The notes beneath the pieces were generated by a model that was given only the letters and a program-made list of their open reading frames with translations, was not told the origin of the DNA and ran no database searches. A stretch of 64,000 nucleotides of DNA from NCBI RefSeq assembly GCF_000244875.1, contig NC_016791.1, forward strand, positions 3,663,001 to 3,727,000, read 5' to 3'. A program made the translations under genes and the position numbers. This document shows positions 1 to 64,000 of the stretch, piece after piece (position 1 is the stretch's first letter; every line of letters begins with the position of its first letter). The DNA is from Clostridium sp. BNL1100 (GTDB lineage: Bacteria > Bacillota > Clostridia > Acetivibrionales > DSM-1351).

Positions 1-789
1 AGCAAAATTGTAGGTATCAGCCCTACGTTTGGAAAGGTTATAATAGGATCTCTTATCTACAATATTGGTTTTACTGGCTAATTGATTTCGTAATTTCAAG
101 ACATGATAGATATCTTTGTATTTTGTAGAATTCTTGTCTATGCGTACTGTTTTTGTAGGCAAATGGCAAGAATGAGGTATTTCATCACAATGGACAGTAT
201 TGCAAAACGCCCCCAGAAACATACACCAGTCATTCAATATAAAGGATTCAAATTCCTTTTTCTCACCAGTTTTAAACTGCTCTATACTTGTCCTTATATT
301 ATCTATAGACTCTTTACCCGGAAAAATAAACCGTTCAATATTTAACGGTTCAAAGAAGTCTAAAGTATAATGGTTTAAAGCACCGCATTCTCCACTTAAA
401 TGGATATTGCAGTCTATATTTTTCTCCCTCAAATAGCAGACTAATGCCACATCTGCAATAATAAAGGTATTTATTCCGCAGTCCTGCAGCATTTTAATCA
501 GATTCAGAATTAAAGGGTATTGCTCTTTAATGTAATACAAGGAATTTAATGTTACTTTAACATTAACCTTGTAAGTTTCTATCATTTTTTTTAATATTCT
601 AACGGAACTCATGGTACATATATTACAATTATCCAATAAATACTCACGACGATTTAAAGGCATTGTTACGTTGTACTTATCTAACCATTCAAAAGGTAAT
701 ATCCCGCAAAAAAATTCATCAGCACCAGCTTCTACCAGTGGAATATAATTATCCATATTCGATAGTGGAGTTACTACTTTCAAATTCAT
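1..789 (-). CDS. Peptidase U32-family (TIM-barrel) protein, 3'-truncated by window edge
   Basis: The reverse strand is open from an ATG at 789 to base 1 (263 codons) with no stop, so the C-terminus lies outside the window. The start reads MNLKVVTPLSN followed by LVEAGADEFFCG, the first strand and loop typical of U32 barrels. Later segments (TFIIADVALVCYLRE, IHLSGECGAL, RFIFPGKESI) fit successive barrel strands. GGAG lies only 2 nt before the ATG but 8 nt before an in-frame TTG at 783, so TTG may be the real start. Many U32 relatives (UbiU/UbiV, RlhA, TrhP) carry an Fe-S cluster and act in hydroxylation rather than proteolysis. The Cys residues here would allow that, but this is inference. It lies in the same orientation as the upstream genes and is probably the distal part of the LoaP-headed operon. 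Confidence 0.7.
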   Translation of the reverse strand, partial: MNLKVVTPLSNMDNYIPLVEAGADEFFCGILPFEWLDKYNVTMPLNRREYLLDNCNICTMSSVRILKKMIETYKVNVKVTLNSLYYIKEQYPLILNLIKMLQDCGINTFIIADVALVCYLREKNIDCNIHLSGECGALNHYTLDFFEPLNIERFIFPGKESIDNIRTSIEQFKTGEKKEFESFILNDWCMFLGAFCNTVHCDEIPHSCHLPTKTVRIDKNSTKYKDIYHVLKLRNQLASKTNIVDKRSYYNLSKRRADTYNFA

Positions 790-817
790 CACTCCTTCAA
801 AACTACATTTATTTTAA

Positions 818-2155
818 TTATAAATTAAGTACCAATCGGTCATAGCCCTGATTCAATAAATCTTCCAACAAGTTGGGATCAGTTATAACCCCACGGTTAA
901 ATCCAAATATACTGTTACCTTTTCCTACCATATATAGATGTTCAGGGTAAAGATATACAAATTCATTACAATATTGAGGACAGCTGGCAACTACCCCCTG
1001 CTTGGTTCGGTTATAAGTTGTACATTCAGCATTGAGGGGGCAATATAGAGATGAATTAGTCTGGAAATACGGAAAGTGAAAACTTAGCCCTCCACTAAAT
1101 CCATCAGGCCTTTTGTTCCGGAAATCAAACTCAATTCTTTTTATTTTCAGTTCTTGTAAAAAATTTGTAAAGTGACTCAGGTTCAAACTATTTTCTTCTA
1201 ATTTGTCTTTTACCTTGTCAATTCCCCACTTCCAAGGTATTTTTGTATCCTTGAGTTTCTTATTTATCATTCTGCCGTATGCCAGAGTAAATTTGGGAAA
1301 ATGTCTATTTAAATAATGCAGCATCCCCCAATCATTAATTACTAATTCTATAGTAATCCCCTTTTGCTCCTGCCATTGATATAAAAACTCTATTGTCTTT
1401 TCCATAGAGTTTACGTTGTCTTCTCTAATAAACGGAAACACAACGGTAATACCCAGATTTTGCTGCCAAGCCTTTTCAAGACAATTTTCAAGTAAATCTA
1501 TAGACGGAAACAAGTTGCAACAGAATTCGCTTCCGATATATACACGTTTAAATTCGGATATAATCCCATGGTCTTGTAAGCCCTTATCTTTTAATATTTC
1601 AGCAAACATTTTATCTGCCGGGCACTCTAAAAATTGATGATACAGCTCATTATTATCAAGAGTGAAGCACAATTCAAATTTCTGTGAAACTGTTCGGAAA
1701 CGGTGGTCCTCTTCAGTAGTAACAGATACCTGAAACCACTTTTTCTCCTGTCCTTCCCAGTCTGTACAGAAATCTTTATCGTTTTCCTTAGGATAAATTG
1801 GATTAGGCTCAACTATAGTTTTTAATGTTTCAATATCGCCGGCACCTTTTACATTGTCATCTATGAGAAATAGCTTCTTCATACAGGTAATATATTCTTG
1901 CGAGGGTTTGAGAAGTTCAATTTTATATATTACCGAAAAGGGCTTTTCTTGAAGTTCAATTATTCTTATCTCTGAAAAGGAAAAGCTTATGTATTGAAAT
2001 TTTTGAAAATCGAATACCTTTAAATCAAAAGAAGATAAATCAGGAATTTTTTCATCCGCCTCAAAGGTAATTATTTTCTCATCACTCTCTATTATCCTCA
2101 CATCTTTATCATTTATAAAACCGATTATAAATGCAGCTGGTAATGTTTTGCTCAT
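818..2155 (-). CDS. U32-like protein with extra N-terminal domain
   Basis: 445 aa from the preferred ATG at 2155, which has GTGAG 7 nt upstream; an ATG at 2173 lacks a Shine-Dalgarno. Residues 1 to about 150 form a beta-rich domain not recognised with confidence (a PilZ-like barrel is possible). Residues about 200-440 resemble the second half of U32-type proteins: ELVINDWGMLHYLNR and LAYGRMINKKLKD match the NDxG and xGR motifs of the 272-aa protein at 10931-11749. The C-terminal Cys residues (CPLNAEC, then CPQYC) could hold an Fe-S cluster. It starts 30 bp after the stop of the preceding gene and is followed 28 bp later by another U32-like gene, so the two may act as a pair, as UbiU and UbiV do. 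The substrate is unknown. Confidence 0.55.
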   Translation of the reverse strand: MSKTLPAAFIIGFINDKDVRIIESDEKIITFEADEKIPDLSSFDLKVFDFQKFQYISFSFSEIRIIELQEKPFSVIYKIELLKPSQEYITCMKKLFLIDDNVKGAGDIETLKTIVEPNPIYPKENDKDFCTDWEGQEKKWFQVSVTTEEDHRFRTVSQKFELCFTLDNNELYHQFLECPADKMFAEILKDKGLQDHGIISEFKRVYIGSEFCCNLFPSIDLLENCLEKAWQQNLGITVVFPFIREDNVNSMEKTIEFLYQWQEQKGITIELVINDWGMLHYLNRHFPKFTLAYGRMINKKLKDTKIPWKWGIDKVKDKLEENSLNLSHFTNFLQELKIKRIEFDFRNKRPDGFSGGLSFHFPYFQTNSSLYCPLNAECTTYNRTKQGVVASCPQYCNEFVYLYPEHLYMVGKGNSIFGFNRGVITDPNLLEDLLNQGYDRLVLNL

Positions 2156-2184
2156 ATTCAAACTCACTCTCATTTATATTAGGA

Positions 2185-3168
2185 TTACTTTAGTACCTTG
2201 TTGTTTAGGATTTCGATATCATCGCTCAAGAAATTCAGTATTATAGAGGTTAATTTATATTGCTGTTCTGATGAATCCAAATCAGACACAGGTATTCCTG
2301 TTTTACCCTCCATATACACCTGAAACCAAGGGTTAGATGCCTTTTCCTCAATTAACCCAAAAACTTTCAGACCACAACTATTAAGGTATTCAGCAGTTTC
2401 CTTTACCATTTCAGCTGAATCCTTGGAATGTATTGCAAGCAAGACCCCATCAGGTTTAAATAATTCTGCAAAATCCCATGAATTGAAAGAGTCAACTATA
2501 TTACTGTCTGTCTGAAATGGAAAGCCTTGGGCTGGCCCGTCAAAAATAATAATGGGACTTGTATCTGCATATTCTTCCTTCAAAAAGTTTATTGAAGTAT
2601 CAAAGGGCAGCAGACTTGATATGGGATTACTGCTCATAATAAAGCTTGGTAAGTGATACTTTTCGAGTGCCTTTGTAATTTTAAGTTCCACTGAATGAAT
2701 ATTAATTTCCTTTCTTGTGGCAGTAACCATGACAGACGGCTGTTCATTCAGCACCATCCGGTTATCTTCAATAATAGCAAGAATGGAATCATTAATTTTA
2801 TCAACTGAAATAGACCTTCTGCAATAAGTATCACAGGGTATGGATAATTCAAAATATGGACTGGCTACGGGAATGCCTAGTTCTGCAGCAGCATTCAGTA
2901 CCATTAAGTAATAATCATATTTTTCAGTCCATGGTGGTAACAGTAATGTTTTAGGGCTATTTTCCAAGATTAACACTAAATCGCATTGTTCCATCATACT
3001 TGTTATATTACTGTTAAAACCGCCGGATTTGTCTTTCTTGATATCAAGTTCATTAATTATGCTAATAATATTAAATGATAAGACATCTTGTAGCTGTAGC
3101 AAATTGCGAGCTATATAGTTATCAGGATACAAGATTACTTTTTTACCGGCTAATTCAGCTTTATTCAT
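2185..3168 (-). CDS. Unrecognised cytoplasmic protein of the LoaP cluster
   Basis: 327 aa, not assigned to a family. No signal peptide or membrane segment is visible. It starts MNKAELAGKKVILYPDN and alternates hydrophobic strands with helices (CDLVLILENSP, SPIIIFDGPAQG, GVLLAIHSKDS, LKVFGLIEEKAS), which suggests a two-part Rossmann-like alpha/beta fold. There is no P-loop and no Cys motif. Spacing is tight: 19 bp from the DUF362 gene upstream and about 30 bp to the U32-like gene downstream, so co-expression is likely. The Shine-Dalgarno (AAAGG) is 15 nt from the ATG, which is long. It could be a sugar- or nucleotide-binding accessory, but nothing in the sequence decides this. Confidence 0.5.
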   Translation of the reverse strand: MNKAELAGKKVILYPDNYIARNLLQLQDVLSFNIISIINELDIKKDKSGGFNSNITSMMEQCDLVLILENSPKTLLLPPWTEKYDYYLMVLNAAAELGIPVASPYFELSIPCDTYCRRSISVDKINDSILAIIEDNRMVLNEQPSVMVTATRKEINIHSVELKITKALEKYHLPSFIMSSNPISSLLPFDTSINFLKEEYADTSPIIIFDGPAQGFPFQTDSNIVDSFNSWDFAELFKPDGVLLAIHSKDSAEMVKETAEYLNSCGLKVFGLIEEKASNPWFQVYMEGKTGIPVSDLDSSEQQYKLTSIILNFLSDDIEILNNKVLK

Positions 3169-3187
3169 ACCGTAGAGTTTAAACCTT

Positions 3188-4270
3188 TCAAGAATTTATT
3201 TTTTTATATTTTATAGATAACGCTCCATGGAAGCAGATTTCATAACATCTGAAGCAATGCAGACAGGCGTTCTCATCTACTACAGGGTAAGGATCCATGG
3301 TAATTGCATTGGCAGGACATCCGTCGAGACACGCAGAACATTTGGAGCATTTGGAAGAATCGCACTGAATCTTACCAAGAACCAACTTTAGGAATCTTTC
3401 ACGTAATCCCCCCTGTAAAGTGGGTATTAAATTTGCGGTATGCAATATTCTTTCCCTATAGCAACTATCATCTATAAACAGGTTATCCAGATTAGATTCA
3501 CCAAGATTCCTCTCCGAGGCTCGTCCAATCATTTGCACATCATCAATTTTATAACCCAATAAGGTGGCACCAAGAGCATCAATTGCAACTGCATCCCGAG
3601 AAACAAGTAACACTCCAAAATTCACAGGATTACCATGTACAGGCCCTATGCCGTCCATTCCCCAAATACCATCCATTACCGTCAAATCAGGTACCCGGAC
3701 ACTAAATATATCTGTTAGCAGTTTTGAGAATTCTTCCTGAGTTTTATATTTATGCAATGCTTTTCTCTGCTCAAAAGCTACAGCTCCGAACATGTTTTTG
3801 ATTGCTCCCGTATATAATGTAAGAGCGTGAGTTTTTAATTTTGGCATTGATATCACCTTATCGGCTTGCAGTACATCAGAGCTATAAGAAATATCTTCTA
3901 CAATTGAATAATCTGACAAATGCACCTGTTGGAATTTTTCGAACAGAAAAGCCGGTACCTTCTCTTCCCGTGCGACATCCTCAATTCCAGTATCTTTAAT
4001 GGGAGATTTAATAGTAGCAGGTCCATCTCCTATAATCGGATGTCCTCCACACTCCTTAATCAGTCTAACCATCATTTTTACAAGAGCCGGATGGGTTGTA
4101 GCTGCTTGTTCCGGGCGAAAAGGCCCGGTTAAGTTTAATTTTAGCAGAACAGTATCTCCTGACTTTACAATACTGTCCAATCCACCTATAAACTCAAAAG
4201 ATTCTCTTAACGCCTTCAAAATCTCATTTTCATCATATGTTTTAGTTAATTTTAAAGAAATCTTATTCAT
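3188..4270 (-). CDS. DUF362 protein with C-terminal 2[4Fe-4S] ferredoxin domain
   Basis: 360 aa from the ATG at 4270, which has GAGGGG 5 nt upstream; the ATG at 4300 has no such site. The N-terminal 270 residues show DUF362 hallmarks: ECGGHPIIGDGP, MPKLKTHALTLYTGAIKN and SRDAVAIDALGA. The last 70 residues carry two Cys clusters, CSKCSACLDGC (with a preceding Cys) and CLHCFRCYEIC, as in bacterial 2[4Fe-4S] ferredoxins. DUF362-ferredoxin fusions are common in clostridia, but their reaction is largely undefined. In this cluster it is a good candidate electron donor for the radical SAM or U32-type proteins, which need low-potential electrons. That role is inferred from context only. Confidence 0.8.
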   Translation of the reverse strand: MNKISLKLTKTYDENEILKALRESFEFIGGLDSIVKSGDTVLLKLNLTGPFRPEQAATTHPALVKMMVRLIKECGGHPIIGDGPATIKSPIKDTGIEDVAREEKVPAFLFEKFQQVHLSDYSIVEDISYSSDVLQADKVISMPKLKTHALTLYTGAIKNMFGAVAFEQRKALHKYKTQEEFSKLLTDIFSVRVPDLTVMDGIWGMDGIGPVHGNPVNFGVLLVSRDAVAIDALGATLLGYKIDDVQMIGRASERNLGESNLDNLFIDDSCYRERILHTANLIPTLQGGLRERFLKLVLGKIQCDSSKCSKCSACLDGCPANAITMDPYPVVDENACLHCFRCYEICFHGALSIKYKKINS

Positions 4271-4312
4271 CAAACCCCTCATATCGTTGGTTATGAACAT
4301 CCAAAGGCATGT

Positions 4313-5944
4313 TTAAATTTTTAATGACCTTTGTATACTCATACCATATTTCAATTGAATTTTCTGAACCTTATAAATTTTCTCCTCTATTTTCAGTAAG
4401 TGATCTTTCAGTATTTCGGAAAATTCATTGTCCGAACCATCATTTTTCACCCAATCAATGCACTTTAAAAACCAAGTATGATTTAAATCATCAATATCCT
4501 TTCTCATATCCCTGACAGCTTCCTCAAGAATGGACAGATTGTCAGACAAATACTCATGTCCCAAAACACTTGATTTCAATAACCTTCTACGCATACGTGA
4601 TATGTATGTTACTAACTTAGTGATACCTTTGAAATGAAAAAATGCTTTTTCAGATAAAACAGTGTTAACAGTCAGCATTTTATCCGACAATCTCTTAACC
4701 CGCTCATCTAAAAACTTATAATCATATAAAGTGTAAATACCTTCACCTTGATTTAACAGCATGTTATCTTCCTGTAACTTTTGATATATGCGTGTATTCG
4801 GAAAAAGATATAATTTTGATGAATATGTACACAATGTATCAGCCAGTCCGATTCTTTTAAGAAAATCAGCATTAGCAGTTAAATCTTCAAAGGTACTGTA
4901 TGGATGGAACATAATAAAACCGCAATCAATATTTATATTGAATTTACTTGTTAAATCAACAAATGAAAAATAATTTTCTACTTTAGCCCGTTTGTTAAAT
5001 AGCTGTAAACTACTGTTGTTTCCTGCCTCTACACCAACAAGCACTGATTCAAGTCCGGCAAGATACAGCAATTCCATTAACTCAGAATCATCCTCTGACC
5101 AATTTTCTGCACGCATATGCGCAAGAAATGTAATGTCAAGGTCTGATTCTAAAATTAATTCTGCTATCTTTCTTATCCTTTCTTTACCCTTATGCCCCGG
5201 ATCTTCAAATGTAGGATCCAGAAAATTGAATTGTTTTATATTGTAGGTATTATTTAAATACTTTAATTCTTCAACAACATTTTCCGGGGATCTTCCTCTC
5301 CATACCGGGTCATTCTTGGTTCTTGTAGCCGGAATTGCACAGAAGGCACAGTTGCCCAGACATCCTCTTGCAGAAGAAATCCACATTGAGCTATAGTTGT
5401 GGAGCAGCTGTGAATCTCTCGCCGGAAAAGGTAACTCATCCAATGAACCAAGCGGACGATCATCGTTTGCAATAATTCGCCCATTGTCACGGTATGTAAT
5501 TCCCAAGCAAGAACTCAGATTTTCATTTTTGATAAACAAATCAACCAGTTCTGTAACTGTATTTTCACCTTCACCACGGATAATCACATCAATATCGGAA
5601 CATTGCTCCATAATCAGTTCTGTATTCATTGGTGCTGAATGATGACTCCAACCGGCTAGTACTATTTTGCACTCAGGTTTTTTAGATTTAACGTAACGTG
5701 AGAAGGATACCAACTCTGGAATATTTGAAGTACGAGGTATTGTAAAAACTACTACATCCGGCATGTTTTGCATTAATTTTACTAAATCCTCATCTTCACA
5801 GCCTCTGCTTATTTCATTTAAAGATGTTGAATGCCCTTCTTTTCTAAGCATTGCGATTATATACCCGGCAACCAAGTCATCAGCTGCTTCATAATCCTCG
5901 TAGTCATATAATAATGACACAACATTTATTTGATATTTACTCAT
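4313..5944 (-). CDS. B12-binding-domain radical SAM protein (paralogue 1)
   Basis: 543 aa. Residues about 1-140 form the cobalamin-binding-like Rossmann domain with the acidic turn IIRGEGENTV. The radical SAM motif is C195-x3-C199-x2-C202 within SARGCLGNCAFC, followed by WRGRSPENVVEEL, GLESVLVGVEAGN and a long helical C-terminus (about 400-543). The DxHxxG lower-ligand motif of classical B12 proteins is absent, as in many class B radical SAM methylases. It shares architecture and most motifs with the products of 6000-7637 and 9309-10934. The start has GAAGG 5 nt upstream. The expected chemistry is SAM cleavage at a [4Fe-4S] cluster with possible methylation or ring rearrangement; the substrate is unknown. 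It lies downstream of its closest paralogue with a 55 bp gap. Confidence 0.85.
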   Translation of the reverse strand: MSKYQINVVSLLYDYEDYEAADDLVAGYIIAMLRKEGHSTSLNEISRGCEDEDLVKLMQNMPDVVVFTIPRTSNIPELVSFSRYVKSKKPECKIVLAGWSHHSAPMNTELIMEQCSDIDVIIRGEGENTVTELVDLFIKNENLSSCLGITYRDNGRIIANDDRPLGSLDELPFPARDSQLLHNYSSMWISSARGCLGNCAFCAIPATRTKNDPVWRGRSPENVVEELKYLNNTYNIKQFNFLDPTFEDPGHKGKERIRKIAELILESDLDITFLAHMRAENWSEDDSELMELLYLAGLESVLVGVEAGNNSSLQLFNKRAKVENYFSFVDLTSKFNINIDCGFIMFHPYSTFEDLTANADFLKRIGLADTLCTYSSKLYLFPNTRIYQKLQEDNMLLNQGEGIYTLYDYKFLDERVKRLSDKMLTVNTVLSEKAFFHFKGITKLVTYISRMRRRLLKSSVLGHEYLSDNLSILEEAVRDMRKDIDDLNHTWFLKCIDWVKNDGSDNEFSEILKDHLLKIEEKIYKVQKIQLKYGMSIQRSLKI

Positions 5945-5999
5945 ATTACACCTTCTTTTTTATTTTTAAATGACCCATTTCCAGTAGTCAACATCAATA

Positions 6000-7637
6000 T
6001 TACATATTCATAATCCGTATCAATCCTCTTCCACTTCTCATCTGCACAGATTTAACCTTGTCATATTCCACTTTTAAATCAGCAAAATGCTTATTCATAA
6101 TATTATCAAATTCTTCATCCTTACCATCCTGCTCAACCCAGTCAATGCACTGTGAAAACCATTTATGGTTTAACTCGTTCAGGGAGCTTTTCATTTGCTC
6201 AACTGCATTTTCTATAGGTAACAGATATTTCATGGACTCTTGATTGTCTGATTTCTCTATTTTTCTGCGTATTCTGGATACAAAGGTTGTAAACTTCTGA
6301 ATATTGTAAAAGTGAATATCCGGTCTGACATTTAACTGTTGTTCAACCCAGGACATTTTTTCTGCCAGCCTTTGAACACGCGGATCGATGTATTTGTAAT
6401 CAAATAAACTGTAAACTCCATTTTGTGTTGTTTTAACAAGGTTATCACTTTGCAATTTCTGAAAAATTTGAGTCCTTGGAAAAGCCTTTAGTTTTATCAA
6501 GTATGCTCCCATCATATGCCCTATTCCTGCTTCTTTCAGGAAATTATTATTATCTCTGAGATCCTGAATTTCACAATAGGAGTGAAACATAATAAACCCA
6601 TACGCAAGATATATATTGAAATCTTTCATAAGGTTGATAAAAGTAAAGAAATCCTGTATGTGGGCACGCTTGTTAAAAAGTCTCAAGGTTCTTTCATTTC
6701 CTGCTTCAATTCCCACAGTTACAGATTCCAGACCTGCTTTATAGAGCAATTCCAATAGTTCTCTGTCAGAATCAGACCAGTTTTCAGCCCTCATGTTTAC
6801 CAGAAAATTAATATTTAGATTCTCTTTTATAATTAATCGGGATATTTCCCTGATTCTTTCCTTACCCTTTTCTCCCGGATCTTCAAAAGTAGGGTCAATG
6901 AACATGAAGTGCCTTATACCAAAAGTATTAACCAGCTCTTTTAATTCAGAAACAACATTTTCAGGCGTTCTTCCCCTCCAAGGTGAGTTCCCGCTGACTC
7001 TCTCCGCAGGAACAGGACAAAATGTACAATTCCCGAGGCATCCGCGGGCGGATGATATGCGAAACGATTCATAAGAATGTTTGGTATGTGTATCTCTTGC
7101 CGGAAACGGCAATTCATCCAAGCACGCAATCGGAGATCGGTTGTTATTTGTAACAATGCGTTCTCCAATCCGGTATGTTATACCTTCGCAGTTATCAAGG
7201 CTTTCATTTTTATAAAGCAGCTCAGCCAGCTCAACAACTGTCTGTTCTCCCTCTCCTCTTATAATCACATCTATGGCTTCACTGGAGCGAATCACAGCAT
7301 CAATATCAATCGGGGCAGAATGATGATCCCAACCGGTTAAAACTGTATTGCATAAAGGGTTTTTACTCTTTACATAATTACTGAAATTAATTAGCTCCGG
7401 AATATTGGAGGATGTTGGTATGGTGAATATAACCATTTTGTATTCTTTAGATGTCAAGTATTCCAAACCAGTACTCTCATTATACTTGTCGATTTCAATA
7501 ATATCTACGGAATACCCATTCTTTCTTAACATTGCTGTGATATAACCCGCTACCAAATCATCCGCTACTTCATAATTTTCTCCATAAACTAATATGACAA
7601 CTGCAATATCGAAATTTTCTATGCTCATATTGTTTTC
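6000..7637 (-). CDS. B12-binding-domain radical SAM protein (paralogue 2)
   Basis: 545 aa from the ATG at 7637 (AAAGGA 9 nt upstream). An upstream in-frame ATG at 7679 lies inside the carbamoyltransferase gene and is less likely. The N-terminal cobalamin-binding-like domain has IIRGEGEQTVVEL. The radical SAM cluster is C201-x3-C205-x2-C208 (SARGCLGNCTFC), followed by PWRGRTPENVVSEL, GLESVTVGIEAGNERTL and the IMFHSY segment shared with paralogue 1. The helical C-terminus also matches. It is clearly a duplicate of the gene at 4313-5944. The two may act on successive positions of one substrate, or as a heterodimer. DxHxxG is missing here too. Confidence 0.85.
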   Translation of the reverse strand, partial: ENNMSIENFDIAVVILVYGENYEVADDLVAGYITAMLRKNGYSVDIIEIDKYNESTGLEYLTSKEYKMVIFTIPTSSNIPELINFSNYVKSKNPLCNTVLTGWDHHSAPIDIDAVIRSSEAIDVIIRGEGEQTVVELAELLYKNESLDNCEGITYRIGERIVTNNNRSPIACLDELPFPARDTHTKHSYESFRISSARGCLGNCTFCPVPAERVSGNSPWRGRTPENVVSELKELVNTFGIRHFMFIDPTFEDPGEKGKERIREISRLIIKENLNINFLVNMRAENWSDSDRELLELLYKAGLESVTVGIEAGNERTLRLFNKRAHIQDFFTFINLMKDFNIYLAYGFIMFHSYCEIQDLRDNNNFLKEAGIGHMMGAYLIKLKAFPRTQIFQKLQSDNLVKTTQNGVYSLFDYKYIDPRVQRLAEKMSWVEQQLNVRPDIHFYNIQKFTTFVSRIRRKIEKSDNQESMKYLLPIENAVEQMKSSLNELNHKWFSQCIDWVEQDGKDEEFDNIMNKHFADLKVEYDKVKSVQMRSGRGLIRIMNM

Positions 7638-7645
7638 CATAGCAG

Positions 7646-9280
7646 CTAATCCTTTATTTTTGTCTTTGTAACTATCCAATTACCAATACAAAGTAAATCA
7701 ATCTGTGAATTATAAAAAGATGTAATAGCATCTTTTGGAGTTTCTACAATAGGTTCCTTTAAAACATTAAAGGACGTATTTAACAAGACAGGTACGTCTG
7801 TTATTTTATAAAATTCGTTTATCAAATTATAAAAAATTGGATTTTCTTTCTGATCTACAGTCTGAACTCTGGCACTACCATCAACATGAGTAACTGCAGG
7901 AATGACTTTCTTTTTATCCTCTTTTACATCTACTACAAACAACATAAATGGTGAGGAGAAATCAATGTTAAAGTAATTTGCTGCCTGTTCTTGCAGGACA
8001 GCCGGTGCAAATGGCCTGAAGCCTTCACGTTTCTTTACTCTGTAGTTCAGCTTGTCCTTCATTTCAGGATCTCTCGGATCTGCTAATATACTTCTATGTC
8101 CTAAAGCACGAGGCCCCATTTCTGATCCTTCCTGGAACCAACCGATAATTTTACCTTCCTTTAAAGCTTCCGCCACTATAGGGCAAACATTATCATAATA
8201 TTTATACTCAATATCTGCATTCTCAAATGATTTTAACGCTTCAAGAATTTCCGGTTCGGAATATGTATGTCCTGTAAATGCATTATATGTAGCACTTTTT
8301 TTAAGAGGTTTATTTTTTGAAAGCAGATTATATCCGTAGAACGCTGCTCCCACTGCTGTACCGGAATCTGAAGTATAAGGCGGAACATATACATGCTTAA
8401 ATTTTGACTTTTCTTTAATCTTTCCATTAACTACACTGTTCAGACCCACTCCTCCGGCAATACATAAAACATCCTTTGGAGCTTTTTTATGTAAATAGTC
8501 CACGCAATAGAACATGCAGTCTTCAAGAACAGTCTGTGTTGCCCAAGCTATATCCGCCTTAGCTTGGAATAAATCCTTCTCATTGGCTTGACTACTTAAT
8601 ATTTTTTGTACAAATTCTCCTATATAAGGTTCATTAATTTTGATTTCAAACTGTCCATCCCCTAAAAACTTTACAAATGATTTAACCTCATTGTAGAATT
8701 TATCAGTTCCATAAGGAGCCAGTCCCATAGTTTTCCCATCCTGCAAATAACCAAAACCGATTTCTTCAGTAAATTTCCTATAAAAATCTCCAAGGGAATT
8801 TTCAGTTAATGTTTCATGCTCATCATCCTTTGACCATCCCAGTCCGCCTACTTTATCGATAATTTCCACATCACCGGATCTCCCTACTGCATATGTTACA
8901 GTTTCAGCGATTTTATTTTCTTTATTCACTTTACTGCCAGTCCCATCCACTACCAATATAGCCGTTTCATCATGTGGAATTGTATAAAAAGCAGAATATG
9001 CATGAGCAAGATGATGATTTATAAGTTCAATACGTTTTCTCACAGGAAAGTATGTCATTGGATGTAAAATATCATTTCCAACTATCATGTCGATATCATC
9101 AATACTCAAATTTAATTCATTTAAGCAATACTTGCGGCAATTAGCATACAGTGAATTAGGTCCCAAACTATATTTCTCACGTGTAATTCTTTCTTCTTCT
9201 ACTGCACAAACAACTCCATTTTCTGATACCAAACAAGCCGCAAAACTGTGGTCAGAGCCTCCCATACCTAATATGTACAT
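7646..9280 (-). CDS. Carbamoyltransferase (NodU/CmcH/TobZ family)
   Basis: 544 aa, the usual length for the family. The N-terminal Kae1-like (YrdC-partner) half starts MYILGMGGSDHSFAACL and has the metal/adenylate-binding HHLAHAYS at residues 89-96 and LVVDGTGS. The C-terminal half has GSEMGPRALGHRSILADPR and REGFRPFAPAVL, typical of NodU and TobZ. Such enzymes make carbamoyl-AMP from carbamoyl phosphate and ATP and transfer the carbamoyl group to a hydroxyl of a sugar or antibiotic. Its presence says the product of this cluster probably carries an O-carbamoyl group. AAAGGAG lies just upstream of the ATG. The stop is 8 bp before the start of the next radical SAM gene. Confidence 0.93.
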   Translation of the reverse strand: MYILGMGGSDHSFAACLVSENGVVCAVEEERITREKYSLGPNSLYANCRKYCLNELNLSIDDIDMIVGNDILHPMTYFPVRKRIELINHHLAHAYSAFYTIPHDETAILVVDGTGSKVNKENKIAETVTYAVGRSGDVEIIDKVGGLGWSKDDEHETLTENSLGDFYRKFTEEIGFGYLQDGKTMGLAPYGTDKFYNEVKSFVKFLGDGQFEIKINEPYIGEFVQKILSSQANEKDLFQAKADIAWATQTVLEDCMFYCVDYLHKKAPKDVLCIAGGVGLNSVVNGKIKEKSKFKHVYVPPYTSDSGTAVGAAFYGYNLLSKNKPLKKSATYNAFTGHTYSEPEILEALKSFENADIEYKYYDNVCPIVAEALKEGKIIGWFQEGSEMGPRALGHRSILADPRDPEMKDKLNYRVKKREGFRPFAPAVLQEQAANYFNIDFSSPFMLFVVDVKEDKKKVIPAVTHVDGSARVQTVDQKENPIFYNLINEFYKITDVPVLLNTSFNVLKEPIVETPKDAITSFYNSQIDLLCIGNWIVTKTKIKD

Positions 9281-9308
9281 ATTTTACATTCTCCTTTTCA
9301 GGCATCAT

Positions 9309-10934
9309 TTAAAATTTTAATTTTGAAATATCAATTTTATTTCGGTTCAGCTTACGCCAGAAATCAAACTGAATTCTTTTAACTTCTTCAATTTTTTCAG
9401 GTAAGTAATCTATAATATATCTTTTTACCAAACTATTGAAAATATCATCGGACCAAGTAGATTTAGCTAATTTCAAACATTCATTCAAAAATTCTGTATT
9501 GTTTTTCATCATTTCCATTGATAATTTATCGATATTATCTGCAAACTGTATAATTTCATCCTGCATCAGCCCTTTTGCATATAGTCTGCGCCAAATTCTA
9601 GCCAATAAAATTCTTAACCGTGTATTCACCAAATCAAATTCTTCAATAGACGCTACTTTTAAAGGCAATTCGCATAAACTGTCAGATAAAACCTTTATCC
9701 TTTCATCTACAAAACGATAATTAAATATATTTCCCTCATTAAATGAAGCTTTTTCAAGCAATCCATCCTGAGCGAGCTTCTCCTCGATGCTTACGCCGGG
9801 GTAGACTTCCAATCGTGTTAAAATACATTTAATATTATAGCCAAGCCCTGTATTGTGAAAGAATTGTATATTCTCATAACAATCTTCAAAAGAAGTATAG
9901 GGTTGAAACATTATAAAACCATACTCCAAGGAGATATGTGCATTTTTGAGTAAATTTACAATACGCACATTATCTTGCGGGGTAGCAATTTTACTGTATA
10001 CTTTCAGGGTTTTTGCACTTCCTGATTCTATTCCAACAACAACTGACTCAAGCCCAGATTCAAATAGCAATTCAAGTAAGGGCTGATCTTTTTCTGTCCA
10101 GTTTTCTGCTCTCATGTGTACTTCATAACTGATATCCAGATTTCGCTTAATAATTTCACGGGCAATTGCTTCGATTCGCTTTTTACCTTTTGAGCCGGGG
10201 TCTTCATATGTAACATCAGTAATAAAAAATGTGCTCATTCCATACTCTTTTACCAACTGCTCAATTTCATCTACCACGTTTTCCGGACTTCGCCCCCTCC
10301 AGACAGCAGTTCCTGCATTCCTCTTACTGGAATAACTGCAAAAAGAACAATGACCGAGGCATCCTCTGCTTGTTGAAAGTAATGCAATCGGTGGCTTTAC
10401 CTCAGCCTCTTTGTAGATATCCCGTGCCGGGAAAGCTAGTGAATCAAGATCACTTATACTTTCACGAGGTTGATTAAACCTTATTTTCTTATCCTCAAGC
10501 CGATATACTATCCCTGATACTTCTTTGAGCCGAATGGAATCATCATAGGAATCAAGAAGTTCACATAGAGTAATCTCACCTTCTCCCTGAGCAATATAAT
10601 CAACACATTCATTATCCGCCAAAATGCTTTCTGCTTCCTGAGCAGCTGCATGTCCTCCAAAAACTATATTTATTGATTTATCTATATTTTTTATCATCTT
10701 GCAAATTTCTATAATATTTGCCATGCTTTCAATAAATGTTGTAAAACCAATAAAATCAGGCTTAAATAATTTGATTTCTTCCAGCAGGGTTTGCGTATTC
10801 TGATTAACTTGGTATACGAATAATTTTACCTGATGGTTTTTTTGTCGTAACGCAGAAGCAATATAGCCTAAACCAATATGTTCAATAGTATCTGCACTGC
10901 GGCTCATAGGGTATATCAATAGTACTTTTTTCAT
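9309..10934 (-). CDS. B12-binding-domain radical SAM protein (paralogue 3)
   Basis: 541 aa. It starts MKKVLLIYPMSR, the first strand of a cobalamin-binding-like domain; VFGGHAAAQEAES replaces the HHSAP segment of the other two paralogues. The radical SAM motif is C192-x3-C196-x2-C199 (TSRGCLGHCSFC), followed by VWRGRSPENVVDEI and GLESVVVGIESGSAKTL. The helical C-terminus aligns with paralogues 1 and 2 but is more diverged. Its ATG overlaps the stop of the upstream gene by 4 bp, so translation is probably coupled. It is likely a C-methylating or rearranging enzyme of the pathway; the substrate is unknown. Confidence 0.85.
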   Translation of the reverse strand: MKKVLLIYPMSRSADTIEHIGLGYIASALRQKNHQVKLFVYQVNQNTQTLLEEIKLFKPDFIGFTTFIESMANIIEICKMIKNIDKSINIVFGGHAAAQEAESILADNECVDYIAQGEGEITLCELLDSYDDSIRLKEVSGIVYRLEDKKIRFNQPRESISDLDSLAFPARDIYKEAEVKPPIALLSTSRGCLGHCSFCSYSSKRNAGTAVWRGRSPENVVDEIEQLVKEYGMSTFFITDVTYEDPGSKGKKRIEAIAREIIKRNLDISYEVHMRAENWTEKDQPLLELLFESGLESVVVGIESGSAKTLKVYSKIATPQDNVRIVNLLKNAHISLEYGFIMFQPYTSFEDCYENIQFFHNTGLGYNIKCILTRLEVYPGVSIEEKLAQDGLLEKASFNEGNIFNYRFVDERIKVLSDSLCELPLKVASIEEFDLVNTRLRILLARIWRRLYAKGLMQDEIIQFADNIDKLSMEMMKNNTEFLNECLKLAKSTWSDDIFNSLVKRYIIDYLPEKIEEVKRIQFDFWRKLNRNKIDISKLKF

Positions 10935-11749
10935 TCTACTCCTTCACCTCTACTTATCTCAGGATATAAAGTAACTTGCCTGTCTATTTTTACTAAATGG
11001 TCTGATTTTACTTCTCTCAATAACACATTACCGTCCAATATTCCTGTCAAATTGCTGCAAGCATTTGAATTCGTCAAATTTGAATCCCTTTGATTATTTA
11101 TATATTCCAAAGGGATATATCTCTCACAGTCACATCTGCAGTCCGGAGGCAATTTCTGGTTAAGCCTTGCATGGGGACAGTAACGGAATACTGCCAGAAT
11201 AGCTTGATTAAAAAAACCATGGACAGCTATTTTTTCGTTCAAATTCCATTGTTGCAATGTTTTTGCTGTATTATCGAATATATTCATTTCAATACCGACA
11301 ACATTAAATTGTTTAAGAAGACCGATTTTATCTTCGGAAAAGATACATGACTGCAAAATATTCTGACGCCACTCTTTGGGATAACGTTCAGAAACAAGGT
11401 GTGCCAGCGGATGTTCTTCAAATGCCTTAATTAGAAGCCTTCCCGCAATTAATCTAATTCCTTTAATCTCATAAAGTCTAAGCATAGTTCCAAAATCATT
11501 GACAGTAACCTCTAAGGTACCAAGCTTTGAAGCAGCTGCTCTTATATAATTTTCAACGTAGTTCATTGATTGATTTAATATTTTTGGCAAGACCAATTTT
11601 ATTTTTGTCCTTTTTCCTGCCTCAACCAAAACGTCTAAATCAGGCAATCTTCCCAGACATCCCTCATGCCCCAATGAAATTGCATATGGTTTTTTTGCTA
11701 TAGCCTCATCTATTAGGCTATTATGTGTAATCCTTATTTCATGTTCCAT
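10931..11749 (-). CDS. Short U32-like protein (UbiV-like half)
   Basis: 272 aa. The order of strands and the motifs VTVNDFGTMLRLYE and IRLIAGRLLIKAFEEHP resemble the NDxG and GR motifs of U32-type proteins. They recur in the larger protein at 818-2155 (NDWG, YGR). Near the C-terminus CRCDCERY supplies three close Cys residues for a possible Fe-S cluster. It overlaps the upstream U32 gene by 11 bp and the downstream radical SAM gene by 4 bp, which points to coupled translation and to a U32 pair like UbiU/UbiV. The function is not known. The pairing suggests an Fe-S-dependent hydroxylation or sulfur/oxygen transfer step rather than proteolysis. Confidence 0.6.
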   Translation of the reverse strand: MEHEIRITHNSLIDEAIAKKPYAISLGHEGCLGRLPDLDVLVEAGKRTKIKLVLPKILNQSMNYVENYIRAAASKLGTLEVTVNDFGTMLRLYEIKGIRLIAGRLLIKAFEEHPLAHLVSERYPKEWRQNILQSCIFSEDKIGLLKQFNVVGIEMNIFDNTAKTLQQWNLNEKIAVHGFFNQAILAVFRYCPHARLNQKLPPDCRCDCERYIPLEYINNQRDSNLTNSNACSNLTGILDGNVLLREVKSDHLVKIDRQVTLYPEISRGEGVE

Positions 11750-12737
11750 TATTATTTAAAATCACCCTGCTCATACAAAATTTGCTTACGCTATTTTCAT
11801 TATCATACAAGCATCCCTTTTTACGATTTAACCGACACCAAAGACTCCAATTTGGATACTTTTTAATTATATTATCCCTAAGTTCCTGTACAGTGTTTAT
11901 ATGTCCGCCTTTTAATAAGTTTATGGCTTCCCGGTAAACCATTGTCCAATTCAAAATTAAACTAAAATCGATATGCCTTCCCGGAATTTTTATATAGTTA
12001 ATATTAGAGTTTATCAAAGTCGGCATATTACAAACAGAACAGCTTAGTGTCATATCAATAAAAGATCCTTCCACTGTTTTATCTTCATCAATAGTTAATC
12101 TATAGTTTGATTTGCAGGGAAGCCCTATTGGAATCATCTTGTGGTCATTTTCAATAAAATGATCAATATAGCATGATCCCTCGTAAGCAGCACAATTTAA
12201 ATGACTAATCAATCCCAGACTTAAAGGAGAATTTTCACTTAATTCGTAAATCTCCTTTATTGCCAATTGGGGGGAGAGTTCAACTGTTTTTACATTGAGA
12301 CTTTTAAAAAACTTTAGTTGTTCAGTATTTACAATGTCAAATAAAAAACTGGCATGGATATCTATGTTTGGATCAATCTTGTTAACTCTCATTATTGCGC
12401 TGATATCATCCAATAAAATACTATCAACGCCGGCATCCAATCCAAATTTTACATAATCCGAAAAATATTCTGCTAAATTATGCTCAGTAGATACAGAGTC
12501 ACTTAGACAATCAGTGTAGACATTGTATTGAGCTAAAACCTTGTTCCTATGACAGAACTTAACAAGTTCTTTAAATTCCTTTACTGAAAGTTTATTTTCT
12601 CCTACTGTCCAGCCATTACTGCCATAGGGATAATTTGAGTATATTGTTGTTACCCCTCCAATATAAATACCGTCTGCTCCAGCCTTTATAACCTCTTCTG
12701 CTTCTTCTATTGAATTTGCAGGCGAATAGAGTATCAT
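11739..12737 (-). CDS. Peptidase U32-family protein
   Basis: 332 aa. MILYSPANSIEEAEEVIKAG and then ADGIYIGG are a textbook U32 start. DSILLDDISAIM, IDIHASFLFDIVN and LGLISHLNCAAYEGSC follow as barrel strands. Cys residues in CSVCNM, and later CRLNRKKGC and the terminal FCM, could bind an Fe-S cluster. AGAGG precedes the ATG at a good distance, and the gene overlaps the next one by 11 bp. U32 proteins near radical SAM and DUF362 genes are typically Fe-S hydroxylase-like. Whether it is a peptidase is doubtful. It probably forms a heterodimer with the downstream 272-aa protein (inference). Confidence 0.8.
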   Translation of the reverse strand: MILYSPANSIEEAEEVIKAGADGIYIGGVTTIYSNYPYGSNGWTVGENKLSVKEFKELVKFCHRNKVLAQYNVYTDCLSDSVSTEHNLAEYFSDYVKFGLDAGVDSILLDDISAIMRVNKIDPNIDIHASFLFDIVNTEQLKFFKSLNVKTVELSPQLAIKEIYELSENSPLSLGLISHLNCAAYEGSCYIDHFIENDHKMIPIGLPCKSNYRLTIDEDKTVEGSFIDMTLSCSVCNMPTLINSNINYIKIPGRHIDFSLILNWTMVYREAINLLKGGHINTVQELRDNIIKKYPNWSLWCRLNRKKGCLYDNENSVSKFCMSRVILNNNGT

Positions 12738-12754
12738 AGCTAATACCTCTTTGT

Positions 12755-14659
12755 TTAATACTTACTTTTAAGAATAATCTGAGCTGTACGCTTGAATTGG
12801 TTTTCACTAATCTCTTTTAATTGATAATTGGAATAAACAAGGTTTCCATTTGAAATTAACGTCCTTATCTTTTCCAGTGAAGCCGTAATGCTTGAATTAT
12901 CATACTCATTAAGCAATAAGTCAATAATCTGCTTTTCGTCCAATAAATTGTACTTTTGTATCACCTTGTTATCTAACTCTGTAATAATGAAGAACTCAGT
13001 CTTTGTAATATCAAAAAGTACCCAATCATTATCCTTTTTGAAAGTATAATACTGAATTTTCATAAAAGAATTATCGAATTTATTATTACTAATAAAGCTC
13101 TTAAGCCTTTGTATCAATTGATTTAACTCCGTAATAAATCCGGAAAGTATACTTTCGCAATTTAAATTATTATCACTGAGGTTGTCCAGTATATTCTTGT
13201 AGGATAACAAGTGAAGCTTCGCCAAGTCATGCCAAATTGAGTTGTATTCACTAATGGTTTCAGCTGGAACAGGTTTAGCCAATGGTTCGTAAAAAGGATT
13301 AAATATATAATACTCAAGATGTACCAGAGTTATGTAAACAGGCCACCATTGTGTGGACATATAGAATACCAGACGTTTAAACAGCTCAACCTCTTTGTCA
13401 ATTATCTCATAATCGTAATGAAAGCCTTTTTTTACAGCTATTTCTTTAATGACAGGATGGGATAATATACTTGAGCCTACTGACAAACCTAAAATAGAAA
13501 CTGACGGAAGTAATAGATTCCCAAAAGAACTCCCTGACTCTTTCTCGAGCCTGTTTAAAAAGAAGTCCAGATTAACTCTAATATCTTCAAATTTGGTAAA
13601 GGGATTAAATAAGATAAAAGTCAAATAAGATTTGATTTCCAATTCATCAAGGATATTTACAGCGTTTTTTATTTTATCAACATTAATACCTTTTCCATAA
13701 AATTTCAAATGCTCCGGAACCAGATTCTCAATACCTAATCCCACTCTTGCCAGACCTATTTCTTTTAATTTAATAAATAAATCCCTATCTACATCATCAA
13801 CACGGCAATTTATAAAAAATTTCACATGTAAATTTCTCTTTTTTATCTCATCTATAAACTCATATGCCCTTGTTTTACCGCTCTTTCCCGAAATAATATT
13901 ATCGTCCCAAATGGGAATAATACGATGCTCCCACTTGGTAGCCAGCACTTCAATTTCATCAACAATCTTTTTAATTTCTATCTGACGCCATGCTTTGTCT
14001 TTTATATAGTTATAAAACGCTTTAATTGAACAAAATGTACAATTACTGTAGCATCCTCTTGAGGTAACTACATAAGCACTTCCTCCACGCTCGAACAAAT
14101 ATGGCATGTGTGTTTTAGCCGCAGCAGGTAATTGGTTCAAATTTATTTCCTGCTGTGGTATGACTTTTATCTCATTATTTTCTCTGTAAACCAAACCGGG
14201 AATATCATGAATCGGATTGTTATTTTCCAAGCTCTTAACTAATTCCAGCATACTGATTTCGCCTTCACCAAGTATGCAAAAGTCAATTTCCGGACATTCT
14301 TGCATTATCTCCTCATAATTTAATGTAGGGAAAAAGCCCCCTACAACAATTTTAGGTGTATAATCGTTTTTTGCCAGTTCATGAATCAATTTACAGGTTA
14401 TCTCTATATTATTTTCCAACACGGAAATTCCTAATAGCGATGTCTTCTGTTTGTAAAGTAATATCTTAACTACTTGTTCACAGGAAAGGTTTAACAGGTC
14501 AGCATTAAAATAATCTACATCATAACCATTATCGTTTAGTGTTGCAATAATTGAATTCAATCCGTAATTATCAAGAATATCATCCCGTAAATCTCTTATG
14601 TCTCCTTTTTTATCTTTAGGAGGCGTTAAAAATGTAATAGAAAATTCGTTTGTTTTCAT
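12755..14659 (-). CDS. B12-binding-domain radical SAM protein with extended C-terminus
   Basis: 634 aa, longer than the other paralogues. The N-terminal cobalamin-binding-like domain has IVVGGFFPTLNYEEI and CILGEGEISMLEL. The radical SAM motif is C203-x3-C207-x2-C210 (TSRGCYSNCTFC), followed by DKAWRQIEIKKIVDEIEVL and IGLARVGLGIENL. After about residue 400 comes a helical region and then a roughly 100-residue C-terminal part (KKDNDWVLFDITKTEFFIITEL, LLNEYDNSSITASL) that resembles a small PqqD-like winged-helix domain. If so, this enzyme could recognise a peptide, but that resemblance is weak. It is spaced 17 bp from the U32 gene. Confidence 0.82.
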   Translation of the reverse strand: MKTNEFSITFLTPPKDKKGDIRDLRDDILDNYGLNSIIATLNDNGYDVDYFNADLLNLSCEQVVKILLYKQKTSLLGISVLENNIEITCKLIHELAKNDYTPKIVVGGFFPTLNYEEIMQECPEIDFCILGEGEISMLELVKSLENNNPIHDIPGLVYRENNEIKVIPQQEINLNQLPAAAKTHMPYLFERGGSAYVVTSRGCYSNCTFCSIKAFYNYIKDKAWRQIEIKKIVDEIEVLATKWEHRIIPIWDDNIISGKSGKTRAYEFIDEIKKRNLHVKFFINCRVDDVDRDLFIKLKEIGLARVGLGIENLVPEHLKFYGKGINVDKIKNAVNILDELEIKSYLTFILFNPFTKFEDIRVNLDFFLNRLEKESGSSFGNLLLPSVSILGLSVGSSILSHPVIKEIAVKKGFHYDYEIIDKEVELFKRLVFYMSTQWWPVYITLVHLEYYIFNPFYEPLAKPVPAETISEYNSIWHDLAKLHLLSYKNILDNLSDNNLNCESILSGFITELNQLIQRLKSFISNNKFDNSFMKIQYYTFKKDNDWVLFDITKTEFFIITELDNKVIQKYNLLDEKQIIDLLLNEYDNSSITASLEKIRTLISNGNLVYSNYQLKEISENQFKRTAQIILKSKY

Positions 14660-14690
14660 TGAATTACTCTCTTTTCGATAATAATATAGT

Positions 14691-16103
14691 TTAATTCGCT
14701 TTTAATTTTCTGACATATGTCAAAGGAAGCGGTTTTGACTTAATTTTATATCTGATTACTTTTTTTAAAAGACTAAAGGGCATATGCAAACAAATCCATC
14801 TCCATAAAACAATTTGAGATTTTTTAGGATTTGAAATTATTTTAAAAAGTGAGGATAACCAGTAGAGCCTTATAGTATCCTCCCATCCATAGTCCTTAAT
14901 ATGAAAAAGGTCACTTACAATTTCGCTTAGCTCTGTTTTAGGGAATAAAATGATAGTTTCCAGTGCGTCCGTTTCAGAAGTAATTTGTAAAATAGAATCT
15001 CCCTCATTTGTTTTGCCGATATTTTTAGTTTCGGTAATTAAATCAAATGTGGTAAAATCCAACAAGTTAAATGTAACAAACTTTATCTTTGTTTTTGTAT
15101 AATTGATTATCCTCATAGTTTTTATCATTTCTTCATTTTTCTTTAACCTTTTACGGTTAACAGGATTTAGGCTTTCCAGCCCGTACTCGATATATATGCA
15201 GCCGGATTCTTGCATCAAATCCACAAGTTCCTTTGTCATTATATCCGGACGGCACTGGCATCCGTATGAAATATTCAAATCCTTTAATTGTCTTAAAAAA
15301 CTACGGAAATTATCATTATCAACATTAAAAATATCGTCAATAAAGAATATGTAATCTACTCCATACTCATCCTTGACCATCTTTACTTCATTAATAATTT
15401 TATCTGCAGGCTTTACCCTATATGCCTGACGAAAGCCTTTTCTGAAGCAGAAAGCACAATTAAACATACAACCCCTGGAATATTCGAGAAGAACTCCTCT
15501 TTGAAAATTGAACTCGGGGTCGTTAACCCATGAATGACAATGGTATTTTTCCATTTCAAGCAAATGAAATGCCGGCTGTGGTAATTCCGAAAGATCACTT
15601 ACAACAGCAGAGGTATTATTTCTTATATCACGGCCATATAAGCCTGTGATATGTATGTTTTGAAAACTGCTGTCAACGAATTCTTTTAAAGCAAGTTCAG
15701 GCTCACCGCATATAATAAAATCAGCTCCGCTTTTCTTCAACGTCCAATCCGGTTCTATTGTTCCGTGTGGTCCTATCAGGAGTGTTTTAACTTTTATATG
15801 TTTTTTGATTGTTTTGATAGTTTGGCTGACAACCTCAATATCAGGAAAACAGCATCTCCAGAATAAGTATGTATTTGCCGTACAAGTAACCACTATATCA
15901 GGCTCTATATCAGATATCTTTAATGCAATTTCTTCCAACGATAAATCATCACGAAAAGCATCAACAAGATAGACTGAATGATTTTGCTCTAACAATGCTC
16001 CAATATAGCATAACTCTATAGGCTGATAAGGTCTCGTACTACCTAAATCAGGATAAATACTGTCATGATAGCGCCAATTACATTGTAATAATATAACTTT
16101 CAT
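14691..16103 (-). CDS. B12-binding-domain radical SAM protein (divergent)
   Basis: 470 aa from the ATG at 16103 (AGG 5 nt upstream); a GTG two codons earlier is possible. It begins MKVILLQCNWRY. The B12-like domain contains LLIGPHGTIEPDW and FIICGEPELAL, the acidic turn being shortened. The radical SAM motif is C212-x3-C216-x2-C219 (YSRGCMFNCAFC), followed by KPADKIINEVKMV, DYIFFIDDIFNVD and CIYIEYGLESLNP. It resembles Mg-protoporphyrin cyclase- or hopanoid-type members more than the three WRGRSPENV paralogues. It follows the ABC ATPase gene by 12 bp. The substrate is unknown. Confidence 0.82.
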   Translation of the reverse strand: MKVILLQCNWRYHDSIYPDLGSTRPYQPIELCYIGALLEQNHSVYLVDAFRDDLSLEEIALKISDIEPDIVVTCTANTYLFWRCCFPDIEVVSQTIKTIKKHIKVKTLLIGPHGTIEPDWTLKKSGADFIICGEPELALKEFVDSSFQNIHITGLYGRDIRNNTSAVVSDLSELPQPAFHLLEMEKYHCHSWVNDPEFNFQRGVLLEYSRGCMFNCAFCFRKGFRQAYRVKPADKIINEVKMVKDEYGVDYIFFIDDIFNVDNDNFRSFLRQLKDLNISYGCQCRPDIMTKELVDLMQESGCIYIEYGLESLNPVNRKRLKKNEEMIKTMRIINYTKTKIKFVTFNLLDFTTFDLITETKNIGKTNEGDSILQITSETDALETIILFPKTELSEIVSDLFHIKDYGWEDTIRLYWLSSLFKIISNPKKSQIVLWRWICLHMPFSLLKKVIRYKIKSKPLPLTYVRKLKAN

Positions 16104-16115
16104 AAACACCTGTCT

Positions 16116-17081
16116 CTATATTATTTTTTCTACAACATCTTCCAAAGAAGTTTCTTCTATACTAATATCATGGATATCACAAGAGGTCAGAAGTACGTTC
16201 ACAACATTAGTTACGCTGCTCTTGGAGACTTTAATGGAAGCTTTCATTTCGTTCAAATCAACAACCTCTCCATATGTACTCAACTCTTCCTTAGTGGGCA
16301 GCTCATTAAATGAAACATTAACGATTTTATCATCACTAAATTTCTTTATTAAATCCTCTTGATTTCCATCGAATATGATATTACCTTTATCAATTACTAT
16401 TATACGATTGCAAAGTTCCTGAACATCCTTCATATAATGGCTTGTAAGGATTATAGTATTACTGTTTTGTTGATTGTACTCTTTAATGAACTTTCGGATT
16501 GTCTTTTGGGATTTCACATCTAGTCCGATAGTCGGTTCATCCAGCAATAAAACGCGAGGGTTATGAAGCAGTGCTGCAATCAGCTCCATTTTCATACGTT
16601 CCCCAAGTGATAGTTTTCTTACCTGTATATTTATTTTTTCCTCAACCTCAAGTTTTTCAACCAGATAATCTAACCTATTCATAAAATCCTTATTGGGGAT
16701 TGAATAAAGCCTTTGGTTCAAATAAAAGGTATCCTGCGCAGGTAAGTCCCACCACAATTGATTTTTTTGACCCATAACAATAGAAATTTGCTTTAAAAAT
16801 TCATTTTTTCGTTTCCATGGTTGATATCCCAATACATTTACCTCACCGCTGGTAGGGTAAAGTATCCCTGACAAGGTTTTCAAAACTGTGGTTTTTCCGG
16901 CACCGTTTGATCCGATGAAACCCACTAATTCTCCTTCCTGAATTGAAAAACTAACCTGTTTGACGGCTTCATTAAATAATTTTTTCCTATGAAACAAATT
17001 TTTGAATGATCCTGACAAACCCTGTTCCTTTTCGTAGTAACTGTATTTTTTAGTTAAGTTGTTCACTCGAATCGTTTCCAT
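16116..17081 (-). CDS. ABC-2 type exporter, ATP-binding subunit
   Basis: 321 aa from the ATG at 17081 with AAGGAG 9 nt upstream (the longer reading from 17111 overlaps the previous gene). Walker A is GSNGAGKTTVLKTLSG, the signature is LSLGERMKMELIAAL, and Walker B is VLLLDEPTIGLD, with a switch His in ILTSHYMKD. The insertion EQGLSGSFKNLFHRKK before the first strand is typical of ATPases that pair with DUF990/ABC-2 permeases. The matching permeases are at 21625-22422 and 22425-23237, separated from it by three genes. The complex probably exports the cluster product or a glycolipid intermediate across the membrane. Confidence 0.93.
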   Translation of the reverse strand: METIRVNNLTKKYSYYEKEQGLSGSFKNLFHRKKLFNEAVKQVSFSIQEGELVGFIGSNGAGKTTVLKTLSGILYPTSGEVNVLGYQPWKRKNEFLKQISIVMGQKNQLWWDLPAQDTFYLNQRLYSIPNKDFMNRLDYLVEKLEVEEKINIQVRKLSLGERMKMELIAALLHNPRVLLLDEPTIGLDVKSQKTIRKFIKEYNQQNSNTIILTSHYMKDVQELCNRIIVIDKGNIIFDGNQEDLIKKFSDDKIVNVSFNELPTKEELSTYGEVVDLNEMKASIKVSKSSVTNVVNVLLTSCDIHDISIEETSLEDVVEKII

Positions 17082-17094
17082 ATGACTTTTCTCC

Positions 17095-19371
17095 TTAATC
17101 ATTTTTATCAAAAACGAAATATATAGTATTTATATATAATTTTCCGCATAATACTTTTTGAGAATCCAAATACAAATGTATACTTTTCAATTCTTGTTCG
17201 TTTAAGTCTACTTGTATTGGAAAACGTAGTAGATTCCATCCTTCATGTAATCGGTGTGCTCTAAGTATAGTCTCTCTCTTGTCTGAGGTTTCAACTGTAA
17301 CTTTCATCATCCCATAACTTGAGAGTCTAAATACACCCTTTTCTATCCATACATCTATTCCAAGTATTTTGTTTTGTATCTCTATTTCTCTATCTAATTC
17401 ATAGTCACAGATTAAGTTTTCTCCTGATAAATCTGTTACATCTAATCCAAGACCCATTGAACAATCAAAATCCCACGTCTTAATACAGCTATTAATATTT
17501 AAATTACATTGTGTGTCCCAAAGTACTTGTTTTGGTATGGTTATTTCGAATTTTTTGTCTTGTTTATAATATTTAAGTTGGTTACTTTTCCAAAGTGCGT
17601 ATATAACAGTACTTGGAGATACAAGATTAATACACCTTTCAGGTTTTGTACATACAATGGTATATTCCGGACATTCACAATCATCGGGAGGAATAATTCC
17701 TATATTAATATTACTTAGGGGACGATGGTCGTTACCAATTCTCGGTTTCTCTTTACCATATATGGTAATGCTGGGTATATTAAATGCTGCAGCAATATGT
17801 CCCCCGGCACTGTCGACCCCTACAAAAAAATCACAATTCTTTATAGCAGAAATAAACTCTAAAATACTTAAGTTTTCACCGACATTAAATACCCTATCAT
17901 GTTCAATTACCCGAAAATCCAAATTAACTAATTGAATGTCAGGTACAACTGATATTAAACCATCAATTAATTCCCGAATACGATCATTGCTCCAGCTTTT
18001 TGATTCCATCGATGCATTAAATTGCAGTCCTATCGTCACCTTTGTACAATCTATTCCGGCTAAGTTAAACAAGCTGCATATATGCCTGTCAATTTTCTCA
18101 CTGGTTGTAATACATTGGCTAGTATATTCGTCTACACCTGCTATCCTTGCATACACATCAATGAAATTCAATTTTTCATTATTAAAATAAGCCGTAGTAT
18201 CCCATGTCAATGATATCGCCTGTTCAAATCTTCTAGTCATTAACAAATCTGATATCAGGTTTGTTATAATATATGGAAAACCTGGCGGATCCGGGCGCAT
18301 CGAACAAATGAACATTTCATCTATGTTAGGATTTTGCCTATAAATAATGTTAGCTTTAACATTAATAATTAATGTAATATTGTATTCCGGATATTTCTTT
18401 TTTATCCCCGGCAGCAGGCTAGTAAGCCGAACAGCATCACCGATTCCCGGCATATCAATTAGTACAGCCAATCTTTTTTCACGATGCATATCTGCATTCT
18501 TTTTTATTTTGATATAACTGACATGTTGAAAAATAAAATAAGTTGTACAATTTTCATCTGTTCCAACAGCTCTTATAAAAAAGCTATATTCTGCAAGTTT
18601 AGCTTTTATAAATAAAAGCCATGCAGCTTGCTCCAAGTTTCGCTCTTCCTGTTTTCGTTTCTTATTGAGAGTGTTTTCTGAAGTTAAGTATAGAGAATGC
18701 CCCTTCTGCGATATAATCGTTTTTGTTTCGGACAGCTCTTTGCATAATTGGTTTTCAATCTCTGCCGGAATGTTATCGATGACTACAATGTCATAGTATC
18801 CTTCCTTCTCTTTTTCAAAATACTCCCATGGGATACAGGATTTATCCTGCGAATCCTCTTTTGTTATATTAACATTCTGCTGTATTATATAATCATATTT
18901 ATAGGTATCCCACCAACGCTTTAAAATTATCTGATTGTATCTTTCCTTTGCAGAAGGTCTAATCATAGACACTAAAGGCCATTCAGACTTAATAATCTTT
19001 ACATACCCTTCTTCCCGAATAAAGATATGTAATTCTGATAAAGATTTCAGTTTATAATTGACGGGAATTTTGGTTAATAGCCACTTTTTATTAATTAGGA
19101 CAGGTAACCATGTCTGAGCATCAACTACAACCCTAGTGTCATCCTCCAAGCCTGATACATAGTTTTGGAGCCATTCATCGGCATCCTCCCTCAATGTCAA
19201 AAAGTTATCCAATAATAAAATCCAGTCTGTCGGTATTCTTTGAACAAAATCATAAAATGCAATATCGTCCTGATGAATATTAAACAAATACTGTGTTCTA
19301 TCAGCAATCTCTCTTTGTTCCGGTTCAGCCTGTTTGCATAATCCAATTAATTTTATTTCCGTTTTTAACAT
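17095..19371 (-). CDS. Multidomain GT9-type (heptosyltransferase-like) glycosyltransferase
   Basis: 758 aa, about twice the length of a normal GT9 enzyme. Residues about 1-290 are an uncharacterised alpha/beta region (DDIAFYDFVQRIPTDWILLL resembles the acceptor-side description found in GT2-like fragments). Residues about 297-590 form the GT9 core: AVLIDMPGIGDAVRLTSLLP, then FVGVDSAGGHIAAAF and SITIYGKEKPRIG. The last 150 residues form a beta-rich segment (FDCSMGLGLDVTDLSGEN, LYINTIYFVFD) that looks carbohydrate-binding-like, though no family is claimed. GT9 enzymes use NDP-sugars such as ADP-heptose. No transmembrane helix is seen. It is spaced 14 bp from the next GT9 gene. Confidence 0.75.
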   Translation of the reverse strand: MLKTEIKLIGLCKQAEPEQREIADRTQYLFNIHQDDIAFYDFVQRIPTDWILLLDNFLTLREDADEWLQNYVSGLEDDTRVVVDAQTWLPVLINKKWLLTKIPVNYKLKSLSELHIFIREEGYVKIIKSEWPLVSMIRPSAKERYNQIILKRWWDTYKYDYIIQQNVNITKEDSQDKSCIPWEYFEKEKEGYYDIVVIDNIPAEIENQLCKELSETKTIISQKGHSLYLTSENTLNKKRKQEERNLEQAAWLLFIKAKLAEYSFFIRAVGTDENCTTYFIFQHVSYIKIKKNADMHREKRLAVLIDMPGIGDAVRLTSLLPGIKKKYPEYNITLIINVKANIIYRQNPNIDEMFICSMRPDPPGFPYIITNLISDLLMTRRFEQAISLTWDTTAYFNNEKLNFIDVYARIAGVDEYTSQCITTSEKIDRHICSLFNLAGIDCTKVTIGLQFNASMESKSWSNDRIRELIDGLISVVPDIQLVNLDFRVIEHDRVFNVGENLSILEFISAIKNCDFFVGVDSAGGHIAAAFNIPSITIYGKEKPRIGNDHRPLSNINIGIIPPDDCECPEYTIVCTKPERCINLVSPSTVIYALWKSNQLKYYKQDKKFEITIPKQVLWDTQCNLNINSCIKTWDFDCSMGLGLDVTDLSGENLICDYELDREIEIQNKILGIDVWIEKGVFRLSSYGMMKVTVETSDKRETILRAHRLHEGWNLLRFPIQVDLNEQELKSIHLYLDSQKVLCGKLYINTIYFVFDKND

Positions 19372-19385
19372 AAACCCTACCCAGC

Positions 19386-20525
19386 TTACTTATGTATTTT
19401 GTTTTTATACAACAACAATTCTTCAACGATTTCATCCAAGTGAACCCGGGTATTACATAATACTTTCTGATTACATGTTTTTTGCCAGCATGGAGCACAT
19501 TCCACATCGGCTTTAAATTTTTTGCCTCCAAAGAATAGTTGTACCTCTTGCTCACACGAAGGCCCAAACCAAGCTACACAGGGTTTTCCTACTGCTATAC
19601 CCATATGCAATCCCAAAGAGCATCCGCTGAAAACAATATCACACATACTTGTATATGCTATTCCATAGGATAAATCTTTTGTATTTGTTAAATTGATTAC
19701 ATTTTTATCAATGGAAGAAAGATATTGATTTATTTCTTCTTCTTCCTTGCCACCCAATAATAAAACCTGACAATCCTTTTCTTTTTCTATCAGGCTTTTA
19801 ATAATTTTCTCATTTGCATCCCTTGGCAATTTACGAAGAGGCATTAAATCAGAACATCCGGTGTTAATACCAATAAGAAACGCATCTTTCCGTATTCCTT
19901 TTTCCTTAAAAGTGCTTTCCTTTATGCTCTCATGCTTACTGGTTACTGTAATGGTATAGGGTTCATTCTGATACGCCAATCCCAAGCTTTCAACCATGAT
20001 TTGTGCCATAGACTTTGTATTTATTTTAAAGCGGAGTTTATCATCAATCCCCAATTTATATAAATACTCAAATTCTTCGTTAAAATAATTGATACTCCCA
20101 TAACTGTCCAAACCAAATCCATACTTTTTATCAGCATTAATTATATTGGCCAGTGCAGATACATGACGTGTTCTGTCAAGATTTACAACGATATCAAATT
20201 TTATCTGTGATAAAAACAAAACTGTTTCCGGATTCCAGACAATTAATTCATCTATGTATTGATTGTTTTCCATTATAGGCACTGCAGCTTTTGAGGTTAA
20301 AAACGTTATTTTACTGCTTTTGTATTCTCGTTTTAGCGGCTGCAATACTGAGGATGCCATCAAAACTGCCCCTAAGCCAAGCAAGCTGATAACTAAGATA
20401 CGTTTTTCAACAAGCTGCGGGGTATTGCAATCCTCACAGACCTTGTAAGGAGCACACGGCTTATATCCGTTAAATTTGATACATTGCTGATATAATTCCA
20501 CCTTTTTATTTGAATTATCAATCAT
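19386..20525 (-). CDS. Glycosyltransferase family 9 protein
   Basis: 379 aa, normal for GT9. ILVISLLGLGAVLMASSVLQPL matches the N-terminal Rossmann motif. GINTGCSDLMPLRKLP marks the start of the donor-binding half, and FSGCSLGLHMGIAVGKP with AWFGP is the donor-site signature. Cys residues cluster at the N-terminus (CAPYKVCEDCNTP) and near the C-terminus (CAPCWQKTCNQKVLC), an unusual Cys-rich arrangement also seen in GT9 relatives linked to radical SAM clusters. The start overlaps the stop of the upstream radical SAM gene by 4 bp. It probably adds a sugar to the same acceptor as its 758-aa neighbour. Confidence 0.85.
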   Translation of the reverse strand: MIDNSNKKVELYQQCIKFNGYKPCAPYKVCEDCNTPQLVEKRILVISLLGLGAVLMASSVLQPLKREYKSSKITFLTSKAAVPIMENNQYIDELIVWNPETVLFLSQIKFDIVVNLDRTRHVSALANIINADKKYGFGLDSYGSINYFNEEFEYLYKLGIDDKLRFKINTKSMAQIMVESLGLAYQNEPYTITVTSKHESIKESTFKEKGIRKDAFLIGINTGCSDLMPLRKLPRDANEKIIKSLIEKEKDCQVLLLGGKEEEEINQYLSSIDKNVINLTNTKDLSYGIAYTSMCDIVFSGCSLGLHMGIAVGKPCVAWFGPSCEQEVQLFFGGKKFKADVECAPCWQKTCNQKVLCNTRVHLDEIVEELLLYKNKIHK

Positions 20526-21616
20526 ACCAGCTTCCTCCCATGCAATTCAAGATAGTCTGCTTTAACTGTTTCTAAGAATTTCAACATTTCAGGTTTGCTA
20601 TAGAACGGAATTGTTTTTATATCTGCTTTTGAAAGTACACCTTCAAAATAAAGATTTAACACTTCAGAACGTATGTAGCAATGGTCACATGAACCTAACT
20701 TAGGCTTACTAGCCAATAACATGCGGTACACGGGAGCTGTTTGGAAATTATCGATTACAGCTTCACTGTCACGAAACAGATTTCCAAGCTCAACAGTCCA
20801 CCAATATGGACATGGGGTAAATTGACCATCATCGAAAAATTGGAATGTATGATATGGAATCATACAGATTCTTTGTCTTCTCTTGTTTTGGAGGAACAAT
20901 TTTAATCCCTCCCAGTACTGTACCGGTGGGATAATACTTTTATAATTATCGTAATTATCTATAATTTTATCGAGTTCAGTTATCTGTTCTTCCTTTGGAA
21001 AGTACTTTTCAACCTCATCACCACGGACTGGGAATGGGAAAACCTTTAAGGGGTAACCCTCATATTGCTTCAAGTAATCTAAAAAGTTGCTTAAATGGGT
21101 AATACTACGATCTGTAACAACACAATTAATTTCCAATGGTATTCCGCTTTTTAATACGTTATCAATATTTTTCAAGAGTCTATCATGCATATTCCTGTTC
21201 TTATTACGATAAAAATTCCCCTCGAAATCACTGCTGTCAAAGGAAATCTGCAGATAGAAGTTAGGAATTGCTTTTAGTCTTGAAATAGATTCATCATTCA
21301 ATAAAATACCATTAGTCATTAACTGAACATTTATAAATTGTGATGAGCGTTCTTCCAATAAAGAAATAATATTCTTTACCAGCAGAATTTCTCCCCCGCT
21401 GATTTTAAGCGCCCCTATATCAAGCTTCTGCTGAAGAGTATCTATGATATAATTCAAACGTTGGTACAAGTTAGTACCTTTTTCATATATATATTCATTT
21501 CTTAAACATGCTTGACCCGGATCATAATTGTCATAATTTGTAAGACAATACTCACAGGAAGCATTACATAGATTTTTCGCAATTACCATATCACATAATA
21601 ATAATTTCTTTTTCAT
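20522..21616 (-). CDS. Radical SAM/SPASM-type protein
   Basis: 364 aa. The radical SAM motif is at the extreme N-terminus: C17-x3-C21-x2-C24 in NLCNASCEYC. KISGGEILLVKNI is the GGE motif and LMTNGILL follows it. The C-terminal auxiliary-cluster region has RICMIPYHTFQFFDDGQFTPC and SCDHCYIRSE. There is no B12 domain. Enzymes of this layout include AHBA/aminocyclitol-pathway dehydrogenases such as BtrN and many peptide or sugar modifiers. AAGGAG lies 8 nt before the ATG. It sits between a permease and two glycosyltransferases, which fits an alcohol-dehydrogenating or epimerising step on a sugar or cyclitol (inference). Confidence 0.85.
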   Translation of the reverse strand: MKKKLLLCDMVIAKNLCNASCEYCLTNYDNYDPGQACLRNEYIYEKGTNLYQRLNYIIDTLQQKLDIGALKISGGEILLVKNIISLLEERSSQFINVQLMTNGILLNDESISRLKAIPNFYLQISFDSSDFEGNFYRNKNRNMHDRLLKNIDNVLKSGIPLEINCVVTDRSITHLSNFLDYLKQYEGYPLKVFPFPVRGDEVEKYFPKEEQITELDKIIDNYDNYKSIIPPVQYWEGLKLFLQNKRRQRICMIPYHTFQFFDDGQFTPCPYWWTVELGNLFRDSEAVIDNFQTAPVYRMLLASKPKLGSCDHCYIRSEVLNLYFEGVLSKADIKTIPFYSKPEMLKFLETVKADYLELHGRKLV

Positions 21617-21624
21617 AGTACTCC

Positions 21625-22422
21625 TTAGCTACTCGCACTGCTGTAATTTTTTATTGCCAGACGCCAACCTATTATACCAATAGCTAAAACTACTATTGTC
21701 ACTAATAGGTCATAAAGTATAAATGTAACATTTAGCCTGCCCATCAATATTCTACTTGGGAAATTAACAATTACTATCATTGGAATAAAGAACATCAGGA
21801 CATAACGAATAATACCGCTGAATATTACATCCGGCTTTTCAGCAAATTTGATACCTTGGTAAAATAAATTATTAAGCATATTTGTTTTAATTACTTTAAA
21901 TGAAATCAACTGAACCAACAGCTGAATCATAGTGAAAATAACAACACCGTTAATAGCTAAAACTATATATATAAGTATAGTTCCAATATTTACACTACTC
22001 TTATTTGCAACAACACCAGTTATGGTTAAAATAATTCCTAAAAAAACATTAATAATTGAAGCGAAATTCATGTTACGAAAAATAACAAAAAACAATGAAT
22101 CTACCGGCTTAACCAAAATGAGATCCAAAGAACCGTTACCCACATATTCAGAAATACGTTCAACATTTAAAGCCGTACTAAAATCCCATAATCCATGAAC
22201 TGCATGATATGTACCTAAGAAAATTAGAATTTCATTAAAGGTCCATCCTCCAATATTATTAGTCCATTGATATATAACACCAAACAGTGCCAAATTTGCA
22301 ACCAGATAAAAAATATATCCGATAACTACTACAATAAAATTGACCCGATATTGTAGTTCGCGACTCAACGAATAACTAAAAAATGCAAAATATAATTTAA
22401 TGTACTTAATTAAGCTTTTCAT
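21625..22422 (-). CDS. ABC-2 family permease (DUF990-like)
   Basis: 265 aa from the ATG at 22422, which has GGAGG 6 nt upstream; a longer reading to 22467 would overlap the previous gene. Six hydrophobic segments are visible (for example NFIVVVIGYIFYLVANLALFG, and VTFILYDLLVTIVVLAIGII at the end), plus NIGGWTFNEILIFLGTYH and GNGSLDLILVKPVD, which are typical of this permease family. It lies 2 bp after the sister permease gene, so the two form a heterodimer. The ATPase at 16116-17081 is the likely motor. Confidence 0.9.
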   Translation of the reverse strand: MKSLIKYIKLYFAFFSYSLSRELQYRVNFIVVVIGYIFYLVANLALFGVIYQWTNNIGGWTFNEILIFLGTYHAVHGLWDFSTALNVERISEYVGNGSLDLILVKPVDSLFFVIFRNMNFASIINVFLGIILTITGVVANKSSVNIGTILIYIVLAINGVVIFTMIQLLVQLISFKVIKTNMLNNLFYQGIKFAEKPDVIFSGIIRYVLMFFIPMIVIVNFPSRILMGRLNVTFILYDLLVTIVVLAIGIIGWRLAIKNYSSASS

Positions 22423-22424
22423 TA

Positions 22425-23237
22425 TCAACCTCCGGTTGCAGAAAATTCTTTTATCCCCTTGTTCCAAACAAATTTACACAATAGCAAACATATTAAAAGC
22501 CAGATAGTTTCGACTGTAAGACCTTTTGCTATTGCAGCGTTATCCAAATTACCTGCAAGTAATTGTGTTGGAAAATAAACCATATAATAAAATGGAGTAT
22601 ATGACAATAATGTATGAATCCAACCAGGTAAAATATTTAATGGAAACGCAGATCCATTTAATATGGAATATATAAAAGGTATAAAATGAAAAATCGATGC
22701 AAATTCAGTAAACCAAAAGGACAACATTGCAATAGTTGTTTGAATAAAATAAAAAATAATCAATGCTAAAATCAGAGAAACAATAAAATACAATATATTC
22801 TGTGAAAATTCAGGTAACTGTATAAAATCCCGAAAGAATAATGCCATTGGAATAAGATTTATTATAATGCAAATAATAACCACTAACTTTTTGGAAAACA
22901 CATATACCAGTTTGAATAAAATAAAATCTACAGGTTGAACTAAATAGCGCTGCAAAAATCCATCTCTGATGTCAGATATTACAGTCCATTCAATTCCCTC
23001 AGTTTTCACTAATTCATTTACAATCATTGCTATAATATAATACGTAATCATAGCACTTAGTGAATAACCTACAATGGTAGTACTTCCTGAATTTTTATAA
23101 ACTACGCTCCAAAGTAAAATTTGGATTCCTAATGGAAAGTACCATAATAAAATTTGGGTAAAAAAGTTAAAACGATATTCTGTAGCATCAGATAACCCCA
23201 TTTTTAATATGGCACTATATTTTTTAATAAAATCCAT
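22425..23237 (-). CDS. ABC-2 family permease (DUF990-like)
   Basis: 270 aa with about six membrane segments (TQILLWYFPLGIQILLWSVV, NILYFIVSLILALIIFYFI). DIRDGFLQRYLVQPVDFILF is the cytoplasmic motif shared with the partner permease (the GSLDLILVKPVD position). It is predicted to form the membrane half of an exporter together with the gene directly downstream. It is preceded by a 51 bp gap after the ACP gene. Confidence 0.9.
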   Translation of the reverse strand: MDFIKKYSAILKMGLSDATEYRFNFFTQILLWYFPLGIQILLWSVVYKNSGSTTIVGYSLSAMITYYIIAMIVNELVKTEGIEWTVISDIRDGFLQRYLVQPVDFILFKLVYVFSKKLVVIICIIINLIPMALFFRDFIQLPEFSQNILYFIVSLILALIIFYFIQTTIAMLSFWFTEFASIFHFIPFIYSILNGSAFPLNILPGWIHTLLSYTPFYYMVYFPTQLLAGNLDNAAIAKGLTVETIWLLICLLLCKFVWNKGIKEFSATGG

Positions 23238-23288
23238 TTTCTGCTCCTAATAAAATAATACTATTCGTCCTGTCTTTTCTGCCTAAAA

Positions 23289-23552
23289 TCAACCTACTTC
23301 GCTTAATTTCTTTTCAACATACTCTGCTAAATTTTTGGTTGTTCGTATAAGCTCTGTGTTCAAGTCATCATCATCAACTTGAATATTAAACAGTTCTTCG
23401 ATTTTTACAAGAATACTGATGGCATCAATTGAATTAATTCCTATGCTCTGAACAATATCCACATCATCGCGAAGCATCTCATCACTAATCTCTCGATTTA
23501 CAGTCTCCTTTATAGCTTTGTTTATTGTTTCATAAATTTGAGATATATCCAT
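23289..23552 (-). CDS. Stand-alone acyl carrier protein
   Basis: 87 aa from the ATG at 23552 (AAGGAAAG about 9 nt upstream); a longer reading to 23669 is rejected because it runs into the deacetylase gene. The four-helix carrier fold is clear. The phosphopantetheine site is Ser41 in GINSIDAISILVKIEELF, with Asn in place of the usual Asp before Ser. The protein is acidic, with EELFNIQVDDDDL as helix III. It would carry an acyl or aminoacyl group as a thioester. No ligase, ketosynthase or NRPS domain is present in the window, so loading must come from the part of the cluster outside it, or from another locus. BtrH-like proteins further upstream are possible partners. Confidence 0.92.
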   Translation of the reverse strand: MDISQIYETINKAIKETVNREISDEMLRDDVDIVQSIGINSIDAISILVKIEELFNIQVDDDDLNTELIRTTKNLAEYVEKKLSEVG

Positions 23553-23652
23553 ATGTATACTCTTTCCTTTCTTAGATTTAGAATATATATTAATAGAGTT
23601 CTCTATTAAATACTTTGTTTGATATGTACATGTAGCTAAAGCTACTTTAAAG

Positions 23653-24375
23653 TTATAAAAACCTTTCAATCAGTGTACAGAAGAATTCACAATTACATAC
23701 ATAATAGGCCTCTGCCCAAAGAATCTGCCTAAGTCCTATTTGTTCTGCACGGTATTTATTTAAATTCTTAATTACGTTCTCAAGGTGCTCAGGGTTTTGG
23801 CTAACGTAATTTTTAAGTATCTCAATTTTTTGTTCAAATGATTTAGTAATGTTAATAGAATAATTAATATAAACCGGAAAATTCACTTCATAACATGCTA
23901 TGTATTGAGTACTTATGGCTGTATTAGTTAAAATAGCTTTTAAAGAATGTGCCAGAAAAGTACTCGTTGCCCGATGGTCATTATGCATGTCAATAAACCA
24001 AGGTGTAAAAATAATATCCGGGTTATATTTTTGAATTAATTCACAAAGTTTGTTTACACAATCATTTTCAGATGAAGAAAGCATAGAGTCCTCAAAGCTA
24101 AAAAATTCCTGAACTATATTATCAAACGAATTCCAAGCATTTAGGGCTTCTATTTTGCGTTTTTTCTCCTTATCCAAAGTAAGATATATAATTACAACCT
24201 GACATTGCTTTTTTAAATATTCAAGAATTGTTCCTCCGCAACCCAATACCTCATCATCACAGTGAGGAGCTAATACAATGATGCGTTTAGCAGGAATAAC
24301 TCTTCCAAATAACATACTATTAAAAGAATTATTTTTAATTATTTCTAAAATACCTTGATTTTCATTTTTTGTCAT
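23653..24375 (-). CDS. PIG-L/LmbE-family deacetylase
   Basis: 240 aa from the ATG at 24375 (GGAG 8 nt upstream). IIVLAPHCDDEVLGCGGTI supplies the zinc ligands H38 and D41 and the base D40; DMHNDHRAT gives H131 and H134. The family removes acetyl groups from N-acetyl amino sugars (as in BtrD, TobN-type, BshB and MshB). In this cluster it would deacetylate a GlcNAc-type unit added by one of the glycosyltransferases. There is no signal peptide, so it acts in the cytoplasm. The ACP gene follows after about 100 bp. Confidence 0.92.
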   Translation of the reverse strand: MTKNENQGILEIIKNNSFNSMLFGRVIPAKRIIVLAPHCDDEVLGCGGTILEYLKKQCQVVIIYLTLDKEKKRKIEALNAWNSFDNIVQEFFSFEDSMLSSSENDCVNKLCELIQKYNPDIIFTPWFIDMHNDHRATSTFLAHSLKAILTNTAISTQYIACYEVNFPVYINYSINITKSFEQKIEILKNYVSQNPEHLENVIKNLNKYRAEQIGLRQILWAEAYYVCNCEFFCTLIERFL

Positions 24376-24410
24376 ATCCCTTACTCCATACAAACCGAAG
24401 AACTAATTTA

Positions 24411-25343
24411 TTAACTTTTCTCTGTTAGATAATCACAAAACTTATAAACATCTTTAATCTCATTAAGTAACAGCTTTGGTAGCAATTTAATAATAGGGTC
24501 CTGATGTTTCATGTAAAAGAGCTCATATGCTTTCAACAAAGCTTCTTTATAATTTTGTCTTAAATGAGTGATATGGTAATTACAAGCTTTATCTAAGTAT
24601 AGAATTTTAACTCCTTTTTTTTGTAGTCTGTATCCCATTTCTACATCTTCGCATCCCCACAGTCTACCAAAGGATTCATCGAAACCGTCAACGTTTTCAA
24701 AAACTTCCTTTTTGCCTGAAAGGTTAGCCCCTGTACACCCTATAAAGTCTAGCTTATGCAGGTTCTCATGTTGTATTGCTCTTGTTAATATAGTAAAAAT
24801 ATATTTTTCAAATGAGGATGTCCGTTTCTGTTTATCAATTTTTTCAAGTGTTCTGACATCTTCTGTAGTAATCAAATAATTTGTTAATCCGGAAGTATCA
24901 GTATTAAGTGATAAAGTATCTGATTGTAAAATAGTTCCCAAAGACGGATCACTAAAAAATTTCAAGTATGGCAGTTCATATATTTTTCCATGAACTATAG
25001 AATTATCAAACTTTTGATGTAATTCATAGTGGCTACTTATAAAAGCATTTGACAGAATAACATCATCATCAACGAAAACCACAATAGACGCATCTGCTGC
25101 ATTCAAACCAGTATTTCTTGCATGTGAGCGTCCGGAATTATTTTGATATATATAGTTTATATTCAATTTAGTAATGTAATCATTTACGACATTTGATGTA
25201 TCATCCGTTGAACCGTCATCGACAATAATTACCTTAAATTGCTCTTTAGGCATTATTTGATAACATAACGATTCAAGTACCAGCCTTAATCGTGTAGATT
25301 TATTATATGTAGGAATAATTAAATCAATTAAATATGTTTCCAT
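24411..25343 (-). CDS. GT2 (GT-A fold) glycosyltransferase
   Basis: 310 aa. LIDLIIPTYNKSTRLRLVLESL is the N-terminal nucleotide-binding start; VIIVDDGSTDDT and VVFVDDDVIL give the acidic DDD metal site. Later GCTGANLSGKKEVF and GRLWGCEDVEMGYRLQKKG supply the catalytic ED motif. It is the first gene after loaP (about 95 bp gap). No clear Shine-Dalgarno lies before the ATG, which is unusual in this locus and might mean translational control in the antitermination leader. A cytoplasmic NDP-sugar transferase is expected; donor and acceptor are unknown. Confidence 0.92.
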   Translation of the reverse strand: METYLIDLIIPTYNKSTRLRLVLESLCYQIMPKEQFKVIIVDDGSTDDTSNVVNDYITKLNINYIYQNNSGRSHARNTGLNAADASIVVFVDDDVILSNAFISSHYELHQKFDNSIVHGKIYELPYLKFFSDPSLGTILQSDTLSLNTDTSGLTNYLITTEDVRTLEKIDKQKRTSSFEKYIFTILTRAIQHENLHKLDFIGCTGANLSGKKEVFENVDGFDESFGRLWGCEDVEMGYRLQKKGVKILYLDKACNYHITHLRQNYKEALLKAYELFYMKHQDPIIKLLPKLLLNEIKDVYKFCDYLTEKS

Positions 25344-25438
25344 TTTATTTTAAAATTGTAAAGTGTTGATTTAGTAATCATCCAGAAATCGAAAAACATA
25401 TTGGTGTATTATTTTATTTATATATCCTTAAGAAAAAT

Positions 25439-26002
25439 TTATGATATTTTCTCAATAACATCTAGTGATACACTAACCAGCCTTATCTCTCCCATAAAAT
25501 TTAACTCAATCGTTGCTAAGTGTTTATGCCTGTTTACCTTCTTAATAATACATTCTTTGCCTTTGAGAGGCCCTTCTTCTATATAAATTTTGCTACCTTC
25601 TTTGATAGCGATTGATGACTCAATACAATGCTTATCATCACACAAGCTAAGTAATAATTGTTTTTCAGTTTCCCTCAAGGCGATCTCAGTATCCGAGTAT
25701 CTTAAGAGATGGTTTATGTTATCAATATAAGAAATAATATCACTTATTTCTTTTGTAAATTCATGTTGTGACAATTTAGACTCAATAAAGATATATCCTG
25801 GGAATAACGGTTTTACTTCATATTTTATAACTCCCTGCTTCTTAAATACAGTTTTTAAGAGGGGTATAAATGGAATAAACAAATCATTATCCAGTATTTT
25901 ACTTAAAAGTTTTTTAACTTTTTCCTCCATACCTGTCCGGATAGATAACACATACCAGTACAATAATTTCACGTCCTCATAATTTAACTTTGCCGTTTGC
26001 AC
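25439..26002 (-). CDS. loaP: LoaP-type transcription antiterminator (NusG paralogue)
   Basis: 187 aa from a GTG at 26002 (AAAGGG 7 nt upstream). The NGN domain has WYVLSIRTGMEEKVKKLL, and PFIPLLKTVFKKQG with KPLFPGYIFIES are characteristic of LoaP rather than general NusG. The C-terminal KOW domain reads GSKIYIEEGPLKGKECIIKKV and NRHKHLATIELNFMG. LoaP proteins bind RNA polymerase and a leader RNA hairpin and allow read-through of terminators in long biosynthetic operons. Its position at the head of a 25 kb unidirectional set of genes fits exactly. It has its own near-consensus promoter, and a hairpin in its leader may be used for autoregulation. Confidence 0.95.
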   Translation of the reverse strand: MQTAKLNYEDVKLLYWYVLSIRTGMEEKVKKLLSKILDNDLFIPFIPLLKTVFKKQGVIKYEVKPLFPGYIFIESKLSQHEFTKEISDIISYIDNINHLLRYSDTEIALRETEKQLLLSLCDDKHCIESSIAIKEGSKIYIEEGPLKGKECIIKKVNRHKHLATIELNFMGEIRLVSVSLDVIEKIS

Positions 26003-26032
26003 AGCTTCGCCCTTTCACTTATCAAAAAATAA

Positions 26033-26075
26033 GCTACGCTAATTGTAAATATGTTTCTTATCATTAGCTAACGTG
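26033..26075 (-). promoter_or_regulatory. Leader hairpin before loaP, possible attenuator or LoaP target
   Basis: In the roughly 105 nt leader between the promoter and the loaP start, GCTAAT (reverse strand, 26068-26063) can pair with ATTAGC (26043-26038), extended imperfectly by flanking bases. A run of T (TTATTTTTT on the reverse strand) follows. It looks like a weak intrinsic terminator. LoaP systems use a leader hairpin, so it may be a control element. Pairing was read by eye. Confidence 0.35.
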
Positions 26076-26115
26076 ACCCACCAACGATTAACCAATCTGA
26101 CTAAGTATTTCCTCA

Positions 26116-26145
26116 ATTATACCCCAACTATTACATTTAAGTCAA
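26116..26145 (-). promoter_or_regulatory. Sigma-A type promoter of loaP and the downstream operon
   Basis: On the reverse strand TTGACT (26145-26140) and TATAAT (26121-26116) are separated by 18 bp. This is the best promoter match seen upstream of loaP. Transcription would begin near 26108 and read through loaP toward base 1. Confidence 0.75.
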
Positions 26146-26157
26146 TATTTTACATGG

Positions 26158-26214
26158 ATATGACAACAAAAAACCTCCGTCTGTTGCATATGTGTAACTC
26201 AAAATTTGTCATAT
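26158..26214. repeat. Inverted repeat upstream of the loaP promoter
   Basis: ATATGACAA at 26158-26166 is the exact reverse complement of TTGTCATAT at 26206-26214. The arms are 39 bp apart and flank a GGAGGTTTTTT stretch on the reverse strand. It lies between the end of the mannose-1-phosphate guanylyltransferase gene and the loaP -35 box. It could be an operator or part of a terminator; the spacing makes a simple terminator unlikely. Confidence 0.3.
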
Positions 26215-26225
26215 ATTACAACTTC

Positions 26226-27329
26226 TTACTTTAAAATCTGTTCCTTATGGAAACCTAGTACAACTTTCCCACAATCTTTTGTATTTATATATTCGTGAGC
26301 AACATTTCTATCTTTTATGGCATCATAAACCTCTTTAATCCTTTGCGTCTCACCTTTTTTAGCTACCATTATTACATCGTCGGTTTCTACAACAATAATA
26401 TCCTCAAGGCCAAGAGCTACAACAAGCCTATCGTTAGAAATGAGCATAGAATTCTTGCAGTCAATAATTTTACAATCACCTATTTGTATGTTACCTTCTT
26501 CATTTTTTTCAAGATATTCATAAATTGAATCCCATGAGCCAATATCATTCCAATAAATCTCAAGTAAAACAGTAATAGTCCTTGTAGATTTTTCGGTAAT
26601 AGCATAGTCAATAGATATACTTTCTAAGGTTTCGAACTTTTCATTAAATTGAGAATAAGATTTTGTTGTAATAAATTTATATAATTCCGGACAATGTTCT
26701 CTTAGTTCACTAACAAACGTATCCAAAGTAAATATGTACATACCCGAATTCCAGTAATAGCAACCTTCCTCCAGATATAATTCAGCAGTCCTTAAATCCG
26801 GCTTTTCCACAAATTTCTCGCAATAAAACCCTTTTTTATATTTTTCCCCTATTTTTATATAACCATAGCCAGTTTCAGGTCTGGTGGGAGATACACCTAT
26901 TGTAACAAGTTTTCCATCCTTGGCGTACTCCAAACAGAGTTTTAACTTTTCAGCAAATATATCATCGGGCTCTATTATATGATCAGAAGGGGCAACAACT
27001 ATCTCTTCGTACTTATTTACAAAAAGCAACTCGATACAGTATTTTAAGGCTAACGCTATTGCCGGAGCAGTGTTTTTGGCACATGGTTCTGCTATTATAT
27101 GTACGTTTAACGCCTCTATTTTTCTCAGTTCTTCTCTAACATCATTTAAATACTTATTTCCGGTTAAAATTAGAATATCACTAGGCTGTACTAATTGTAG
27201 GTATCTCTTAACGGTTTGGGCCAATAAAGATAACCCTGAGTTTACACTCATAAACTGTTTTGGTTTGTTAGCCCGAGAAACAGGAAACAGTCTTGTCCCC
27301 CCTCCCCCTGCTAAAATAATAATTTTCAT
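26226..27329 (-). CDS. manC: Mannose-1-phosphate guanylyltransferase (GDP-mannose pyrophosphorylase)
   Basis: 367 aa, the short form without the C-terminal isomerase domain. ILAGGGGTRLFPVSRANKPKQF is the nucleotidyltransferase signature. EPCAKNTAPAIALAL, APSDHIIEP, FVEKPDL and YYWNSGMYIF are further family motifs. It makes GDP-mannose from mannose-1-phosphate and GTP. GGAGG precedes the ATG. It ends about 80 bp before the loaP -35 box, so it is either transcribed separately or reads into the LoaP operon. It may supply GDP-mannose, or a GDP-sugar derived from it, to the glycosyltransferases of that cluster. Confidence 0.92.
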   Translation of the reverse strand: MKIIILAGGGGTRLFPVSRANKPKQFMSVNSGLSLLAQTVKRYLQLVQPSDILILTGNKYLNDVREELRKIEALNVHIIAEPCAKNTAPAIALALKYCIELLFVNKYEEIVVAPSDHIIEPDDIFAEKLKLCLEYAKDGKLVTIGVSPTRPETGYGYIKIGEKYKKGFYCEKFVEKPDLRTAELYLEEGCYYWNSGMYIFTLDTFVSELREHCPELYKFITTKSYSQFNEKFETLESISIDYAITEKSTRTITVLLEIYWNDIGSWDSIYEYLEKNEEGNIQIGDCKIIDCKNSMLISNDRLVVALGLEDIIVVETDDVIMVAKKGETQRIKEVYDAIKDRNVAHEYINTKDCGKVVLGFHKEQILK

Positions 27330-27374
27330 ATTACTTTATGTACCTCCGCTTATTTAAACGTATACCATATACTT

Positions 27375-28328
27375 TTATTGCCCACTAAGATTTAAACAAA
27401 TTTCATATATTATATCCTTTTCTTTATTCAAAATATCTGTAAATTTCTGTATATAATAGATTTTATCATTTTCAGATAATTTAATATTTATGTATAATGA
27501 ATCAATCGTTTTTTTCAGATCAGATATTAAGTCTATTATTTCATCCGATAGAGTAGATATCTTTATATTCTGCTTCGTTAATCCGAATATATATTTGAGT
27601 CTATCGTACATAAAAGTAATATGATCCAAAACAGTATTAGTAGATGTTATCAAGTAATCATCCACTAAATCATTGGATATTCTATTATTAATATAATTTT
27701 TTACCCCGTCAATATCATTACCGTTACTATCTTTTAATAAATCTTTTATATCTATTAATATTTTTTCCATATCAATTGTCTTTTGAAAAAGTTTATTACT
27801 ACCATAACTATTAATCAGTATTCGGCCATCTACTACTCCATTAACTTTTGCTACAATACTTTCACATATTTTTTCAAACCGAATATTTATCTTTTCATAT
27901 TGTCTATTAATAAATATAATCGCTAAAAAACACTGTTCTTCCTCATCATATCCATATATCAGAAATGGAAGTTCATTATCTGTAAAAATATTATTATTTA
28001 ATTGCAATTGTCCTTTATCAAATATACCAGTTAAATATTGTTCATCATCAATTAACCCTTTTAGTGTTTCTAATACTAAATCTTTCGGTATACATACGGT
28101 ATTCATTGTACCAATGGGAAAACAGTAACTTGTACGAATGAAAACTCCTTCATTTAAAAAGAAATCATTATCGCTAAAGCTTATCTCATCTTTACAAATA
28201 GTAAATTTAATATAGTGGTTATATATCCAACCATTTATAAATAAGTCATCATTTAAAATAAATAGTGGAAGCATGTTTAGACTTTTCTTACTAAACATAT
28301 CAGCATTGATATCTAATTTTTTATTCAT
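27375..28328 (-). CDS. BtrH_N/C39-like family paralogue, degenerate active site
   Basis: 317 aa. It is recognised mainly by comparison with its two upstream neighbours: ELPFLIYGYDEEEQCFLAIIF aligns with the HDIMIYGFD block of the protein at 29546-30625, and the helical C-terminus with FMYDRLKYIFGL fits as well. The presumed catalytic Cys near the N-terminus is replaced (PLFILNDD), and the His before the IYG block is missing. It is therefore probably non-catalytic, perhaps a scaffold or substrate-binding partner. The ATG has no close Shine-Dalgarno; AAGGAG lies about 31 nt upstream. Very AT-rich. Confidence 0.55.
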   Translation of the reverse strand: MNKKLDINADMFSKKSLNMLPLFILNDDLFINGWIYNHYIKFTICKDEISFSDNDFFLNEGVFIRTSYCFPIGTMNTVCIPKDLVLETLKGLIDDEQYLTGIFDKGQLQLNNNIFTDNELPFLIYGYDEEEQCFLAIIFINRQYEKINIRFEKICESIVAKVNGVVDGRILINSYGSNKLFQKTIDMEKILIDIKDLLKDSNGNDIDGVKNYINNRISNDLVDDYLITSTNTVLDHITFMYDRLKYIFGLTKQNIKISTLSDEIIDLISDLKKTIDSLYINIKLSENDKIYYIQKFTDILNKEKDIIYEICLNLSGQ

Positions 28329-28438
28329 TTGACTATAAAGTGATTTATTCTGTCACATTCTCCTTATCTAAGATTCCTTGATTTATATGAATTCTCTTTT
28401 GCAAACACCCAAATCATAGACATGGTTACTAAATAATT

Positions 28439-29383
28439 TTAGAAAATCTTTCTTAATACATCTTCCTCAATTCTTAAAGCTGCTAATCCCCTTTCACGAA
28501 TTTTTTCCATTATATAAATGTTATTCTTTACATGATCTTTTATTGCCAGATTTATAATAGTAGTATAGGCATTAACTACTTTCTTTAGTTGTACTTCCAA
28601 TTCTTTATAAAACTCTATGTATCCCAGTTCATTTAATAACATTAACCTTTTTAACATAGTACTCTTGTGTTCATACAGAGCATAAAGCGATGGAAGTTTA
28701 ATGCCATCTTCACCTAAGAAGAAAAAGTAATCATAAATACCTTTAATACCAAAAGAAAAATCTTCTTCTATAAATGGTTTAGAATCCAAGTAATTCTTTA
28801 TCCTTTCTGATATTACACTGAAATCTAATCCCTTATTAAAATTTGTATTAAGTATATAATTATTAAATCTAATATATCCATCCTTTACAACTAATGATTT
28901 AACAAAATCATCATATGGTACCTCAAAATCATCCCATATATCATCTCCTATATATCCCGATGACAGAAAGCTATTTGTTTCATCATTAAATCCGTAGATT
29001 AGATAATTACGTTCAAAATTAAATTTCATATAGCCTAGCTTTGCTGGTATAAAAAACTCATTCCATATACCACTAACATAAATATTATTATTAATACATT
29101 TTTTTATGTAATTTACTAAGTTTGGGGTATCATAAAACTCACTTGGAAACATAGCATATATGGAAACAAAAAGGCCTTCCATCGACATAAAATATGGCAT
29201 GTCAAACTCTATATCAGTTAGGTAACCCTTCTTATAAACAATATTAATAAAATTATTATACAGATAATCTTTGTTAGGCAGATTAGCCTCAATTATACCC
29301 GTTGGAAAGGCATAATGCTGATAACATCGTATAAATGGTTTATTAAAACTAAGTATTTTTTTAATTTTACATCTTCCTTTCAC
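28439..29383 (-). CDS. BtrH_N/C39-like family paralogue lacking the conserved His
   Basis: 314 aa from a GTG at 29383 (AAGG 8 nt upstream). PFIRCYQHYAFPTG near the N-terminus keeps the Cys and His of the family. ISGIWNEFF-like (VSGIWNEFFIPAKLGY) and NYLIYGFNDETNSFLSSGY match the central block, but the His seen in HDIMIYG is replaced (FERNYLIYG). A helical C-terminal region with LYALYEHKSTMLKRLMLLNEL is shared with the other paralogues. BtrH moves an acyl group from an ACP to an aminoglycoside amine. Here the active site looks incomplete. The substrate is unknown. Confidence 0.55.
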   Translation of the reverse strand: MKGRCKIKKILSFNKPFIRCYQHYAFPTGIIEANLPNKDYLYNNFINIVYKKGYLTDIEFDMPYFMSMEGLFVSIYAMFPSEFYDTPNLVNYIKKCINNNIYVSGIWNEFFIPAKLGYMKFNFERNYLIYGFNDETNSFLSSGYIGDDIWDDFEVPYDDFVKSLVVKDGYIRFNNYILNTNFNKGLDFSVISERIKNYLDSKPFIEEDFSFGIKGIYDYFFFLGEDGIKLPSLYALYEHKSTMLKRLMLLNELGYIEFYKELEVQLKKVVNAYTTIINLAIKDHVKNNIYIMEKIRERGLAALRIEEDVLRKIF

Positions 29384-29484
29384 TGAAATAGCCTTACTTA
29401 AAATACATAATATTTCAGTTTATAGAAATATAATACATTATACATTATCAATTTTCAACATATTTGTATTTATGTAATTAATTA

Positions 29485-29520
29485 AATCCTCCATTTGAGC
29501 ATTAGCCTCAATGGAGGATT
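29485..29520 (-). terminator. Intrinsic terminator, nearly symmetric hairpin
   Basis: AATCCTCCATTTGAG (29485-29499) pairs with CTCAATGGAGGATT (29507-29520) around a 7-base loop with one bulge. It lies 26 bp beyond the stop of the BtrH-like gene at 29546. It is a close relative of the hairpin at 30771-30818. Confidence 0.75.
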
Positions 29521-29545
29521 AGTTATTGTTTGGTGATAAAAACTT

Positions 29546-30625
29546 TCAGTTTCGGGATGTAATATAGGATATTGGGTATGTAACAGAACTGTTATCTGAA
29601 ATTGCCTCAAGTAAATCTTGAGCCGTCTTTTTTTCTTTTTCAAACATATTTTGCAGAATCTCTATACTTCTGTTAATTAAACTTTTATCGTTAACTATAT
29701 TATATTTTATTATCATATTTCTTATTTTTAAAGAAATAATTTTTAACTCTGTATATGTAGATGCAAAGTCGTATTCTCTTTTAAGATATTTTTTTGCAAC
29801 AAGGTAATGTATACGATCTGCCATTGTTTTCTTATGCTCATAAAGCAAATGGGGCTGCCTTATATCACATACTTCCTTATCAATATCAATAGCCCAACGA
29901 TAACAATCCATTAACTCATTGTATACTTCAATACCATAAGTAAAATCTTCTTTTGGATTTCCTATTGTCCGTAATCGATGGGATGAATTTTGGGAAAACA
30001 CATAATCATAAAGAAGACTTTTTACATTTTCAATGTCAAAGGTAAATGACGGTTCATAAGAACGATTATCCTTAGGTTTAAACAATATTAAATCGTTTTG
30101 CTTATTAATAGAATTTAAATAAGCTTTCTCGAAATCAGAGAATTCTACAGATGATGTAGCATAATCATTCTTATCATTATACCCTATTACATTAAAGATT
30201 TTTTTATTTAAGTCAAAACCATATATCATTATATCATGTCGGAAATGATCATTTTTATATGCTGTTCTTTCGGGTATAAAAAATTCATCAGTATATGTTG
30301 TTACATAATATCCATTTTCAATACTATTTTTGATAAATTCAATAATATCTATTTTATTTTTAAATATAAATTCCAAATCTAAAATCTTATAATCTAATAT
30401 AGGAATAAAAACACTATTCCCACATATAATATAAGTAAAAAAGTTCAATTCTTTACTTTGGCGGCGATATTCCAATTGTATGTAATTACTGAAAAACCAT
30501 GAATTAAAGTCTTCATGATGCATTGCTGAAGTAAGCGGATAGGCATGATGCAGGTAACAAACTATCGGTGGTTGATTAATTTTTAATTGCATTTTAACTT
30601 TTTTATATGATACATTTGATATCAT
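29546..30625 (-). CDS. BtrH_N/C39-like papain-fold acyltransferase-type protein, intact active-site pattern
   Basis: 359 aa with GAAAGGAATT directly before the ATG. QPPIVCYLHHAYPLTSAM holds the candidate nucleophile Cys. NGYYVTTYTDEFFIPERTAY and then HFRHDIMIYGFDLN with SDFEKAYL follow the order seen in BtrH_N/C39-like proteins (a GxPV-type strand, a Y-x-LP-like loop, then His before a GYD turn). The C-terminal helical part has HLLYEHKKTMADRIHYLV. BtrH transfers an acyl chain from a carrier protein to an amine; the ACP at 23289-23552 could be the donor (inference). It is the only complete copy of this family wholly inside the window that keeps both Cys and His. Confidence 0.6.
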   Translation of the reverse strand: MISNVSYKKVKMQLKINQPPIVCYLHHAYPLTSAMHHEDFNSWFFSNYIQLEYRRQSKELNFFTYIICGNSVFIPILDYKILDLEFIFKNKIDIIEFIKNSIENGYYVTTYTDEFFIPERTAYKNDHFRHDIMIYGFDLNKKIFNVIGYNDKNDYATSSVEFSDFEKAYLNSINKQNDLILFKPKDNRSYEPSFTFDIENVKSLLYDYVFSQNSSHRLRTIGNPKEDFTYGIEVYNELMDCYRWAIDIDKEVCDIRQPHLLYEHKKTMADRIHYLVAKKYLKREYDFASTYTELKIISLKIRNMIIKYNIVNDKSLINRSIEILQNMFEKEKKTAQDLLEAISDNSSVTYPISYITSRN

Positions 30626-30770
30626 AATTCCTTTCTATAAAATGCCTGCTAATAAATAACATTCTTTGCCTTTTTTTGAGTTTAATATCAAATGTATTAT
30701 ATATCAAACATTTTCGCCTGTAAATTCCTTTGTTGGTATTTTTTTAACTATAATTTTTAAAAGTTAACAA

Positions 30771-30820
30771 AAACTAATCCGCCAGTTTGAGCATTAAACT
30801 CAGTTGGAGGATTAGTTTTT
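30771..30820 (-). terminator. Strong intrinsic terminator of the GH43 gene
   Basis: AAACTAATCCGCCAGTTTGAG (30771-30791) pairs with CTCAGTTGGAGGATTAGTTT (30799-30818), and T runs flank both sides. On the reverse strand it lies about 90 bp after the GH43 stop and is followed by TTTTTGTTAACTTTT. It shares the AATCC-CC-TTTGAGCATTA core with the hairpin at 29485-29520. Confidence 0.8.
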
Positions 30821-30910
30821 GCTTAGTTACTTTTTATTTAATTTATGTGTACACAACAAGAAAAGTGTACAATTTTGTCTTGAATAGACAAAATAGATGT
30901 CGTCACTTTT

Positions 30911-32329
30911 TTATTCTAGTGTAAAAGAAGCCAAACTTGCACTGCCCGACCCTGCATATGAGAAATATAATGCATGTACACCGTCTGGTATCACGATATC
31001 TGCAGAATACTCCTTCCATATATTCGAAAATACTACAGGTATCTTTCCAAGAGCCGTTCCGTTCCAGGCTGTTTTTAGCTCGAATTCGCCCTGGCAATAT
31101 CCGCGAACCTTGATTTTGACTTTCTTGACACCCTTGCAGTCAAAATACTTAAATCCGGCTGTAGCAGAATCCTTCATATTAGCGATATAGCCTATTTCTT
31201 CATCCCCATCTCTTCCGTCCTGGGTAATTTTAGGGAACTGATGATCCATCCATGCTCCGGTCCAATCGGTATAGACGGATTCCTCCTTGTAGAACAGATT
31301 ACATGCCAAATATGCCGGGTATTCCCCGTATCCTACAAGAGGGCCTCCATTGGGTCCGCAAGAAGTCATCTCCACCTGAGGAATTGAACCATCTTCAAGG
31401 AATGAAATAGGCTCAACACAGCCCTGACGGCTGAAATTCGTTCCATTGGTATGTCTATGATAAAAAATGTACCACTTGTCATTGATTTCACAGATGCTGC
31501 CATGGTTGTTTGCACCATAAAACATGGGTTTTTCCGCCGGCTTGTAAGTATCAATATGGAGATCGCTGTTGCTTACAATCACTCCGCCGTAGACAAAGTC
31601 CTTCGTTGGGAATTTGCTGGTAGCGTAACACAATTCATGAAAAACAATCGAGGAATAAATGAAATAATAGGTATCTTTCCTCTTGCGAATTGAAGAAGCT
31701 TCAAAAAACTCATGTCCTTCATACCCACTGCCTTCACTGTAAGGCTCACTTGGCGCTATAAACACCGGGCTTTCTACAATCGTAAGCATATCCGCCCCAA
31801 GCACTGTTGCCATAGGACCCTTCCTTGATTTATCACCTTTTCCGCAAAAGCCTGTATACAGGTAGGTTTTATCTCCTTCTGTCAACACACCGGGATCGAA
31901 TTGAGGCTGATCCCCCTCTTTTTCACCAAGGCGTGTTCCATCGGAATAATGTACATATCCATAAAATTCATATTTGCCTGCCGGGGTATCACAAACTGCT
32001 ACTGAAACAACAGGAACCTTATCCAGTACATAGTACAAATAATAGCGTCCATCTGGACCTACAGTAACGTCAGGTGCATAGAGACACATACTTCCGTCGG
32101 GATTTAGCGGATCATCTGTCTTTTTATAAATTACACCTTCGTACCGCCAATCAGACAAATCCTCCACAGGTGCCGACCAACATACATAATCATTCAAACA
32201 GTATACATAACCGTTAAAACGATCATGAGAGCCGTAAACATAGACCCTGCCATTAAAAACATGGGGTTCGGCGTCAGGAATATACTCCCATGAAGGAAGA
32301 TATGGATTGAAACCTTGCTTTTTTACCAT
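30911..32329 (-). CDS. Glycoside hydrolase family 43 (beta-xylosidase / alpha-arabinofuranosidase type)
   Basis: 472 aa, no signal peptide, so cytoplasmic. The catalytic base is probably D19 in YIPDAEPHVFNGRVYVYGSH. D87 in LYAPDVTVGPDG is the pKa modulator, and E210 in HEFFEASSIRKR is the likely acid. The five-bladed propeller covers about residues 10-320. The C-terminal 140 residues (KYFDCKGVKKVKIKVRGY, IPDGVHALYFSYAG) look like a CBM6-type beta-sandwich. It would cut short xylo- or arabino-oligosaccharides after import. It is divergent from the AraC-type regulator gene 249 bp away, which probably controls it. GC content is higher than in the flanking genes. Confidence 0.88.
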   Translation of the reverse strand: MVKKQGFNPYLPSWEYIPDAEPHVFNGRVYVYGSHDRFNGYVYCLNDYVCWSAPVEDLSDWRYEGVIYKKTDDPLNPDGSMCLYAPDVTVGPDGRYYLYYVLDKVPVVSVAVCDTPAGKYEFYGYVHYSDGTRLGEKEGDQPQFDPGVLTEGDKTYLYTGFCGKGDKSRKGPMATVLGADMLTIVESPVFIAPSEPYSEGSGYEGHEFFEASSIRKRKDTYYFIYSSIVFHELCYATSKFPTKDFVYGGVIVSNSDLHIDTYKPAEKPMFYGANNHGSICEINDKWYIFYHRHTNGTNFSRQGCVEPISFLEDGSIPQVEMTSCGPNGGPLVGYGEYPAYLACNLFYKEESVYTDWTGAWMDHQFPKITQDGRDGDEEIGYIANMKDSATAGFKYFDCKGVKKVKIKVRGYCQGEFELKTAWNGTALGKIPVVFSNIWKEYSADIVIPDGVHALYFSYAGSGSASLASFTLE

Positions 32330-32578
32330 GATTATCTACACTTCCTTTACTATTATTATTTAATACATAAAAATCATTATACATTTCTGATATCATCATA
32401 AGCCAAGTGTCTCTAATTGATAATTTCAAATAATTGCAAAAGTATATAGAGACTATTATAAATACTCAGCGTACATGACTTGCATAGCTATATCAATAAA
32501 AATTTTAGAATATTGAATCGCATAAAGCAATGATATATACTAAGATAAAATTGATTTATTCTAAGATTGGAGAAAGAA

Positions 32579-33349
32579 ATGGCTCATATATACTATGTCG
32601 AGTACGATGCTACTCATCCTGAAAGTTTTGTTTTTGATATGCCGGGAGGGCATGACTGTTGGCTGCTGGTTCTTACACAGACTCCCGCACAATTCTGGGT
32701 AAATGGAGAAATGGCAGAATACCCTGCAAACAGTGCTGTTTTATACCCTCCTCACCACAAAATACTTTACCGAGCCTGCTCGGACAGATATGTTAATGAT
32801 TGGGTTCGCTTTGATTCTGCAGAGCCATACCTTATTGATACTGCGATCCCTTTGGGTATTCCATTTCCTTTGACTGATCCGGGATATTGCCACAAGCTGT
32901 TTCAGTTACTTGTAGCAGAAAATACTTTAAGCAACAGCTATAGAGAACTTGCTATTGACTATTTGCTTAAAGTATTGTTTATTAAACTTCATGAAGCCTC
33001 CAAGTATACGAAAAACTTCATTCAATTTCAATCAATATTGGAATTGCGCAGAAACATTCATAATAATCCGGGGTATCCTTGGAGTGTTCCTGCCATGGCA
33101 GAAAGCCTGCATTTGAGTCCAGGCTATTTGCAAGCATTGTACAAAGAAACGTTTGGAATCTCCTGCATGAAAGACGTAATAAATTGCCGTATTCGTTTTG
33201 CAAAAGACCAGCTTATACACAGTCCACACACGATTGCAGAAATATCGACTCTATGCGGGTATAACAATGTAGAACATTTTGTCAGGCAGTTTCATAAAAT
33301 TACCGGCTGTACACCCCGGGCCTTTCGTAACTTGGCGATGCCATCATGA
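32579..33349 (+). CDS. AraC-family transcriptional regulator
   Basis: 256 aa from the ATG at 32579, which is preceded by GGAGAAAGAA; a TTG at 32567 is less likely because it lies inside that site. Residues 1 to about 150 form a cupin-like sensor domain (FVFDMPGGHDCWLLVLTQ, SAVLYPPHHKILYRA). The C-terminal 100 residues carry two helix-turn-helix motifs, SVPAMAESLHLSPGYLQALYKE and TIAEISTLCGYNNVEHFVRQFH, then TGCTPRAFR. It reads away from the GH43 gene and is the obvious candidate for its sugar-responsive activator. Its last 50 bp overlap the end of the convergent chimeric gene at 33300. Confidence 0.9.
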   Translation: MAHIYYVEYDATHPESFVFDMPGGHDCWLLVLTQTPAQFWVNGEMAEYPANSAVLYPPHHKILYRACSDRYVNDWVRFDSAEPYLIDTAIPLGIPFPLTDPGYCHKLFQLLVAENTLSNSYRELAIDYLLKVLFIKLHEASKYTKNFIQFQSILELRRNIHNNPGYPWSVPAMAESLHLSPGYLQALYKETFGISCMKDVINCRIRFAKDQLIHSPHTIAEISTLCGYNNVEHFVRQFHKITGCTPRAFRNLAMPS

Positions 33350-34700
33350 GGCTCTCCTTTTGTAGTATAACAATAGCTCTAAAATTATTATTCTCTATTT
33401 TGATATTAAATATTCCTCCATTACATTGGATTACTTTTTTAACATTTTGCAAGCCAATGCCATGATTTCTTCTATCATGCTTTTGTGTTTTGAAAAAATC
33501 CTCTTTCTTGTTTGCATGTATGTTGCTGATACTATTTATTATTTCTATTCTTACGTAATCATTTCCTTCTCGTACTGTTATGTTTAAATATTTATCTTCT
33601 GTACTTTCTATTGATAATTCTTCAACTGCGTTCTGAATTAAATTTGAAAAAATTGTACATAAATTCACATTATCAACTTTAATACCCCACATGCATTTAC
33701 CTGTTACATTGATTTTTACATCTTTTTTAATTGATGTAAGATAATAATTCAAAATGATGTCTAATACTTGATTTCCAACACTATAACATCTCTTTTGAAT
33801 ATCATTCATAGCAGACTTTAATGCTTTATTATAATTTAGTCCACCCCAACTACAATTTATTATATCTATGCCCATAGATTCTGCATACTCTATTGCTCTG
33901 ATAGCATCAGATGTATGTCCTTGCGTGTCGCTAATGAATTTCAATGGCATAATTTTTACATTCGGCGCAACTCCACATATACCTATGTTGTTGCTAGAAG
34001 CCGCAATAATTCCTGCTACAAACGTTCCATGAAGATCCTCGGAAAAAGAATCATAAACAGAATTATCATTATTAATAAAATCCCATCCGTTCACATCATC
34101 TATATAACCGTTATTATCATCGTCAATGTTATTATTTGGTATTTCCGATTTATTAATATAAATATTATTATGTAAATCCTCGTGATTAATGTATACTCCT
34201 GAATCTAAAACTCCAATGATAACCTCATCGGATCCCTGAGTATATGTCCATGCAGGGATAACATTTATATCAACATCTTTAACTCCATAATTACCAATCA
34301 GCTGACCATTATTCTTTAATCCCCATTGATAAGAAAAGTAACTATCAGTTGGAGTAATGGTATTATAAACATTCTCACAATTTAATACATAATCTTGTTG
34401 AACAAATTCTATATTTTCATCACTTTCTAAATCAGAAATTACACTCTCTAGATCACTTCCACTTACTTTTATTAAATCCATATTATCTTTATATTTTTCA
34501 AGGGTATCAATTTTTATATTATCATGTTTTTTATTAATATTTTTATAAACAATATCTTTATCCGTATTGTCTTTATATTTTATTATTAACTTACAATTAT
34601 CATCATCAGTATTAATTTTTGCTTCGATCTTAAAAATTGATAAATTTATACTTACTGCCATTATAACTAGAATACTGATTGCACTTTTGAATTTTCTCAT
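33300..34700 (-). CDS. Chimera: truncated S8 subtilisin fused to AgrC-like GHKL kinase domain
   Basis: 466 aa with AAGGAAGG before the ATG. Residues 1-27 form a signal peptide and about 35-105 an I9-like propeptide. The S8 domain keeps Asp166 (GVLDSGVYINHEDL) and His224 (DLHGTFVAGI) and stops after INCSWGGLN, before the Ser-containing GTSMA region. From about residue 300 the sequence becomes an AgrC/ComD-type kinase C-terminus: CYSVGNQVLDIILNYYL, then the N box FSNLIQNAVEEL (N357) and G box HGIGLQNVKKVI. The join is in frame near base 33800. The last 19 residues or so are antisense to the araC gene. It most likely arose by deletion between a subtilisin gene and an agrC-like gene; protease activity should be lost. 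Confidence 0.8.
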   Translation of the reverse strand: MRKFKSAISILVIMAVSINLSIFKIEAKINTDDDNCKLIIKYKDNTDKDIVYKNINKKHDNIKIDTLEKYKDNMDLIKVSGSDLESVISDLESDENIEFVQQDYVLNCENVYNTITPTDSYFSYQWGLKNNGQLIGNYGVKDVDINVIPAWTYTQGSDEVIIGVLDSGVYINHEDLHNNIYINKSEIPNNNIDDDNNGYIDDVNGWDFINNDNSVYDSFSEDLHGTFVAGIIAASSNNIGICGVAPNVKIMPLKFISDTQGHTSDAIRAIEYAESMGIDIINCSWGGLNYNKALKSAMNDIQKRCYSVGNQVLDIILNYYLTSIKKDVKINVTGKCMWGIKVDNVNLCTIFSNLIQNAVEELSIESTEDKYLNITVREGNDYVRIEIINSISNIHANKKEDFFKTQKHDRRNHGIGLQNVKKVIQCNGGIFNIKIENNNFRAIVILQKESLMMASPSYERPGVYSR

Positions 34701-34756
34701 ATGTATTCCTTCCTTTCTAATTACAATTTATTTGCCTTATAAACTTACACTCAATA

Positions 34757-35455
34757 TTATTGCACAACGCATCTACTAAAAAAAATCTCTTCAAGTTGTG
34801 TAATATTGTTAGTATTAGGGTAAGAAAATACTTCCCGATTTTGGTCAATAAAAACTATTGTGTCACCAAAATTTGCAGCTAAATCCAAGTTATGAATTGA
34901 GTAAATAATTAAATTATTCTTTGATTTGTATTCTATTAATAAATTTTTTACTGTAAGTATACTTTCTGGGTCCAGTCCATTAAAAGGTTCATCCAATATA
35001 AGGTTTCTCGCACCTGAAATAAAGGCTCCCATTAAATAAGTTTTTTGTTTCATGCCCAAGGAGTAATCAGCTATATAATTTGACAATTCCGATCCCATTT
35101 TCAATTTATTTGCTAATATATCAATCTTATTACTTATTGAGTTTAAATCCTGTTTGTATATTTTTGCTATAAAACTAAAATACTCATAGGCTGTTAGGTT
35201 CAGGAACATGTCCTTTCTATCTGGTATAAAAAAATAAGCATATTTGCTATCAAAATTATCATTTGATAAACCATCAATTTTAATGACACCAGTATCCATC
35301 ATCTTGTATTGGACGATTGCATTCATTAAAGTAGACTTTCCTATCCCATTTACTCCGACTAATGCATATATCTGATTGTTTTCAAAATTATATGAGACAC
35401 TCTGAAATATCTTTTTTGAATCATAACTTTTACATAACTGTTCAATTTGTATCAT
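34757..35455 (-). CDS. ABC transporter ATP-binding protein
   Basis: 232 aa. Walker A is GVNGIGKSTLMNAI, the signature region is DYSLGMKQKTYLMGAF (SLGMK in place of LSGGQ), and Walker B is NLILDEPFNGLDPES. This form is common in bacteriocin immunity or export ATPases of the CcmA type. AAGGAGGG precedes the ATG, which overlaps the permease stop by 14 bp, so the two are translationally coupled. It probably drives the permease just upstream. Export of, or protection from, a peptide is the likely role, given the nearby subtilisin and kinase remnants. Confidence 0.88.
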   Translation of the reverse strand: MIQIEQLCKSYDSKKIFQSVSYNFENNQIYALVGVNGIGKSTLMNAIVQYKMMDTGVIKIDGLSNDNFDSKYAYFFIPDRKDMFLNLTAYEYFSFIAKIYKQDLNSISNKIDILANKLKMGSELSNYIADYSLGMKQKTYLMGAFISGARNLILDEPFNGLDPESILTVKNLLIEYKSKNNLIIYSIHNLDLAANFGDTIVFIDQNREVFSYPNTNNITQLEEIFFSRCVVQ

Positions 35456-36887
35456 ATTCCCTCCTTAAGGCAGTTTTGTTAAAGATGGCTGTTGCCATCA
35501 AAATTATCATATTAACAATAGCAGATATTTGTAATATATTGTTGGTCTTCAATATCTTAATGGTAAACCAAATCTCCGCAAATAATATCAAACCTCCAAA
35601 AATAACTACCCCAAGTTTATTTGGATTACCATGCAATAATTCATTATCACTATTTGACTTTATTGGTGCACTATAATCTAAATATACGCCTAACCATGCA
35701 CAAATATAGTTTATAATCGTACTATACAAGATAAGTAATGGAATTGAACGTAGATCTTGTACTTCAATGATCAGTCTTATTACGGTATATATCACAATTA
35801 ACAATTCATTGATCATAAAACTCACAAAAACTTTAGCTCTGAATAATTTTTTGAAATTAATAGGTATTACTTTAAAATAACTTATATTTTCCTTATCGCT
35901 TGAAAACGAAGTAGTTGAGATGGCGTTAATTGAGGAAATCAGCGTAACAATAATCATATAATTAACGTTTGCATACTCCGTATTAAATGAGGATATTTTG
36001 TTTAATAATATTTTTGTTACAATAATGATTGTAATAACACTTTTAAGGTTAGAGTAAAATAGTATCTCTTTCTTTCTTATTATTCTTTTTAACTCTATAA
36101 ATAAGTAAGTATCTTTAATTATTACTATACCTTTTTGTGAATTTTTCTTTTTCCTTCTTTTAAAAGAGCTGACTTTGTAATATGTATTAATATAGGAAAT
36201 TAAAAATAACTTAATTGATATGATTAATAAAACAAATGCTATTACACACATTATCATTAACTTTAACATGCTAAGCTTTACAATAAACGACCATATATTA
36301 TAAGTATAAGACTTTTGGTGAAATACTATAGAAAATATAATTTGTTTAATAAAAAAGGCATATCCCAAAAAGCAAGAATACTGGAGAGTGATTAAGCGAT
36401 AGCCAATATTTTTCACAGAAGATGCCATGCATATTGAAAGGGATATAATTAGAATAGTAAAGTCTAGCATTGCTGTAAGAAAAATAGACAGCACTAAACT
36501 TTGGAAAAATTCTCCCCATTTTACGTTAAAAATAAAAGTAGAAGGAAAATATATCATAACTATAGCAATCAATTGATATGACATATTTTTCCTTAAAATA
36601 ATTCTGAAAATATCAATAATTCTAATAGGCAGATACATGAGGTCAGCTATCTTACTATTAAAATAGAGATCATCTATAAACTTATAACTGACAATAAAAA
36701 AACTAATAGAAAAACATATTAACGTCAATATTTCCAAGTAATTACAATTTAAAAGACTGAAAGCAGCGCTGTTACCAATAACATACCATATGAAATAGCT
36801 AATATACATACCCACCACACAGCATATTAGTGTAATAGGTAATGATTGACGTTTTCCAAAGAGTATGTTTCTAACCGCACGATTCAT
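35442..36887 (-). CDS. ABC-2-like membrane permease
   Basis: 481 aa with at least ten hydrophobic segments spread along the protein (LLNCNYLEILTLICFSISFF, LMIMCVIAFVLLIISIKLFLI and others) and a basic loop SFKRRKKKNSQKG in the middle. No family-specific motif is recognised. The size and partner suggest the membrane part of an ABC exporter of the lantibiotic or bacteriocin immunity kind. It is followed without a gap by its ATPase gene. Codon use is extremely AT-rich. Confidence 0.75.
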   Translation of the reverse strand: MNRAVRNILFGKRQSLPITLICCVVGMYISYFIWYVIGNSAAFSLLNCNYLEILTLICFSISFFIVSYKFIDDLYFNSKIADLMYLPIRIIDIFRIILRKNMSYQLIAIVMIYFPSTFIFNVKWGEFFQSLVLSIFLTAMLDFTILIISLSICMASSVKNIGYRLITLQYSCFLGYAFFIKQIIFSIVFHQKSYTYNIWSFIVKLSMLKLMIMCVIAFVLLIISIKLFLISYINTYYKVSSFKRRKKKNSQKGIVIIKDTYLFIELKRIIRKKEILFYSNLKSVITIIIVTKILLNKISSFNTEYANVNYMIIVTLISSINAISTTSFSSDKENISYFKVIPINFKKLFRAKVFVSFMINELLIVIYTVIRLIIEVQDLRSIPLLILYSTIINYICAWLGVYLDYSAPIKSNSDNELLHGNPNKLGVVIFGGLILFAEIWFTIKILKTNNILQISAIVNMIILMATAIFNKTALRREYDTN

Positions 36888-36905
36888 TTGTGACCTCCAT
36901 ATTTA

Positions 36906-37232
36906 TTATATCATGTTGATATAATAGCCCGTCATTATGACACATAATATTACAAACACAAAAGTGTTAAACTTACCCAATCTGTTTTGCTTAATCAAAC
37001 TAAAATTAATAACTAACCCTAATATAGGGAAAAGCCATACACCAAGAATACTTGGAACATTATAATTCTTCGCGCCTTCATGTAAAATTGGAATTTGTTC
37101 TGGAAGAAATAATAACATTATCGCTGATATAATAAACATTAGAATGTTGATTGCAAAATTAATTTTTATGTAAGTTGCATTATTTTCAGTATAGTTGCTT
37201 CCTAACATTTTCTTTAATAATTTTCGTATCAT
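36906..37232 (-). CDS. Small DUF1648-like membrane protein, copy A
   Basis: 108 aa from the ATG at 37232 (GGAGG 6 nt upstream); a reading from 37256 starts before that site. Three hydrophobic segments are seen: INILMFIISAIMLLFLPEQI, GVWLFPILGLVINFSLI and the C-terminal FVFVILCVIMTGYYINMI. LPEQIPILHEGAKNYNVPS matches the LPxxIPxHxxxxG motif of DUF1648, which is found in SdpI-type immunity proteins. It is nearly identical to the copy 69 bp upstream. It lies 18 bp before the permease gene and is probably co-transcribed; an immunity or accessory role is likely. Confidence 0.7.
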   Translation of the reverse strand: MIRKLLKKMLGSNYTENNATYIKINFAINILMFIISAIMLLFLPEQIPILHEGAKNYNVPSILGVWLFPILGLVINFSLIKQNRLGKFNTFVFVILCVIMTGYYINMI

Positions 37233-37300
37233 ATTTTGCCTCCATAAGATATTCAATAATAAAAAGTTCTTGTGTAATATTCCATCACAATACTACCACA

Positions 37301-37627
37301 TTATACCATATTTATATAATAACCGGTCATTATAATACATAATATTACGAACACAAAGCTGTTAAATTTACCTAACCTTTTTTGCTTAATTAGACTGAAA
37401 TTATTAACTAAACCTAATATAGGGAAAAGCCATACACCAAGGATACTTGGAACATTATAATTCTTCGCACCTTCATGTAAAATTGGAATTTGTTCTGGAA
37501 GAAATAATAGCATAACCGCTGATATAATAAACATTAAAATGTTTATTGCAAAATTAATTTTTATGTAAGATGCATTATTTTCATTATAGTTATTTCCTAA
37601 TATTTTTTTTAACAATCTTCGAATCAT
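37301..37627 (-). CDS. Small DUF1648-like membrane protein, copy B
   Basis: 108 aa. It is almost the same protein as copy A (about nine residues in ten match by eye), with the same LPEQIPILHEGAKNY motif and three membrane segments. GAAGG lies 6 nt before the ATG. It is the first gene of the minus-strand set that runs through copy A, the permease, the ATPase and the protease-kinase chimera. The duplicate is recent, as DNA identity is high even in silent positions. Confidence 0.68.
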   Translation of the reverse strand: MIRRLLKKILGNNYNENNASYIKINFAINILMFIISAVMLLFLPEQIPILHEGAKNYNVPSILGVWLFPILGLVNNFSLIKQKRLGKFNSFVFVILCIIMTGYYINMV

Positions 37628-38155
37628 ATTCTGCCTTCTAAATATATTAATTATAATATTAATACTAAAATTAAATTTTTAGCACATTATTATGCCAATT
37701 CATAGATATCAAACTCGATGGACAGAATAAAACAAATCTCTATTTCTAAACCACAAAGCATTGTCAAATACTGACTCAAATCATACTTAATCCTTCATGT
37801 ATAATATAAACACAAATTTAGTTATTGAATGTTACAATTTTACTTTTAACTACTTTCCAGTACAACAAATCATCCCATATTCCTGCATTAATTACTTCTA
37901 TTCAACAAATATTATTGTATTTTATTTCCTTTTATACATTATATTTAAAGTTTTGGTTATTTTCCATAATTATCCCGTAAACGGTCAGAGTACCGTCGTT
38001 TACCTTTTTCCATTGTAATTCATCAAAATCCAACTTGTTATTTCAAGCCTCTTGTAGTACAATAAATTTAAGTAATTTTTTGGCAGATATGTGAATAAAA
38101 CCAAATTTTAAATGTATTTATTGTCTATTTTTAAAAGCGTAGGAGGTTAAATTTT
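37628..38155. other. Intergenic region before the lanthipeptide locus
   Basis: 528 bp between two divergent gene sets. No convincing gene: a 73-codon plus-strand reading at 37797-38018 has no ribosome binding site and looks random. It holds a hairpin at 37977-38003 (GTAAACGGT paired imperfectly with ACCGTCGTTTAC, followed by CTTTTTCC) and the promoter at 38035-38063. The hairpin may be a regulator site just upstream of the -35 box. Confidence 0.5.
38035..38063 (+). promoter_or_regulatory. Promoter of the lanthipeptide locus
   Basis: TTGTTA (38035-38040), a 17 bp spacer and TACAAT (38058-38063) match a sigma-A promoter. The first gene, with AGGAGG upstream of its ATG, starts about 93 bp downstream. 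Confidence 0.6.
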
Positions 38156-38329
38156 ATGACAAATATTCAATTATCAAAAAATGAAGTTAAAGAATTACTG
38201 AGAAACGGCTATGGACTCTCTCAAGTCTCAAAATCAGCAGTTGCGGGTTCGGTGTTCCCTATTGACGTCCCTGGCGCATTGATTGGTGGGGTAACACCCG
38301 TAGCAATCGTAACAATCGTAGGCGTTTAA
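38156..38329 (+). CDS. Cys-free candidate RiPP precursor peptide
   Basis: 57 aa, short, with an excellent AGGAGG 9 nt before the ATG. The leader-like N-terminus MTNIQLSKNEVKELLRNGYG is charged and helical. The second half, from about residue 28, is hydrophobic and rich in Gly, Pro, Val, Ile and Thr (AVAGSVFPIDVPGALIGG, then VTPVAIVTIVGV). It has no Cys, so it cannot form lanthionine rings by itself. It is first in a set followed by a SPASM fragment, LanM and an FMN reductase. It could be a substrate of the (now broken) radical SAM enzyme or the non-lanthionine partner of a two-peptide system. The class is uncertain. Confidence 0.65.
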   Translation: MTNIQLSKNEVKELLRNGYGLSQVSKSAVAGSVFPIDVPGALIGGVTPVAIVTIVGV

Positions 38330-38457
38330 AGAGAGTAATATTATATTTTTTATATCTGCCATTTTTTTAAAATCTTATTAGAATATGCTTAATAGTATAT
38401 TTCTGACATCGCATAGATTTTCAATTTTTTATAAACCAAAAATATTATAATGAAAGT

Positions 38458-39018
38458 ATGGTGTTTCTATTGGGTTGTGTTTGTACAAAAACTAGTAAAA
38501 AGTTACACGAGATACTTGAATATTTAGGAGATGATATTATGGGTCATTACGTAGCCTCATCTCCATGTTTACCCGTTGGGAATGCAGAAAACCGCATTAA
38601 ACCGGAAGATTTATTCATATTTGAAAATTCAATAGACAATAAGTGTTCCGGCTTATCTAACTTGGTTGTTATGCCGGACGGAAGTACATATCCTTGCTGC
38701 TACCAGGGCGGCTTCACTCCTGCATTATATTTAGGTTCCGCAAAGGAGTTGCCTTTAACTGAAATAATAAAGAATTTTAACGGAAATATGTATTGTAGAA
38801 CACTTGAAAACCATGGAGTTAAGTGGTTCGTTGATAAAATACATGAAAATAATCTGCCAATTAAACTTAAAAACGGAGGATATGTAGGCATTTGCGATGT
38901 TTGCCATACCTTATTTCATGACCCTGAATATTTAAAATATTATGAGCCGTTTTTAGATATAGAAATGTATAACATCATACAAAGAGAGTTGGAAAAAGAC
39001 GCTGTCATGGGAGGTTAA
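38458..39018 (+). CDS. Headless radical SAM maturase (SPASM-like region only)
   Basis: 186 aa. The CxxxCxxC radical SAM motif and the whole core barrel are missing; the protein begins inside what would be the linker. The remaining part has auxiliary-cluster Cys residues: SSPCLPVG, NKCSGL, MPDGSTYPCCYQGG, MYCRTLENHG and GYVGICDVCHTLF. No Shine-Dalgarno is seen at the ATG at 38458. An internal ATG at codon 28 (MGHYVASSP) has GGAG upstream. The stop is directly followed by the LanM start, with GGGAGG inside the end of this gene. It is probably a decayed RiPP radical SAM gene. It might still act as a stand-alone peptide-binding protein, but a pseudogene is more likely. Confidence 0.6.
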   Translation: MVFLLGCVCTKTSKKLHEILEYLGDDIMGHYVASSPCLPVGNAENRIKPEDLFIFENSIDNKCSGLSNLVVMPDGSTYPCCYQGGFTPALYLGSAKELPLTEIIKNFNGNMYCRTLENHGVKWFVDKIHENNLPIKLKNGGYVGICDVCHTLFHDPEYLKYYEPFLDIEMYNIIQRELEKDAVMGG

Positions 39019-42000
39019 ATGGACACATACAACCAGTATCAATACATATATGCACTAACAACTAAGGAAAGAGTTGAAGCATTTTTAAATGCAAACATGG
39101 ATGTTTCTGAGGACCCGATAATAATCGAAGAAAAGTGGTTCAATGTAAAAAGTCTGGTAGGAAAGGACTCATTGGATAAAAAACTTGATTATATGGGTAT
39201 AACTTATGACCAGTTTGCTTTCTCCATTAAAGATTTCAATAGTTTTGAATCCGACATTCTATACGATTATCTTAAGGAAAGCAAATGGTATAAAAAATAT
39301 CAGGAAATTATGCTGGACTTCGGCAATTCATATAAATCCGAAAACGTCGTCAACGAACAATTGATACTTCCATTTATAAGATACATAGAAAAAACTATAT
39401 CTGGTAAAACTTTTAAAAACTTGCAGATTGATGCGGGTGTATTAATTACTTTAGTCCAGAGTATTGCAATTCAATTAAACAAGATTACATGGAAATGCTT
39501 AATCATAGAAATGGGAGAATACAAAAATAAAAACTCATTAAATGGTGAGGATGGAAACTCCAGATATCTTGACTTTCTTAATAAAAATTACAAGACCCCT
39601 GACCAAATAGAAGAATTTTATTGTAAGTATCCTGTACTGGCAAGATTAATAGTACAGAAAATGCTTGATCTGACTCTGGAAACAGAGCGAATGTTAGATA
39701 ATATAGATTTAAATTTTCAAAGTATCAGCAATACTCTAAAACTGAAAAGTGCTCATATTACAGAAATCCACGGTTCACAGGGTGATACCCATAAAAGGGG
39801 TAAATCTGTTGCAAAGCTGGTTCTTGATAATGGACAGGTTTTTATTTATAAACCACGCAACTCTGATATTGAAAGAGCCTTCAACAAATTTGTCCAGTAT
39901 ATTAATGAAAACAGCAATTTAATGGATTTATACATTAACAAAGTGTATTATGCAAAGGATTTTACTGTTGAAAGTTATATAGAGACCGAACCCTGCTATA
40001 CGCTTGACGAGGTAAAGGAATTCTACTACAGGTTTGGTGAAATGCTTGCATTAACAAGCCTTCTTCAGGGTACTGATTTTCATAGTGAAAACGTAATAGC
40101 TTTTAATAAATATCCTGTTATTGTTGACTTTGAAACATTATTTACCCAATTGAGTTTTTCAGATGAAGAAGAAACAGAATTTGTACTTAAAAACAAAGAT
40201 AATGACCGCTTAAACCTAGCCGCTACTGCTCTGCTCCCAACAAATGCCTTCACCAATAATGTAGATAAAAAGGGTGTTGATGTTAGCGGTTTGGCAGGAG
40301 GAGATTCTGTACCCCTACCTGTAAAAATGCTTGCTATTATGGACTTGTATACGGATAACATGCGCTATGAGTATATAAATATAAGTAAAAAGCAGGATAA
40401 AAACAAGCCGGTATTAAATGGAGAAATTCAGTCCTTTCAATCTTTCAAACATGATATATATACAGGATTTGAGGACATTTTGAAATATATTTACATTAAT
40501 AGAACAAAAATATACCAAATAATTCAGCAGTTGTTTACAAATATTGAAGTACGTCAGGTTCTAAAGCCAACTGCAGTTTATAATGACCTGCTATCCTATA
40601 TGGACCACCCTAATTATTCAAGAAATATGATATACCTTGAGCGTTTACTTGATAATAATTATGCATACCCCCATAGGAATAAAAAAATCGCATTTTACGA
40701 AATAGCGGACATGCATTACATGGAAATCCCTATTTTTTATACTAATACTTCTGAAAATTGCTTAATTACAAGTACCGGAGATAAACTCAGCAATTATTAC
40801 AAGAAAAGTGCCTTGAGCAGTGTTCTTGATAATGTAAACCATTTATCAATCGAGCTTATAGACTTGGAAAAAAACAAACTGAAAATATTACTGGGAGATT
40901 ATCTTGAATTAATAAATACAAGGATGAGCCAAATGTCAGGCTCTTTAACAGTTGAAAATCAATTCTGTACCAAAGACGATATATTAAATGTATGCCTTTC
41001 CATAGGAAAGAAAATACTTTCAAATGCCTATTTTAGTGAGAGCAAAAAAAATATATCCTGGCGGCATGTGGATGTCACGCAAAAACATCCTTCCGTAGGC
41101 TTTATGACTAATAGTCTTTATTCCGGAAGAGCAGGAGTATTATATTTTTTACACTATTTATCTTTGATTTCCCCTGAAAATGAAATCAAAGACTTTACCT
41201 GCCAATTATTTGATTGTATTGACTTTATTGGTGAGGACATCGAGCCATCTGTTTATATGGGCCAATCCTCTGCTATTTGGGTAAAAGCAAAACTAAATAA
41301 GCTAAAAAAGAGTGATTTAGCTTTAGTTGATATGCTTACAAAACTCAAAACACCATCTACAGCCAAGCTTAATGATTGGTTGGGAGGGACTGCCGGATTT
41401 ATAAAACTTTTTTATGATATATATCAAAAAGGTATTGAACAAAATTCTTCATTGTCACTTACCCAGCAGTATGTATCCGATTTGTGCCACCAAATCAGTA
41501 ATAATCAGGTCAATACAGAAAACTCTATAGGTTTTGGCCATGGGAAAATCGGAGTAGTGTATGCTCTTCTTATTGCGGAACAATTTCTGAAAAAAGATTT
41601 AAAAAAAGAAATTTATTACTTGCTTGATAAGATTGATAGTGAACTTATTCAATTTACTTCAGATGAATTATCAAATAAACACTCCTGGTGTCATGGGTTT
41701 GGAGGACTCGGCATCGGTGCATTAGCCTGCAAAAAGTATATGAAGGATGAAAGGTTTGAAACTTACATAGATAAATCATTCCGTGTAATTACTGAATCTG
41801 ACCCTGCCAATATGTGTCTTTGCCATGGATTAGGGGGAGATATTGATTTTCTTATCTCAATGTCTGAGCAATACCCGGACAACAAGTATATATCAGAGGT
41901 ACTACATAGAAAAGTTAGTAAAATTGTTAATTTTTATAAGAAAAATCAACATGTACTGCTTAATGAATTACCCGGTTTCAGGGACTTTGGCATGTACACA

Positions 42001-42075
42001 GGACTATCAGGAGTAGGATTTATTTTACTAAGATCAATCAGCCCCGATTTAGTACCAAGTGCATTGCTGCTATAA
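39019..42075 (+). CDS. lanM: Class II lanthipeptide synthetase LanM
   Basis: 1018 aa, the normal LanM size, with GGGAGG 5 nt before the ATG. The N-terminal half is the DUF4135 dehydratase (kinase-like) domain: VYYAKDFTVESYIETEPC, LTSLLQGTDFHSENVIAF and YPVIVDFETLF. The C-terminal LanC-like cyclase starts around residue 690 (SLYSGRAGVLYFLHYLS) and has the zinc ligands C891 (SWCHGFGG) and C935-H936 (LCHGLGG). It should phosphorylate and eliminate Ser/Thr and add Cys thiols to form (methyl)lanthionine. Substrates are the peptides at 42891-43085 and perhaps 38156-38329. No LanT gene follows. Confidence 0.95.
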   Translation: MDTYNQYQYIYALTTKERVEAFLNANMDVSEDPIIIEEKWFNVKSLVGKDSLDKKLDYMGITYDQFAFSIKDFNSFESDILYDYLKESKWYKKYQEIMLDFGNSYKSENVVNEQLILPFIRYIEKTISGKTFKNLQIDAGVLITLVQSIAIQLNKITWKCLIIEMGEYKNKNSLNGEDGNSRYLDFLNKNYKTPDQIEEFYCKYPVLARLIVQKMLDLTLETERMLDNIDLNFQSISNTLKLKSAHITEIHGSQGDTHKRGKSVAKLVLDNGQVFIYKPRNSDIERAFNKFVQYINENSNLMDLYINKVYYAKDFTVESYIETEPCYTLDEVKEFYYRFGEMLALTSLLQGTDFHSENVIAFNKYPVIVDFETLFTQLSFSDEEETEFVLKNKDNDRLNLAATALLPTNAFTNNVDKKGVDVSGLAGGDSVPLPVKMLAIMDLYTDNMRYEYINISKKQDKNKPVLNGEIQSFQSFKHDIYTGFEDILKYIYINRTKIYQIIQQLFTNIEVRQVLKPTAVYNDLLSYMDHPNYSRNMIYLERLLDNNYAYPHRNKKIAFYEIADMHYMEIPIFYTNTSENCLITSTGDKLSNYYKKSALSSVLDNVNHLSIELIDLEKNKLKILLGDYLELINTRMSQMSGSLTVENQFCTKDDILNVCLSIGKKILSNAYFSESKKNISWRHVDVTQKHPSVGFMTNSLYSGRAGVLYFLHYLSLISPENEIKDFTCQLFDCIDFIGEDIEPSVYMGQSSAIWVKAKLNKLKKSDLALVDMLTKLKTPSTAKLNDWLGGTAGFIKLFYDIYQKGIEQNSSLSLTQQYVSDLCHQISNNQVNTENSIGFGHGKIGVVYALLIAEQFLKKDLKKEIYYLLDKIDSELIQFTSDELSNKHSWCHGFGGLGIGALACKKYMKDERFETYIDKSFRVITESDPANMCLCHGLGGDIDFLISMSEQYPDNKYISEVLHRKVSKIVNFYKKNQHVLLNELPGFRDFGMYTGLSGVGFILLRSISPDLVPSALLL

Positions 42076-42098
42076 TAATTTACTCTAAGGAGAAATTT

Positions 42099-42824
42099 AT
42101 GAATAATCAAAATATCAAGGTCTTTGTATTTATCGGTAGTATGAAAGGTAAAAATTCAACAGAATATCAAGCAATACTTAAATTTTTAAATAAAGCGGCA
42201 TGGAGTAATGCAGAAATCGATATCGTAACAGCAGATAATGCAGACATAAAGCCATGCTTGGGATGTTGCAGCTGTTTTGACTCGGGGACATGCCCACTGA
42301 AGCTTAACGATGATATTCTACAAATAAAGCAGAAATTACTTGATGCAGATTTAATTATAGTCTCTTCCCCGGTTTATTTACATCATGTTTCCGGCTCCAC
42401 AAAAACCTTTTTAGACAGGATATCTCATTGGGCACATACATTTGATTTAATCGGAAAGCGAGCCATCGTATGTTCATCTACTGCAACCTCCGGTAATGAA
42501 TATGTAATCAGCTATTTGAAGAAGGCTATGTGGGCTTTCGGATGTTTAGTGGTAGGAGAAATAAATGTAAGCCTCTTAATATCAGAGGAAGAATTGTCTT
42601 GCCAATTTGATAAAATATATTCCTCTTTATATGAATCGTATAAAAATCCTGAAACCTGCAAAGTTTCAATATTTCAACAACAGTTATTCGCAACATTAAA
42701 AAAATCTTATCTCCAAAATACTGATACATATGAATCAAACTATTGGAAGGAACATAATCTCTTTGATTATCCGAAATTTGAAGATTTCCTTAAAGCAAAT
42801 TTAATTAAAGATTCAGTTATTTAA
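42099..42824 (+). CDS. NADPH-dependent FMN reductase-family flavoprotein
   Basis: 241 aa. VFVFIGSMKGKNSTEYQAIL is the flavodoxin-like FMN phosphate loop. KPCLGCCSCFDSGTC is the Cys-rich insert of iron-sulfur-flavoprotein relatives, though spacing differs from CxxCxxC. IIVSSPVYLHHVSGSTKTFLDR is the active-site segment. AAGGAG lies 9 nt before the ATG. Placed between LanM and a Thr-rich precursor, it could reduce dehydro-residues to D-amino acids, as lanthipeptide J-type reductases do. That is a hypothesis: classic LanJ families are other folds, so it might simply supply electrons. Confidence 0.8.
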   Translation: MNNQNIKVFVFIGSMKGKNSTEYQAILKFLNKAAWSNAEIDIVTADNADIKPCLGCCSCFDSGTCPLKLNDDILQIKQKLLDADLIIVSSPVYLHHVSGSTKTFLDRISHWAHTFDLIGKRAIVCSSTATSGNEYVISYLKKAMWAFGCLVVGEINVSLLISEEELSCQFDKIYSSLYESYKNPETCKVSIFQQQLFATLKKSYLQNTDTYESNYWKEHNLFDYPKFEDFLKANLIKDSVI

Positions 42825-42890
42825 ATTTGGTCAGTACACAGTACAATTCGATCAAATTTAAAATAAAAACTTCAGAAAGGAGGACTACAT

Positions 42891-43085
42891 ATGTCACACT
42901 CAACTATAGGTTTCGCATTTGAAGATTTAGGTGAGAAGGAAATGGCAGCATCACAGAATGCTTCTTCCAGTGCAAATTCAATTGTAACTATTTACTCACT
43001 TACAGGTACATGTCTGCCTTCTATTACAGTAACTATATGTCAGGTAACGGTACCAGTTACCATTACAGTCACTGCCGCTAATTAA
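42891..43085 (+). CDS. Class II lanthipeptide precursor with alternating Thr core
   Basis: 64 aa with GAAAGGAGG 8 nt before the ATG. The leader MSHSTIGFAFEDLGEKEM is acidic and may end near AASQNASSS. The core, from about residue 31, has Cys at 41 and 50 and Ser/Thr at 33, 36, 38, 40, 44, 46, 48, 53, 57, 59 and 61, with Val/Ile between many of them (for example VPVTITVT). The two Cys can make at most two rings, leaving most Thr as Dhb or reduced residues. The absence of a GG or GA cleavage site and of a LanT gene makes leader removal unclear. It is the likely LanM substrate. Confidence 0.8.
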   Translation: MSHSTIGFAFEDLGEKEMAASQNASSSANSIVTIYSLTGTCLPSITVTICQVTVPVTITVTAAN

Positions 43086-43190
43086 TTGAAAGTACCTGAA
43101 TAATGTTTGACAAACACAGCAATCATATTGCGAATGCCCTAACAGTGGATGTACAAGGCAAGCAGCAGATTGTTACATCGGAATTAAAAA

Positions 43191-43233
43191 AACGCTCATT
43201 AAGATACATTTTAATCTTAATGAGCGTTTTTTT
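43191..43233. terminator. Bidirectional terminator
   Basis: AACGCTCATTAAGAT (43191-43205) pairs exactly with ATCTTAATGAGCGTT (43214-43228) around an 8-base loop. A run of T follows on the plus strand and a run of A precedes it. It serves both the plus-strand lanthipeptide locus and the minus-strand sugar kinase gene. Confidence 0.92.
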
Positions 43234-43241
43234 GTGAATTT

Positions 43242-44207
43242 TTACTTGCCATTAATGGCTTCAAAAGCCACCCTGACTCTTACAAAATCCGGGATTGAAG
43301 GTATTGCACCTTTTTTCTCGGTACTCATTGCAGCAGCTATATTTGCCTTCAGTACAATCTCAGAAAGCCTATCTTCTGAAATATCATCAAAATTTGCACC
43401 GTTATTTAAAAATCCGAATATAAGGGTTCCCCAAAAAGTATCTCCAGCACCCGTTGTATCCACCACATTAGCCGGATACTCCGGGAAAGAACCCATGTAC
43501 TTATCCGTAGCGTAAACACAGCCTTGAGGGCCCATTGTTATGGCTACAAAACCAAGATCATATTTAAGGAGTTCTTTCAAACAATCTTCAGGCAATGTTT
43601 TTCCTGTAACCATTTGTGCTTCCTCAAGAGACAGCTTTGCAATATTAGCATACTTTAGCCCGGATTTCATTGCTGATATTGCACTGTCCACATCATCCCA
43701 TAAAAGGGCTCTGTAATTTGGGTCAAAGGATATTATTTTTCCACATGATTTAGCATATTCAACAGCTTTTATTGTTGCGAAAAGTGAAGGCTCATGAGTC
43801 ATTGACAATGTTCCAAAATGGAATACCTTACAATTCTTAATAAGTTCTAAATCAATTTCCTCTTCGGAAAGACGAGTATCAGCACCATGATTTCTATAGA
43901 AGCTAAAGCTTCTGTCCCCCTTATCATCTAAGGTAACAAACGCCAAGGTTGTATTATGATTTGGATCTGAAACAAGATTTCGGCAATCTATTGAAAGCTC
44001 TAAAAGCTGTTTCTTTAAAAACTCTCCAAACACATCGTTTCCTACCTTGCCAATAAAAGCACACTTTACTCCAAATTTGGATAATACGGCCAATACATTA
44101 GCCGGAGCCCCACCCGGGTTCTGTTCAAAGCGTTTTACTGAATCATCGTTGGAACGAATCTGTGTAAAATCTATAAGAAGCTCCCCAAGAGCTACAACAT
44201 CAATCAT
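43242..44207 (-). CDS. PfkB-family carbohydrate kinase (fructokinase-like)
   Basis: 321 aa. ALGELLIDFTQIR and GGAPANVLAVLSKFG form the substrate lid side. VVDTTGAGDTFWGTLIFGFL is the PfkB signature 2 with the catalytic Asp. PGGAPANV is typical of fructokinases and related ketohexokinases. It lies last in the minus-strand oxidoreductase operon and ends at the terminator. It likely phosphorylates the ketose (fructose, psicose or tagatose) made by the dehydrogenases and the epimerase. Confidence 0.9.
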   Translation of the reverse strand: MIDVVALGELLIDFTQIRSNDDSVKRFEQNPGGAPANVLAVLSKFGVKCAFIGKVGNDVFGEFLKKQLLELSIDCRNLVSDPNHNTTLAFVTLDDKGDRSFSFYRNHGADTRLSEEEIDLELIKNCKVFHFGTLSMTHEPSLFATIKAVEYAKSCGKIISFDPNYRALLWDDVDSAISAMKSGLKYANIAKLSLEEAQMVTGKTLPEDCLKELLKYDLGFVAITMGPQGCVYATDKYMGSFPEYPANVVDTTGAGDTFWGTLIFGFLNNGANFDDISEDRLSEIVLKANIAAAMSTEKKGAIPSIPDFVRVRVAFEAINGK

Positions 44208-44241
44208 AATTCACCCAACTTTCAATAATTATTATAATTCT

Positions 44242-45264
44242 TCAGAATATATCAATTAAAATCTTCATAGCTAAATCTTTAGATTCTTCAATAAATTTAT
44301 ATGCCTTAAGATAATCTTTAAATGCAAAATGGCGTGATATAAGTGGTGTTACTACAATTTTCTTATTAGCCATAAACCTTATTGCATCATCAAAATCTTC
44401 TCTTTTATACATAAGAGTACCACGTAAAGTGAGCTCTCTGTCTTGTACAAGTCCCAGATCGACCCTTGGTATATCCCCAAATACCCCCACCACCATTATA
44501 GTAGTACCTTTTCTGGATATGGATACAGCCTGATCCATTGTAGGTTGAATACCAATACATTCAAATATTGCATCAGCGCCATCTTTACCAAAATTCTTTA
44601 AAACTGCTTCCTTTAAATCTTCCTTTGCTGTATTAACACAGAAATCTATGCCGCAATCAATAGCCTTTTGAATTCTAAAATCGCTTAAATCAGTGATCAT
44701 AACACTTTCTGCACCCATTGCTTTTGCAGCCTGAGCTGTGAGATTACCAATAGGACCTGCACCAAACACCAATACTTTTTTACCTTTGACATCTCCTAGT
44801 CTTCTTACCGCATGAACTCCTACAGCAACAGGTTCTATAAGTGCCCCTGAGTCAAGATCCAGTTCAGCGGGTATGTGTATAAGCTTTGATTGATCTACCA
44901 GGAAATATTCCGCTGCCATACCCTCTGTTTGAAATCCCATTACCTTAAGACTCTTACAAATATGATAATCTCCTTCTCTACACATTGCACACTTACCACA
45001 AAATACTTGGGGCTGAACAGTTACTCTATCCCCCGGAGCAAAATCTACAACTCCGGCACCACATTTTTCTACAATCGCTGTAACTTCATGTCCTTGAACA
45101 ACCGGATATGAGGTATATGGATGTTTTCCGTGATAAACGTGCATATCCGAGCCACATACACCAATCCTTGCCATTTTTATTAATACTTTATTATCTTCTA
45201 CCAATGGAACCTGTACATCTTCAAATATAATTTCACCGGGTTTTGTCATTATTGCACGTAACAT
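44242..45264 (-). CDS. Zinc-dependent medium-chain dehydrogenase (sorbitol dehydrogenase-like)
   Basis: 340 aa. The catalytic zinc site is Cys in IGVCGSDMHVYHG with GHE in VQGHEVTAI. The structural zinc site is CGKCAMCREGDYHIC (C-x2-C-x2-C-x7-C). VLVFGAGPIGNLTAQAAKAMG binds NAD(H). IEPVAVGVHAVRRLG is close to polyol dehydrogenases. It is separated by 18 bp from the next dehydrogenase gene, and together with the third they may oxidise a polyol at different carbons. The substrate is not fixed by sequence. Confidence 0.9.
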   Translation of the reverse strand: MLRAIMTKPGEIIFEDVQVPLVEDNKVLIKMARIGVCGSDMHVYHGKHPYTSYPVVQGHEVTAIVEKCGAGVVDFAPGDRVTVQPQVFCGKCAMCREGDYHICKSLKVMGFQTEGMAAEYFLVDQSKLIHIPAELDLDSGALIEPVAVGVHAVRRLGDVKGKKVLVFGAGPIGNLTAQAAKAMGAESVMITDLSDFRIQKAIDCGIDFCVNTAKEDLKEAVLKNFGKDGADAIFECIGIQPTMDQAVSISRKGTTIMVVGVFGDIPRVDLGLVQDRELTLRGTLMYKREDFDDAIRFMANKKIVVTPLISRHFAFKDYLKAYKFIEESKDLAMKILIDIF

Positions 45265-45282
45265 ATAATATCCTCCGTTATA

Positions 45283-46296
45283 TTAATATTTTTCAATTCC
45301 ATTGGGGTAAAAAATAGTTTTAAGACCTGAATTGCCTGATACTATGTCCTCAAAAAGTTTCGGTGCATCATCCAATAATAACTTCTTATCTACAAGGTCT
45401 ATCAAATTAATCTTTCCGCTTTTAGCAAGGGCAACTGCTTTTCCAAAAGTTTTTTTAAGTGCAAAGCTTCCACAAATCTTTAGTTCACGTTTAAACACTT
45501 CATAAGGATTTATTGTTATTGCACTATTATCAGGACATACACCAAAGAAAAGTATTGTACCCGAGTCCTTTACATATTTTATTTCGCCCTCTATAACTCT
45601 TGGTACCCCTGTACAATCAATAACAACTTCAAAGGAATTAACCAATCCAAGCTTTTCAAATTCTGACGATGTGTAAGTATAATCTGCTCCGAGTTTTTTT
45701 GCCAAAGCAAGCTTATCCTCAAAGAGGTCAACAACAGTAACACTTGCCGCACCATTTATCGCAGCAAGCTGAGAATGCATAATCCCTATTGGTCCTGCAC
45801 CAAATATAAGCACAGAAGCTCCTAAGGGTATACCTGCCTTTTCCTGTCCATAAACCACACACGACAATGGTTCTACCATTGAAGCCTCAGTAAAGGTTAG
45901 TCCGGAAACATCAAATACACAACGCTCCGGTACAGTAAGATACTGGGCAAAGGCACCATGTCTTGTAACACCCACAACTTCCATATCTGAGCAGAAGTTC
46001 TGACGATTTTCCTTACATGCCTCACATGACTCACAGAAAATGTTCGGATCTGCTGCAACACGCTGCCCAACCTTAAACTTAGTAACATTTTTTCCAGCGC
46101 CTGCTACTATTCCAGAAAATTCATGACCCGGAATTCTTGGATAGCTTCCAAAATATTCACCCTTATATATGTGAACGTCAGTACCACAAACACCTGCGGC
46201 CTTAACCTCAAGCAATATCTCATCATCAGCAGGAACAGGTATTTCAGCATCTCGTACTATACCCAAATTAGGTTTTTCAATAAAAAAAGCTTTCAC
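45283..46296 (-). CDS. Zinc-dependent medium-chain dehydrogenase (polyol dehydrogenase-like)
   Basis: 337 aa. The catalytic site is AGVCGTDVHIYKGEY and PGHEFSGIV. The structural zinc site is CESCEACKENRQNFC, and VLIFGAGPIGIMHSQLAAING is the NAD-binding loop. VEPLSCVVYGQEKAG is shared with arabinitol/ribitol dehydrogenases. GGAGGG precedes the ATG. It is the middle of the three dehydrogenases. It is related to but clearly different from its neighbours, so the set is not a recent duplication. Confidence 0.88.
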   Translation of the reverse strand: MKAFFIEKPNLGIVRDAEIPVPADDEILLEVKAAGVCGTDVHIYKGEYFGSYPRIPGHEFSGIVAGAGKNVTKFKVGQRVAADPNIFCESCEACKENRQNFCSDMEVVGVTRHGAFAQYLTVPERCVFDVSGLTFTEASMVEPLSCVVYGQEKAGIPLGASVLIFGAGPIGIMHSQLAAINGAASVTVVDLFEDKLALAKKLGADYTYTSSEFEKLGLVNSFEVVIDCTGVPRVIEGEIKYVKDSGTILFFGVCPDNSAITINPYEVFKRELKICGSFALKKTFGKAVALAKSGKINLIDLVDKKLLLDDAPKLFEDIVSGNSGLKTIFYPNGIEKY

Positions 46297-46313
46297 GATG
46301 TAACCCTCCTTTT

Positions 46314-47393
46314 TTATTTAAAGGTAATTGCAACTTTAAAATCACCGTATTTTCCAGAAGCGTAATCAAAGGCTGTTTCCCAATCTTCAATTGAAAAGGT
46401 TTTTGAAACAAGCCCATTTGTTTTCAAATTACCATTTTTGATATTTTCAATTACAAATGGGTAGCAGTATGGACTTAAGTGGGAGCCAAGTAAATCAAGC
46501 TCCTTTCTGTCACCAATAATTGACCAGTCTACTAGAGTTGGTTCTCCAAATACACTGAATTCAACAAAACGTCCTAATTTTCTTATCATGTTAAGCCCTT
46601 GGATAACGCTAGATGGGTGTCCTGTAGCTTCTATATAAATATCACAGCCGTAACCTTCGGTCAGCTTCATAATTTCTTCCACCACATTAACCTTTGATGG
46701 ATTCCAAACTATATCTGCGCCAAATTCTTTTGCTTTTTCCAGACGCACATCAACCATATCAAGTACTATTAGTTTTTGAGGATTTTGCATTCTTGCATAT
46801 GTTATCATACCAAGACCAAGAGTTCCTGCACCGGAAATAACTACAACATCATCATTTCGAATTTGTGCTCTGTCTACTGCATGTTTGGAACATCCATAAG
46901 GTTCAATTAACAGAGCAGCACTAAGAGGTATTTCTTCAGGTACTTTAGAAATCACGCAGGTTTTAGGGAATCTTACATATTCAGCCATACCACCGTTATT
47001 ACCTTTTTGAAATCCAAAAATTGCATGGGGCTGGCACATCCAATATCTACCCGTCTTGCAGAATTTACACTCTCCGCATGGAACAATCTGATCTGCTATA
47101 ATTCTTTCTCCAATATGAAATTCCTTTACATTTTCGCCTACTTCAACGACATGACCTAAAAATTCATGTCCAGGGATAAATGGTGGTTCTACCCATGCCG
47201 GTTGGTTATCATCACCCCAATACATAGCTGCTCCATGTTGGCATTTTAGGTCACTTGCACAAACACCGCAGCCTTCTGTTTTGATGATGATATCATCTGG
47301 CCCACATTCCGGTGTAGGATAATTTGTTTCAAATCGGTAATCCCCTTTTCCATAGGCTACTAAAGCTTTCATTGTTTTTGGTACATTACTCAT
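46314..47393 (-). CDS. Zinc-dependent alcohol dehydrogenase, erythritol/threitol dehydrogenase-like
   Basis: 359 aa from the ATG at 47393 (AAGGAG 9 nt upstream); a start at 47411 lies before that site. The catalytic site is EGCGVCASDLKCQHGAAMYW and PGHEFLGHV; the structural site is CGECKFCKTGRYWMC. AAMYWGDDNQPAW is the signature of erythritol/L-threitol dehydrogenase-type enzymes. VVISGAGTLGLGMITYARM binds NAD. It suggests a polyol as a pathway substrate. It is first of the three dehydrogenases and follows the FAD oxidoreductases. Confidence 0.88.
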   Translation of the reverse strand: MSNVPKTMKALVAYGKGDYRFETNYPTPECGPDDIIIKTEGCGVCASDLKCQHGAAMYWGDDNQPAWVEPPFIPGHEFLGHVVEVGENVKEFHIGERIIADQIVPCGECKFCKTGRYWMCQPHAIFGFQKGNNGGMAEYVRFPKTCVISKVPEEIPLSAALLIEPYGCSKHAVDRAQIRNDDVVVISGAGTLGLGMITYARMQNPQKLIVLDMVDVRLEKAKEFGADIVWNPSKVNVVEEIMKLTEGYGCDIYIEATGHPSSVIQGLNMIRKLGRFVEFSVFGEPTLVDWSIIGDRKELDLLGSHLSPYCYPFVIENIKNGNLKTNGLVSKTFSIEDWETAFDYASGKYGDFKVAITFK

Positions 47394-47443
47394 AGCGCTT
47401 CTCCTTTTCATTTATAGGACGTTTAACAAATTGTTTATGTTAA

Positions 47444-48739
47444 TTAAATGATGGCACCCTGCTCTATCAACTTTTTCACCAGCAGTTCAGTGTCCATTCC
47501 GGACATGGAACAATTATTCTGTAAACTAATAGCTGCAGCCGTACCTGCGGCCTGACCCATTGCCATACAGGTTGCCATAACTCGAATTGACCCGAAAGCG
47601 GAGTTATCGGCACAAACACAGCGTCCGGCAGTAATCAGGTTCTCACTGTTTACAGGGACAAGTACACCATAAGGTATATTGTATTCTTGTTTTAAACTAA
47701 TGCAGTCCTGTTCAATACTATCTGGCTTATGAATATCTATTACGTGAGTTCCCTTTGCAATAGTGTCCTTAAATTGCTTTGGATTGAGTACATCGTCTGC
47801 TGTCATCTTATACATTCCGATTATACGGTAGGTCTCACGTACGCCGGCCTGTGTTCCCGATTTTAGAAGCCAACAATCTTTGAAGGCGGGAAAATTCTCA
47901 CGCATAATATTTATTACTTTGAACAGATTTTCACGCAAACTGCATTCAGTCCTTGTAAATTGTTCGGGAGAGCTTGCATCAGTGCTTTCACGTAACAAAT
48001 TAATAGTAACAATACCATCTCTAAAATGCCTGCTTATCCAAGGCCCCCCAAATATCGGCATCTCGCCTTTTTGGTTAAGCTCACTCAATCTTCCTCGTAT
48101 TTCAGAACTGATAGGCATTTTTTCATCTACGGCATCAACAAATAAATCTTTGAGTGCATCAGTATCTACACCGCCAAGTTGAAACCAGAGAGACGCAGGC
48201 TGGAGTTTGGTTTCCTTGGTAGTTTCAAATCCTGCTGCCCGAACCAGATCTGCATCACCTGTACAGTCAATGGCAGCCTTACATTCATATGCGACCCGTC
48301 CAGCCTTGTTCTGTACAATTACATGACTAACCTTCCCATCTGTCATAACACAATCTGAAAAATAAGTATGATATAGCAGCGTAACACCACTTTCAAGGAG
48401 TAATTGCTGAGCTGCCAGTTTGAACATCTCATCATCTACAGGAACATTTCCGCTATCTTGTGTAACGTCAGCCCCATTCAAATCACTTATTCTCTTCATT
48501 AGCTCGAAAGGGATTCCATCTATAATTAGCTTCTTCTTTTTCTTGAATATACTAATAGGAGTTACAAGAGCACTTGACGCCATACCTCCTACAAATCCAT
48601 AACGCTCAATCAATAATGTCTTTGCACCGTTTCTGGCTGCAGCAATTGCTGCAATAATACCGGAGGGTCCGCCTCCACATACAATTACATCGTAGCTATC
48701 TATAACTTGTATTTTTTTTTCGTTTTCATTAATAAACAT
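47444..48739 (-). CDS. FAD-dependent oxidoreductase (FAD_oxidored family), copy 1
   Basis: 431 aa. VIVCGGGPSGIIAAIAAARNG is the dinucleotide-binding motif and LLIERYGFVGGMAS the second contact. CTGDADLVRAAGFE and VRETYRIIGMY are further family motifs. GRCVCADNSAFGSIRVMATC and AAGTAAAISLQ close the FAD site. There is no signal peptide or membrane helix. Members are widespread in clostridia, and few have a known substrate; they occur with sugar-degradation genes. It is the last of three copies on this strand. Confidence 0.88.
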   Translation of the reverse strand: MFINENEKKIQVIDSYDVIVCGGGPSGIIAAIAAARNGAKTLLIERYGFVGGMASSALVTPISIFKKKKKLIIDGIPFELMKRISDLNGADVTQDSGNVPVDDEMFKLAAQQLLLESGVTLLYHTYFSDCVMTDGKVSHVIVQNKAGRVAYECKAAIDCTGDADLVRAAGFETTKETKLQPASLWFQLGGVDTDALKDLFVDAVDEKMPISSEIRGRLSELNQKGEMPIFGGPWISRHFRDGIVTINLLRESTDASSPEQFTRTECSLRENLFKVINIMRENFPAFKDCWLLKSGTQAGVRETYRIIGMYKMTADDVLNPKQFKDTIAKGTHVIDIHKPDSIEQDCISLKQEYNIPYGVLVPVNSENLITAGRCVCADNSAFGSIRVMATCMAMGQAAGTAAAISLQNNCSMSGMDTELLVKKLIEQGAII

Positions 48740-48799
48740 AAATCCTCCTTGCAGTGCTCAATAGTTATATGGCTAAAATTATAGCTAAAAGAAGACAAG

Positions 48800-50107
48800 T
48801 TAATCGAAAAGCTCAACTCCCCGTTCACTCAAAATTTTCTGGACGTCTTGGAAATTAATTTCACGAGGTTCTATAGTCTTTTGCGCCGCTAAGGCAGCTG
48901 TTATGCCGGCTGCCTCCCCTATAGCCATACAGATTGACATAACTCGATACGAAGCATGTGCACGGTGTGTACCCGAAATACATCTGCCCGCAAGAACTAA
49001 ACCATCTAAATTCTTTGGGATCAAACTGCGCAAAGGAATATCATAAGGAATTACTTCCTCCGGCACTCCTTCAGCCTGTGCACTACCTGCCGGATTATGA
49101 ATGTCTACTATAAAGCTTGCCTTGTGAACAACAACATCTTCGAATCTTCGTCCTGTACTAAGATCTGAGTCTTGAAGCATATATTGTCCGATAAAACGAC
49201 GAGTCTCACGAACTCCCAGAGTGTTTGCCGTACTCTTTACAAAACAATTCTGATAACCATCAACATACTTTCGCAGAAAATCAGTTACAGCATCAATCTG
49301 GGCACGTAAATCGATTTCTGCTCTTTCCAAATCATCGCTTAACAGTGCAGAAATGCCGTTTGACTGTGTTGTGTTGATAACACGTTCACCGTGAACTGCT
49401 GTGCGAAATGAACGTACAGATGCTGCATTAGGCGGCAAATGTCCTTCGTTGCAAAGTCTGGTTGTATAATCAAGGAATCTTTCACCTTTATAAGTAACAT
49501 GGTCAAGTTCGCCTATACAAGTTAGTGCATCGTCTTCAACACCCTGTAAACGGAACATCAAAGTAACAGGTTGTAACAGGGAATCTTCTTCACGCCCCAT
49601 TTCATATTCTGCACCTGCAAAATAAGCAACATCACCGTCACCGGAAGCATCAATAAAGGATTTTGCCCGAATTACCTTCATACCTGTCTTTTGAGAAATG
49701 ACAATACCTGTAAGCCTTTTTCCATCTGTTATTGTATCGACAACAGGGGTTTGTAAATATATCTTAACACCCGCTTCATGGGCAAAATCTATAAGCACGC
49801 GCTTTGCTTTTTCAAAGTCGTGTGTTTGTTGAGTAACACCTGTTTCGTCGCTGTCCGGAACACCAAGACGTACAATAAGCTCATCCCGCAATGTTCCTCT
49901 TGATACACTTCCGAGAATTGGTGCAACCGCACCATTTGTCAAATTACCTCCAAGCGTACCATAACGCTCAATTAATGCGGTTTTTGCCCCCATTCGAGCC
50001 GCTGAAACAGCTGCACAAATACCAGCAGGGCCGGAGCCGATGACAACAACATCAAAATGTGCTGCTACCTCTAAAGATTTCTGATATGATACTGATTCGA
50101 AACTCAT
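48800..50107 (-). CDS. FAD-dependent oxidoreductase (FAD_oxidored family), copy 2
   Basis: 435 aa. VVVIGSGPAGICAAVSAARMG and ALIERYGTLGGNLTNG are the FAD contacts. DASGDGDVAYFAGAEYEMG, LGVRETRRFIGQY and LAGRCISGTHRAHASYRVMS follow in the family order. AGGAGG precedes the ATG. It differs from its neighbours enough to suggest separate substrates. It shares the IDIHNPAG segment (VDIHNPAGSAQ) near the C-terminus, probably part of the substrate site. Confidence 0.88.
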   Translation of the reverse strand: MSFESVSYQKSLEVAAHFDVVVIGSGPAGICAAVSAARMGAKTALIERYGTLGGNLTNGAVAPILGSVSRGTLRDELIVRLGVPDSDETGVTQQTHDFEKAKRVLIDFAHEAGVKIYLQTPVVDTITDGKRLTGIVISQKTGMKVIRAKSFIDASGDGDVAYFAGAEYEMGREEDSLLQPVTLMFRLQGVEDDALTCIGELDHVTYKGERFLDYTTRLCNEGHLPPNAASVRSFRTAVHGERVINTTQSNGISALLSDDLERAEIDLRAQIDAVTDFLRKYVDGYQNCFVKSTANTLGVRETRRFIGQYMLQDSDLSTGRRFEDVVVHKASFIVDIHNPAGSAQAEGVPEEVIPYDIPLRSLIPKNLDGLVLAGRCISGTHRAHASYRVMSICMAIGEAAGITAALAAQKTIEPREINFQDVQKILSERGVELFD

Positions 50108-50125
50108 GTCTGTATCCTCCTATGT

Positions 50126-51499
50126 TTAGTCGCCTAAAAATGCACCTTGCTCTTTCAATATTCCACGAAGCTCGTTTACATCAACATCAGCCGGGAGTTT
50201 ACCTTCCTTAATAGCTAATGCGGCTGCAGTTCCAGACGCCTGACCGAATACAATACAGCAAGGTATCATACGGGTAGCTGAACCGGCTATCGCATCAGCT
50301 GAGAGTGAACGCCCTGCTACAAGCAGATTACTTACACCTTTTGGTACCAAGCAAGTGTACGGTACACCAAAGTAAGGGCCTTTTTCTAAGGTATAATATG
50401 TTCCACCCGGGTCGCTCTTATTGTGAGTATCCATATTTGTTGCCAGAACAGCGATGGAGTTTTCAGGTACACGACAATTTATAACATCGTCTGATGTGAG
50501 CTTATACAGACCTTCAATATGACGAGTTTCACGGATTCCTATTCTGGCAGCTGTACCCATAAACTTTGCATTCTCAAAACCAACAGCGTATTTCTTCATA
50601 AAATCGAATACTTTATGCACCTGCTTCATACCGATTAATTCAGCCTTGGTCAGATCTTCTGCATTGGTTCCGTCAATATCTAAAATACGGGTTACATTCA
50701 AACGATATTCACCGGGTTCAGGACTTTCAAACAGACACACCTCTGCACGAGGAACATCTCCCCATTCCTCCTGTTTTTCCCTAATCAGCCAGCTGAATGG
50801 GCCATAGAAAGGGCGAATCTCATCCTCATGCTCCTTAATATGCGCCTTCAATCTTTCTGAATCAACATTGCAAACCCGGAAAAACATTGTCGCAGGCTGC
50901 ATGTTGCCATCATCTATGTTACCTAGTTCATATTTTACGCCAGACCTTGCTGCTACATCTGCATCACCTGAACAGTCGATTATAATTTTTGCACGTATGA
51001 CGGATATTCCCGATTTGTTGGCAATCACCACTCCAACAATCTTATCATCTTCTTTTAGTACATCTATAAACCGGGTATGCAAGAGAAGTTCTGCACCAGC
51101 TTCAAGAATCATGTCTGAAGCAACCATTTTGAAAGCCTCGTGATCAAAGGGGCCTACATGGTCATGACCAATTTTATAGAATCCTGCACGAGATGTTCTG
51201 GATCTTACTTCACTGGGCTGAATGGCACCACCCATTTCAACCATGCGATTTACTATTTCTTCAAAGATACCTTTTATAATCTGCTTTTCACTCTTTGCAT
51301 CATATACAGTCATAAAAGGGCCTACCAAACCGTTAGTAGCCTGTCCTCCCACGCAGCCGGAATCCTCAATTACTAACGTCTTTGCACCGTTTCTTGCTGC
51401 ACATATAGCTGCTCCTATACCTGCAGGGCCTGCACCAACAACAAGAATATCTATATCACGATAAACAGGAAGTTCTTTTTTATAATTTATTTTGCTCAT
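50126..51499 (-). CDS. FAD-dependent oxidoreductase (FAD_oxidored family), copy 3
   Basis: 457 aa from the ATG at 51499 (AAGGAG 7 nt upstream). ILVVGAGPAGIGAAICAARNG and VIEDSGCVGGQATNGLVGPF are the FAD contacts. GAIQPSEV, then HVGPFDHEAFKMV and IRETRHIEGLY, are shared with the plus-strand copy at 59485-60858. These two are closer to each other than to the rest. It is the first gene after the solute-binding protein gene, with a stem-loop between them. Confidence 0.88.
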   Translation of the reverse strand: MSKINYKKELPVYRDIDILVVGAGPAGIGAAICAARNGAKTLVIEDSGCVGGQATNGLVGPFMTVYDAKSEKQIIKGIFEEIVNRMVEMGGAIQPSEVRSRTSRAGFYKIGHDHVGPFDHEAFKMVASDMILEAGAELLLHTRFIDVLKEDDKIVGVVIANKSGISVIRAKIIIDCSGDADVAARSGVKYELGNIDDGNMQPATMFFRVCNVDSERLKAHIKEHEDEIRPFYGPFSWLIREKQEEWGDVPRAEVCLFESPEPGEYRLNVTRILDIDGTNAEDLTKAELIGMKQVHKVFDFMKKYAVGFENAKFMGTAARIGIRETRHIEGLYKLTSDDVINCRVPENSIAVLATNMDTHNKSDPGGTYYTLEKGPYFGVPYTCLVPKGVSNLLVAGRSLSADAIAGSATRMIPCCIVFGQASGTAAALAIKEGKLPADVDVNELRGILKEQGAFLGD

Positions 51500-51536
51500 G
51501 CTCTTTCTCCTTATCATATATTTCGTTATTTAGTTT

Positions 51537-51563
51537 TGTAGCAGCCCCATTGGGACTGCTACA
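51537..51563 (-). terminator. Stem-loop between the solute-binding protein and FAD oxidoreductase genes
   Basis: TGTAGCAGCCCC (51537-51548) pairs with GGGACTGCTACA (51552-51563) with one G-U pair and a 3-base loop. It lacks a good T run, so it is likely a partial terminator or an mRNA-stabilising hairpin that raises the level of the binding-protein transcript above the downstream genes. Confidence 0.6.
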
Positions 51564-51582
51564 AAAAATGCACTAGATATAT

Positions 51583-53157
51583 TTACTTTTTACCATAGAA
51601 CTCGTTATACCAATTCTGCATTTCTGTTCTTATCTTCTCACCGCCACTATTTGCCCAGTCTGACTGGAAGGTTTTGAGGTCACTAATTTTCTTAGTTCCG
51701 CCAATAAGCTGGAGGGTGAAGTCGCTGGTAGCTTTAAATAATGACTGATTATATTTGGAGTAATTCTCTAATGAAGGCATGAATGCGAAAGTATTATCTA
51801 CAAAAATATTTGGTGTCTCTTTATTTGCTTTGTTAGTAACTGCATCGAATGCAGCCCACATAGCATCACTCTTTCTAACACGAGAAGGCCACTGTTTTGC
51901 AAACTCTGCCTCGTTAGTACTGTTAAGATACCAATAAGAATTACCGCGTTCCTCTGCAAAGATAGGATTAATTGGTTTTATGGAACCATCAGTATCATAG
52001 GTAAAGTGTGTACCTTCAACACCGATATTCAAGTAGAGCTGATTTTGTTGCTTAATGTTAATCCAGTTAACAACATGCTCAGCCTTATTGGAACTCTTTA
52101 ATATACAGGTTACCTGATTAATTGCTTCAGTCTTCATGTATTTGCAAGTGCCATCAGAACCTGCCAGTGCACCTATATAGCCAAGATCTTCGTTTTTAAG
52201 GCCTAAACCATCTTTACCTGTCATAATTGGAGTAGTAACAGCAACACCTACACGGTTTGAAGCTGCAATTATTGCTTTTCCTGCAGATAATTTCTCATTT
52301 ACCGTGGTTGTGTTGTTAACCGCCCAATCACGATCTATAAGTCCCTCGTTTGATAGTTTTTGCATGAATTCAATCATTTTAGAGAAATTCTTATGTTCAG
52401 TCATGTAGTAAACTTTACCGTTTTCATCAACCATCCAGTCATTATAAATACCAAATGCAGAAGTTATACTCTGTGGGATATCCCAGTTAACTGAAGCTTC
52501 TGAAGCTGCACGGAAAGGGCCGGTGAAGATAATATATTTATCTCCATAAAACTTTTTAAGAGTAACAAGGGTGTTATAGAATTCGTCTATTGTTTTTGGG
52601 AGTTCATTAATACCAGCTGCTTTCATCAAGTCCATTCTTGCTACCATGAATGTTGTTACTTCAGTTGGGTACGGATATTTGTAAGGAATACCATAGATTT
52701 TACCATCTGAACCTGAACAAGCCTTCCAGGAATCTTCATTTACACCTTTGAGGACATCCTGACCATACTGATTAAGCAAATCAGAAAGAGGCTTCAATGC
52801 ACCTTGTGAGAGCAGCGTTTGGAACTGGGATACACTCACCTGAATTACATCATAATCAGCGCCCGATGCAACTTCCATAAGGAGTTTTTCGTCTGCATTT
52901 TCAGCTGGAAGTACGTTGTACTTAACTTTGTAACCGGTTTTCTCTTCATAGATTTTTGCCATACCGTCAGTATTCGGATCAAAGCTGACGTTATAGCCAA
53001 GATACTTAAGTTCCGGCTTTTCACCATCCAGAGCTTTCGCCTCAGAATTGCTTGCTGTTGAGGTGTTACTTGGAGTGGAATTACTGCTCTGTCCACAAGC
53101 TGCTAAGCTAGACACAATCATCAAAACCGCAAGAAACAATACAAAAATCTTCTTCAT
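51583..53157 (-). CDS. Extracellular solute-binding lipoprotein (family 1)
   Basis: 524 aa. Signal peptide with lipobox LAAC, lipidated Cys21. The mature protein shows family 1 features (VSQFQTLLSQGALKPLSDLL, GIPYKYPYPTEVTTFMV). The length is that of the LplA type used for oligosaccharides. AGGAGGAAGGG precedes the ATG, and a small hairpin (53183-53198) lies just upstream of it. It binds the substrate on the outside and delivers it to the two permeases upstream. Aromatic residues (several Trp/Tyr) fit a carbohydrate ligand. Confidence 0.92.
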   Translation of the reverse strand: MKKIFVLFLAVLMIVSSLAACGQSSNSTPSNTSTASNSEAKALDGEKPELKYLGYNVSFDPNTDGMAKIYEEKTGYKVKYNVLPAENADEKLLMEVASGADYDVIQVSVSQFQTLLSQGALKPLSDLLNQYGQDVLKGVNEDSWKACSGSDGKIYGIPYKYPYPTEVTTFMVARMDLMKAAGINELPKTIDEFYNTLVTLKKFYGDKYIIFTGPFRAASEASVNWDIPQSITSAFGIYNDWMVDENGKVYYMTEHKNFSKMIEFMQKLSNEGLIDRDWAVNNTTTVNEKLSAGKAIIAASNRVGVAVTTPIMTGKDGLGLKNEDLGYIGALAGSDGTCKYMKTEAINQVTCILKSSNKAEHVVNWINIKQQNQLYLNIGVEGTHFTYDTDGSIKPINPIFAEERGNSYWYLNSTNEAEFAKQWPSRVRKSDAMWAAFDAVTNKANKETPNIFVDNTFAFMPSLENYSKYNQSLFKATSDFTLQLIGGTKKISDLKTFQSDWANSGGEKIRTEMQNWYNEFYGKK

Positions 53158-53228
53158 AATTTCCCTTCCTCCTTTTTATTTTTATCGGTCTCCCGATAAA
53201 CTACAATGTGGAATAAAATTAAATTTGG

Positions 53229-54125
53229 TTAACCTTTAACTGAGCCTATCGTAATACCTTGAACCATATATCTCTGAACCAATGGATATAATGCAACAAT
53301 AGGTATTAGTGAAAGAACAACTACTGCTGAGACAATTCCATCAATTGAAACATTAGAGTAATTACCTGCTACAAGACGCTCAACAATTGTCTGTGTATTA
53401 CTTATAGTATTATAGGTAAATAGCTGCAAGGTCTGCATTTCAGTACTATTGGTATACATAACTGCGTGGAAGTAGTTGTTCCAATAATTAACGGCATATA
53501 ACATAGCTACTGTTGCTAAAACAGGTGTAGACATTGGACATACAATGGATATCAATATTCTTATATCACTGGCACCGTCAATTTTTGCTGATTCTTCAAT
53601 ACTTTCAGGCAAGCCTTCAAAATAATTTTTTACAATGAACATATTAAAATGGACTATAAAAAACGGAAGTATCAGCGCAGCAAATGTATCAATAATACCT
53701 AGGGTACGAACAACCATATATGCAGGAATTATTCCACCAAAGAACACCATGCTGATAATGTATAACATAATAAATACTTTACGACCTTTGAATGAGGGCT
53801 TAGATAATGGGTACGCAGTTGTAATTGTTACTACCATACTGATGATTGTACCTAAAACCGTAACAATTATCGTATTTTTAAGGGAATGTAAAAATGTAGT
53901 CTCTTTGAGAACATATTTCATTGTTTCAAACTGTATATCAACCGGCCAAAATAACACAGAACCCGATGTAACAGCGGATGCACTACTGAATGACTTAGAT
54001 AGCACATGCAAAATAGGAAGTATCGCACACAGTGCAAGTATACTCATGATAATGTAGGAAATCACTATCATAACCTTCTCACTTGCTTCCAGCGGAGTGC
54101 CCGTTTTCTTTTTCTTAATAAACAT
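53229..54125 (-). CDS. CUT1-family sugar ABC permease (LplC type)
   Basis: 298 aa from the ATG at 54125 (AGAGGTG 6 nt upstream); the longer reading to 54143 lacks a site. Six membrane segments. The EAA loop is EESAKIDGASDIRILISIVCP, which contacts the ATPase. The protein ends in VQRYMVQGITIGSVKG, the usual end of LplC-like permeases. It is paired with the permease 37 bp upstream. No ATPase gene is found in this locus, so a shared MsiK/UgpC-type ATPase elsewhere must drive it. Confidence 0.93.
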   Translation of the reverse strand: MFIKKKKTGTPLEASEKVMIVISYIIMSILALCAILPILHVLSKSFSSASAVTSGSVLFWPVDIQFETMKYVLKETTFLHSLKNTIIVTVLGTIISMVVTITTAYPLSKPSFKGRKVFIMLYIISMVFFGGIIPAYMVVRTLGIIDTFAALILPFFIVHFNMFIVKNYFEGLPESIEESAKIDGASDIRILISIVCPMSTPVLATVAMLYAVNYWNNYFHAVMYTNSTEMQTLQLFTYNTISNTQTIVERLVAGNYSNVSIDGIVSAVVVLSLIPIVALYPLVQRYMVQGITIGSVKG

Positions 54126-54162
54126 AGTTTTCACCTCTGACAAGAATATACTTTAAAGTTAA

Positions 54163-55131
54163 TTACCAAATGCTTCTATGAAGTAACCTCTTGCAAATAG
54201 AATTTGCACCAACAATTAAGATAAATGCTACAACCGAATTAAATAAACCAAGTGCAGTTCCTAAGGCAAAATCTGATTGACCTAAACCCATACGGTAAAC
54301 ATAAGTTTGGATTACATCCGCTACATCGTATACTGTTGCATTGTAGAATACGAGAATCTGTTCAAAGCCGGTATCCAGGATATACCCTACCTTAAGAATT
54401 AACATCAATACTATGGTAGATGCCATTCCCGGCAATGTTATATGCCAGATTTGACGTAGCTTGGAAGCACCATCCACTCGAGCTGCTTCATAGAGTGAAA
54501 TGTCAATACCTGTGATAGCCGCCAAATAAATTACTGTATTCCAACCGACTTCTTTCCAGCCCTCAGTAAAGACTAACAGTCCCCGGAATACGTTTGTATC
54601 CGAGAAAAAACTAATCCTTTCAAACCCGAAGGAAGCTAACCCGGTGTTTACAATTCCATAAGTTCCTAGCAAGGAATAGAAAATACCAAATGTGACAACC
54701 CATGAGAAGAAATATGGAACATATATTGCGGTTTGTGCCAGCTTACGATAAACTTTATTACGAATTTCGTTTAGTAAAATCGCACATATTATAGGAATTG
54801 GGAATAGGAACACAATCTTATAAAGGTTAATAATCAAAGTATTTAAAAGGACTTTGATAAAGGCTGAACTTGCGAACAATCGCTCAAAATGCTCCAATCC
54901 TACCCATTCGCTTTTTGCAATTGCATCCAACGGATTATTACCAGCAAAAATACTATAATCTTTAAACGCAATTGTAATACCATACAGTGGCAAGAACTTA
55001 TAGACTATCAAAAAGAATAGTCCGGGGAGCAACATTATATACATGAGATAATGCTCTCTTAAATATGCTCCGAATTTAGAATGCTTTTGTATTTCGTTTT
55101 TTGCTTTTGATTTTGAAGCAATCATTTTCAT
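54163..55131 (-). CDS. CUT1-family sugar ABC permease (LplB type)
   Basis: 322 aa. YLMYIMLLPGLFFLIVYKFLPLY is the first membrane helix (about residues 27-49). The EAA loop is YEAARVDGASKLRQIWHITLPG. AIYVPYFFSWVVTFGIFYSLL is typical of LplB relatives. GGAGG precedes the ATG. It is the first gene of the importer operon, downstream of the promoter at 55199-55227. Partner: the permease at 53229-54125. Confidence 0.93.
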   Translation of the reverse strand: MKMIASKSKAKNEIQKHSKFGAYLREHYLMYIMLLPGLFFLIVYKFLPLYGITIAFKDYSIFAGNNPLDAIAKSEWVGLEHFERLFASSAFIKVLLNTLIINLYKIVFLFPIPIICAILLNEIRNKVYRKLAQTAIYVPYFFSWVVTFGIFYSLLGTYGIVNTGLASFGFERISFFSDTNVFRGLLVFTEGWKEVGWNTVIYLAAITGIDISLYEAARVDGASKLRQIWHITLPGMASTIVLMLILKVGYILDTGFEQILVFYNATVYDVADVIQTYVYRMGLGQSDFALGTALGLFNSVVAFILIVGANSICKRLLHRSIW

Positions 55132-55198
55132 AGTATTATTCCTCCGAAATTGCCTGTCAGTAGAAACTTTACATAATAGAACATTTTAAAATGTGTAG

Positions 55199-55227
55199 AA
55201 TATAGACTTTGAAAGCTTTCAGTGCAA
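55199..55227 (-). promoter_or_regulatory. Importer promoter with palindromic operator in the spacer
   Basis: On the reverse strand TTGCAC (55227-55222) and TATATT (55204-55199) are 17 bp apart. The 12 bp perfect palindrome TGAAAGCTTTCA (55210-55221) lies entirely in the spacer. It resembles a shortened cre or LacI-type operator. A repressor bound there would block RNA polymerase. Confidence 0.55.
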
Positions 55228-55393
55228 GTTTGTATTCAATCTATGCTATTATATTAGCATACAAACATTCCAAGTTGAATGACTCAATCTTCTGATTTCT
55301 TATCCAAAACTGTTATATTTGCATAAAAATATGTTCATTTCGGGATAGAATTTATAGAAATAGCACTAAAAAAAGTCGATATATAGAATTAGA

Positions 55394-55432
55394 GACTGGT
55401 AGAATATACTACAGATATAGTATTCTACAGTC
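55394..55432 (-). terminator. Terminator after the histidine kinase gene
   Basis: GACTGGTAGAATATACTA (55394-55411) pairs with TAGTATTCTACAGTC (55418-55432) with small bulges. It lies 67 bp after the kinase stop. It separates the two-component genes from the importer promoter. Confidence 0.65.
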
Positions 55433-55498
55433 CCTATACTCTTTTTATTTTCAGTTACTATAAATCTTACTAACACCATAGAGTTCTTTACTATATAT

Positions 55499-57301
55499 TC
55501 ACTCCTGCTCCATGTATCTCAAGGGTAACGACAGGATAACAGTTGTACCTATATTCAACTCCGAGCTTACCGTGAGTCCACAATCATCCCCTCCGAACAG
55601 CTTAAGTCTTTCATCTACATTCCCAAGGCCATAGCCCTTTGTACTGCTATTTTCTTGGTGCAAGAGCCTTTCCAGCTGCTCTAGACTCATTCCCTGACCA
55701 TTATCCTTAATAATGATTTCTAATTTACCGTTTTCCTCTTTTGCGGTAATTACAAGCCGCCCGTCGCCGGCTTGTTTGTTGAGAATTCCATGGTTGAGGG
55801 CATTTTCAACTAACGGCTGCAGAGATAATTTAGGAATAAGACACTCCTTGAGATTATCTTCTATATTAATATCTATGGTGGAAATATTACTAAACCTTTT
55901 TTGCATAATTCCTATATAAGCCTGAATCAGCTCCAATTCATCATGAAGCGTAACAACATCTCTGCCTTTGCTCAAGCTTAGGCGGAAATATTTTGAAAAT
56001 GCGTTAATCATCCATATACTGTCTTTCTTATGATCCTCCAATATCATCCACTTTATGGCATCTAAAGTATTGTACAGAAAATGGGGATTTATTTGTGCCT
56101 GTAAAGCTTTTAATTGATAATCACGTGCTTTCAATTTCGCTTCATATGATTCTTCCATTAACCTTTTGATAGTAACAACCAATTGGTTAGCATTATTCTC
56201 CAGTAATGCAAGTGATTTATTATTATTCTGTGAAAAAGTACTATCGACTTGATCAATACCCTCATTGTTAAGTACCATGATAGCATTATTTATTCGTTTT
56301 ATGGTATTTTCAATAATACTGGAATATATCAAAATCAATGAGATTAAAAAAACCGCTACAACAGCAATAATCAGCAGGGCACGCATAACATCAAATGAAA
56401 AAACATCAGAGCCGTAAACCGCAGTTGCAGGAAGTCTCATAACAAGGTACCAGTCCGTTGCACTCAATTTTGAAAATGCCACAAGATCTGCATTTTGACT
56501 CATACTTCCGCTCAAATGTCCTGTTTTATTCAGCAAAACAGCGCTCAGTTCAGTAGCGGAAAGGCCATTTTTACCAATCAAGGCTGAATCCGGATGGGAT
56601 ATTATAACTCCATCTGAATCTACCAGGTAAATTTCCTCATCTATGCTTATGCCCGCTGAAAATATTCTGCTGAGCTTGGTCTCTTCTATATCTAATTGTA
56701 GTATACTTGCAATTTCATCATAATTTGTTTTACTGGAAATTGTCATACGGCAGGATATAATATTTGTTAACCCTCTTCCCTCATAAATACGCGAGCCATA
56801 GGTTTTGAGCCAAACAACACCCCTTTGGTATATTTCACTGGATTGCTCAGCAAGCTCCGGTAAAGAATAAAATGTTTCCTGCTGGTTTGCATAAATTTTA
56901 CCGGAAGGCACATATAAACGTACTTTACTTATCATGTGTTTTCCTTCATACGCCGAAACCAGAGATTTTAGTTCATCGTATTCTTTTAACTGAGTTTCAA
57001 CACTTGTACTGCCACTTCGTACGTAAGGATAGGCTGTACTAAGAATTGAAAGTGCACTCTCAGAAATCTGTTCAAAACGGTAATCTAAATTGTTTTTTAT
57101 TTGACTGACCGCCAATTGCATATTGTTTGAAAGCTCATTCTCAATGATATTTGCCGAATGAATGGAATACAAATACACAATAATTGTGAGCGGTATAACT
57201 ACACTAAAAGCAAAAAGGGCTATTGCTCGTTTTGATAATCGCATATTATCACTATATATAATTAGTTTGGAAATCTTCTCGCGTAACTTAATTCGATTCA
57301 T
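55499..57301 (-). CDS. YesM-type sensor histidine kinase
   Basis: 600 aa from the ATG at 57301 (AAAGGA 8 nt upstream). Two membrane segments (about 25-45 and about 300-325) flank a dCache-type extracellular domain. The phospho-acceptor is His (about residue 405) in LQAQINPHFLYNTLDAIKW. The ATPase boxes are PLVENALNHGI, IIKDNGQGMS and GYGLGNVDERL. These kinases sense sugars, often through a binding protein, and phosphorylate YesN-like regulators. The stop of the regulator gene is 39 bp before its start, so they are one unit. Confidence 0.93.
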   Translation of the reverse strand: MNRIKLREKISKLIIYSDNMRLSKRAIALFAFSVVIPLTIIVYLYSIHSANIIENELSNNMQLAVSQIKNNLDYRFEQISESALSILSTAYPYVRSGSTSVETQLKEYDELKSLVSAYEGKHMISKVRLYVPSGKIYANQQETFYSLPELAEQSSEIYQRGVVWLKTYGSRIYEGRGLTNIISCRMTISSKTNYDEIASILQLDIEETKLSRIFSAGISIDEEIYLVDSDGVIISHPDSALIGKNGLSATELSAVLLNKTGHLSGSMSQNADLVAFSKLSATDWYLVMRLPATAVYGSDVFSFDVMRALLIIAVVAVFLISLILIYSSIIENTIKRINNAIMVLNNEGIDQVDSTFSQNNNKSLALLENNANQLVVTIKRLMEESYEAKLKARDYQLKALQAQINPHFLYNTLDAIKWMILEDHKKDSIWMINAFSKYFRLSLSKGRDVVTLHDELELIQAYIGIMQKRFSNISTIDINIEDNLKECLIPKLSLQPLVENALNHGILNKQAGDGRLVITAKEENGKLEIIIKDNGQGMSLEQLERLLHQENSSTKGYGLGNVDERLKLFGGDDCGLTVSSELNIGTTVILSLPLRYMEQE

Positions 57302-57340
57302 AGATAATTCCTTTCTGTACGCCGATTTCTTATGCAAATT

Positions 57341-58960
57341 CTATTGCTCAGAAGACGCTATTGCAACATTCCTATATTCGCTAGGCGAGATTCCTGTGTA
57401 TTTCTTAAATAAACGAGAAAAATAGCTTGGTGATAAATAGCCCACCTCATAACATACATCATACAGTTTAATATACGGGTCTGATAAAAGCTTCTTTGCT
57501 TTCTCAAGCCGGGTCAGAGTTAAATAATCATTTATTGTAGTTCCGGTAACTTGTTTAAACAACACGCACAAATATGTGGGTGTTAAGTAAACATCCTTCG
57601 CTAATGTACTTATCGATATCTGTTCCTTAAAGCGTTCCTCAATAGTCTTTCGAACCTGATTGATAATTGTATGAGAATATGTTTTGCTCATACTGCTCAT
57701 GAGGGCTGCCACCTCAAAATAAAGCTTTTCAATCAGAATACATTGTTCTTCAAAATCCGGACAGCACAAGAATTTCTCTAAAATCATTCGCTGATTGGAA
57801 TAATCACTTTTTTTATTTATTTTTATATCAGTTACTATTCGTGTCGGGAGCAGTAGTAAAAAAATCATCAAATTCTGCTCTTCATCATGATGAAATTTTT
57901 CTCTTATAATATTAAAAAGCTCTCGAAGTACCTCCGATACTTGTTCGGTATTTCCACAGCTTAAACATTCCTGCAGACTTTTTTCAGCTCTTTCCTTATA
58001 TTCTTTTAGACTTTCGTCCATTTCATATTTATCAACGGAAATAGTCAGTTCGTCATCGAGTAAATACCTTTTACTTATGGCATTAGATGCATTCTCATAA
58101 GATGTTTTTATATTTTCAAGCCCTTTAAATCTATCACTGATACCAATGGATACCGGTAGATTCATACAACCATTGAGACGCTTGTCAAGATTTTCAGAAA
58201 CTTCAAGGAGAGTTTCTTCATATTCATCTTCTAATAAAGACAATATCATGACGTATTCGCCTTGTTTGTTTTCAAAGCAGATGGTATCACTATATTGTTT
58301 ACCAACTTCTTTACACTCGTTTTGTATCTGAAGGGAAAGAAGTTGGCGCTCACGTTCCGGTAATACATGAAACTTGCTGTAAATACGCTGTATCTGTACT
58401 ACCAGTACACAATAATACATTTCATCATTGAGTGGGATATTTAAAAATTCTATACGTTCTTTCATTATATCTTGATTTTCGAAATCATCACGAATCATCG
58501 TTATAAAAAAACGCTCTTGTAAAAGTGGAAAACTCTGATTCAAAAGATTTTCCATATCAGCCATGGTCTGTTTACTCTGATTCTCAGTATTCATAGTATT
58601 TACCACTCGGCTAACCGTATCTTTAAGCTCGTCTAAATCAATGGACTTAAGAATATAGTCCACAGCCTCGACTTTAAGTGCATTTTTTAGGTAGCTTACA
58701 TCATCATGACCACTAATAAATATTATCTTTATCTCCGGATAAAGCTCTCGTAAATTCTTTGCCAATGTTATTCCATCCATATACGGCATGAGGACATCAG
58801 TAAGCACCAAATCAACGTGATTGTCCTTCACAAACTGAAACGCCTTCTGACCATCAGAAAGATCGGCAACTATCTCGATATTGTGTTCGCTCCAATCAAA
58901 GTGTTTTTTTAAACCTTGGCGTACCAAATCTTCATCATCAACAATAATCGCTTTATACAT
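57341..58960 (-). CDS. YesN-type response regulator with AraC DNA-binding domain
   Basis: 539 aa. The receiver domain is at 1-120 with D55 as the phosphorylation site (LTDVLMPYMDG), acidic DDE at the start and K105 (YILKSID). A long middle domain resembles those of other YesN proteins. The C-terminal AraC domain has ISISTLAKDVYLTPTYLCVLFK and YDVCYEVGYLSPSYFSRLFKKY, then TGISPSEYR. It likely activates the importer and the oxidoreductase operons on both sides. GGGAG lies about 8 nt before the ATG. Confidence 0.94.
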   Translation of the reverse strand: MYKAIIVDDEDLVRQGLKKHFDWSEHNIEIVADLSDGQKAFQFVKDNHVDLVLTDVLMPYMDGITLAKNLRELYPEIKIIFISGHDDVSYLKNALKVEAVDYILKSIDLDELKDTVSRVVNTMNTENQSKQTMADMENLLNQSFPLLQERFFITMIRDDFENQDIMKERIEFLNIPLNDEMYYCVLVVQIQRIYSKFHVLPERERQLLSLQIQNECKEVGKQYSDTICFENKQGEYVMILSLLEDEYEETLLEVSENLDKRLNGCMNLPVSIGISDRFKGLENIKTSYENASNAISKRYLLDDELTISVDKYEMDESLKEYKERAEKSLQECLSCGNTEQVSEVLRELFNIIREKFHHDEEQNLMIFLLLLPTRIVTDIKINKKSDYSNQRMILEKFLCCPDFEEQCILIEKLYFEVAALMSSMSKTYSHTIINQVRKTIEERFKEQISISTLAKDVYLTPTYLCVLFKQVTGTTINDYLTLTRLEKAKKLLSDPYIKLYDVCYEVGYLSPSYFSRLFKKYTGISPSEYRNVAIASSEQ

Positions 58961-59160
58961 AATTTTCTCCCGTCTGATAATATCTAATGCTCAAATTATA
59001 ATAAATCCTATGCCCTGAAATTGGATATCTATCATAGAAACCATGCTTAACTTACAAACATGCGATGATTTGAAACTTATTTTGTTTACTAAAAAAGTAT
59101 AGATACCTTGGATATATTTGTGAACATATAACAAATATACAAAGGTAACCTATGTGTCAT

Positions 59161-59190
59161 AGTATACCATAAATGATAAGAGGCCAACAA
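59161..59190 (-). promoter_or_regulatory. Candidate promoter of the YesNM genes
   Basis: On the reverse strand TTGTTG (59190-59185), an 18 bp spacer and TATACT (59166-59161). It lies about 200 bp before the yesN-like start, so the leader would be long. A weaker match than the other promoters in this window. Confidence 0.4.
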
Positions 59191-59324
59191 TATTTTTATG
59201 CAGAAATAACAAATGTTATATCATAAAATGGTATATTTTGTAGATTAATACAGAGATAAAATATAGAAGTTATGTTCTATTTATTTAAAAACTATCACTA
59301 TCTTTTACTCATTTTCCTGTTCTG

Positions 59325-59352
59325 TTGACTTGAAAGTATTAAATGTTATATT
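59325..59352 (+). promoter_or_regulatory. Promoter of the plus-strand FAD oxidoreductase operon
   Basis: TTGACT (59325-59330), a 16 bp spacer and TATATT (59347-59352). The first gene starts 133 bp downstream, with CAGGAGG 6 nt before its ATG. No hairpin stands out in the leader. Confidence 0.6.
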
Positions 59353-59484
59353 TAAAGAAAATAATCTTTTAAATGAAAATCCTCCATGCTGATACAGTAG
59401 TTTTTACTTACAGGAATTTCGCTAAAGTATATATTGAAATTTAATTTGTTAACATAAAAAAATAAAATTTTTCAGGAGGATACC

Positions 59485-60858
59485 ATGAGTGAAGTTCAAT
59501 ACACAAAAACCATTAAAAACATAATAGAAACAGACGTCCTTGTTATCGGTGGTGGTACAGCGGGCTTCGGAGCGGCAATAGCAGCGGCACGTAACGGAGC
59601 GAAAACACTTCTTATTGAGCGTTTAAGTATTCTTGGCGGAATGGCTACAGCAGGTTTGGTGGGTCCATTTATGACCTGCTATGATAACGATGCAGAGGAA
59701 CAATTAGTGAAGGGTATTTTTGATGAACTTTGTCTTCGGACCGAAGCCCGTGGTGGTGCTATTCATCCTTCTAAGGTGGAAGGTATGACCTCTTATTCTT
59801 CATATTATATGGCAAGTCATAGACATGTTACTCCGTATCAGTCGGAGATACTTGCAGTTGTAATGGAAGAAATGCTTGAAGAATCAGGTGCACAAATACA
59901 ATTCAATGTACAGGTTACTGACTGCATTACTAAGGACAAAAAAATAGATTATGTAATTGTCAATATGAAGGAAGGTATTGCAGCAATTCGTGCAAAACTA
60001 TACATAGATTGTACCGGTGATGCTGATGTGGCCTATTTTGCAGGAGTCCCTACGTGGCTTGGCAAAAAGGAAACGGGCATTATGCAGCCTACCTCCCTTT
60101 TCTTTGAAGTTGGTAACATTGACCGTGATAAATATTTAGGGGAACTTGAAGCTAATAAATCTAATTTGGACAACCACGTTGCCAATTGTTTTGCTAAGTA
60201 TGTAGAAGAAGCTAAACGTAATGGTGACTGGACACTTGACCGTAACGAATTAGGCAACTATGAGCAGAATATACCCGGAAGGTGGAAGATAAATACCACT
60301 CGTATTGCGCATATTGATGCTACCAAGACTTCAGATATAACCAAAGCGCTTATTCAAGGCAGACGTCAAGTGCAAGAAGTTGTTGCATTTATGAAAAAAT
60401 ATCTCCCAGGCTGTGAGAATGTTCAGCTTCTTCAGGTAGCTACTGCACTGGGAGTTCGTGAAACAAGACACATTGTGGGAAAATACGAGCTAACAGCTGA
60501 AGATATACTCTCACGTAAACATTTCGATGATGCAATATGTACCTTCGGATATGCAATTGATGTACACAATTCAACAGGTGGTGGTGTTACATTTACCTGT
60601 GTTGATAAATACTACACTATACCTTACCGATGTCTGATTCCTGAGAACTGTGACAATATGCTTGTTGCAGGGCGCAGTATATGCGGTTCCTCAGAGGCCG
60701 CAGCAAGCTATAGAGTAATGCCTGCCTGTATAGCCATGGGCCAGGCGGCAGGTACAGCAGCTGCAATAGCACTAAAAAGTGGTGTTTGTCCCGAGAATGT
60801 GGACATTGTTAATCTTCGTAATACTCTTATTGAGCAAGGTGCAGTTATCAAGGATTAA
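59485..60858 (+). CDS. FAD-dependent oxidoreductase (FAD_oxidored family), copy 4
   Basis: 457 aa. VLVIGGGTAGFGAAIAAARNG and LLIERLSILGGMATAGLVGPF bind FAD. GGAIHPSKVEG and RHVTPYQSEILAVV align with the minus-strand copy at 50126-51499, its closest relative here and of equal length. ALGVRETRHIVGKYELTAED and IDVHNSTGGG close the motif list. It is first in a three-gene operon with another FAD oxidoreductase and the ketose 3-epimerase. An oxidised sugar or polyol is the likely product. Confidence 0.9.
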   Translation: MSEVQYTKTIKNIIETDVLVIGGGTAGFGAAIAAARNGAKTLLIERLSILGGMATAGLVGPFMTCYDNDAEEQLVKGIFDELCLRTEARGGAIHPSKVEGMTSYSSYYMASHRHVTPYQSEILAVVMEEMLEESGAQIQFNVQVTDCITKDKKIDYVIVNMKEGIAAIRAKLYIDCTGDADVAYFAGVPTWLGKKETGIMQPTSLFFEVGNIDRDKYLGELEANKSNLDNHVANCFAKYVEEAKRNGDWTLDRNELGNYEQNIPGRWKINTTRIAHIDATKTSDITKALIQGRRQVQEVVAFMKKYLPGCENVQLLQVATALGVRETRHIVGKYELTAEDILSRKHFDDAICTFGYAIDVHNSTGGGVTFTCVDKYYTIPYRCLIPENCDNMLVAGRSICGSSEAAASYRVMPACIAMGQAAGTAAAIALKSGVCPENVDIVNLRNTLIEQGAVIKD

Positions 60859-60901
60859 TTCTCTTTAAAACAAAACTATAAAATTAAAGGAGACAAAAAC
60901 T

Positions 60902-62275
60902 ATGAAAACCCTCCAAAGGAAATATGATGTAGTTGTTATTGGCGGTGGTCCGGGTGGCATCCCTGCAGCAATTGCGGCAAGCAGAAATGGTGCAAAAGTA
61001 CTTCTTGTAGAAAAGAACGGATATCTTGGCGGTAATTTAACGATAAGGTTACCATTGTTAGGGTATCTGGACAAAGACGGTAAAACTGTAACTGCAGGTA
61101 TTGCACAAGAACTTGTTGATGAACTGAAAAAATGTAATTCCTGTACAGATCATTATCCTTGCCCTATGCACAATTCTATAACTCTTTACGACCATGAGAT
61201 TTTTAAAATCGTTGCATTTGAAATGTGTCTCAAGGCAGGCGTAGAAATACTTCTGCATTCTGAAATTATTGATACCACCGTAGAGAATGGTAAGATTAAA
61301 ACAGTTACTCTATTTGGAAAGGGTTATCATATTGAGGTAGAGGCTGCTGTCTATATTGATGCCAGCGGAGATGGCGACATGGGCTATATGGCCGGTGCTA
61401 CCTATAATATGGGCCAAAAGGACACCGGTGCATTGCAGCCACCTACTCTTATGTTTACTTTAGGTAACGTTGATACCGACAAAACTATAGAATTCATCGC
61501 AAGTGACCCTGAACAGATGCGTTTATGTGATACTATTGAGTGTGACTTTGACAAGTACAACGCTGAATTTTTCCGTTCAAACCCATACCATGTAATGGTC
61601 GGTCTACGTAAGCTCTTCTTGGAACTTAAAGCAAAAGGCGAATTGCCTGTTGATAGAGATACCCTTATTTACATTAAAAGTCTGATTCCCGGGGAGGTAC
61701 ACATTAATTCTACCCGCCATTTAGGAATTAACGGCAGTGATGTACTGGATTTGACTCGTGCAGAAATTGAGGGCCATTTACAGATTCCAAAACTGGTGGA
61801 AACACTCAAAAAATATGTTCCCGGTTTTGAAAATTGCTATATAACTCAGATATATCCTTCAATGGGTATCCGTGAAACACGTCGTTTCGCCGGCCTTTGT
61901 GAATTGACTGAGGAAAAAATCATGGTGGGTGACGTGCCGGAAGACACAGTAGCACTGGGTTCCTACATTATTGACATACATGAAGGTAACGGGGCGGGTA
62001 CAATTGTTAAGCGCATAAAGCCCTACGGTATTCCATACGGATGTACAGTAAGCAAGGATATTGACAACCTCATGTTCAGCGGAAGATGCGCTTCATTGGA
62101 TGCAGTAGTTATGAGTTCCGCAAGGGTTATGCCTACCTGCATGGCCATAGGAGAGGCAGCCGGCGTAGGTGCTGCACTTGCAGTTAAGCAGAATATCATC
62201 CCCGCTAAGGTGGATGTGAAGGAAGTTCGTAACATCCTTCGCAATGCCAACGTAATTCTTGAACCTGCTGAATAA
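60902..62275 (+). CDS. FAD-dependent oxidoreductase (FAD_oxidored family), copy 5
   Basis: 457 aa. VVVIGGGPGGIPAAIAASRNG and LLVEKNGYLGGNLTIRLP bind FAD. A Cys-rich insert KKCNSCTDHYPCPMHNS near residue 80 is absent from the other four copies and might bind a metal. DASGDGDMGYMAGATYNMG, MGIRETRRFAGL and FSGRCASLDAVVMSSARVMP are the other family motifs. AAAGGAG lies 8 nt before the ATG. It is 43 bp after copy 4 and 69 bp before the epimerase gene. Confidence 0.9.
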   Translation: MKTLQRKYDVVVIGGGPGGIPAAIAASRNGAKVLLVEKNGYLGGNLTIRLPLLGYLDKDGKTVTAGIAQELVDELKKCNSCTDHYPCPMHNSITLYDHEIFKIVAFEMCLKAGVEILLHSEIIDTTVENGKIKTVTLFGKGYHIEVEAAVYIDASGDGDMGYMAGATYNMGQKDTGALQPPTLMFTLGNVDTDKTIEFIASDPEQMRLCDTIECDFDKYNAEFFRSNPYHVMVGLRKLFLELKAKGELPVDRDTLIYIKSLIPGEVHINSTRHLGINGSDVLDLTRAEIEGHLQIPKLVETLKKYVPGFENCYITQIYPSMGIRETRRFAGLCELTEEKIMVGDVPEDTVALGSYIIDIHEGNGAGTIVKRIKPYGIPYGCTVSKDIDNLMFSGRCASLDAVVMSSARVMPTCMAIGEAAGVGAALAVKQNIIPAKVDVKEVRNILRNANVILEPAE

Positions 62276-62344
62276 AATCAGTATATAAGTATGGAATTAT
62301 CGTCAGATATGTCGAAGTGATTTCTGCCTTTAAGGAGGACTAAC

Positions 62345-63223
62345 ATGAAGCATGGTATATATTACGCATACTGGGAGCAAGAATGGGAAGCTGATTACAA
62401 ATATTATATTGAGAAGGTTGCAAAACTTGGTTTTGATATTCTAGAGATAGCAGCTTCTCCATTACCTTTTTACAGTGACAATCAGATTAACGAACTCAAA
62501 GCATGTGCCCGTGGCAATGGAATTACTCTTACGGTAGGCCATGGGCCAAGCGCAGAACAAAATCTGTCTTCTCCTGACCCTTATATTCGCAAAAATGCTA
62601 AAGCCTTTTACACAGATTTGCTCAAACGTCTTTACAAGCTGGATGTGCATTTAATAGGTGGAGCTATATATTCTTATTGGCCGGTAGATTACACAAAGAC
62701 AATTGATAAAAAAGGTGATTGGGAACGCAGCGTTGAAAGTGTCCGTGAAGTTGCTCAGGTAGCTGAGGCTTGTGGAGTGGATTTCTGCCTTGAGGTTCTT
62801 AATAGATTTGAAAATTATTTAATTAATACTGCACAAGAGGGTGTAGATTTTGTAAAACAAGTTGGTCATGACAATGTAAAGGTAATGCTTGATACCTTCC
62901 ATATGAATATCGAAGAAGATAGTATCGGAGGTGCAATCAGGACTGCAGGTTCTTACTTGGGACATTTACACACCGGCGAATGTAATCGTAAAGTTCCCGG
63001 CAAAGGAAGAATTCCATGGATAGAAATTGGTGAGGCTCTTGCTGATATAGGTTATAACGGTAGCGTTGTTATGGAACCTTTTGTTAGAATGGGCGGAACT
63101 GTCGGGTCCAATATTAAGGTTTGGCGTGATATTAGTAACGGCGCAGATGAGGAAAAGCTGGACCGAGAAGCACAGGCTGCACTTAATTTTTCCAGATATG
63201 TGTTAGGAAACCGCAAACTGTAG
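62345..63223 (+). CDS. D-psicose (D-allulose) 3-epimerase / D-tagatose 3-epimerase family
   Basis: 292 aa. MKHGIYYAYWEQEWEADYKY and most of the remainder match, from memory, the enzyme of C. cellulolyticum H10, with only scattered substitutions. The four metal and catalytic residues are present: E150 (FCLEVLNRF), D183 (VMLDTFHMN), H209 (LGHLHTGE) and E244 (VVMEPFVRM). TIM-barrel of the AP-endonuclease 2 type, Mn or Co dependent. It interconverts D-fructose and D-psicose (and other ketoses) at C3. GGAGG precedes the ATG. In this operon it probably acts on a ketose made by the FAD enzymes or dehydrogenases and passes it to the PfkB kinase. Confidence 0.95.
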   Translation: MKHGIYYAYWEQEWEADYKYYIEKVAKLGFDILEIAASPLPFYSDNQINELKACARGNGITLTVGHGPSAEQNLSSPDPYIRKNAKAFYTDLLKRLYKLDVHLIGGAIYSYWPVDYTKTIDKKGDWERSVESVREVAQVAEACGVDFCLEVLNRFENYLINTAQEGVDFVKQVGHDNVKVMLDTFHMNIEEDSIGGAIRTAGSYLGHLHTGECNRKVPGKGRIPWIEIGEALADIGYNGSVVMEPFVRMGGTVGSNIKVWRDISNGADEEKLDREAQAALNFSRYVLGNRKL

Positions 63224-63255
63224 TACTTTTGACAATACAGGTATATGCATATGAC

Positions 63256-63309
63256 AGCTGAAGAATACTTATGAAGCAAATTAAACGTTTAGATTCTTCA
63301 GCTCGTCAT
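63256..63309. repeat. Inverted repeat at a convergent gene end
   Basis: AGCTGAAGAAT (63256-63266) is the exact complement of ATTCTTCAGCT (63293-63303). With one skipped base ATGAC (63251-63255) also pairs with GTCAT (63305-63309). It overlaps the stop of the minus-strand gene and lies 33 bp after the epimerase stop. It lacks T runs, so it may be a weak bidirectional terminator. Confidence 0.4.
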
Positions 63310-64000
63310 AAATATTTGTTAGTATCTTCCCTTCTTGATCCTTAACCAAACAAATTGTATCGATTATCTTAAGTAATAGTTCCGTATTGTACGATTCGTT
63401 GTCACTGCCCCCTTGAGCTATAACAGTGTGCTTTAAAAAAAGATTTCTTGCATAAAGTGCTTTTCTTACCACTTCCGAATATTCCTGAATAAGCTGTACT
63501 AATTTTTCACTGGAATTAAAATGTGAAACTATATACTCAAGCCGTTTATACATTATTGATTTATGCTCGAAAAGTAAGTGCATATATCTAAAATCCATAG
63601 TGTTCTTTCCTTGGATTAGATTGTTTAAATGAAGAATTAGTTCATCATGCACTTTAAAATTAAATGTTGCCTGTCTTCCATTTGTCTCAAGATTATTTGG
63701 ACGTATCATGGAATAATTTCCGTCACCCGATAAATAAGTCTTCAATTCCTCCAGAAATAAATCCAATTTAAAAATATACGTCTTTACATTATCTTTAGGC
63801 TTGATAATTTCGGCATTTTCATTTAAAACCCACACCGGTGAGGATTCATAGTTTTCTTTTCCTAATTCATATGCTTGGTTGAAGATTTCGTAGGTATATT
63901 CATTACTTGCAAACACGCTTTTTTCATTAAAAGCAACTGTCATAAAAGTCTTGGTTTGATTATTATACCCGTAAACCATTATTTGGTGCAAAAAATGTTT
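63281..64000 (-). CDS. BtrH_N/C39-like family protein, 5'-truncated by window edge
   Basis: Open from base 64000 to a stop at 63281-63283 (about 239 codons visible); the N-terminus lies outside. KHFLHQIMVYGYNNQTKTFMTV matches the HFRHDIMIYGFD block of the gene at 29546-30625 and keeps the His. YTYEIFNQAYELG, DFRYMHLLFEHKSIMYKRL and VHDELILHLNNL follow as in that protein. It is a fourth member of the same family, 33 kb from the others. Whether the nucleophile Cys is present cannot be seen. Confidence 0.6.
   Translation of the reverse strand, partial: KHFLHQIMVYGYNNQTKTFMTVAFNEKSVFASNEYTYEIFNQAYELGKENYESSPVWVLNENAEIIKPKDNVKTYIFKLDLFLEELKTYLSGDGNYSMIRPNNLETNGRQATFNFKVHDELILHLNNLIQGKNTMDFRYMHLLFEHKSIMYKRLEYIVSHFNSSEKLVQLIQEYSEVVRKALYARNLFLKHTVIAQGGSDNESYNTELLLKIIDTICLVKDQEGKILTNIYDELKNLNV

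What the first reader, a model, noticed from the sequence alone, without database searches (positions are those of the whole stretch)
1..26145. LoaP-headed, 25 kb single-strand biosynthetic locus with no megasynthase
Seen: one promoter, a LoaP-type gene, then about 20 genes in one direction with overlaps or short gaps. They include six radical SAM enzymes, several U32-like proteins, a carbamoyltransferase, an ACP, a PIG-L deacetylase, three glycosyltransferases, a DUF362 ferredoxin and an exporter. Known: LoaP drives antitermination of long polyketide or polysaccharide operons. Inference: the product is a glycosylated, carbamoylated compound built without NRPS or PKS, of a kind not familiar to me.
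Basis: partly seen in the sequence, partly recalled or inferred. Interest (0 to 1): 0.85.

Follow-up and report, generated by a model that had tools for sequence, protein, structure and literature searches.

The report
Oxygen-free natural-product operon under LoaP
A run of more than twenty genes in an anaerobic bacterium related to Ruminiclostridium papyrosolvens looks like the recipe for an unknown exported small molecule, and it appears to use two pairs of enzymes that may add oxygen atoms to molecules without using oxygen gas.

Summary
21 minus-strand genes run from loaP (26002) to 818 with gaps of at most about 100 nt: six radical SAM enzymes, carbamoyltransferase, carrier protein, PIG-L deacetylase, three glycosyltransferases, ABC exporter, no megasynthase. 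The window cuts the operon: a fourth U32 gene (792 to -227) and a stand-alone AMP-ligase, which could load the carrier protein, follow. Among the genomes searched the cluster was seen only here and in Ruminiclostridium papyrosolvens C7, under purifying selection.

The UbiU side is well supported; the UbiV side rests on position, four invariant cysteines and weak profile similarity. U32c/U32d relatives are adjacent in 10 of 10 loci found, and lie in 7 of 7 quinohemoprotein amine dehydrogenase operons examined. I read them as O2-independent hydroxylases, here in a small-molecule pathway. (2) A covarying leader RNA of about 110-125 nt, without an Rfam match, precedes loaP and recurs in 22 of 58 genomes of the order; 23 of 34 copies examined lie before loaP or a loaP fragment.

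The product is unknown; the chemistry is inferred; no structure model could be run.

The parts
25998..26121 (-). LoaP leader RNA element (model R1), about 110-125 nt, upstream of loaP
   Evidence: Model R1 hit 107.1 bits (this copy is in the training set); Rfam search: only a SNORD93 match of 20.3 bits, gathering score 60
26116..26145 (-). candidate sigma-A promoter TTGACT-N18-TATAAT
   Evidence: 11 of 12 matches, best in its scan; conserved own vs R. papyrosolvens C7
25439..26002 (-). loaP (probable true start TTG at 25963)
   Evidence: NF033641 171.1 bits, cut-off 125; start by comparison with genus homologues and leader position
24411..25343 (-). GT2 glycosyltransferase
   Evidence: PF00535
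23653..24393 (-). PIG-L type deacetylase
   Evidence: PF02585; BshB1-like below cut-off
23289..23552 (-). stand-alone acyl/aminoacyl carrier protein (start corrected)
   Evidence: PF00550; ribosome-binding site at Met40 and a stop in the upstream extension in C7
22425..23237 (-). ABC-2 type permease 1
   Evidence: PF06182
21625..22467 (-). ABC-2 type permease 2
   Evidence: PF06182
20522..21616 (-). rSAM_F, SPASM/twitch-like radical SAM
   Evidence: PF04055; NF033640 below cut-off
19386..20525 (-). GT9a glycosyltransferase
   Evidence: PF01075
17095..19371 (-). GT9b glycosyltransferase with N- and C-terminal extensions
   Evidence: PF01075
16116..17111 (-). ABC exporter ATPase (DrrA-like)
   Evidence: PF00005; TIGR01188 216.6 bits, cut-off 312.45
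14691..16109 (-). rSAM_E, B12-binding radical SAM
   Evidence: PF02310+PF04055; TIGR04295 236.7 bits, cut-off 400
12755..14659 (-). rSAM_D, B12-binding radical SAM
   Evidence: PF02310+PF04055
11739..12737 (-). U32a, UbiU-like subunit of pair 1
   Evidence: PF01136 90.6 bits; hhalign to E. coli UbiU 99.0%; UbiU/TrhP models below cut-off
10931..11749 (-). U32b, UbiV-like candidate subunit of pair 1
   Evidence: Cys C31/191/204/208, CXnCX12CX3C, the UbiV spacing, invariant in 14 aligned U32b/U32c-type sequences; hhalign to U32c family 98%; no Pfam hit; UbiV profile only 7%
9309..10934 (-). rSAM_C, B12-binding radical SAM
   Evidence: PF02310+PF04055
7646..9280 (-). NodU/CmcH-type carbamoyltransferase
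   Evidence: PF02543+PF16861
6000..7679 (-). rSAM_B, B12-binding radical SAM
   Evidence: PF04055; PF02310 29.1 bits, cut-off 32.1
4313..5944 (-). rSAM_A, B12-binding radical SAM, 51% identical to rSAM_B
   Evidence: PF02310+PF04055; alignment
3188..4270 (-). DUF362 protein with two [4Fe-4S] ferredoxin motifs (start corrected)
   Evidence: PF04015, Fer4; start
2185..3168 (-). g20, 327 aa protein of unknown fold
   Evidence: no Pfam or NCBIfam hit, no meaningful PDB hit; found in 2 of 391 genomes of the class
818..2173 (-). U32c, UbiV-like candidate subunit of pair 2 with a ~200 aa N-terminal extension
   Evidence: four Cys invariant in 12 aligned sequences: 218, 378, 398, 402; UbiV profile 60%, E 9e-5; no Pfam hit
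1..792 (-). U32d, UbiU-like subunit of pair 2 (gene runs to window position -227)
   Evidence: PF01136 73.6 bits; ORF in L089; hhalign to E. coli UbiU 99.2%

Best explanation
This is a LoaP-controlled operon for an exported small molecule, made on a stand-alone carrier protein rather than on an NRPS/PKS. RNA polymerase starts at 26145-26116 and transcribes a structured leader. LoaP binds to or near that leader and lets the polymerase cross a transcript of about 29 kb. The AMP-ligase left of the window activates an acid and loads the 87-aa carrier protein. The deacetylase and three glycosyltransferases build or attach (amino)sugars. Five B12-radical SAM enzymes and one SPASM-like radical SAM carry out C-methylation or other radical steps. 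A NodU-type enzyme adds a carbamoyl group, and the three-part ABC transporter exports the product. The four U32-type proteins act as two heterodimeric, [4Fe-4S]-containing pairs of UbiU:UbiV type (U32a:U32b and U32d:U32c). They hydroxylate the molecule without O2, probably with an organic oxygen donor as UbiUV does; the DUF362 ferredoxin may supply electrons. Shown here: gene content, extent, conservation, LoaP family, leader RNA, adjacency and cysteines of the U32-type proteins, and UbiU homology of U32a and U32d. Inferred: the UbiV role of U32b and U32c, every catalytic step, the substrate, the oxygen donor and the product.
For: Families. Set conserved in R. papyrosolvens C7 (Gfo/Idh and ROK apart) with dN/dS 0.04-0.33 for the 24 genes measured. 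LoaP above its curated cut-off. Leader RNA: 41 places in 22 of 58 genomes of the order; loaP or a loaP fragment close downstream in 23 of 34 loci examined, 13 of the 24 not used for training; 37 cells with two-sided changes against 10.0 in shuffles, 0 of 500 reaching it. U32d~U32a 99.8%, U32d~UbiU 99.2%, U32a~UbiU 99.0%, U32c~U32b 98.0%. Four cysteines invariant in 14 U32b/U32c-type sequences. U32c- and U32d-type genes adjacent in 10 of 10 loci. Pair present in 7 of 7 qhp operons examined, no further ORF of 200 aa or more between qhpA and qhpE, where Gram-negatives use the flavin hydroxylase QhpG (PMC7876137, abstract start and passages). UbiU-UbiV heterodimer and Cys motifs from PMC6747719 (passages).
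Against: No product, enzyme assay or transcript data. U32b and U32c are not found by PF01136. Against single E. coli UbiV neither was significant; against a seven-sequence UbiV profile U32c reached 60% (E 9e-5) and U32b 7%; U32c against the U32d family 48%, and U32b against the U32a family 0.3%. As a yardstick, the UbiV profile itself reaches only 68% against the U32d family. Intrinsic terminators inside the operon are not above chance, so the need for antitermination is not visible in sequence. The leader lacks the UNCG hairpin known from B. velezensis. In the leader alignment one partner-slid control (+3) also shows 10 pairs with two-sided changes, though far fewer paired cells. No phosphopantetheinyl transferase or acyltransferase was recognised in the operon. 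The Gfo/Idh gene is only a remnant in C7 and ROK is absent there. In qhp operons QhpG could be encoded elsewhere; this was not tested.
Confidence: 0.6

Rival explanations
1. The operon builds or decorates a cell-surface glycan: GT2, two GT9, PIG-L, a NodU-type carbamoyltransferase and an ABC-2 exporter are also polysaccharide genes, and NusG paralogues are known at such operons (recalled).
For: GT2 is best matched by EpsD, 153.5 bits against a cut-off of 370. In L082 a GT9-DUF362-B12 radical SAM-GT2 run sits near polymerase- and acyltransferase-like genes (the latter read by eye). A manC-like gene lies just upstream.
Against: Carrier protein plus AMP-ligase, six radical SAM and four U32-type proteins are not usual in glycan operons (recalled). 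No initiating transferase, flippase or polymerase was recognised among the 26 genes scanned. The exporter resembles the one in a LoaP-headed NRPS-like cluster of the genus (51% ATPase in L142) and one in a P. albidus cluster (40%, L008).
Confidence: 0.2
2. The U32-type proteins are peptidases or RNA-modifying enzymes, not small-molecule hydroxylases.
For: The Pfam name is 'Peptidase U32'. Characterised relatives modify rRNA and tRNA (reviewed in PMC11574389, passages).
Against: They keep Cys patterns of the Fe-S type and sit as pairs in biosynthetic or cofactor operons. The genome has three further U32-bearing genes, near 192, 1030 and 1441 kb, that could do the RNA work.
Confidence: 0.15
3. 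It is a RiPP pathway, with the radical SAM and U32-type proteins acting on a peptide.
For: A SPASM/twitch-like radical SAM is present. L164 (G246) is a RiPP-like locus with a U32 pair, a B12 radical SAM and a SPASM enzyme.
Against: The largest gap in the operon is about 100 nt, so a usual precursor gene does not fit in a gap. The only small gene is a PP-binding carrier protein. A precursor encoded elsewhere was not searched for.
Confidence: 0.06
4. It is an aminoshikimate/kanosamine-type pathway: the HAD, ROK and Gfo/Idh genes left of the window resemble the trio of AHBA clusters (resemblance recalled).
For: The HAD protein is best matched by AHBA_synth_RP, 171.4 bits against a cut-off of 246.65.
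Against: ROK is a chromosomal gene beside GH43 in G009, which lacks the cluster. ROK is missing and Gfo/Idh is a remnant in C7. No aminotransferase-type gene is among the 26 genes scanned.
Confidence: 0.04

Closest known systems
LoaP-controlled difficidin and macrolactin operons of Bacillus velezensis
   Same: LoaP-family regulator, long biosynthetic operon, structured RNA in the 5' leader
   Different: those are PKS operons with a UNCG hairpin and leader terminator (PMC12691694, passages); here there is no megasynthase and a different, covarying leader RNA
Closthioamide pathway (Ruminiclostridium cellulolyticum)
   Same: anaerobic genus, stand-alone carrier proteins instead of a canonical NRPS (PMC6772006, passages)
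   Different: no thioamide (CtaC/AANH-type), ATP-grasp or transglutaminase domain recognised here; B12 radical SAM, U32 and sugar genes instead
UbiU:UbiV O2-independent hydroxylase of ubiquinone synthesis
   Same: adjacent U32-type genes, one UbiU-like, the other with CXnCX12CX3C (U32b) or CXnCX19CX3C (U32c) cysteines
   Different: 18-21% identity to UbiU, only weak profile similarity to UbiV, no quinone genes recognised among the 26 scanned, two pairs in one operon
Nod-factor (lipochitooligosaccharide) gene set
   Same: GT2, deacetylase, carrier protein, NodI-like ATPase and NodU-like carbamoyltransferase as a logic
   Different: Nod models that matched stay far below their cut-offs; no NodA-like gene recognised; radical SAM and U32 enzymes have no counterpart
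Tunicamycin cluster (recalled)
   Same: radical SAM, glycosyltransferase, PIG-L, carrier protein, ABC transporter
   Different: no nucleoside genes recognised; B12 radical SAM, U32 and carbamoyltransferase genes are extra

Membership tests
LoaP antiterminators | score above the curated NF033641 cut-off | tested here: met
   171.1 bits, cut-off 125
LoaP antiterminators | UNCG-type hairpin in the leader, as in B. velezensis | tested here: not met
   no UNCG stem of 4 or more pairs with at least 2 G-C pairs in 26700-24801; another conserved leader RNA is present
LoaP antiterminators | readthrough of terminators in the target operon | not testable with these tools
   needs transcription data; terminator-like sites not above chance
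UbiU:UbiV-type U32 hydroxylase pairs | two adjacent genes of the two subunit types | tested here: met
   U32a/U32b overlap, U32c/U32d adjacent; adjacent in 10 of 10 other U32c-family loci
UbiU:UbiV-type U32 hydroxylase pairs | four Fe-S cysteines in each subunit | tested here: met
   U32b C31/191/204/208 and U32c C218/378/398/402 invariant in 14 sequences together; U32d C190/197/209/268; U32a C189/208/233/236 invariant in 3 sequences, its C182 not kept in L087
UbiU:UbiV-type U32 hydroxylase pairs | homology of one subunit to UbiU | tested here: met
   U32d 99.2%, U32a 99.0%
UbiU:UbiV-type U32 hydroxylase pairs | homology of the other subunit to UbiV | tested here: inconclusive
   single UbiV not significant; seven-sequence UbiV profile 60% for U32c, 7% for U32b; no PF01136 hit
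UbiU:UbiV-type U32 hydroxylase pairs | O2-independent hydroxylation with prephenate as oxygen donor | not testable with these tools
   needs biochemistry
B12-dependent radical SAM enzymes | B12-binding and radical SAM domains with CxxxCxxC | tested here: met
   rSAM_B B12 domain is 3 bits below the cut-off
named B12 radical SAM subfamilies (BchE, HpnJ, PhpK, TIGR04295 and others) | NCBIfam cut-off | tested here: not met
   best 236.7 bits against 400 (TIGR04295, rSAM_E); the other four at most 134.6 against 481.35
NRPS or PKS pathway | multidomain condensation/adenylation or ketosynthase protein | tested here: not met
   no such domain in the 26 genes scanned
carrier-protein (thiotemplated) pathway | carrier protein with Ser motif plus activating ligase | tested here: met
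   PF00550 with GINSIDA; PF00501+PF13193 ligase at L089:4813-6261
Nod-factor synthesis | Nod model cut-offs | tested here: not met
   NodU 157.9 bits against 1000, NodC 32.1 against 550, NodI 131.3 against 521

The most novel reading that the evidence does not exclude
UbiU:UbiV-like U32 pairs are a general O2-independent hydroxylase module that anaerobic pathways use where aerobes use monooxygenases. This operon would use two of them to oxygenate a non-NRPS/PKS metabolite, and Bacillota qhp operons would use the same module in place of QhpG to make the tryptophylquinone cofactor. The leader RNA would be the recognition element of a LoaP regulon in this order of Clostridia.
Probability: 0.45. 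Interest if true: 0.88.

Novelty: new variant of a known kind. Interest (0 to 1): 0.72.

Why it matters
Anaerobes cannot use P450s or flavin monooxygenases, and how they oxygenate secondary metabolites is an open question. Two U32 pairs in one pathway would be a directly testable answer. The qhp operons would give a second system, with known chemistry (tryptophan dihydroxylation), for the same module. The leader RNA offers a way to list LoaP-controlled clusters in a whole order by sequence alone. The literature searches I made listed no paper whose title or abstract start treats U32 oxidases in a natural-product pathway; I saw the listings (10, 14 and 15 rows, the last of 49 papers) and passages of a few papers, and subscription papers are missing from that library.

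Tried and rejected
UNCG hairpin search around loaP: nothing in this locus; stems turned up in 3 of 19 loaP loci of the genus and were not followed. Folding the leader and the loaP-GT2 gap alone: no better than shuffles; of five leaders folded singly only L114 stands out, z -2.06, so the structure rests on covariation. PDB sequence search with U32a, U32c and g20: no meaningful hit. The genome-contig search with rSAM_C kept the best 80 of 105 relatives; only L005 (R. papyrosolvens C7) carries the cluster, the other loci that show more than one of our families share two to four weak matches. An AHBA/kanosamine reading of the HAD-ROK-Gfo/Idh trio was dropped after ROK proved to be a backbone gene in G009 and Gfo/Idh a remnant in C7. 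A RiPP reading was put low for lack of room for a precursor. Nod-factor membership was dropped on cut-offs. The labels downstream of leader-RNA sites (PaaK-like, acc, NRPS, PKS) were read by eye, without a family search; 8 of the 10 genus sites without loaP were viewed (L192 and L196 were not), and one of the 8 (L212, 36 bits) showed a lone MBL-fold-like gene and no larger biosynthetic operon. Outside the genus 12 of the 21 leader-RNA places were held as loci and examined.

Full report
What is there. The window is 3663001-3727000 of a 4.61 Mb single-contig genome. It belongs to the same genus as G005, whose contig matches that of Ruminiclostridium papyrosolvens C7 in length and gene positions; 24 cluster genes compared there are 88-98% identical in protein. 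On the minus strand 21 ORFs run from loaP (26002) to 818 with overlaps or gaps of at most about 100 nt. Corrections: the carrier protein starts near 23552 and is 87 aa; DUF362 starts near 4270; loaP probably starts at a TTG at 25963.

The window cuts the operon. The neighbouring stretch (L088, L089) carries U32d (window 792 to -227), an AMP-ligase with AMP-binding and C-terminal domains (-240 to -1688), a Gfo/Idh oxidoreductase (-1699 to -2811), a ROK kinase and a HAD phosphatase, then topB. In C7 the Gfo/Idh gene is a 47-residue remnant and ROK is absent; HAD is intact. ROK is present at 88% in G009, beside the GH43 and AraC genes and without the cluster. So ROK is chromosomal background. I take the pathway as loaP to the AMP-ligase, with Gfo/Idh uncertain.

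Distribution and selection. U32b: 3 of 100 relatives match (own, G005 at 92%, G004 at 24%). g20: 2 of 391 genomes of the class (own and G005). TopB is in 11 of 11 genus genomes. In six other genus genomes the 20 kb next to topB was looked at and lacks the cluster. dN/dS between the two species is 0.04 to 0.33 over 24 genes (Gfo/Idh and ROK left out because C7 lacks them intact). The pathway is kept by selection in two sister species and was not seen elsewhere in these samples, which do not cover all genomes.

LoaP and the leader RNA. The genus has 19 LoaP genes above the cut-off in 11 genomes, at least one in each. Some head other clusters: PKS-like in G002, NRPS-like in G001 and G008 (read by eye and by AMP-ligase matches). 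The region upstream of this loaP is conserved in C7 from the -35 box to the gene, while the sequence further upstream diverges. A core GTTAATCG...CACGTTAAC...GGGCGAAGC was found upstream of other loaP genes. Ten sequences gave model R1. It has 22 places in 9 of 11 genus genomes at E up to 0.1 and 41 places in 22 of 58 genomes of the order, 10 of 30 genera, at E up to 0.001. Of the 34 loci held, loaP or a loaP fragment lies just downstream in 23: 12 of 22 in the genus, ten of which trained the model and two of which are fragments, and 11 of 12 outside it. Of the ten genus sites without loaP eight were viewed; seven head operons that by eye are NRPS, PKS, acetyl-CoA-carboxylase(-plus-PKS) or PaaK-like ones, and one weak site does not. 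In the 35-sequence alignment 10 of 19 pairs show two-sided changes (1 of 500 shuffles reaches this) in 37 cells against 10.0 in shuffles (0 of 500). Partner-slid controls have 7 to 15 such cells and 19-44% of cells paired against 90.7%, but one of them (+3) also has 10 such pairs. That alignment is fitted to the model and leans towards it; the ten-sequence MAFFT alignment gave 6 pairs, 2 of 500 shuffles reaching it. Rfam has no match for it (one stray snoRNA hit below its gathering score; none in six other loci at E up to 1). In B. velezensis LoaP uses a UNCG hairpin in the leader and antagonises NusA (PMC12691694, abstract and passages). Here no UNCG hairpin is present. My reading is that R1 is this group's LoaP recognition or control element; binding is untested.

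The U32 pairs. U32a and U32d match Peptidase_U32, and their NCBIfam matches are UbiU and TrhP, far below the equivalog cut-offs. U32b and U32c have no PF01136 hit, in hmmscan or in the genome-wide search. A search with U32c found relatives in 10 other genomes among 398 of the phylum, and in all 10 a U32d relative is the neighbouring gene. Profiles relate U32c to U32b (98.0%, E 2e-13), U32d to U32a (99.8%, E 1e-28), and U32d and U32a to E. coli UbiU (99.2% and 99.0%). The U32b profile found the U32c-type genes in 7 of those 10 genomes, E 2e-11 to 1e-3. For the UbiV side: single E. coli UbiV is not significant against either. A profile of seven UbiV-type sequences (E. coli and six plasmid records) matches the U32c family at 60% (E 9e-5), with the first cluster cysteine aligned, and U32b at 7%. 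U32c against the U32d family is 48%, and U32b against U32a 0.3%; the UbiV profile itself against the U32d family is 68%, so weak cross-similarity between the two subunit types is seen for UbiV too. Cysteines: U32b has C31, C191, C204, C208, the same CXnCX12CX3C spacing that binds the cluster in UbiV; these four are invariant in an alignment of 14 U32b- and U32c-type sequences (one of the twelve U32c-type sequences, L170, was left out as a near-copy of L168). U32d has CX6C plus C209 and C268; U32a has C189, C208, C233 and C236 kept in three sequences. UbiU and UbiV form a heterodimer with one [4Fe-4S] each and are needed for O2-independent hydroxylation (PMC6747719, passages). An organic oxygen donor, prephenate, is reported for the ubiquinone case and suggested for the family (PMC11574389, passages).

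An independent context. One U32c/U32d pair (G290, L162) lies in an operon with the quinohemoprotein amine dehydrogenase alpha subunit. A search for that subunit in the order of G290 found 8 of 199 genomes. Seven were examined (G290 and six fetched; the eighth hit is weak with a stop and was not fetched). A further hit in the phylum sample, G222, lies on a 7 kb contig that ends in the second gene and says nothing. In 7 of 7 the pair lies between the qhpB-like and qhpF-like genes, and no other ORF of 200 aa or more lies between qhpA and qhpE. In Gram-negatives the tryptophan dihydroxylation is done by the flavoprotein QhpG (PMC7876137, abstract start and passages). The gene names B, D, E, F in these loci rest on order and similarity to L162; only the alpha subunit was named by its own family models. 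This fits a hydroxylase role for such pairs, although QhpG was not searched for elsewhere in those genomes.

Mechanism proposed. Ligase loads the carrier protein; glycosyltransferases and PIG-L handle sugars; B12 radical SAM enzymes methylate or rearrange; two U32 pairs hydroxylate; the NodU-type enzyme carbamoylates; the ABC exporter releases the product. The order, substrate and product are inference. The five B12 radical SAM enzymes reach no named subfamily's cut-off, so their reactions cannot be assigned.

Comparison with known things. It works like a LoaP-controlled antibiotic operon and like a stand-alone carrier-protein pathway such as closthioamide (PMC6772006, passages). It is not an NRPS/PKS cluster, not a Nod-factor cluster, and its radical SAM enzymes belong to no named pathway at cut-off. 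A Paenibacillus albidus locus (L008) shows similar parts (B12 radical SAM, SPASM radical SAM, Gfo/Idh, AMP-ligase, carrier protein, a 40% ATPase; mostly by eye) but no match to the four U32 proteins at E up to 1e-4. The literature searches listed no description of this cluster, of U32 oxidases in a natural-product pathway or of this leader RNA; only listings and passages were seen, and subscription papers are missing from that library.

Limits. No expression data, no chemistry, no structure model (nine tries, service busy). Promoter and terminator scans are near chance, so the single transcript is an inference from gene spacing, the conserved leader and LoaP.

Noticed in passing
L162, L220-L225 (G290, G828, G970, G852, G854, G904, G984): 7 of 7 quinohemoprotein amine dehydrogenase operons examined in one Bacillota order carry a U32c-like plus U32d-like pair between the qhpB- and qhpF-like genes, with no other ORF of 200 aa or more between qhpA and qhpE.
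   Followed up: partly
L164:5460-11893 (G246): RiPP-like locus: SPASM radical SAM, B12-binding radical SAM, U32c-like protein with an N-terminal extension, U32d-like protein and (by eye) an M50-like membrane protein.
   Followed up: no
window:38156-42824: Lanthipeptide-type locus on the plus strand: 57-aa possible precursor, a short SPASM-only protein, a LanM-like enzyme (DUF4135 + LANC_like) and an FMN reductase.
   Followed up: no
window:33300-34700: ORF that joins a truncated subtilase to a GHKL ATPase domain, as if two genes had been fused by a deletion.
   Followed up: no
L133:633-14648 (G009, between topB and ROK): About 14 kb of mobile-looking DNA (by eye recombinase-like genes and a large helicase-like protein) at the site that carries the cluster in the window genome: a variable site.
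   Followed up: no
L205 (G002:C1:1960000-1975000): Two R1 leader elements, each followed by a short loaP fragment; one precedes a gene set that by eye has an AANH (PP-loop) protein, KASIII-like protein, carrier protein and AMP-ligase.
   Followed up: partly
L008 (Paenibacillus albidus): Another cluster without megasynthase: corrinoid protein, B12 radical SAM, three SPASM-type radical SAM, Gfo/Idh, AMP-ligase, carrier protein and DrrA-like ATPase (most labels by eye).
   Followed up: no
L085/L090 (R. papyrosolvens C7): Gfo/Idh reduced to a remnant and ROK missing between the AMP-ligase and the HAD gene, while the other cluster genes compared are intact.
   Followed up: yes
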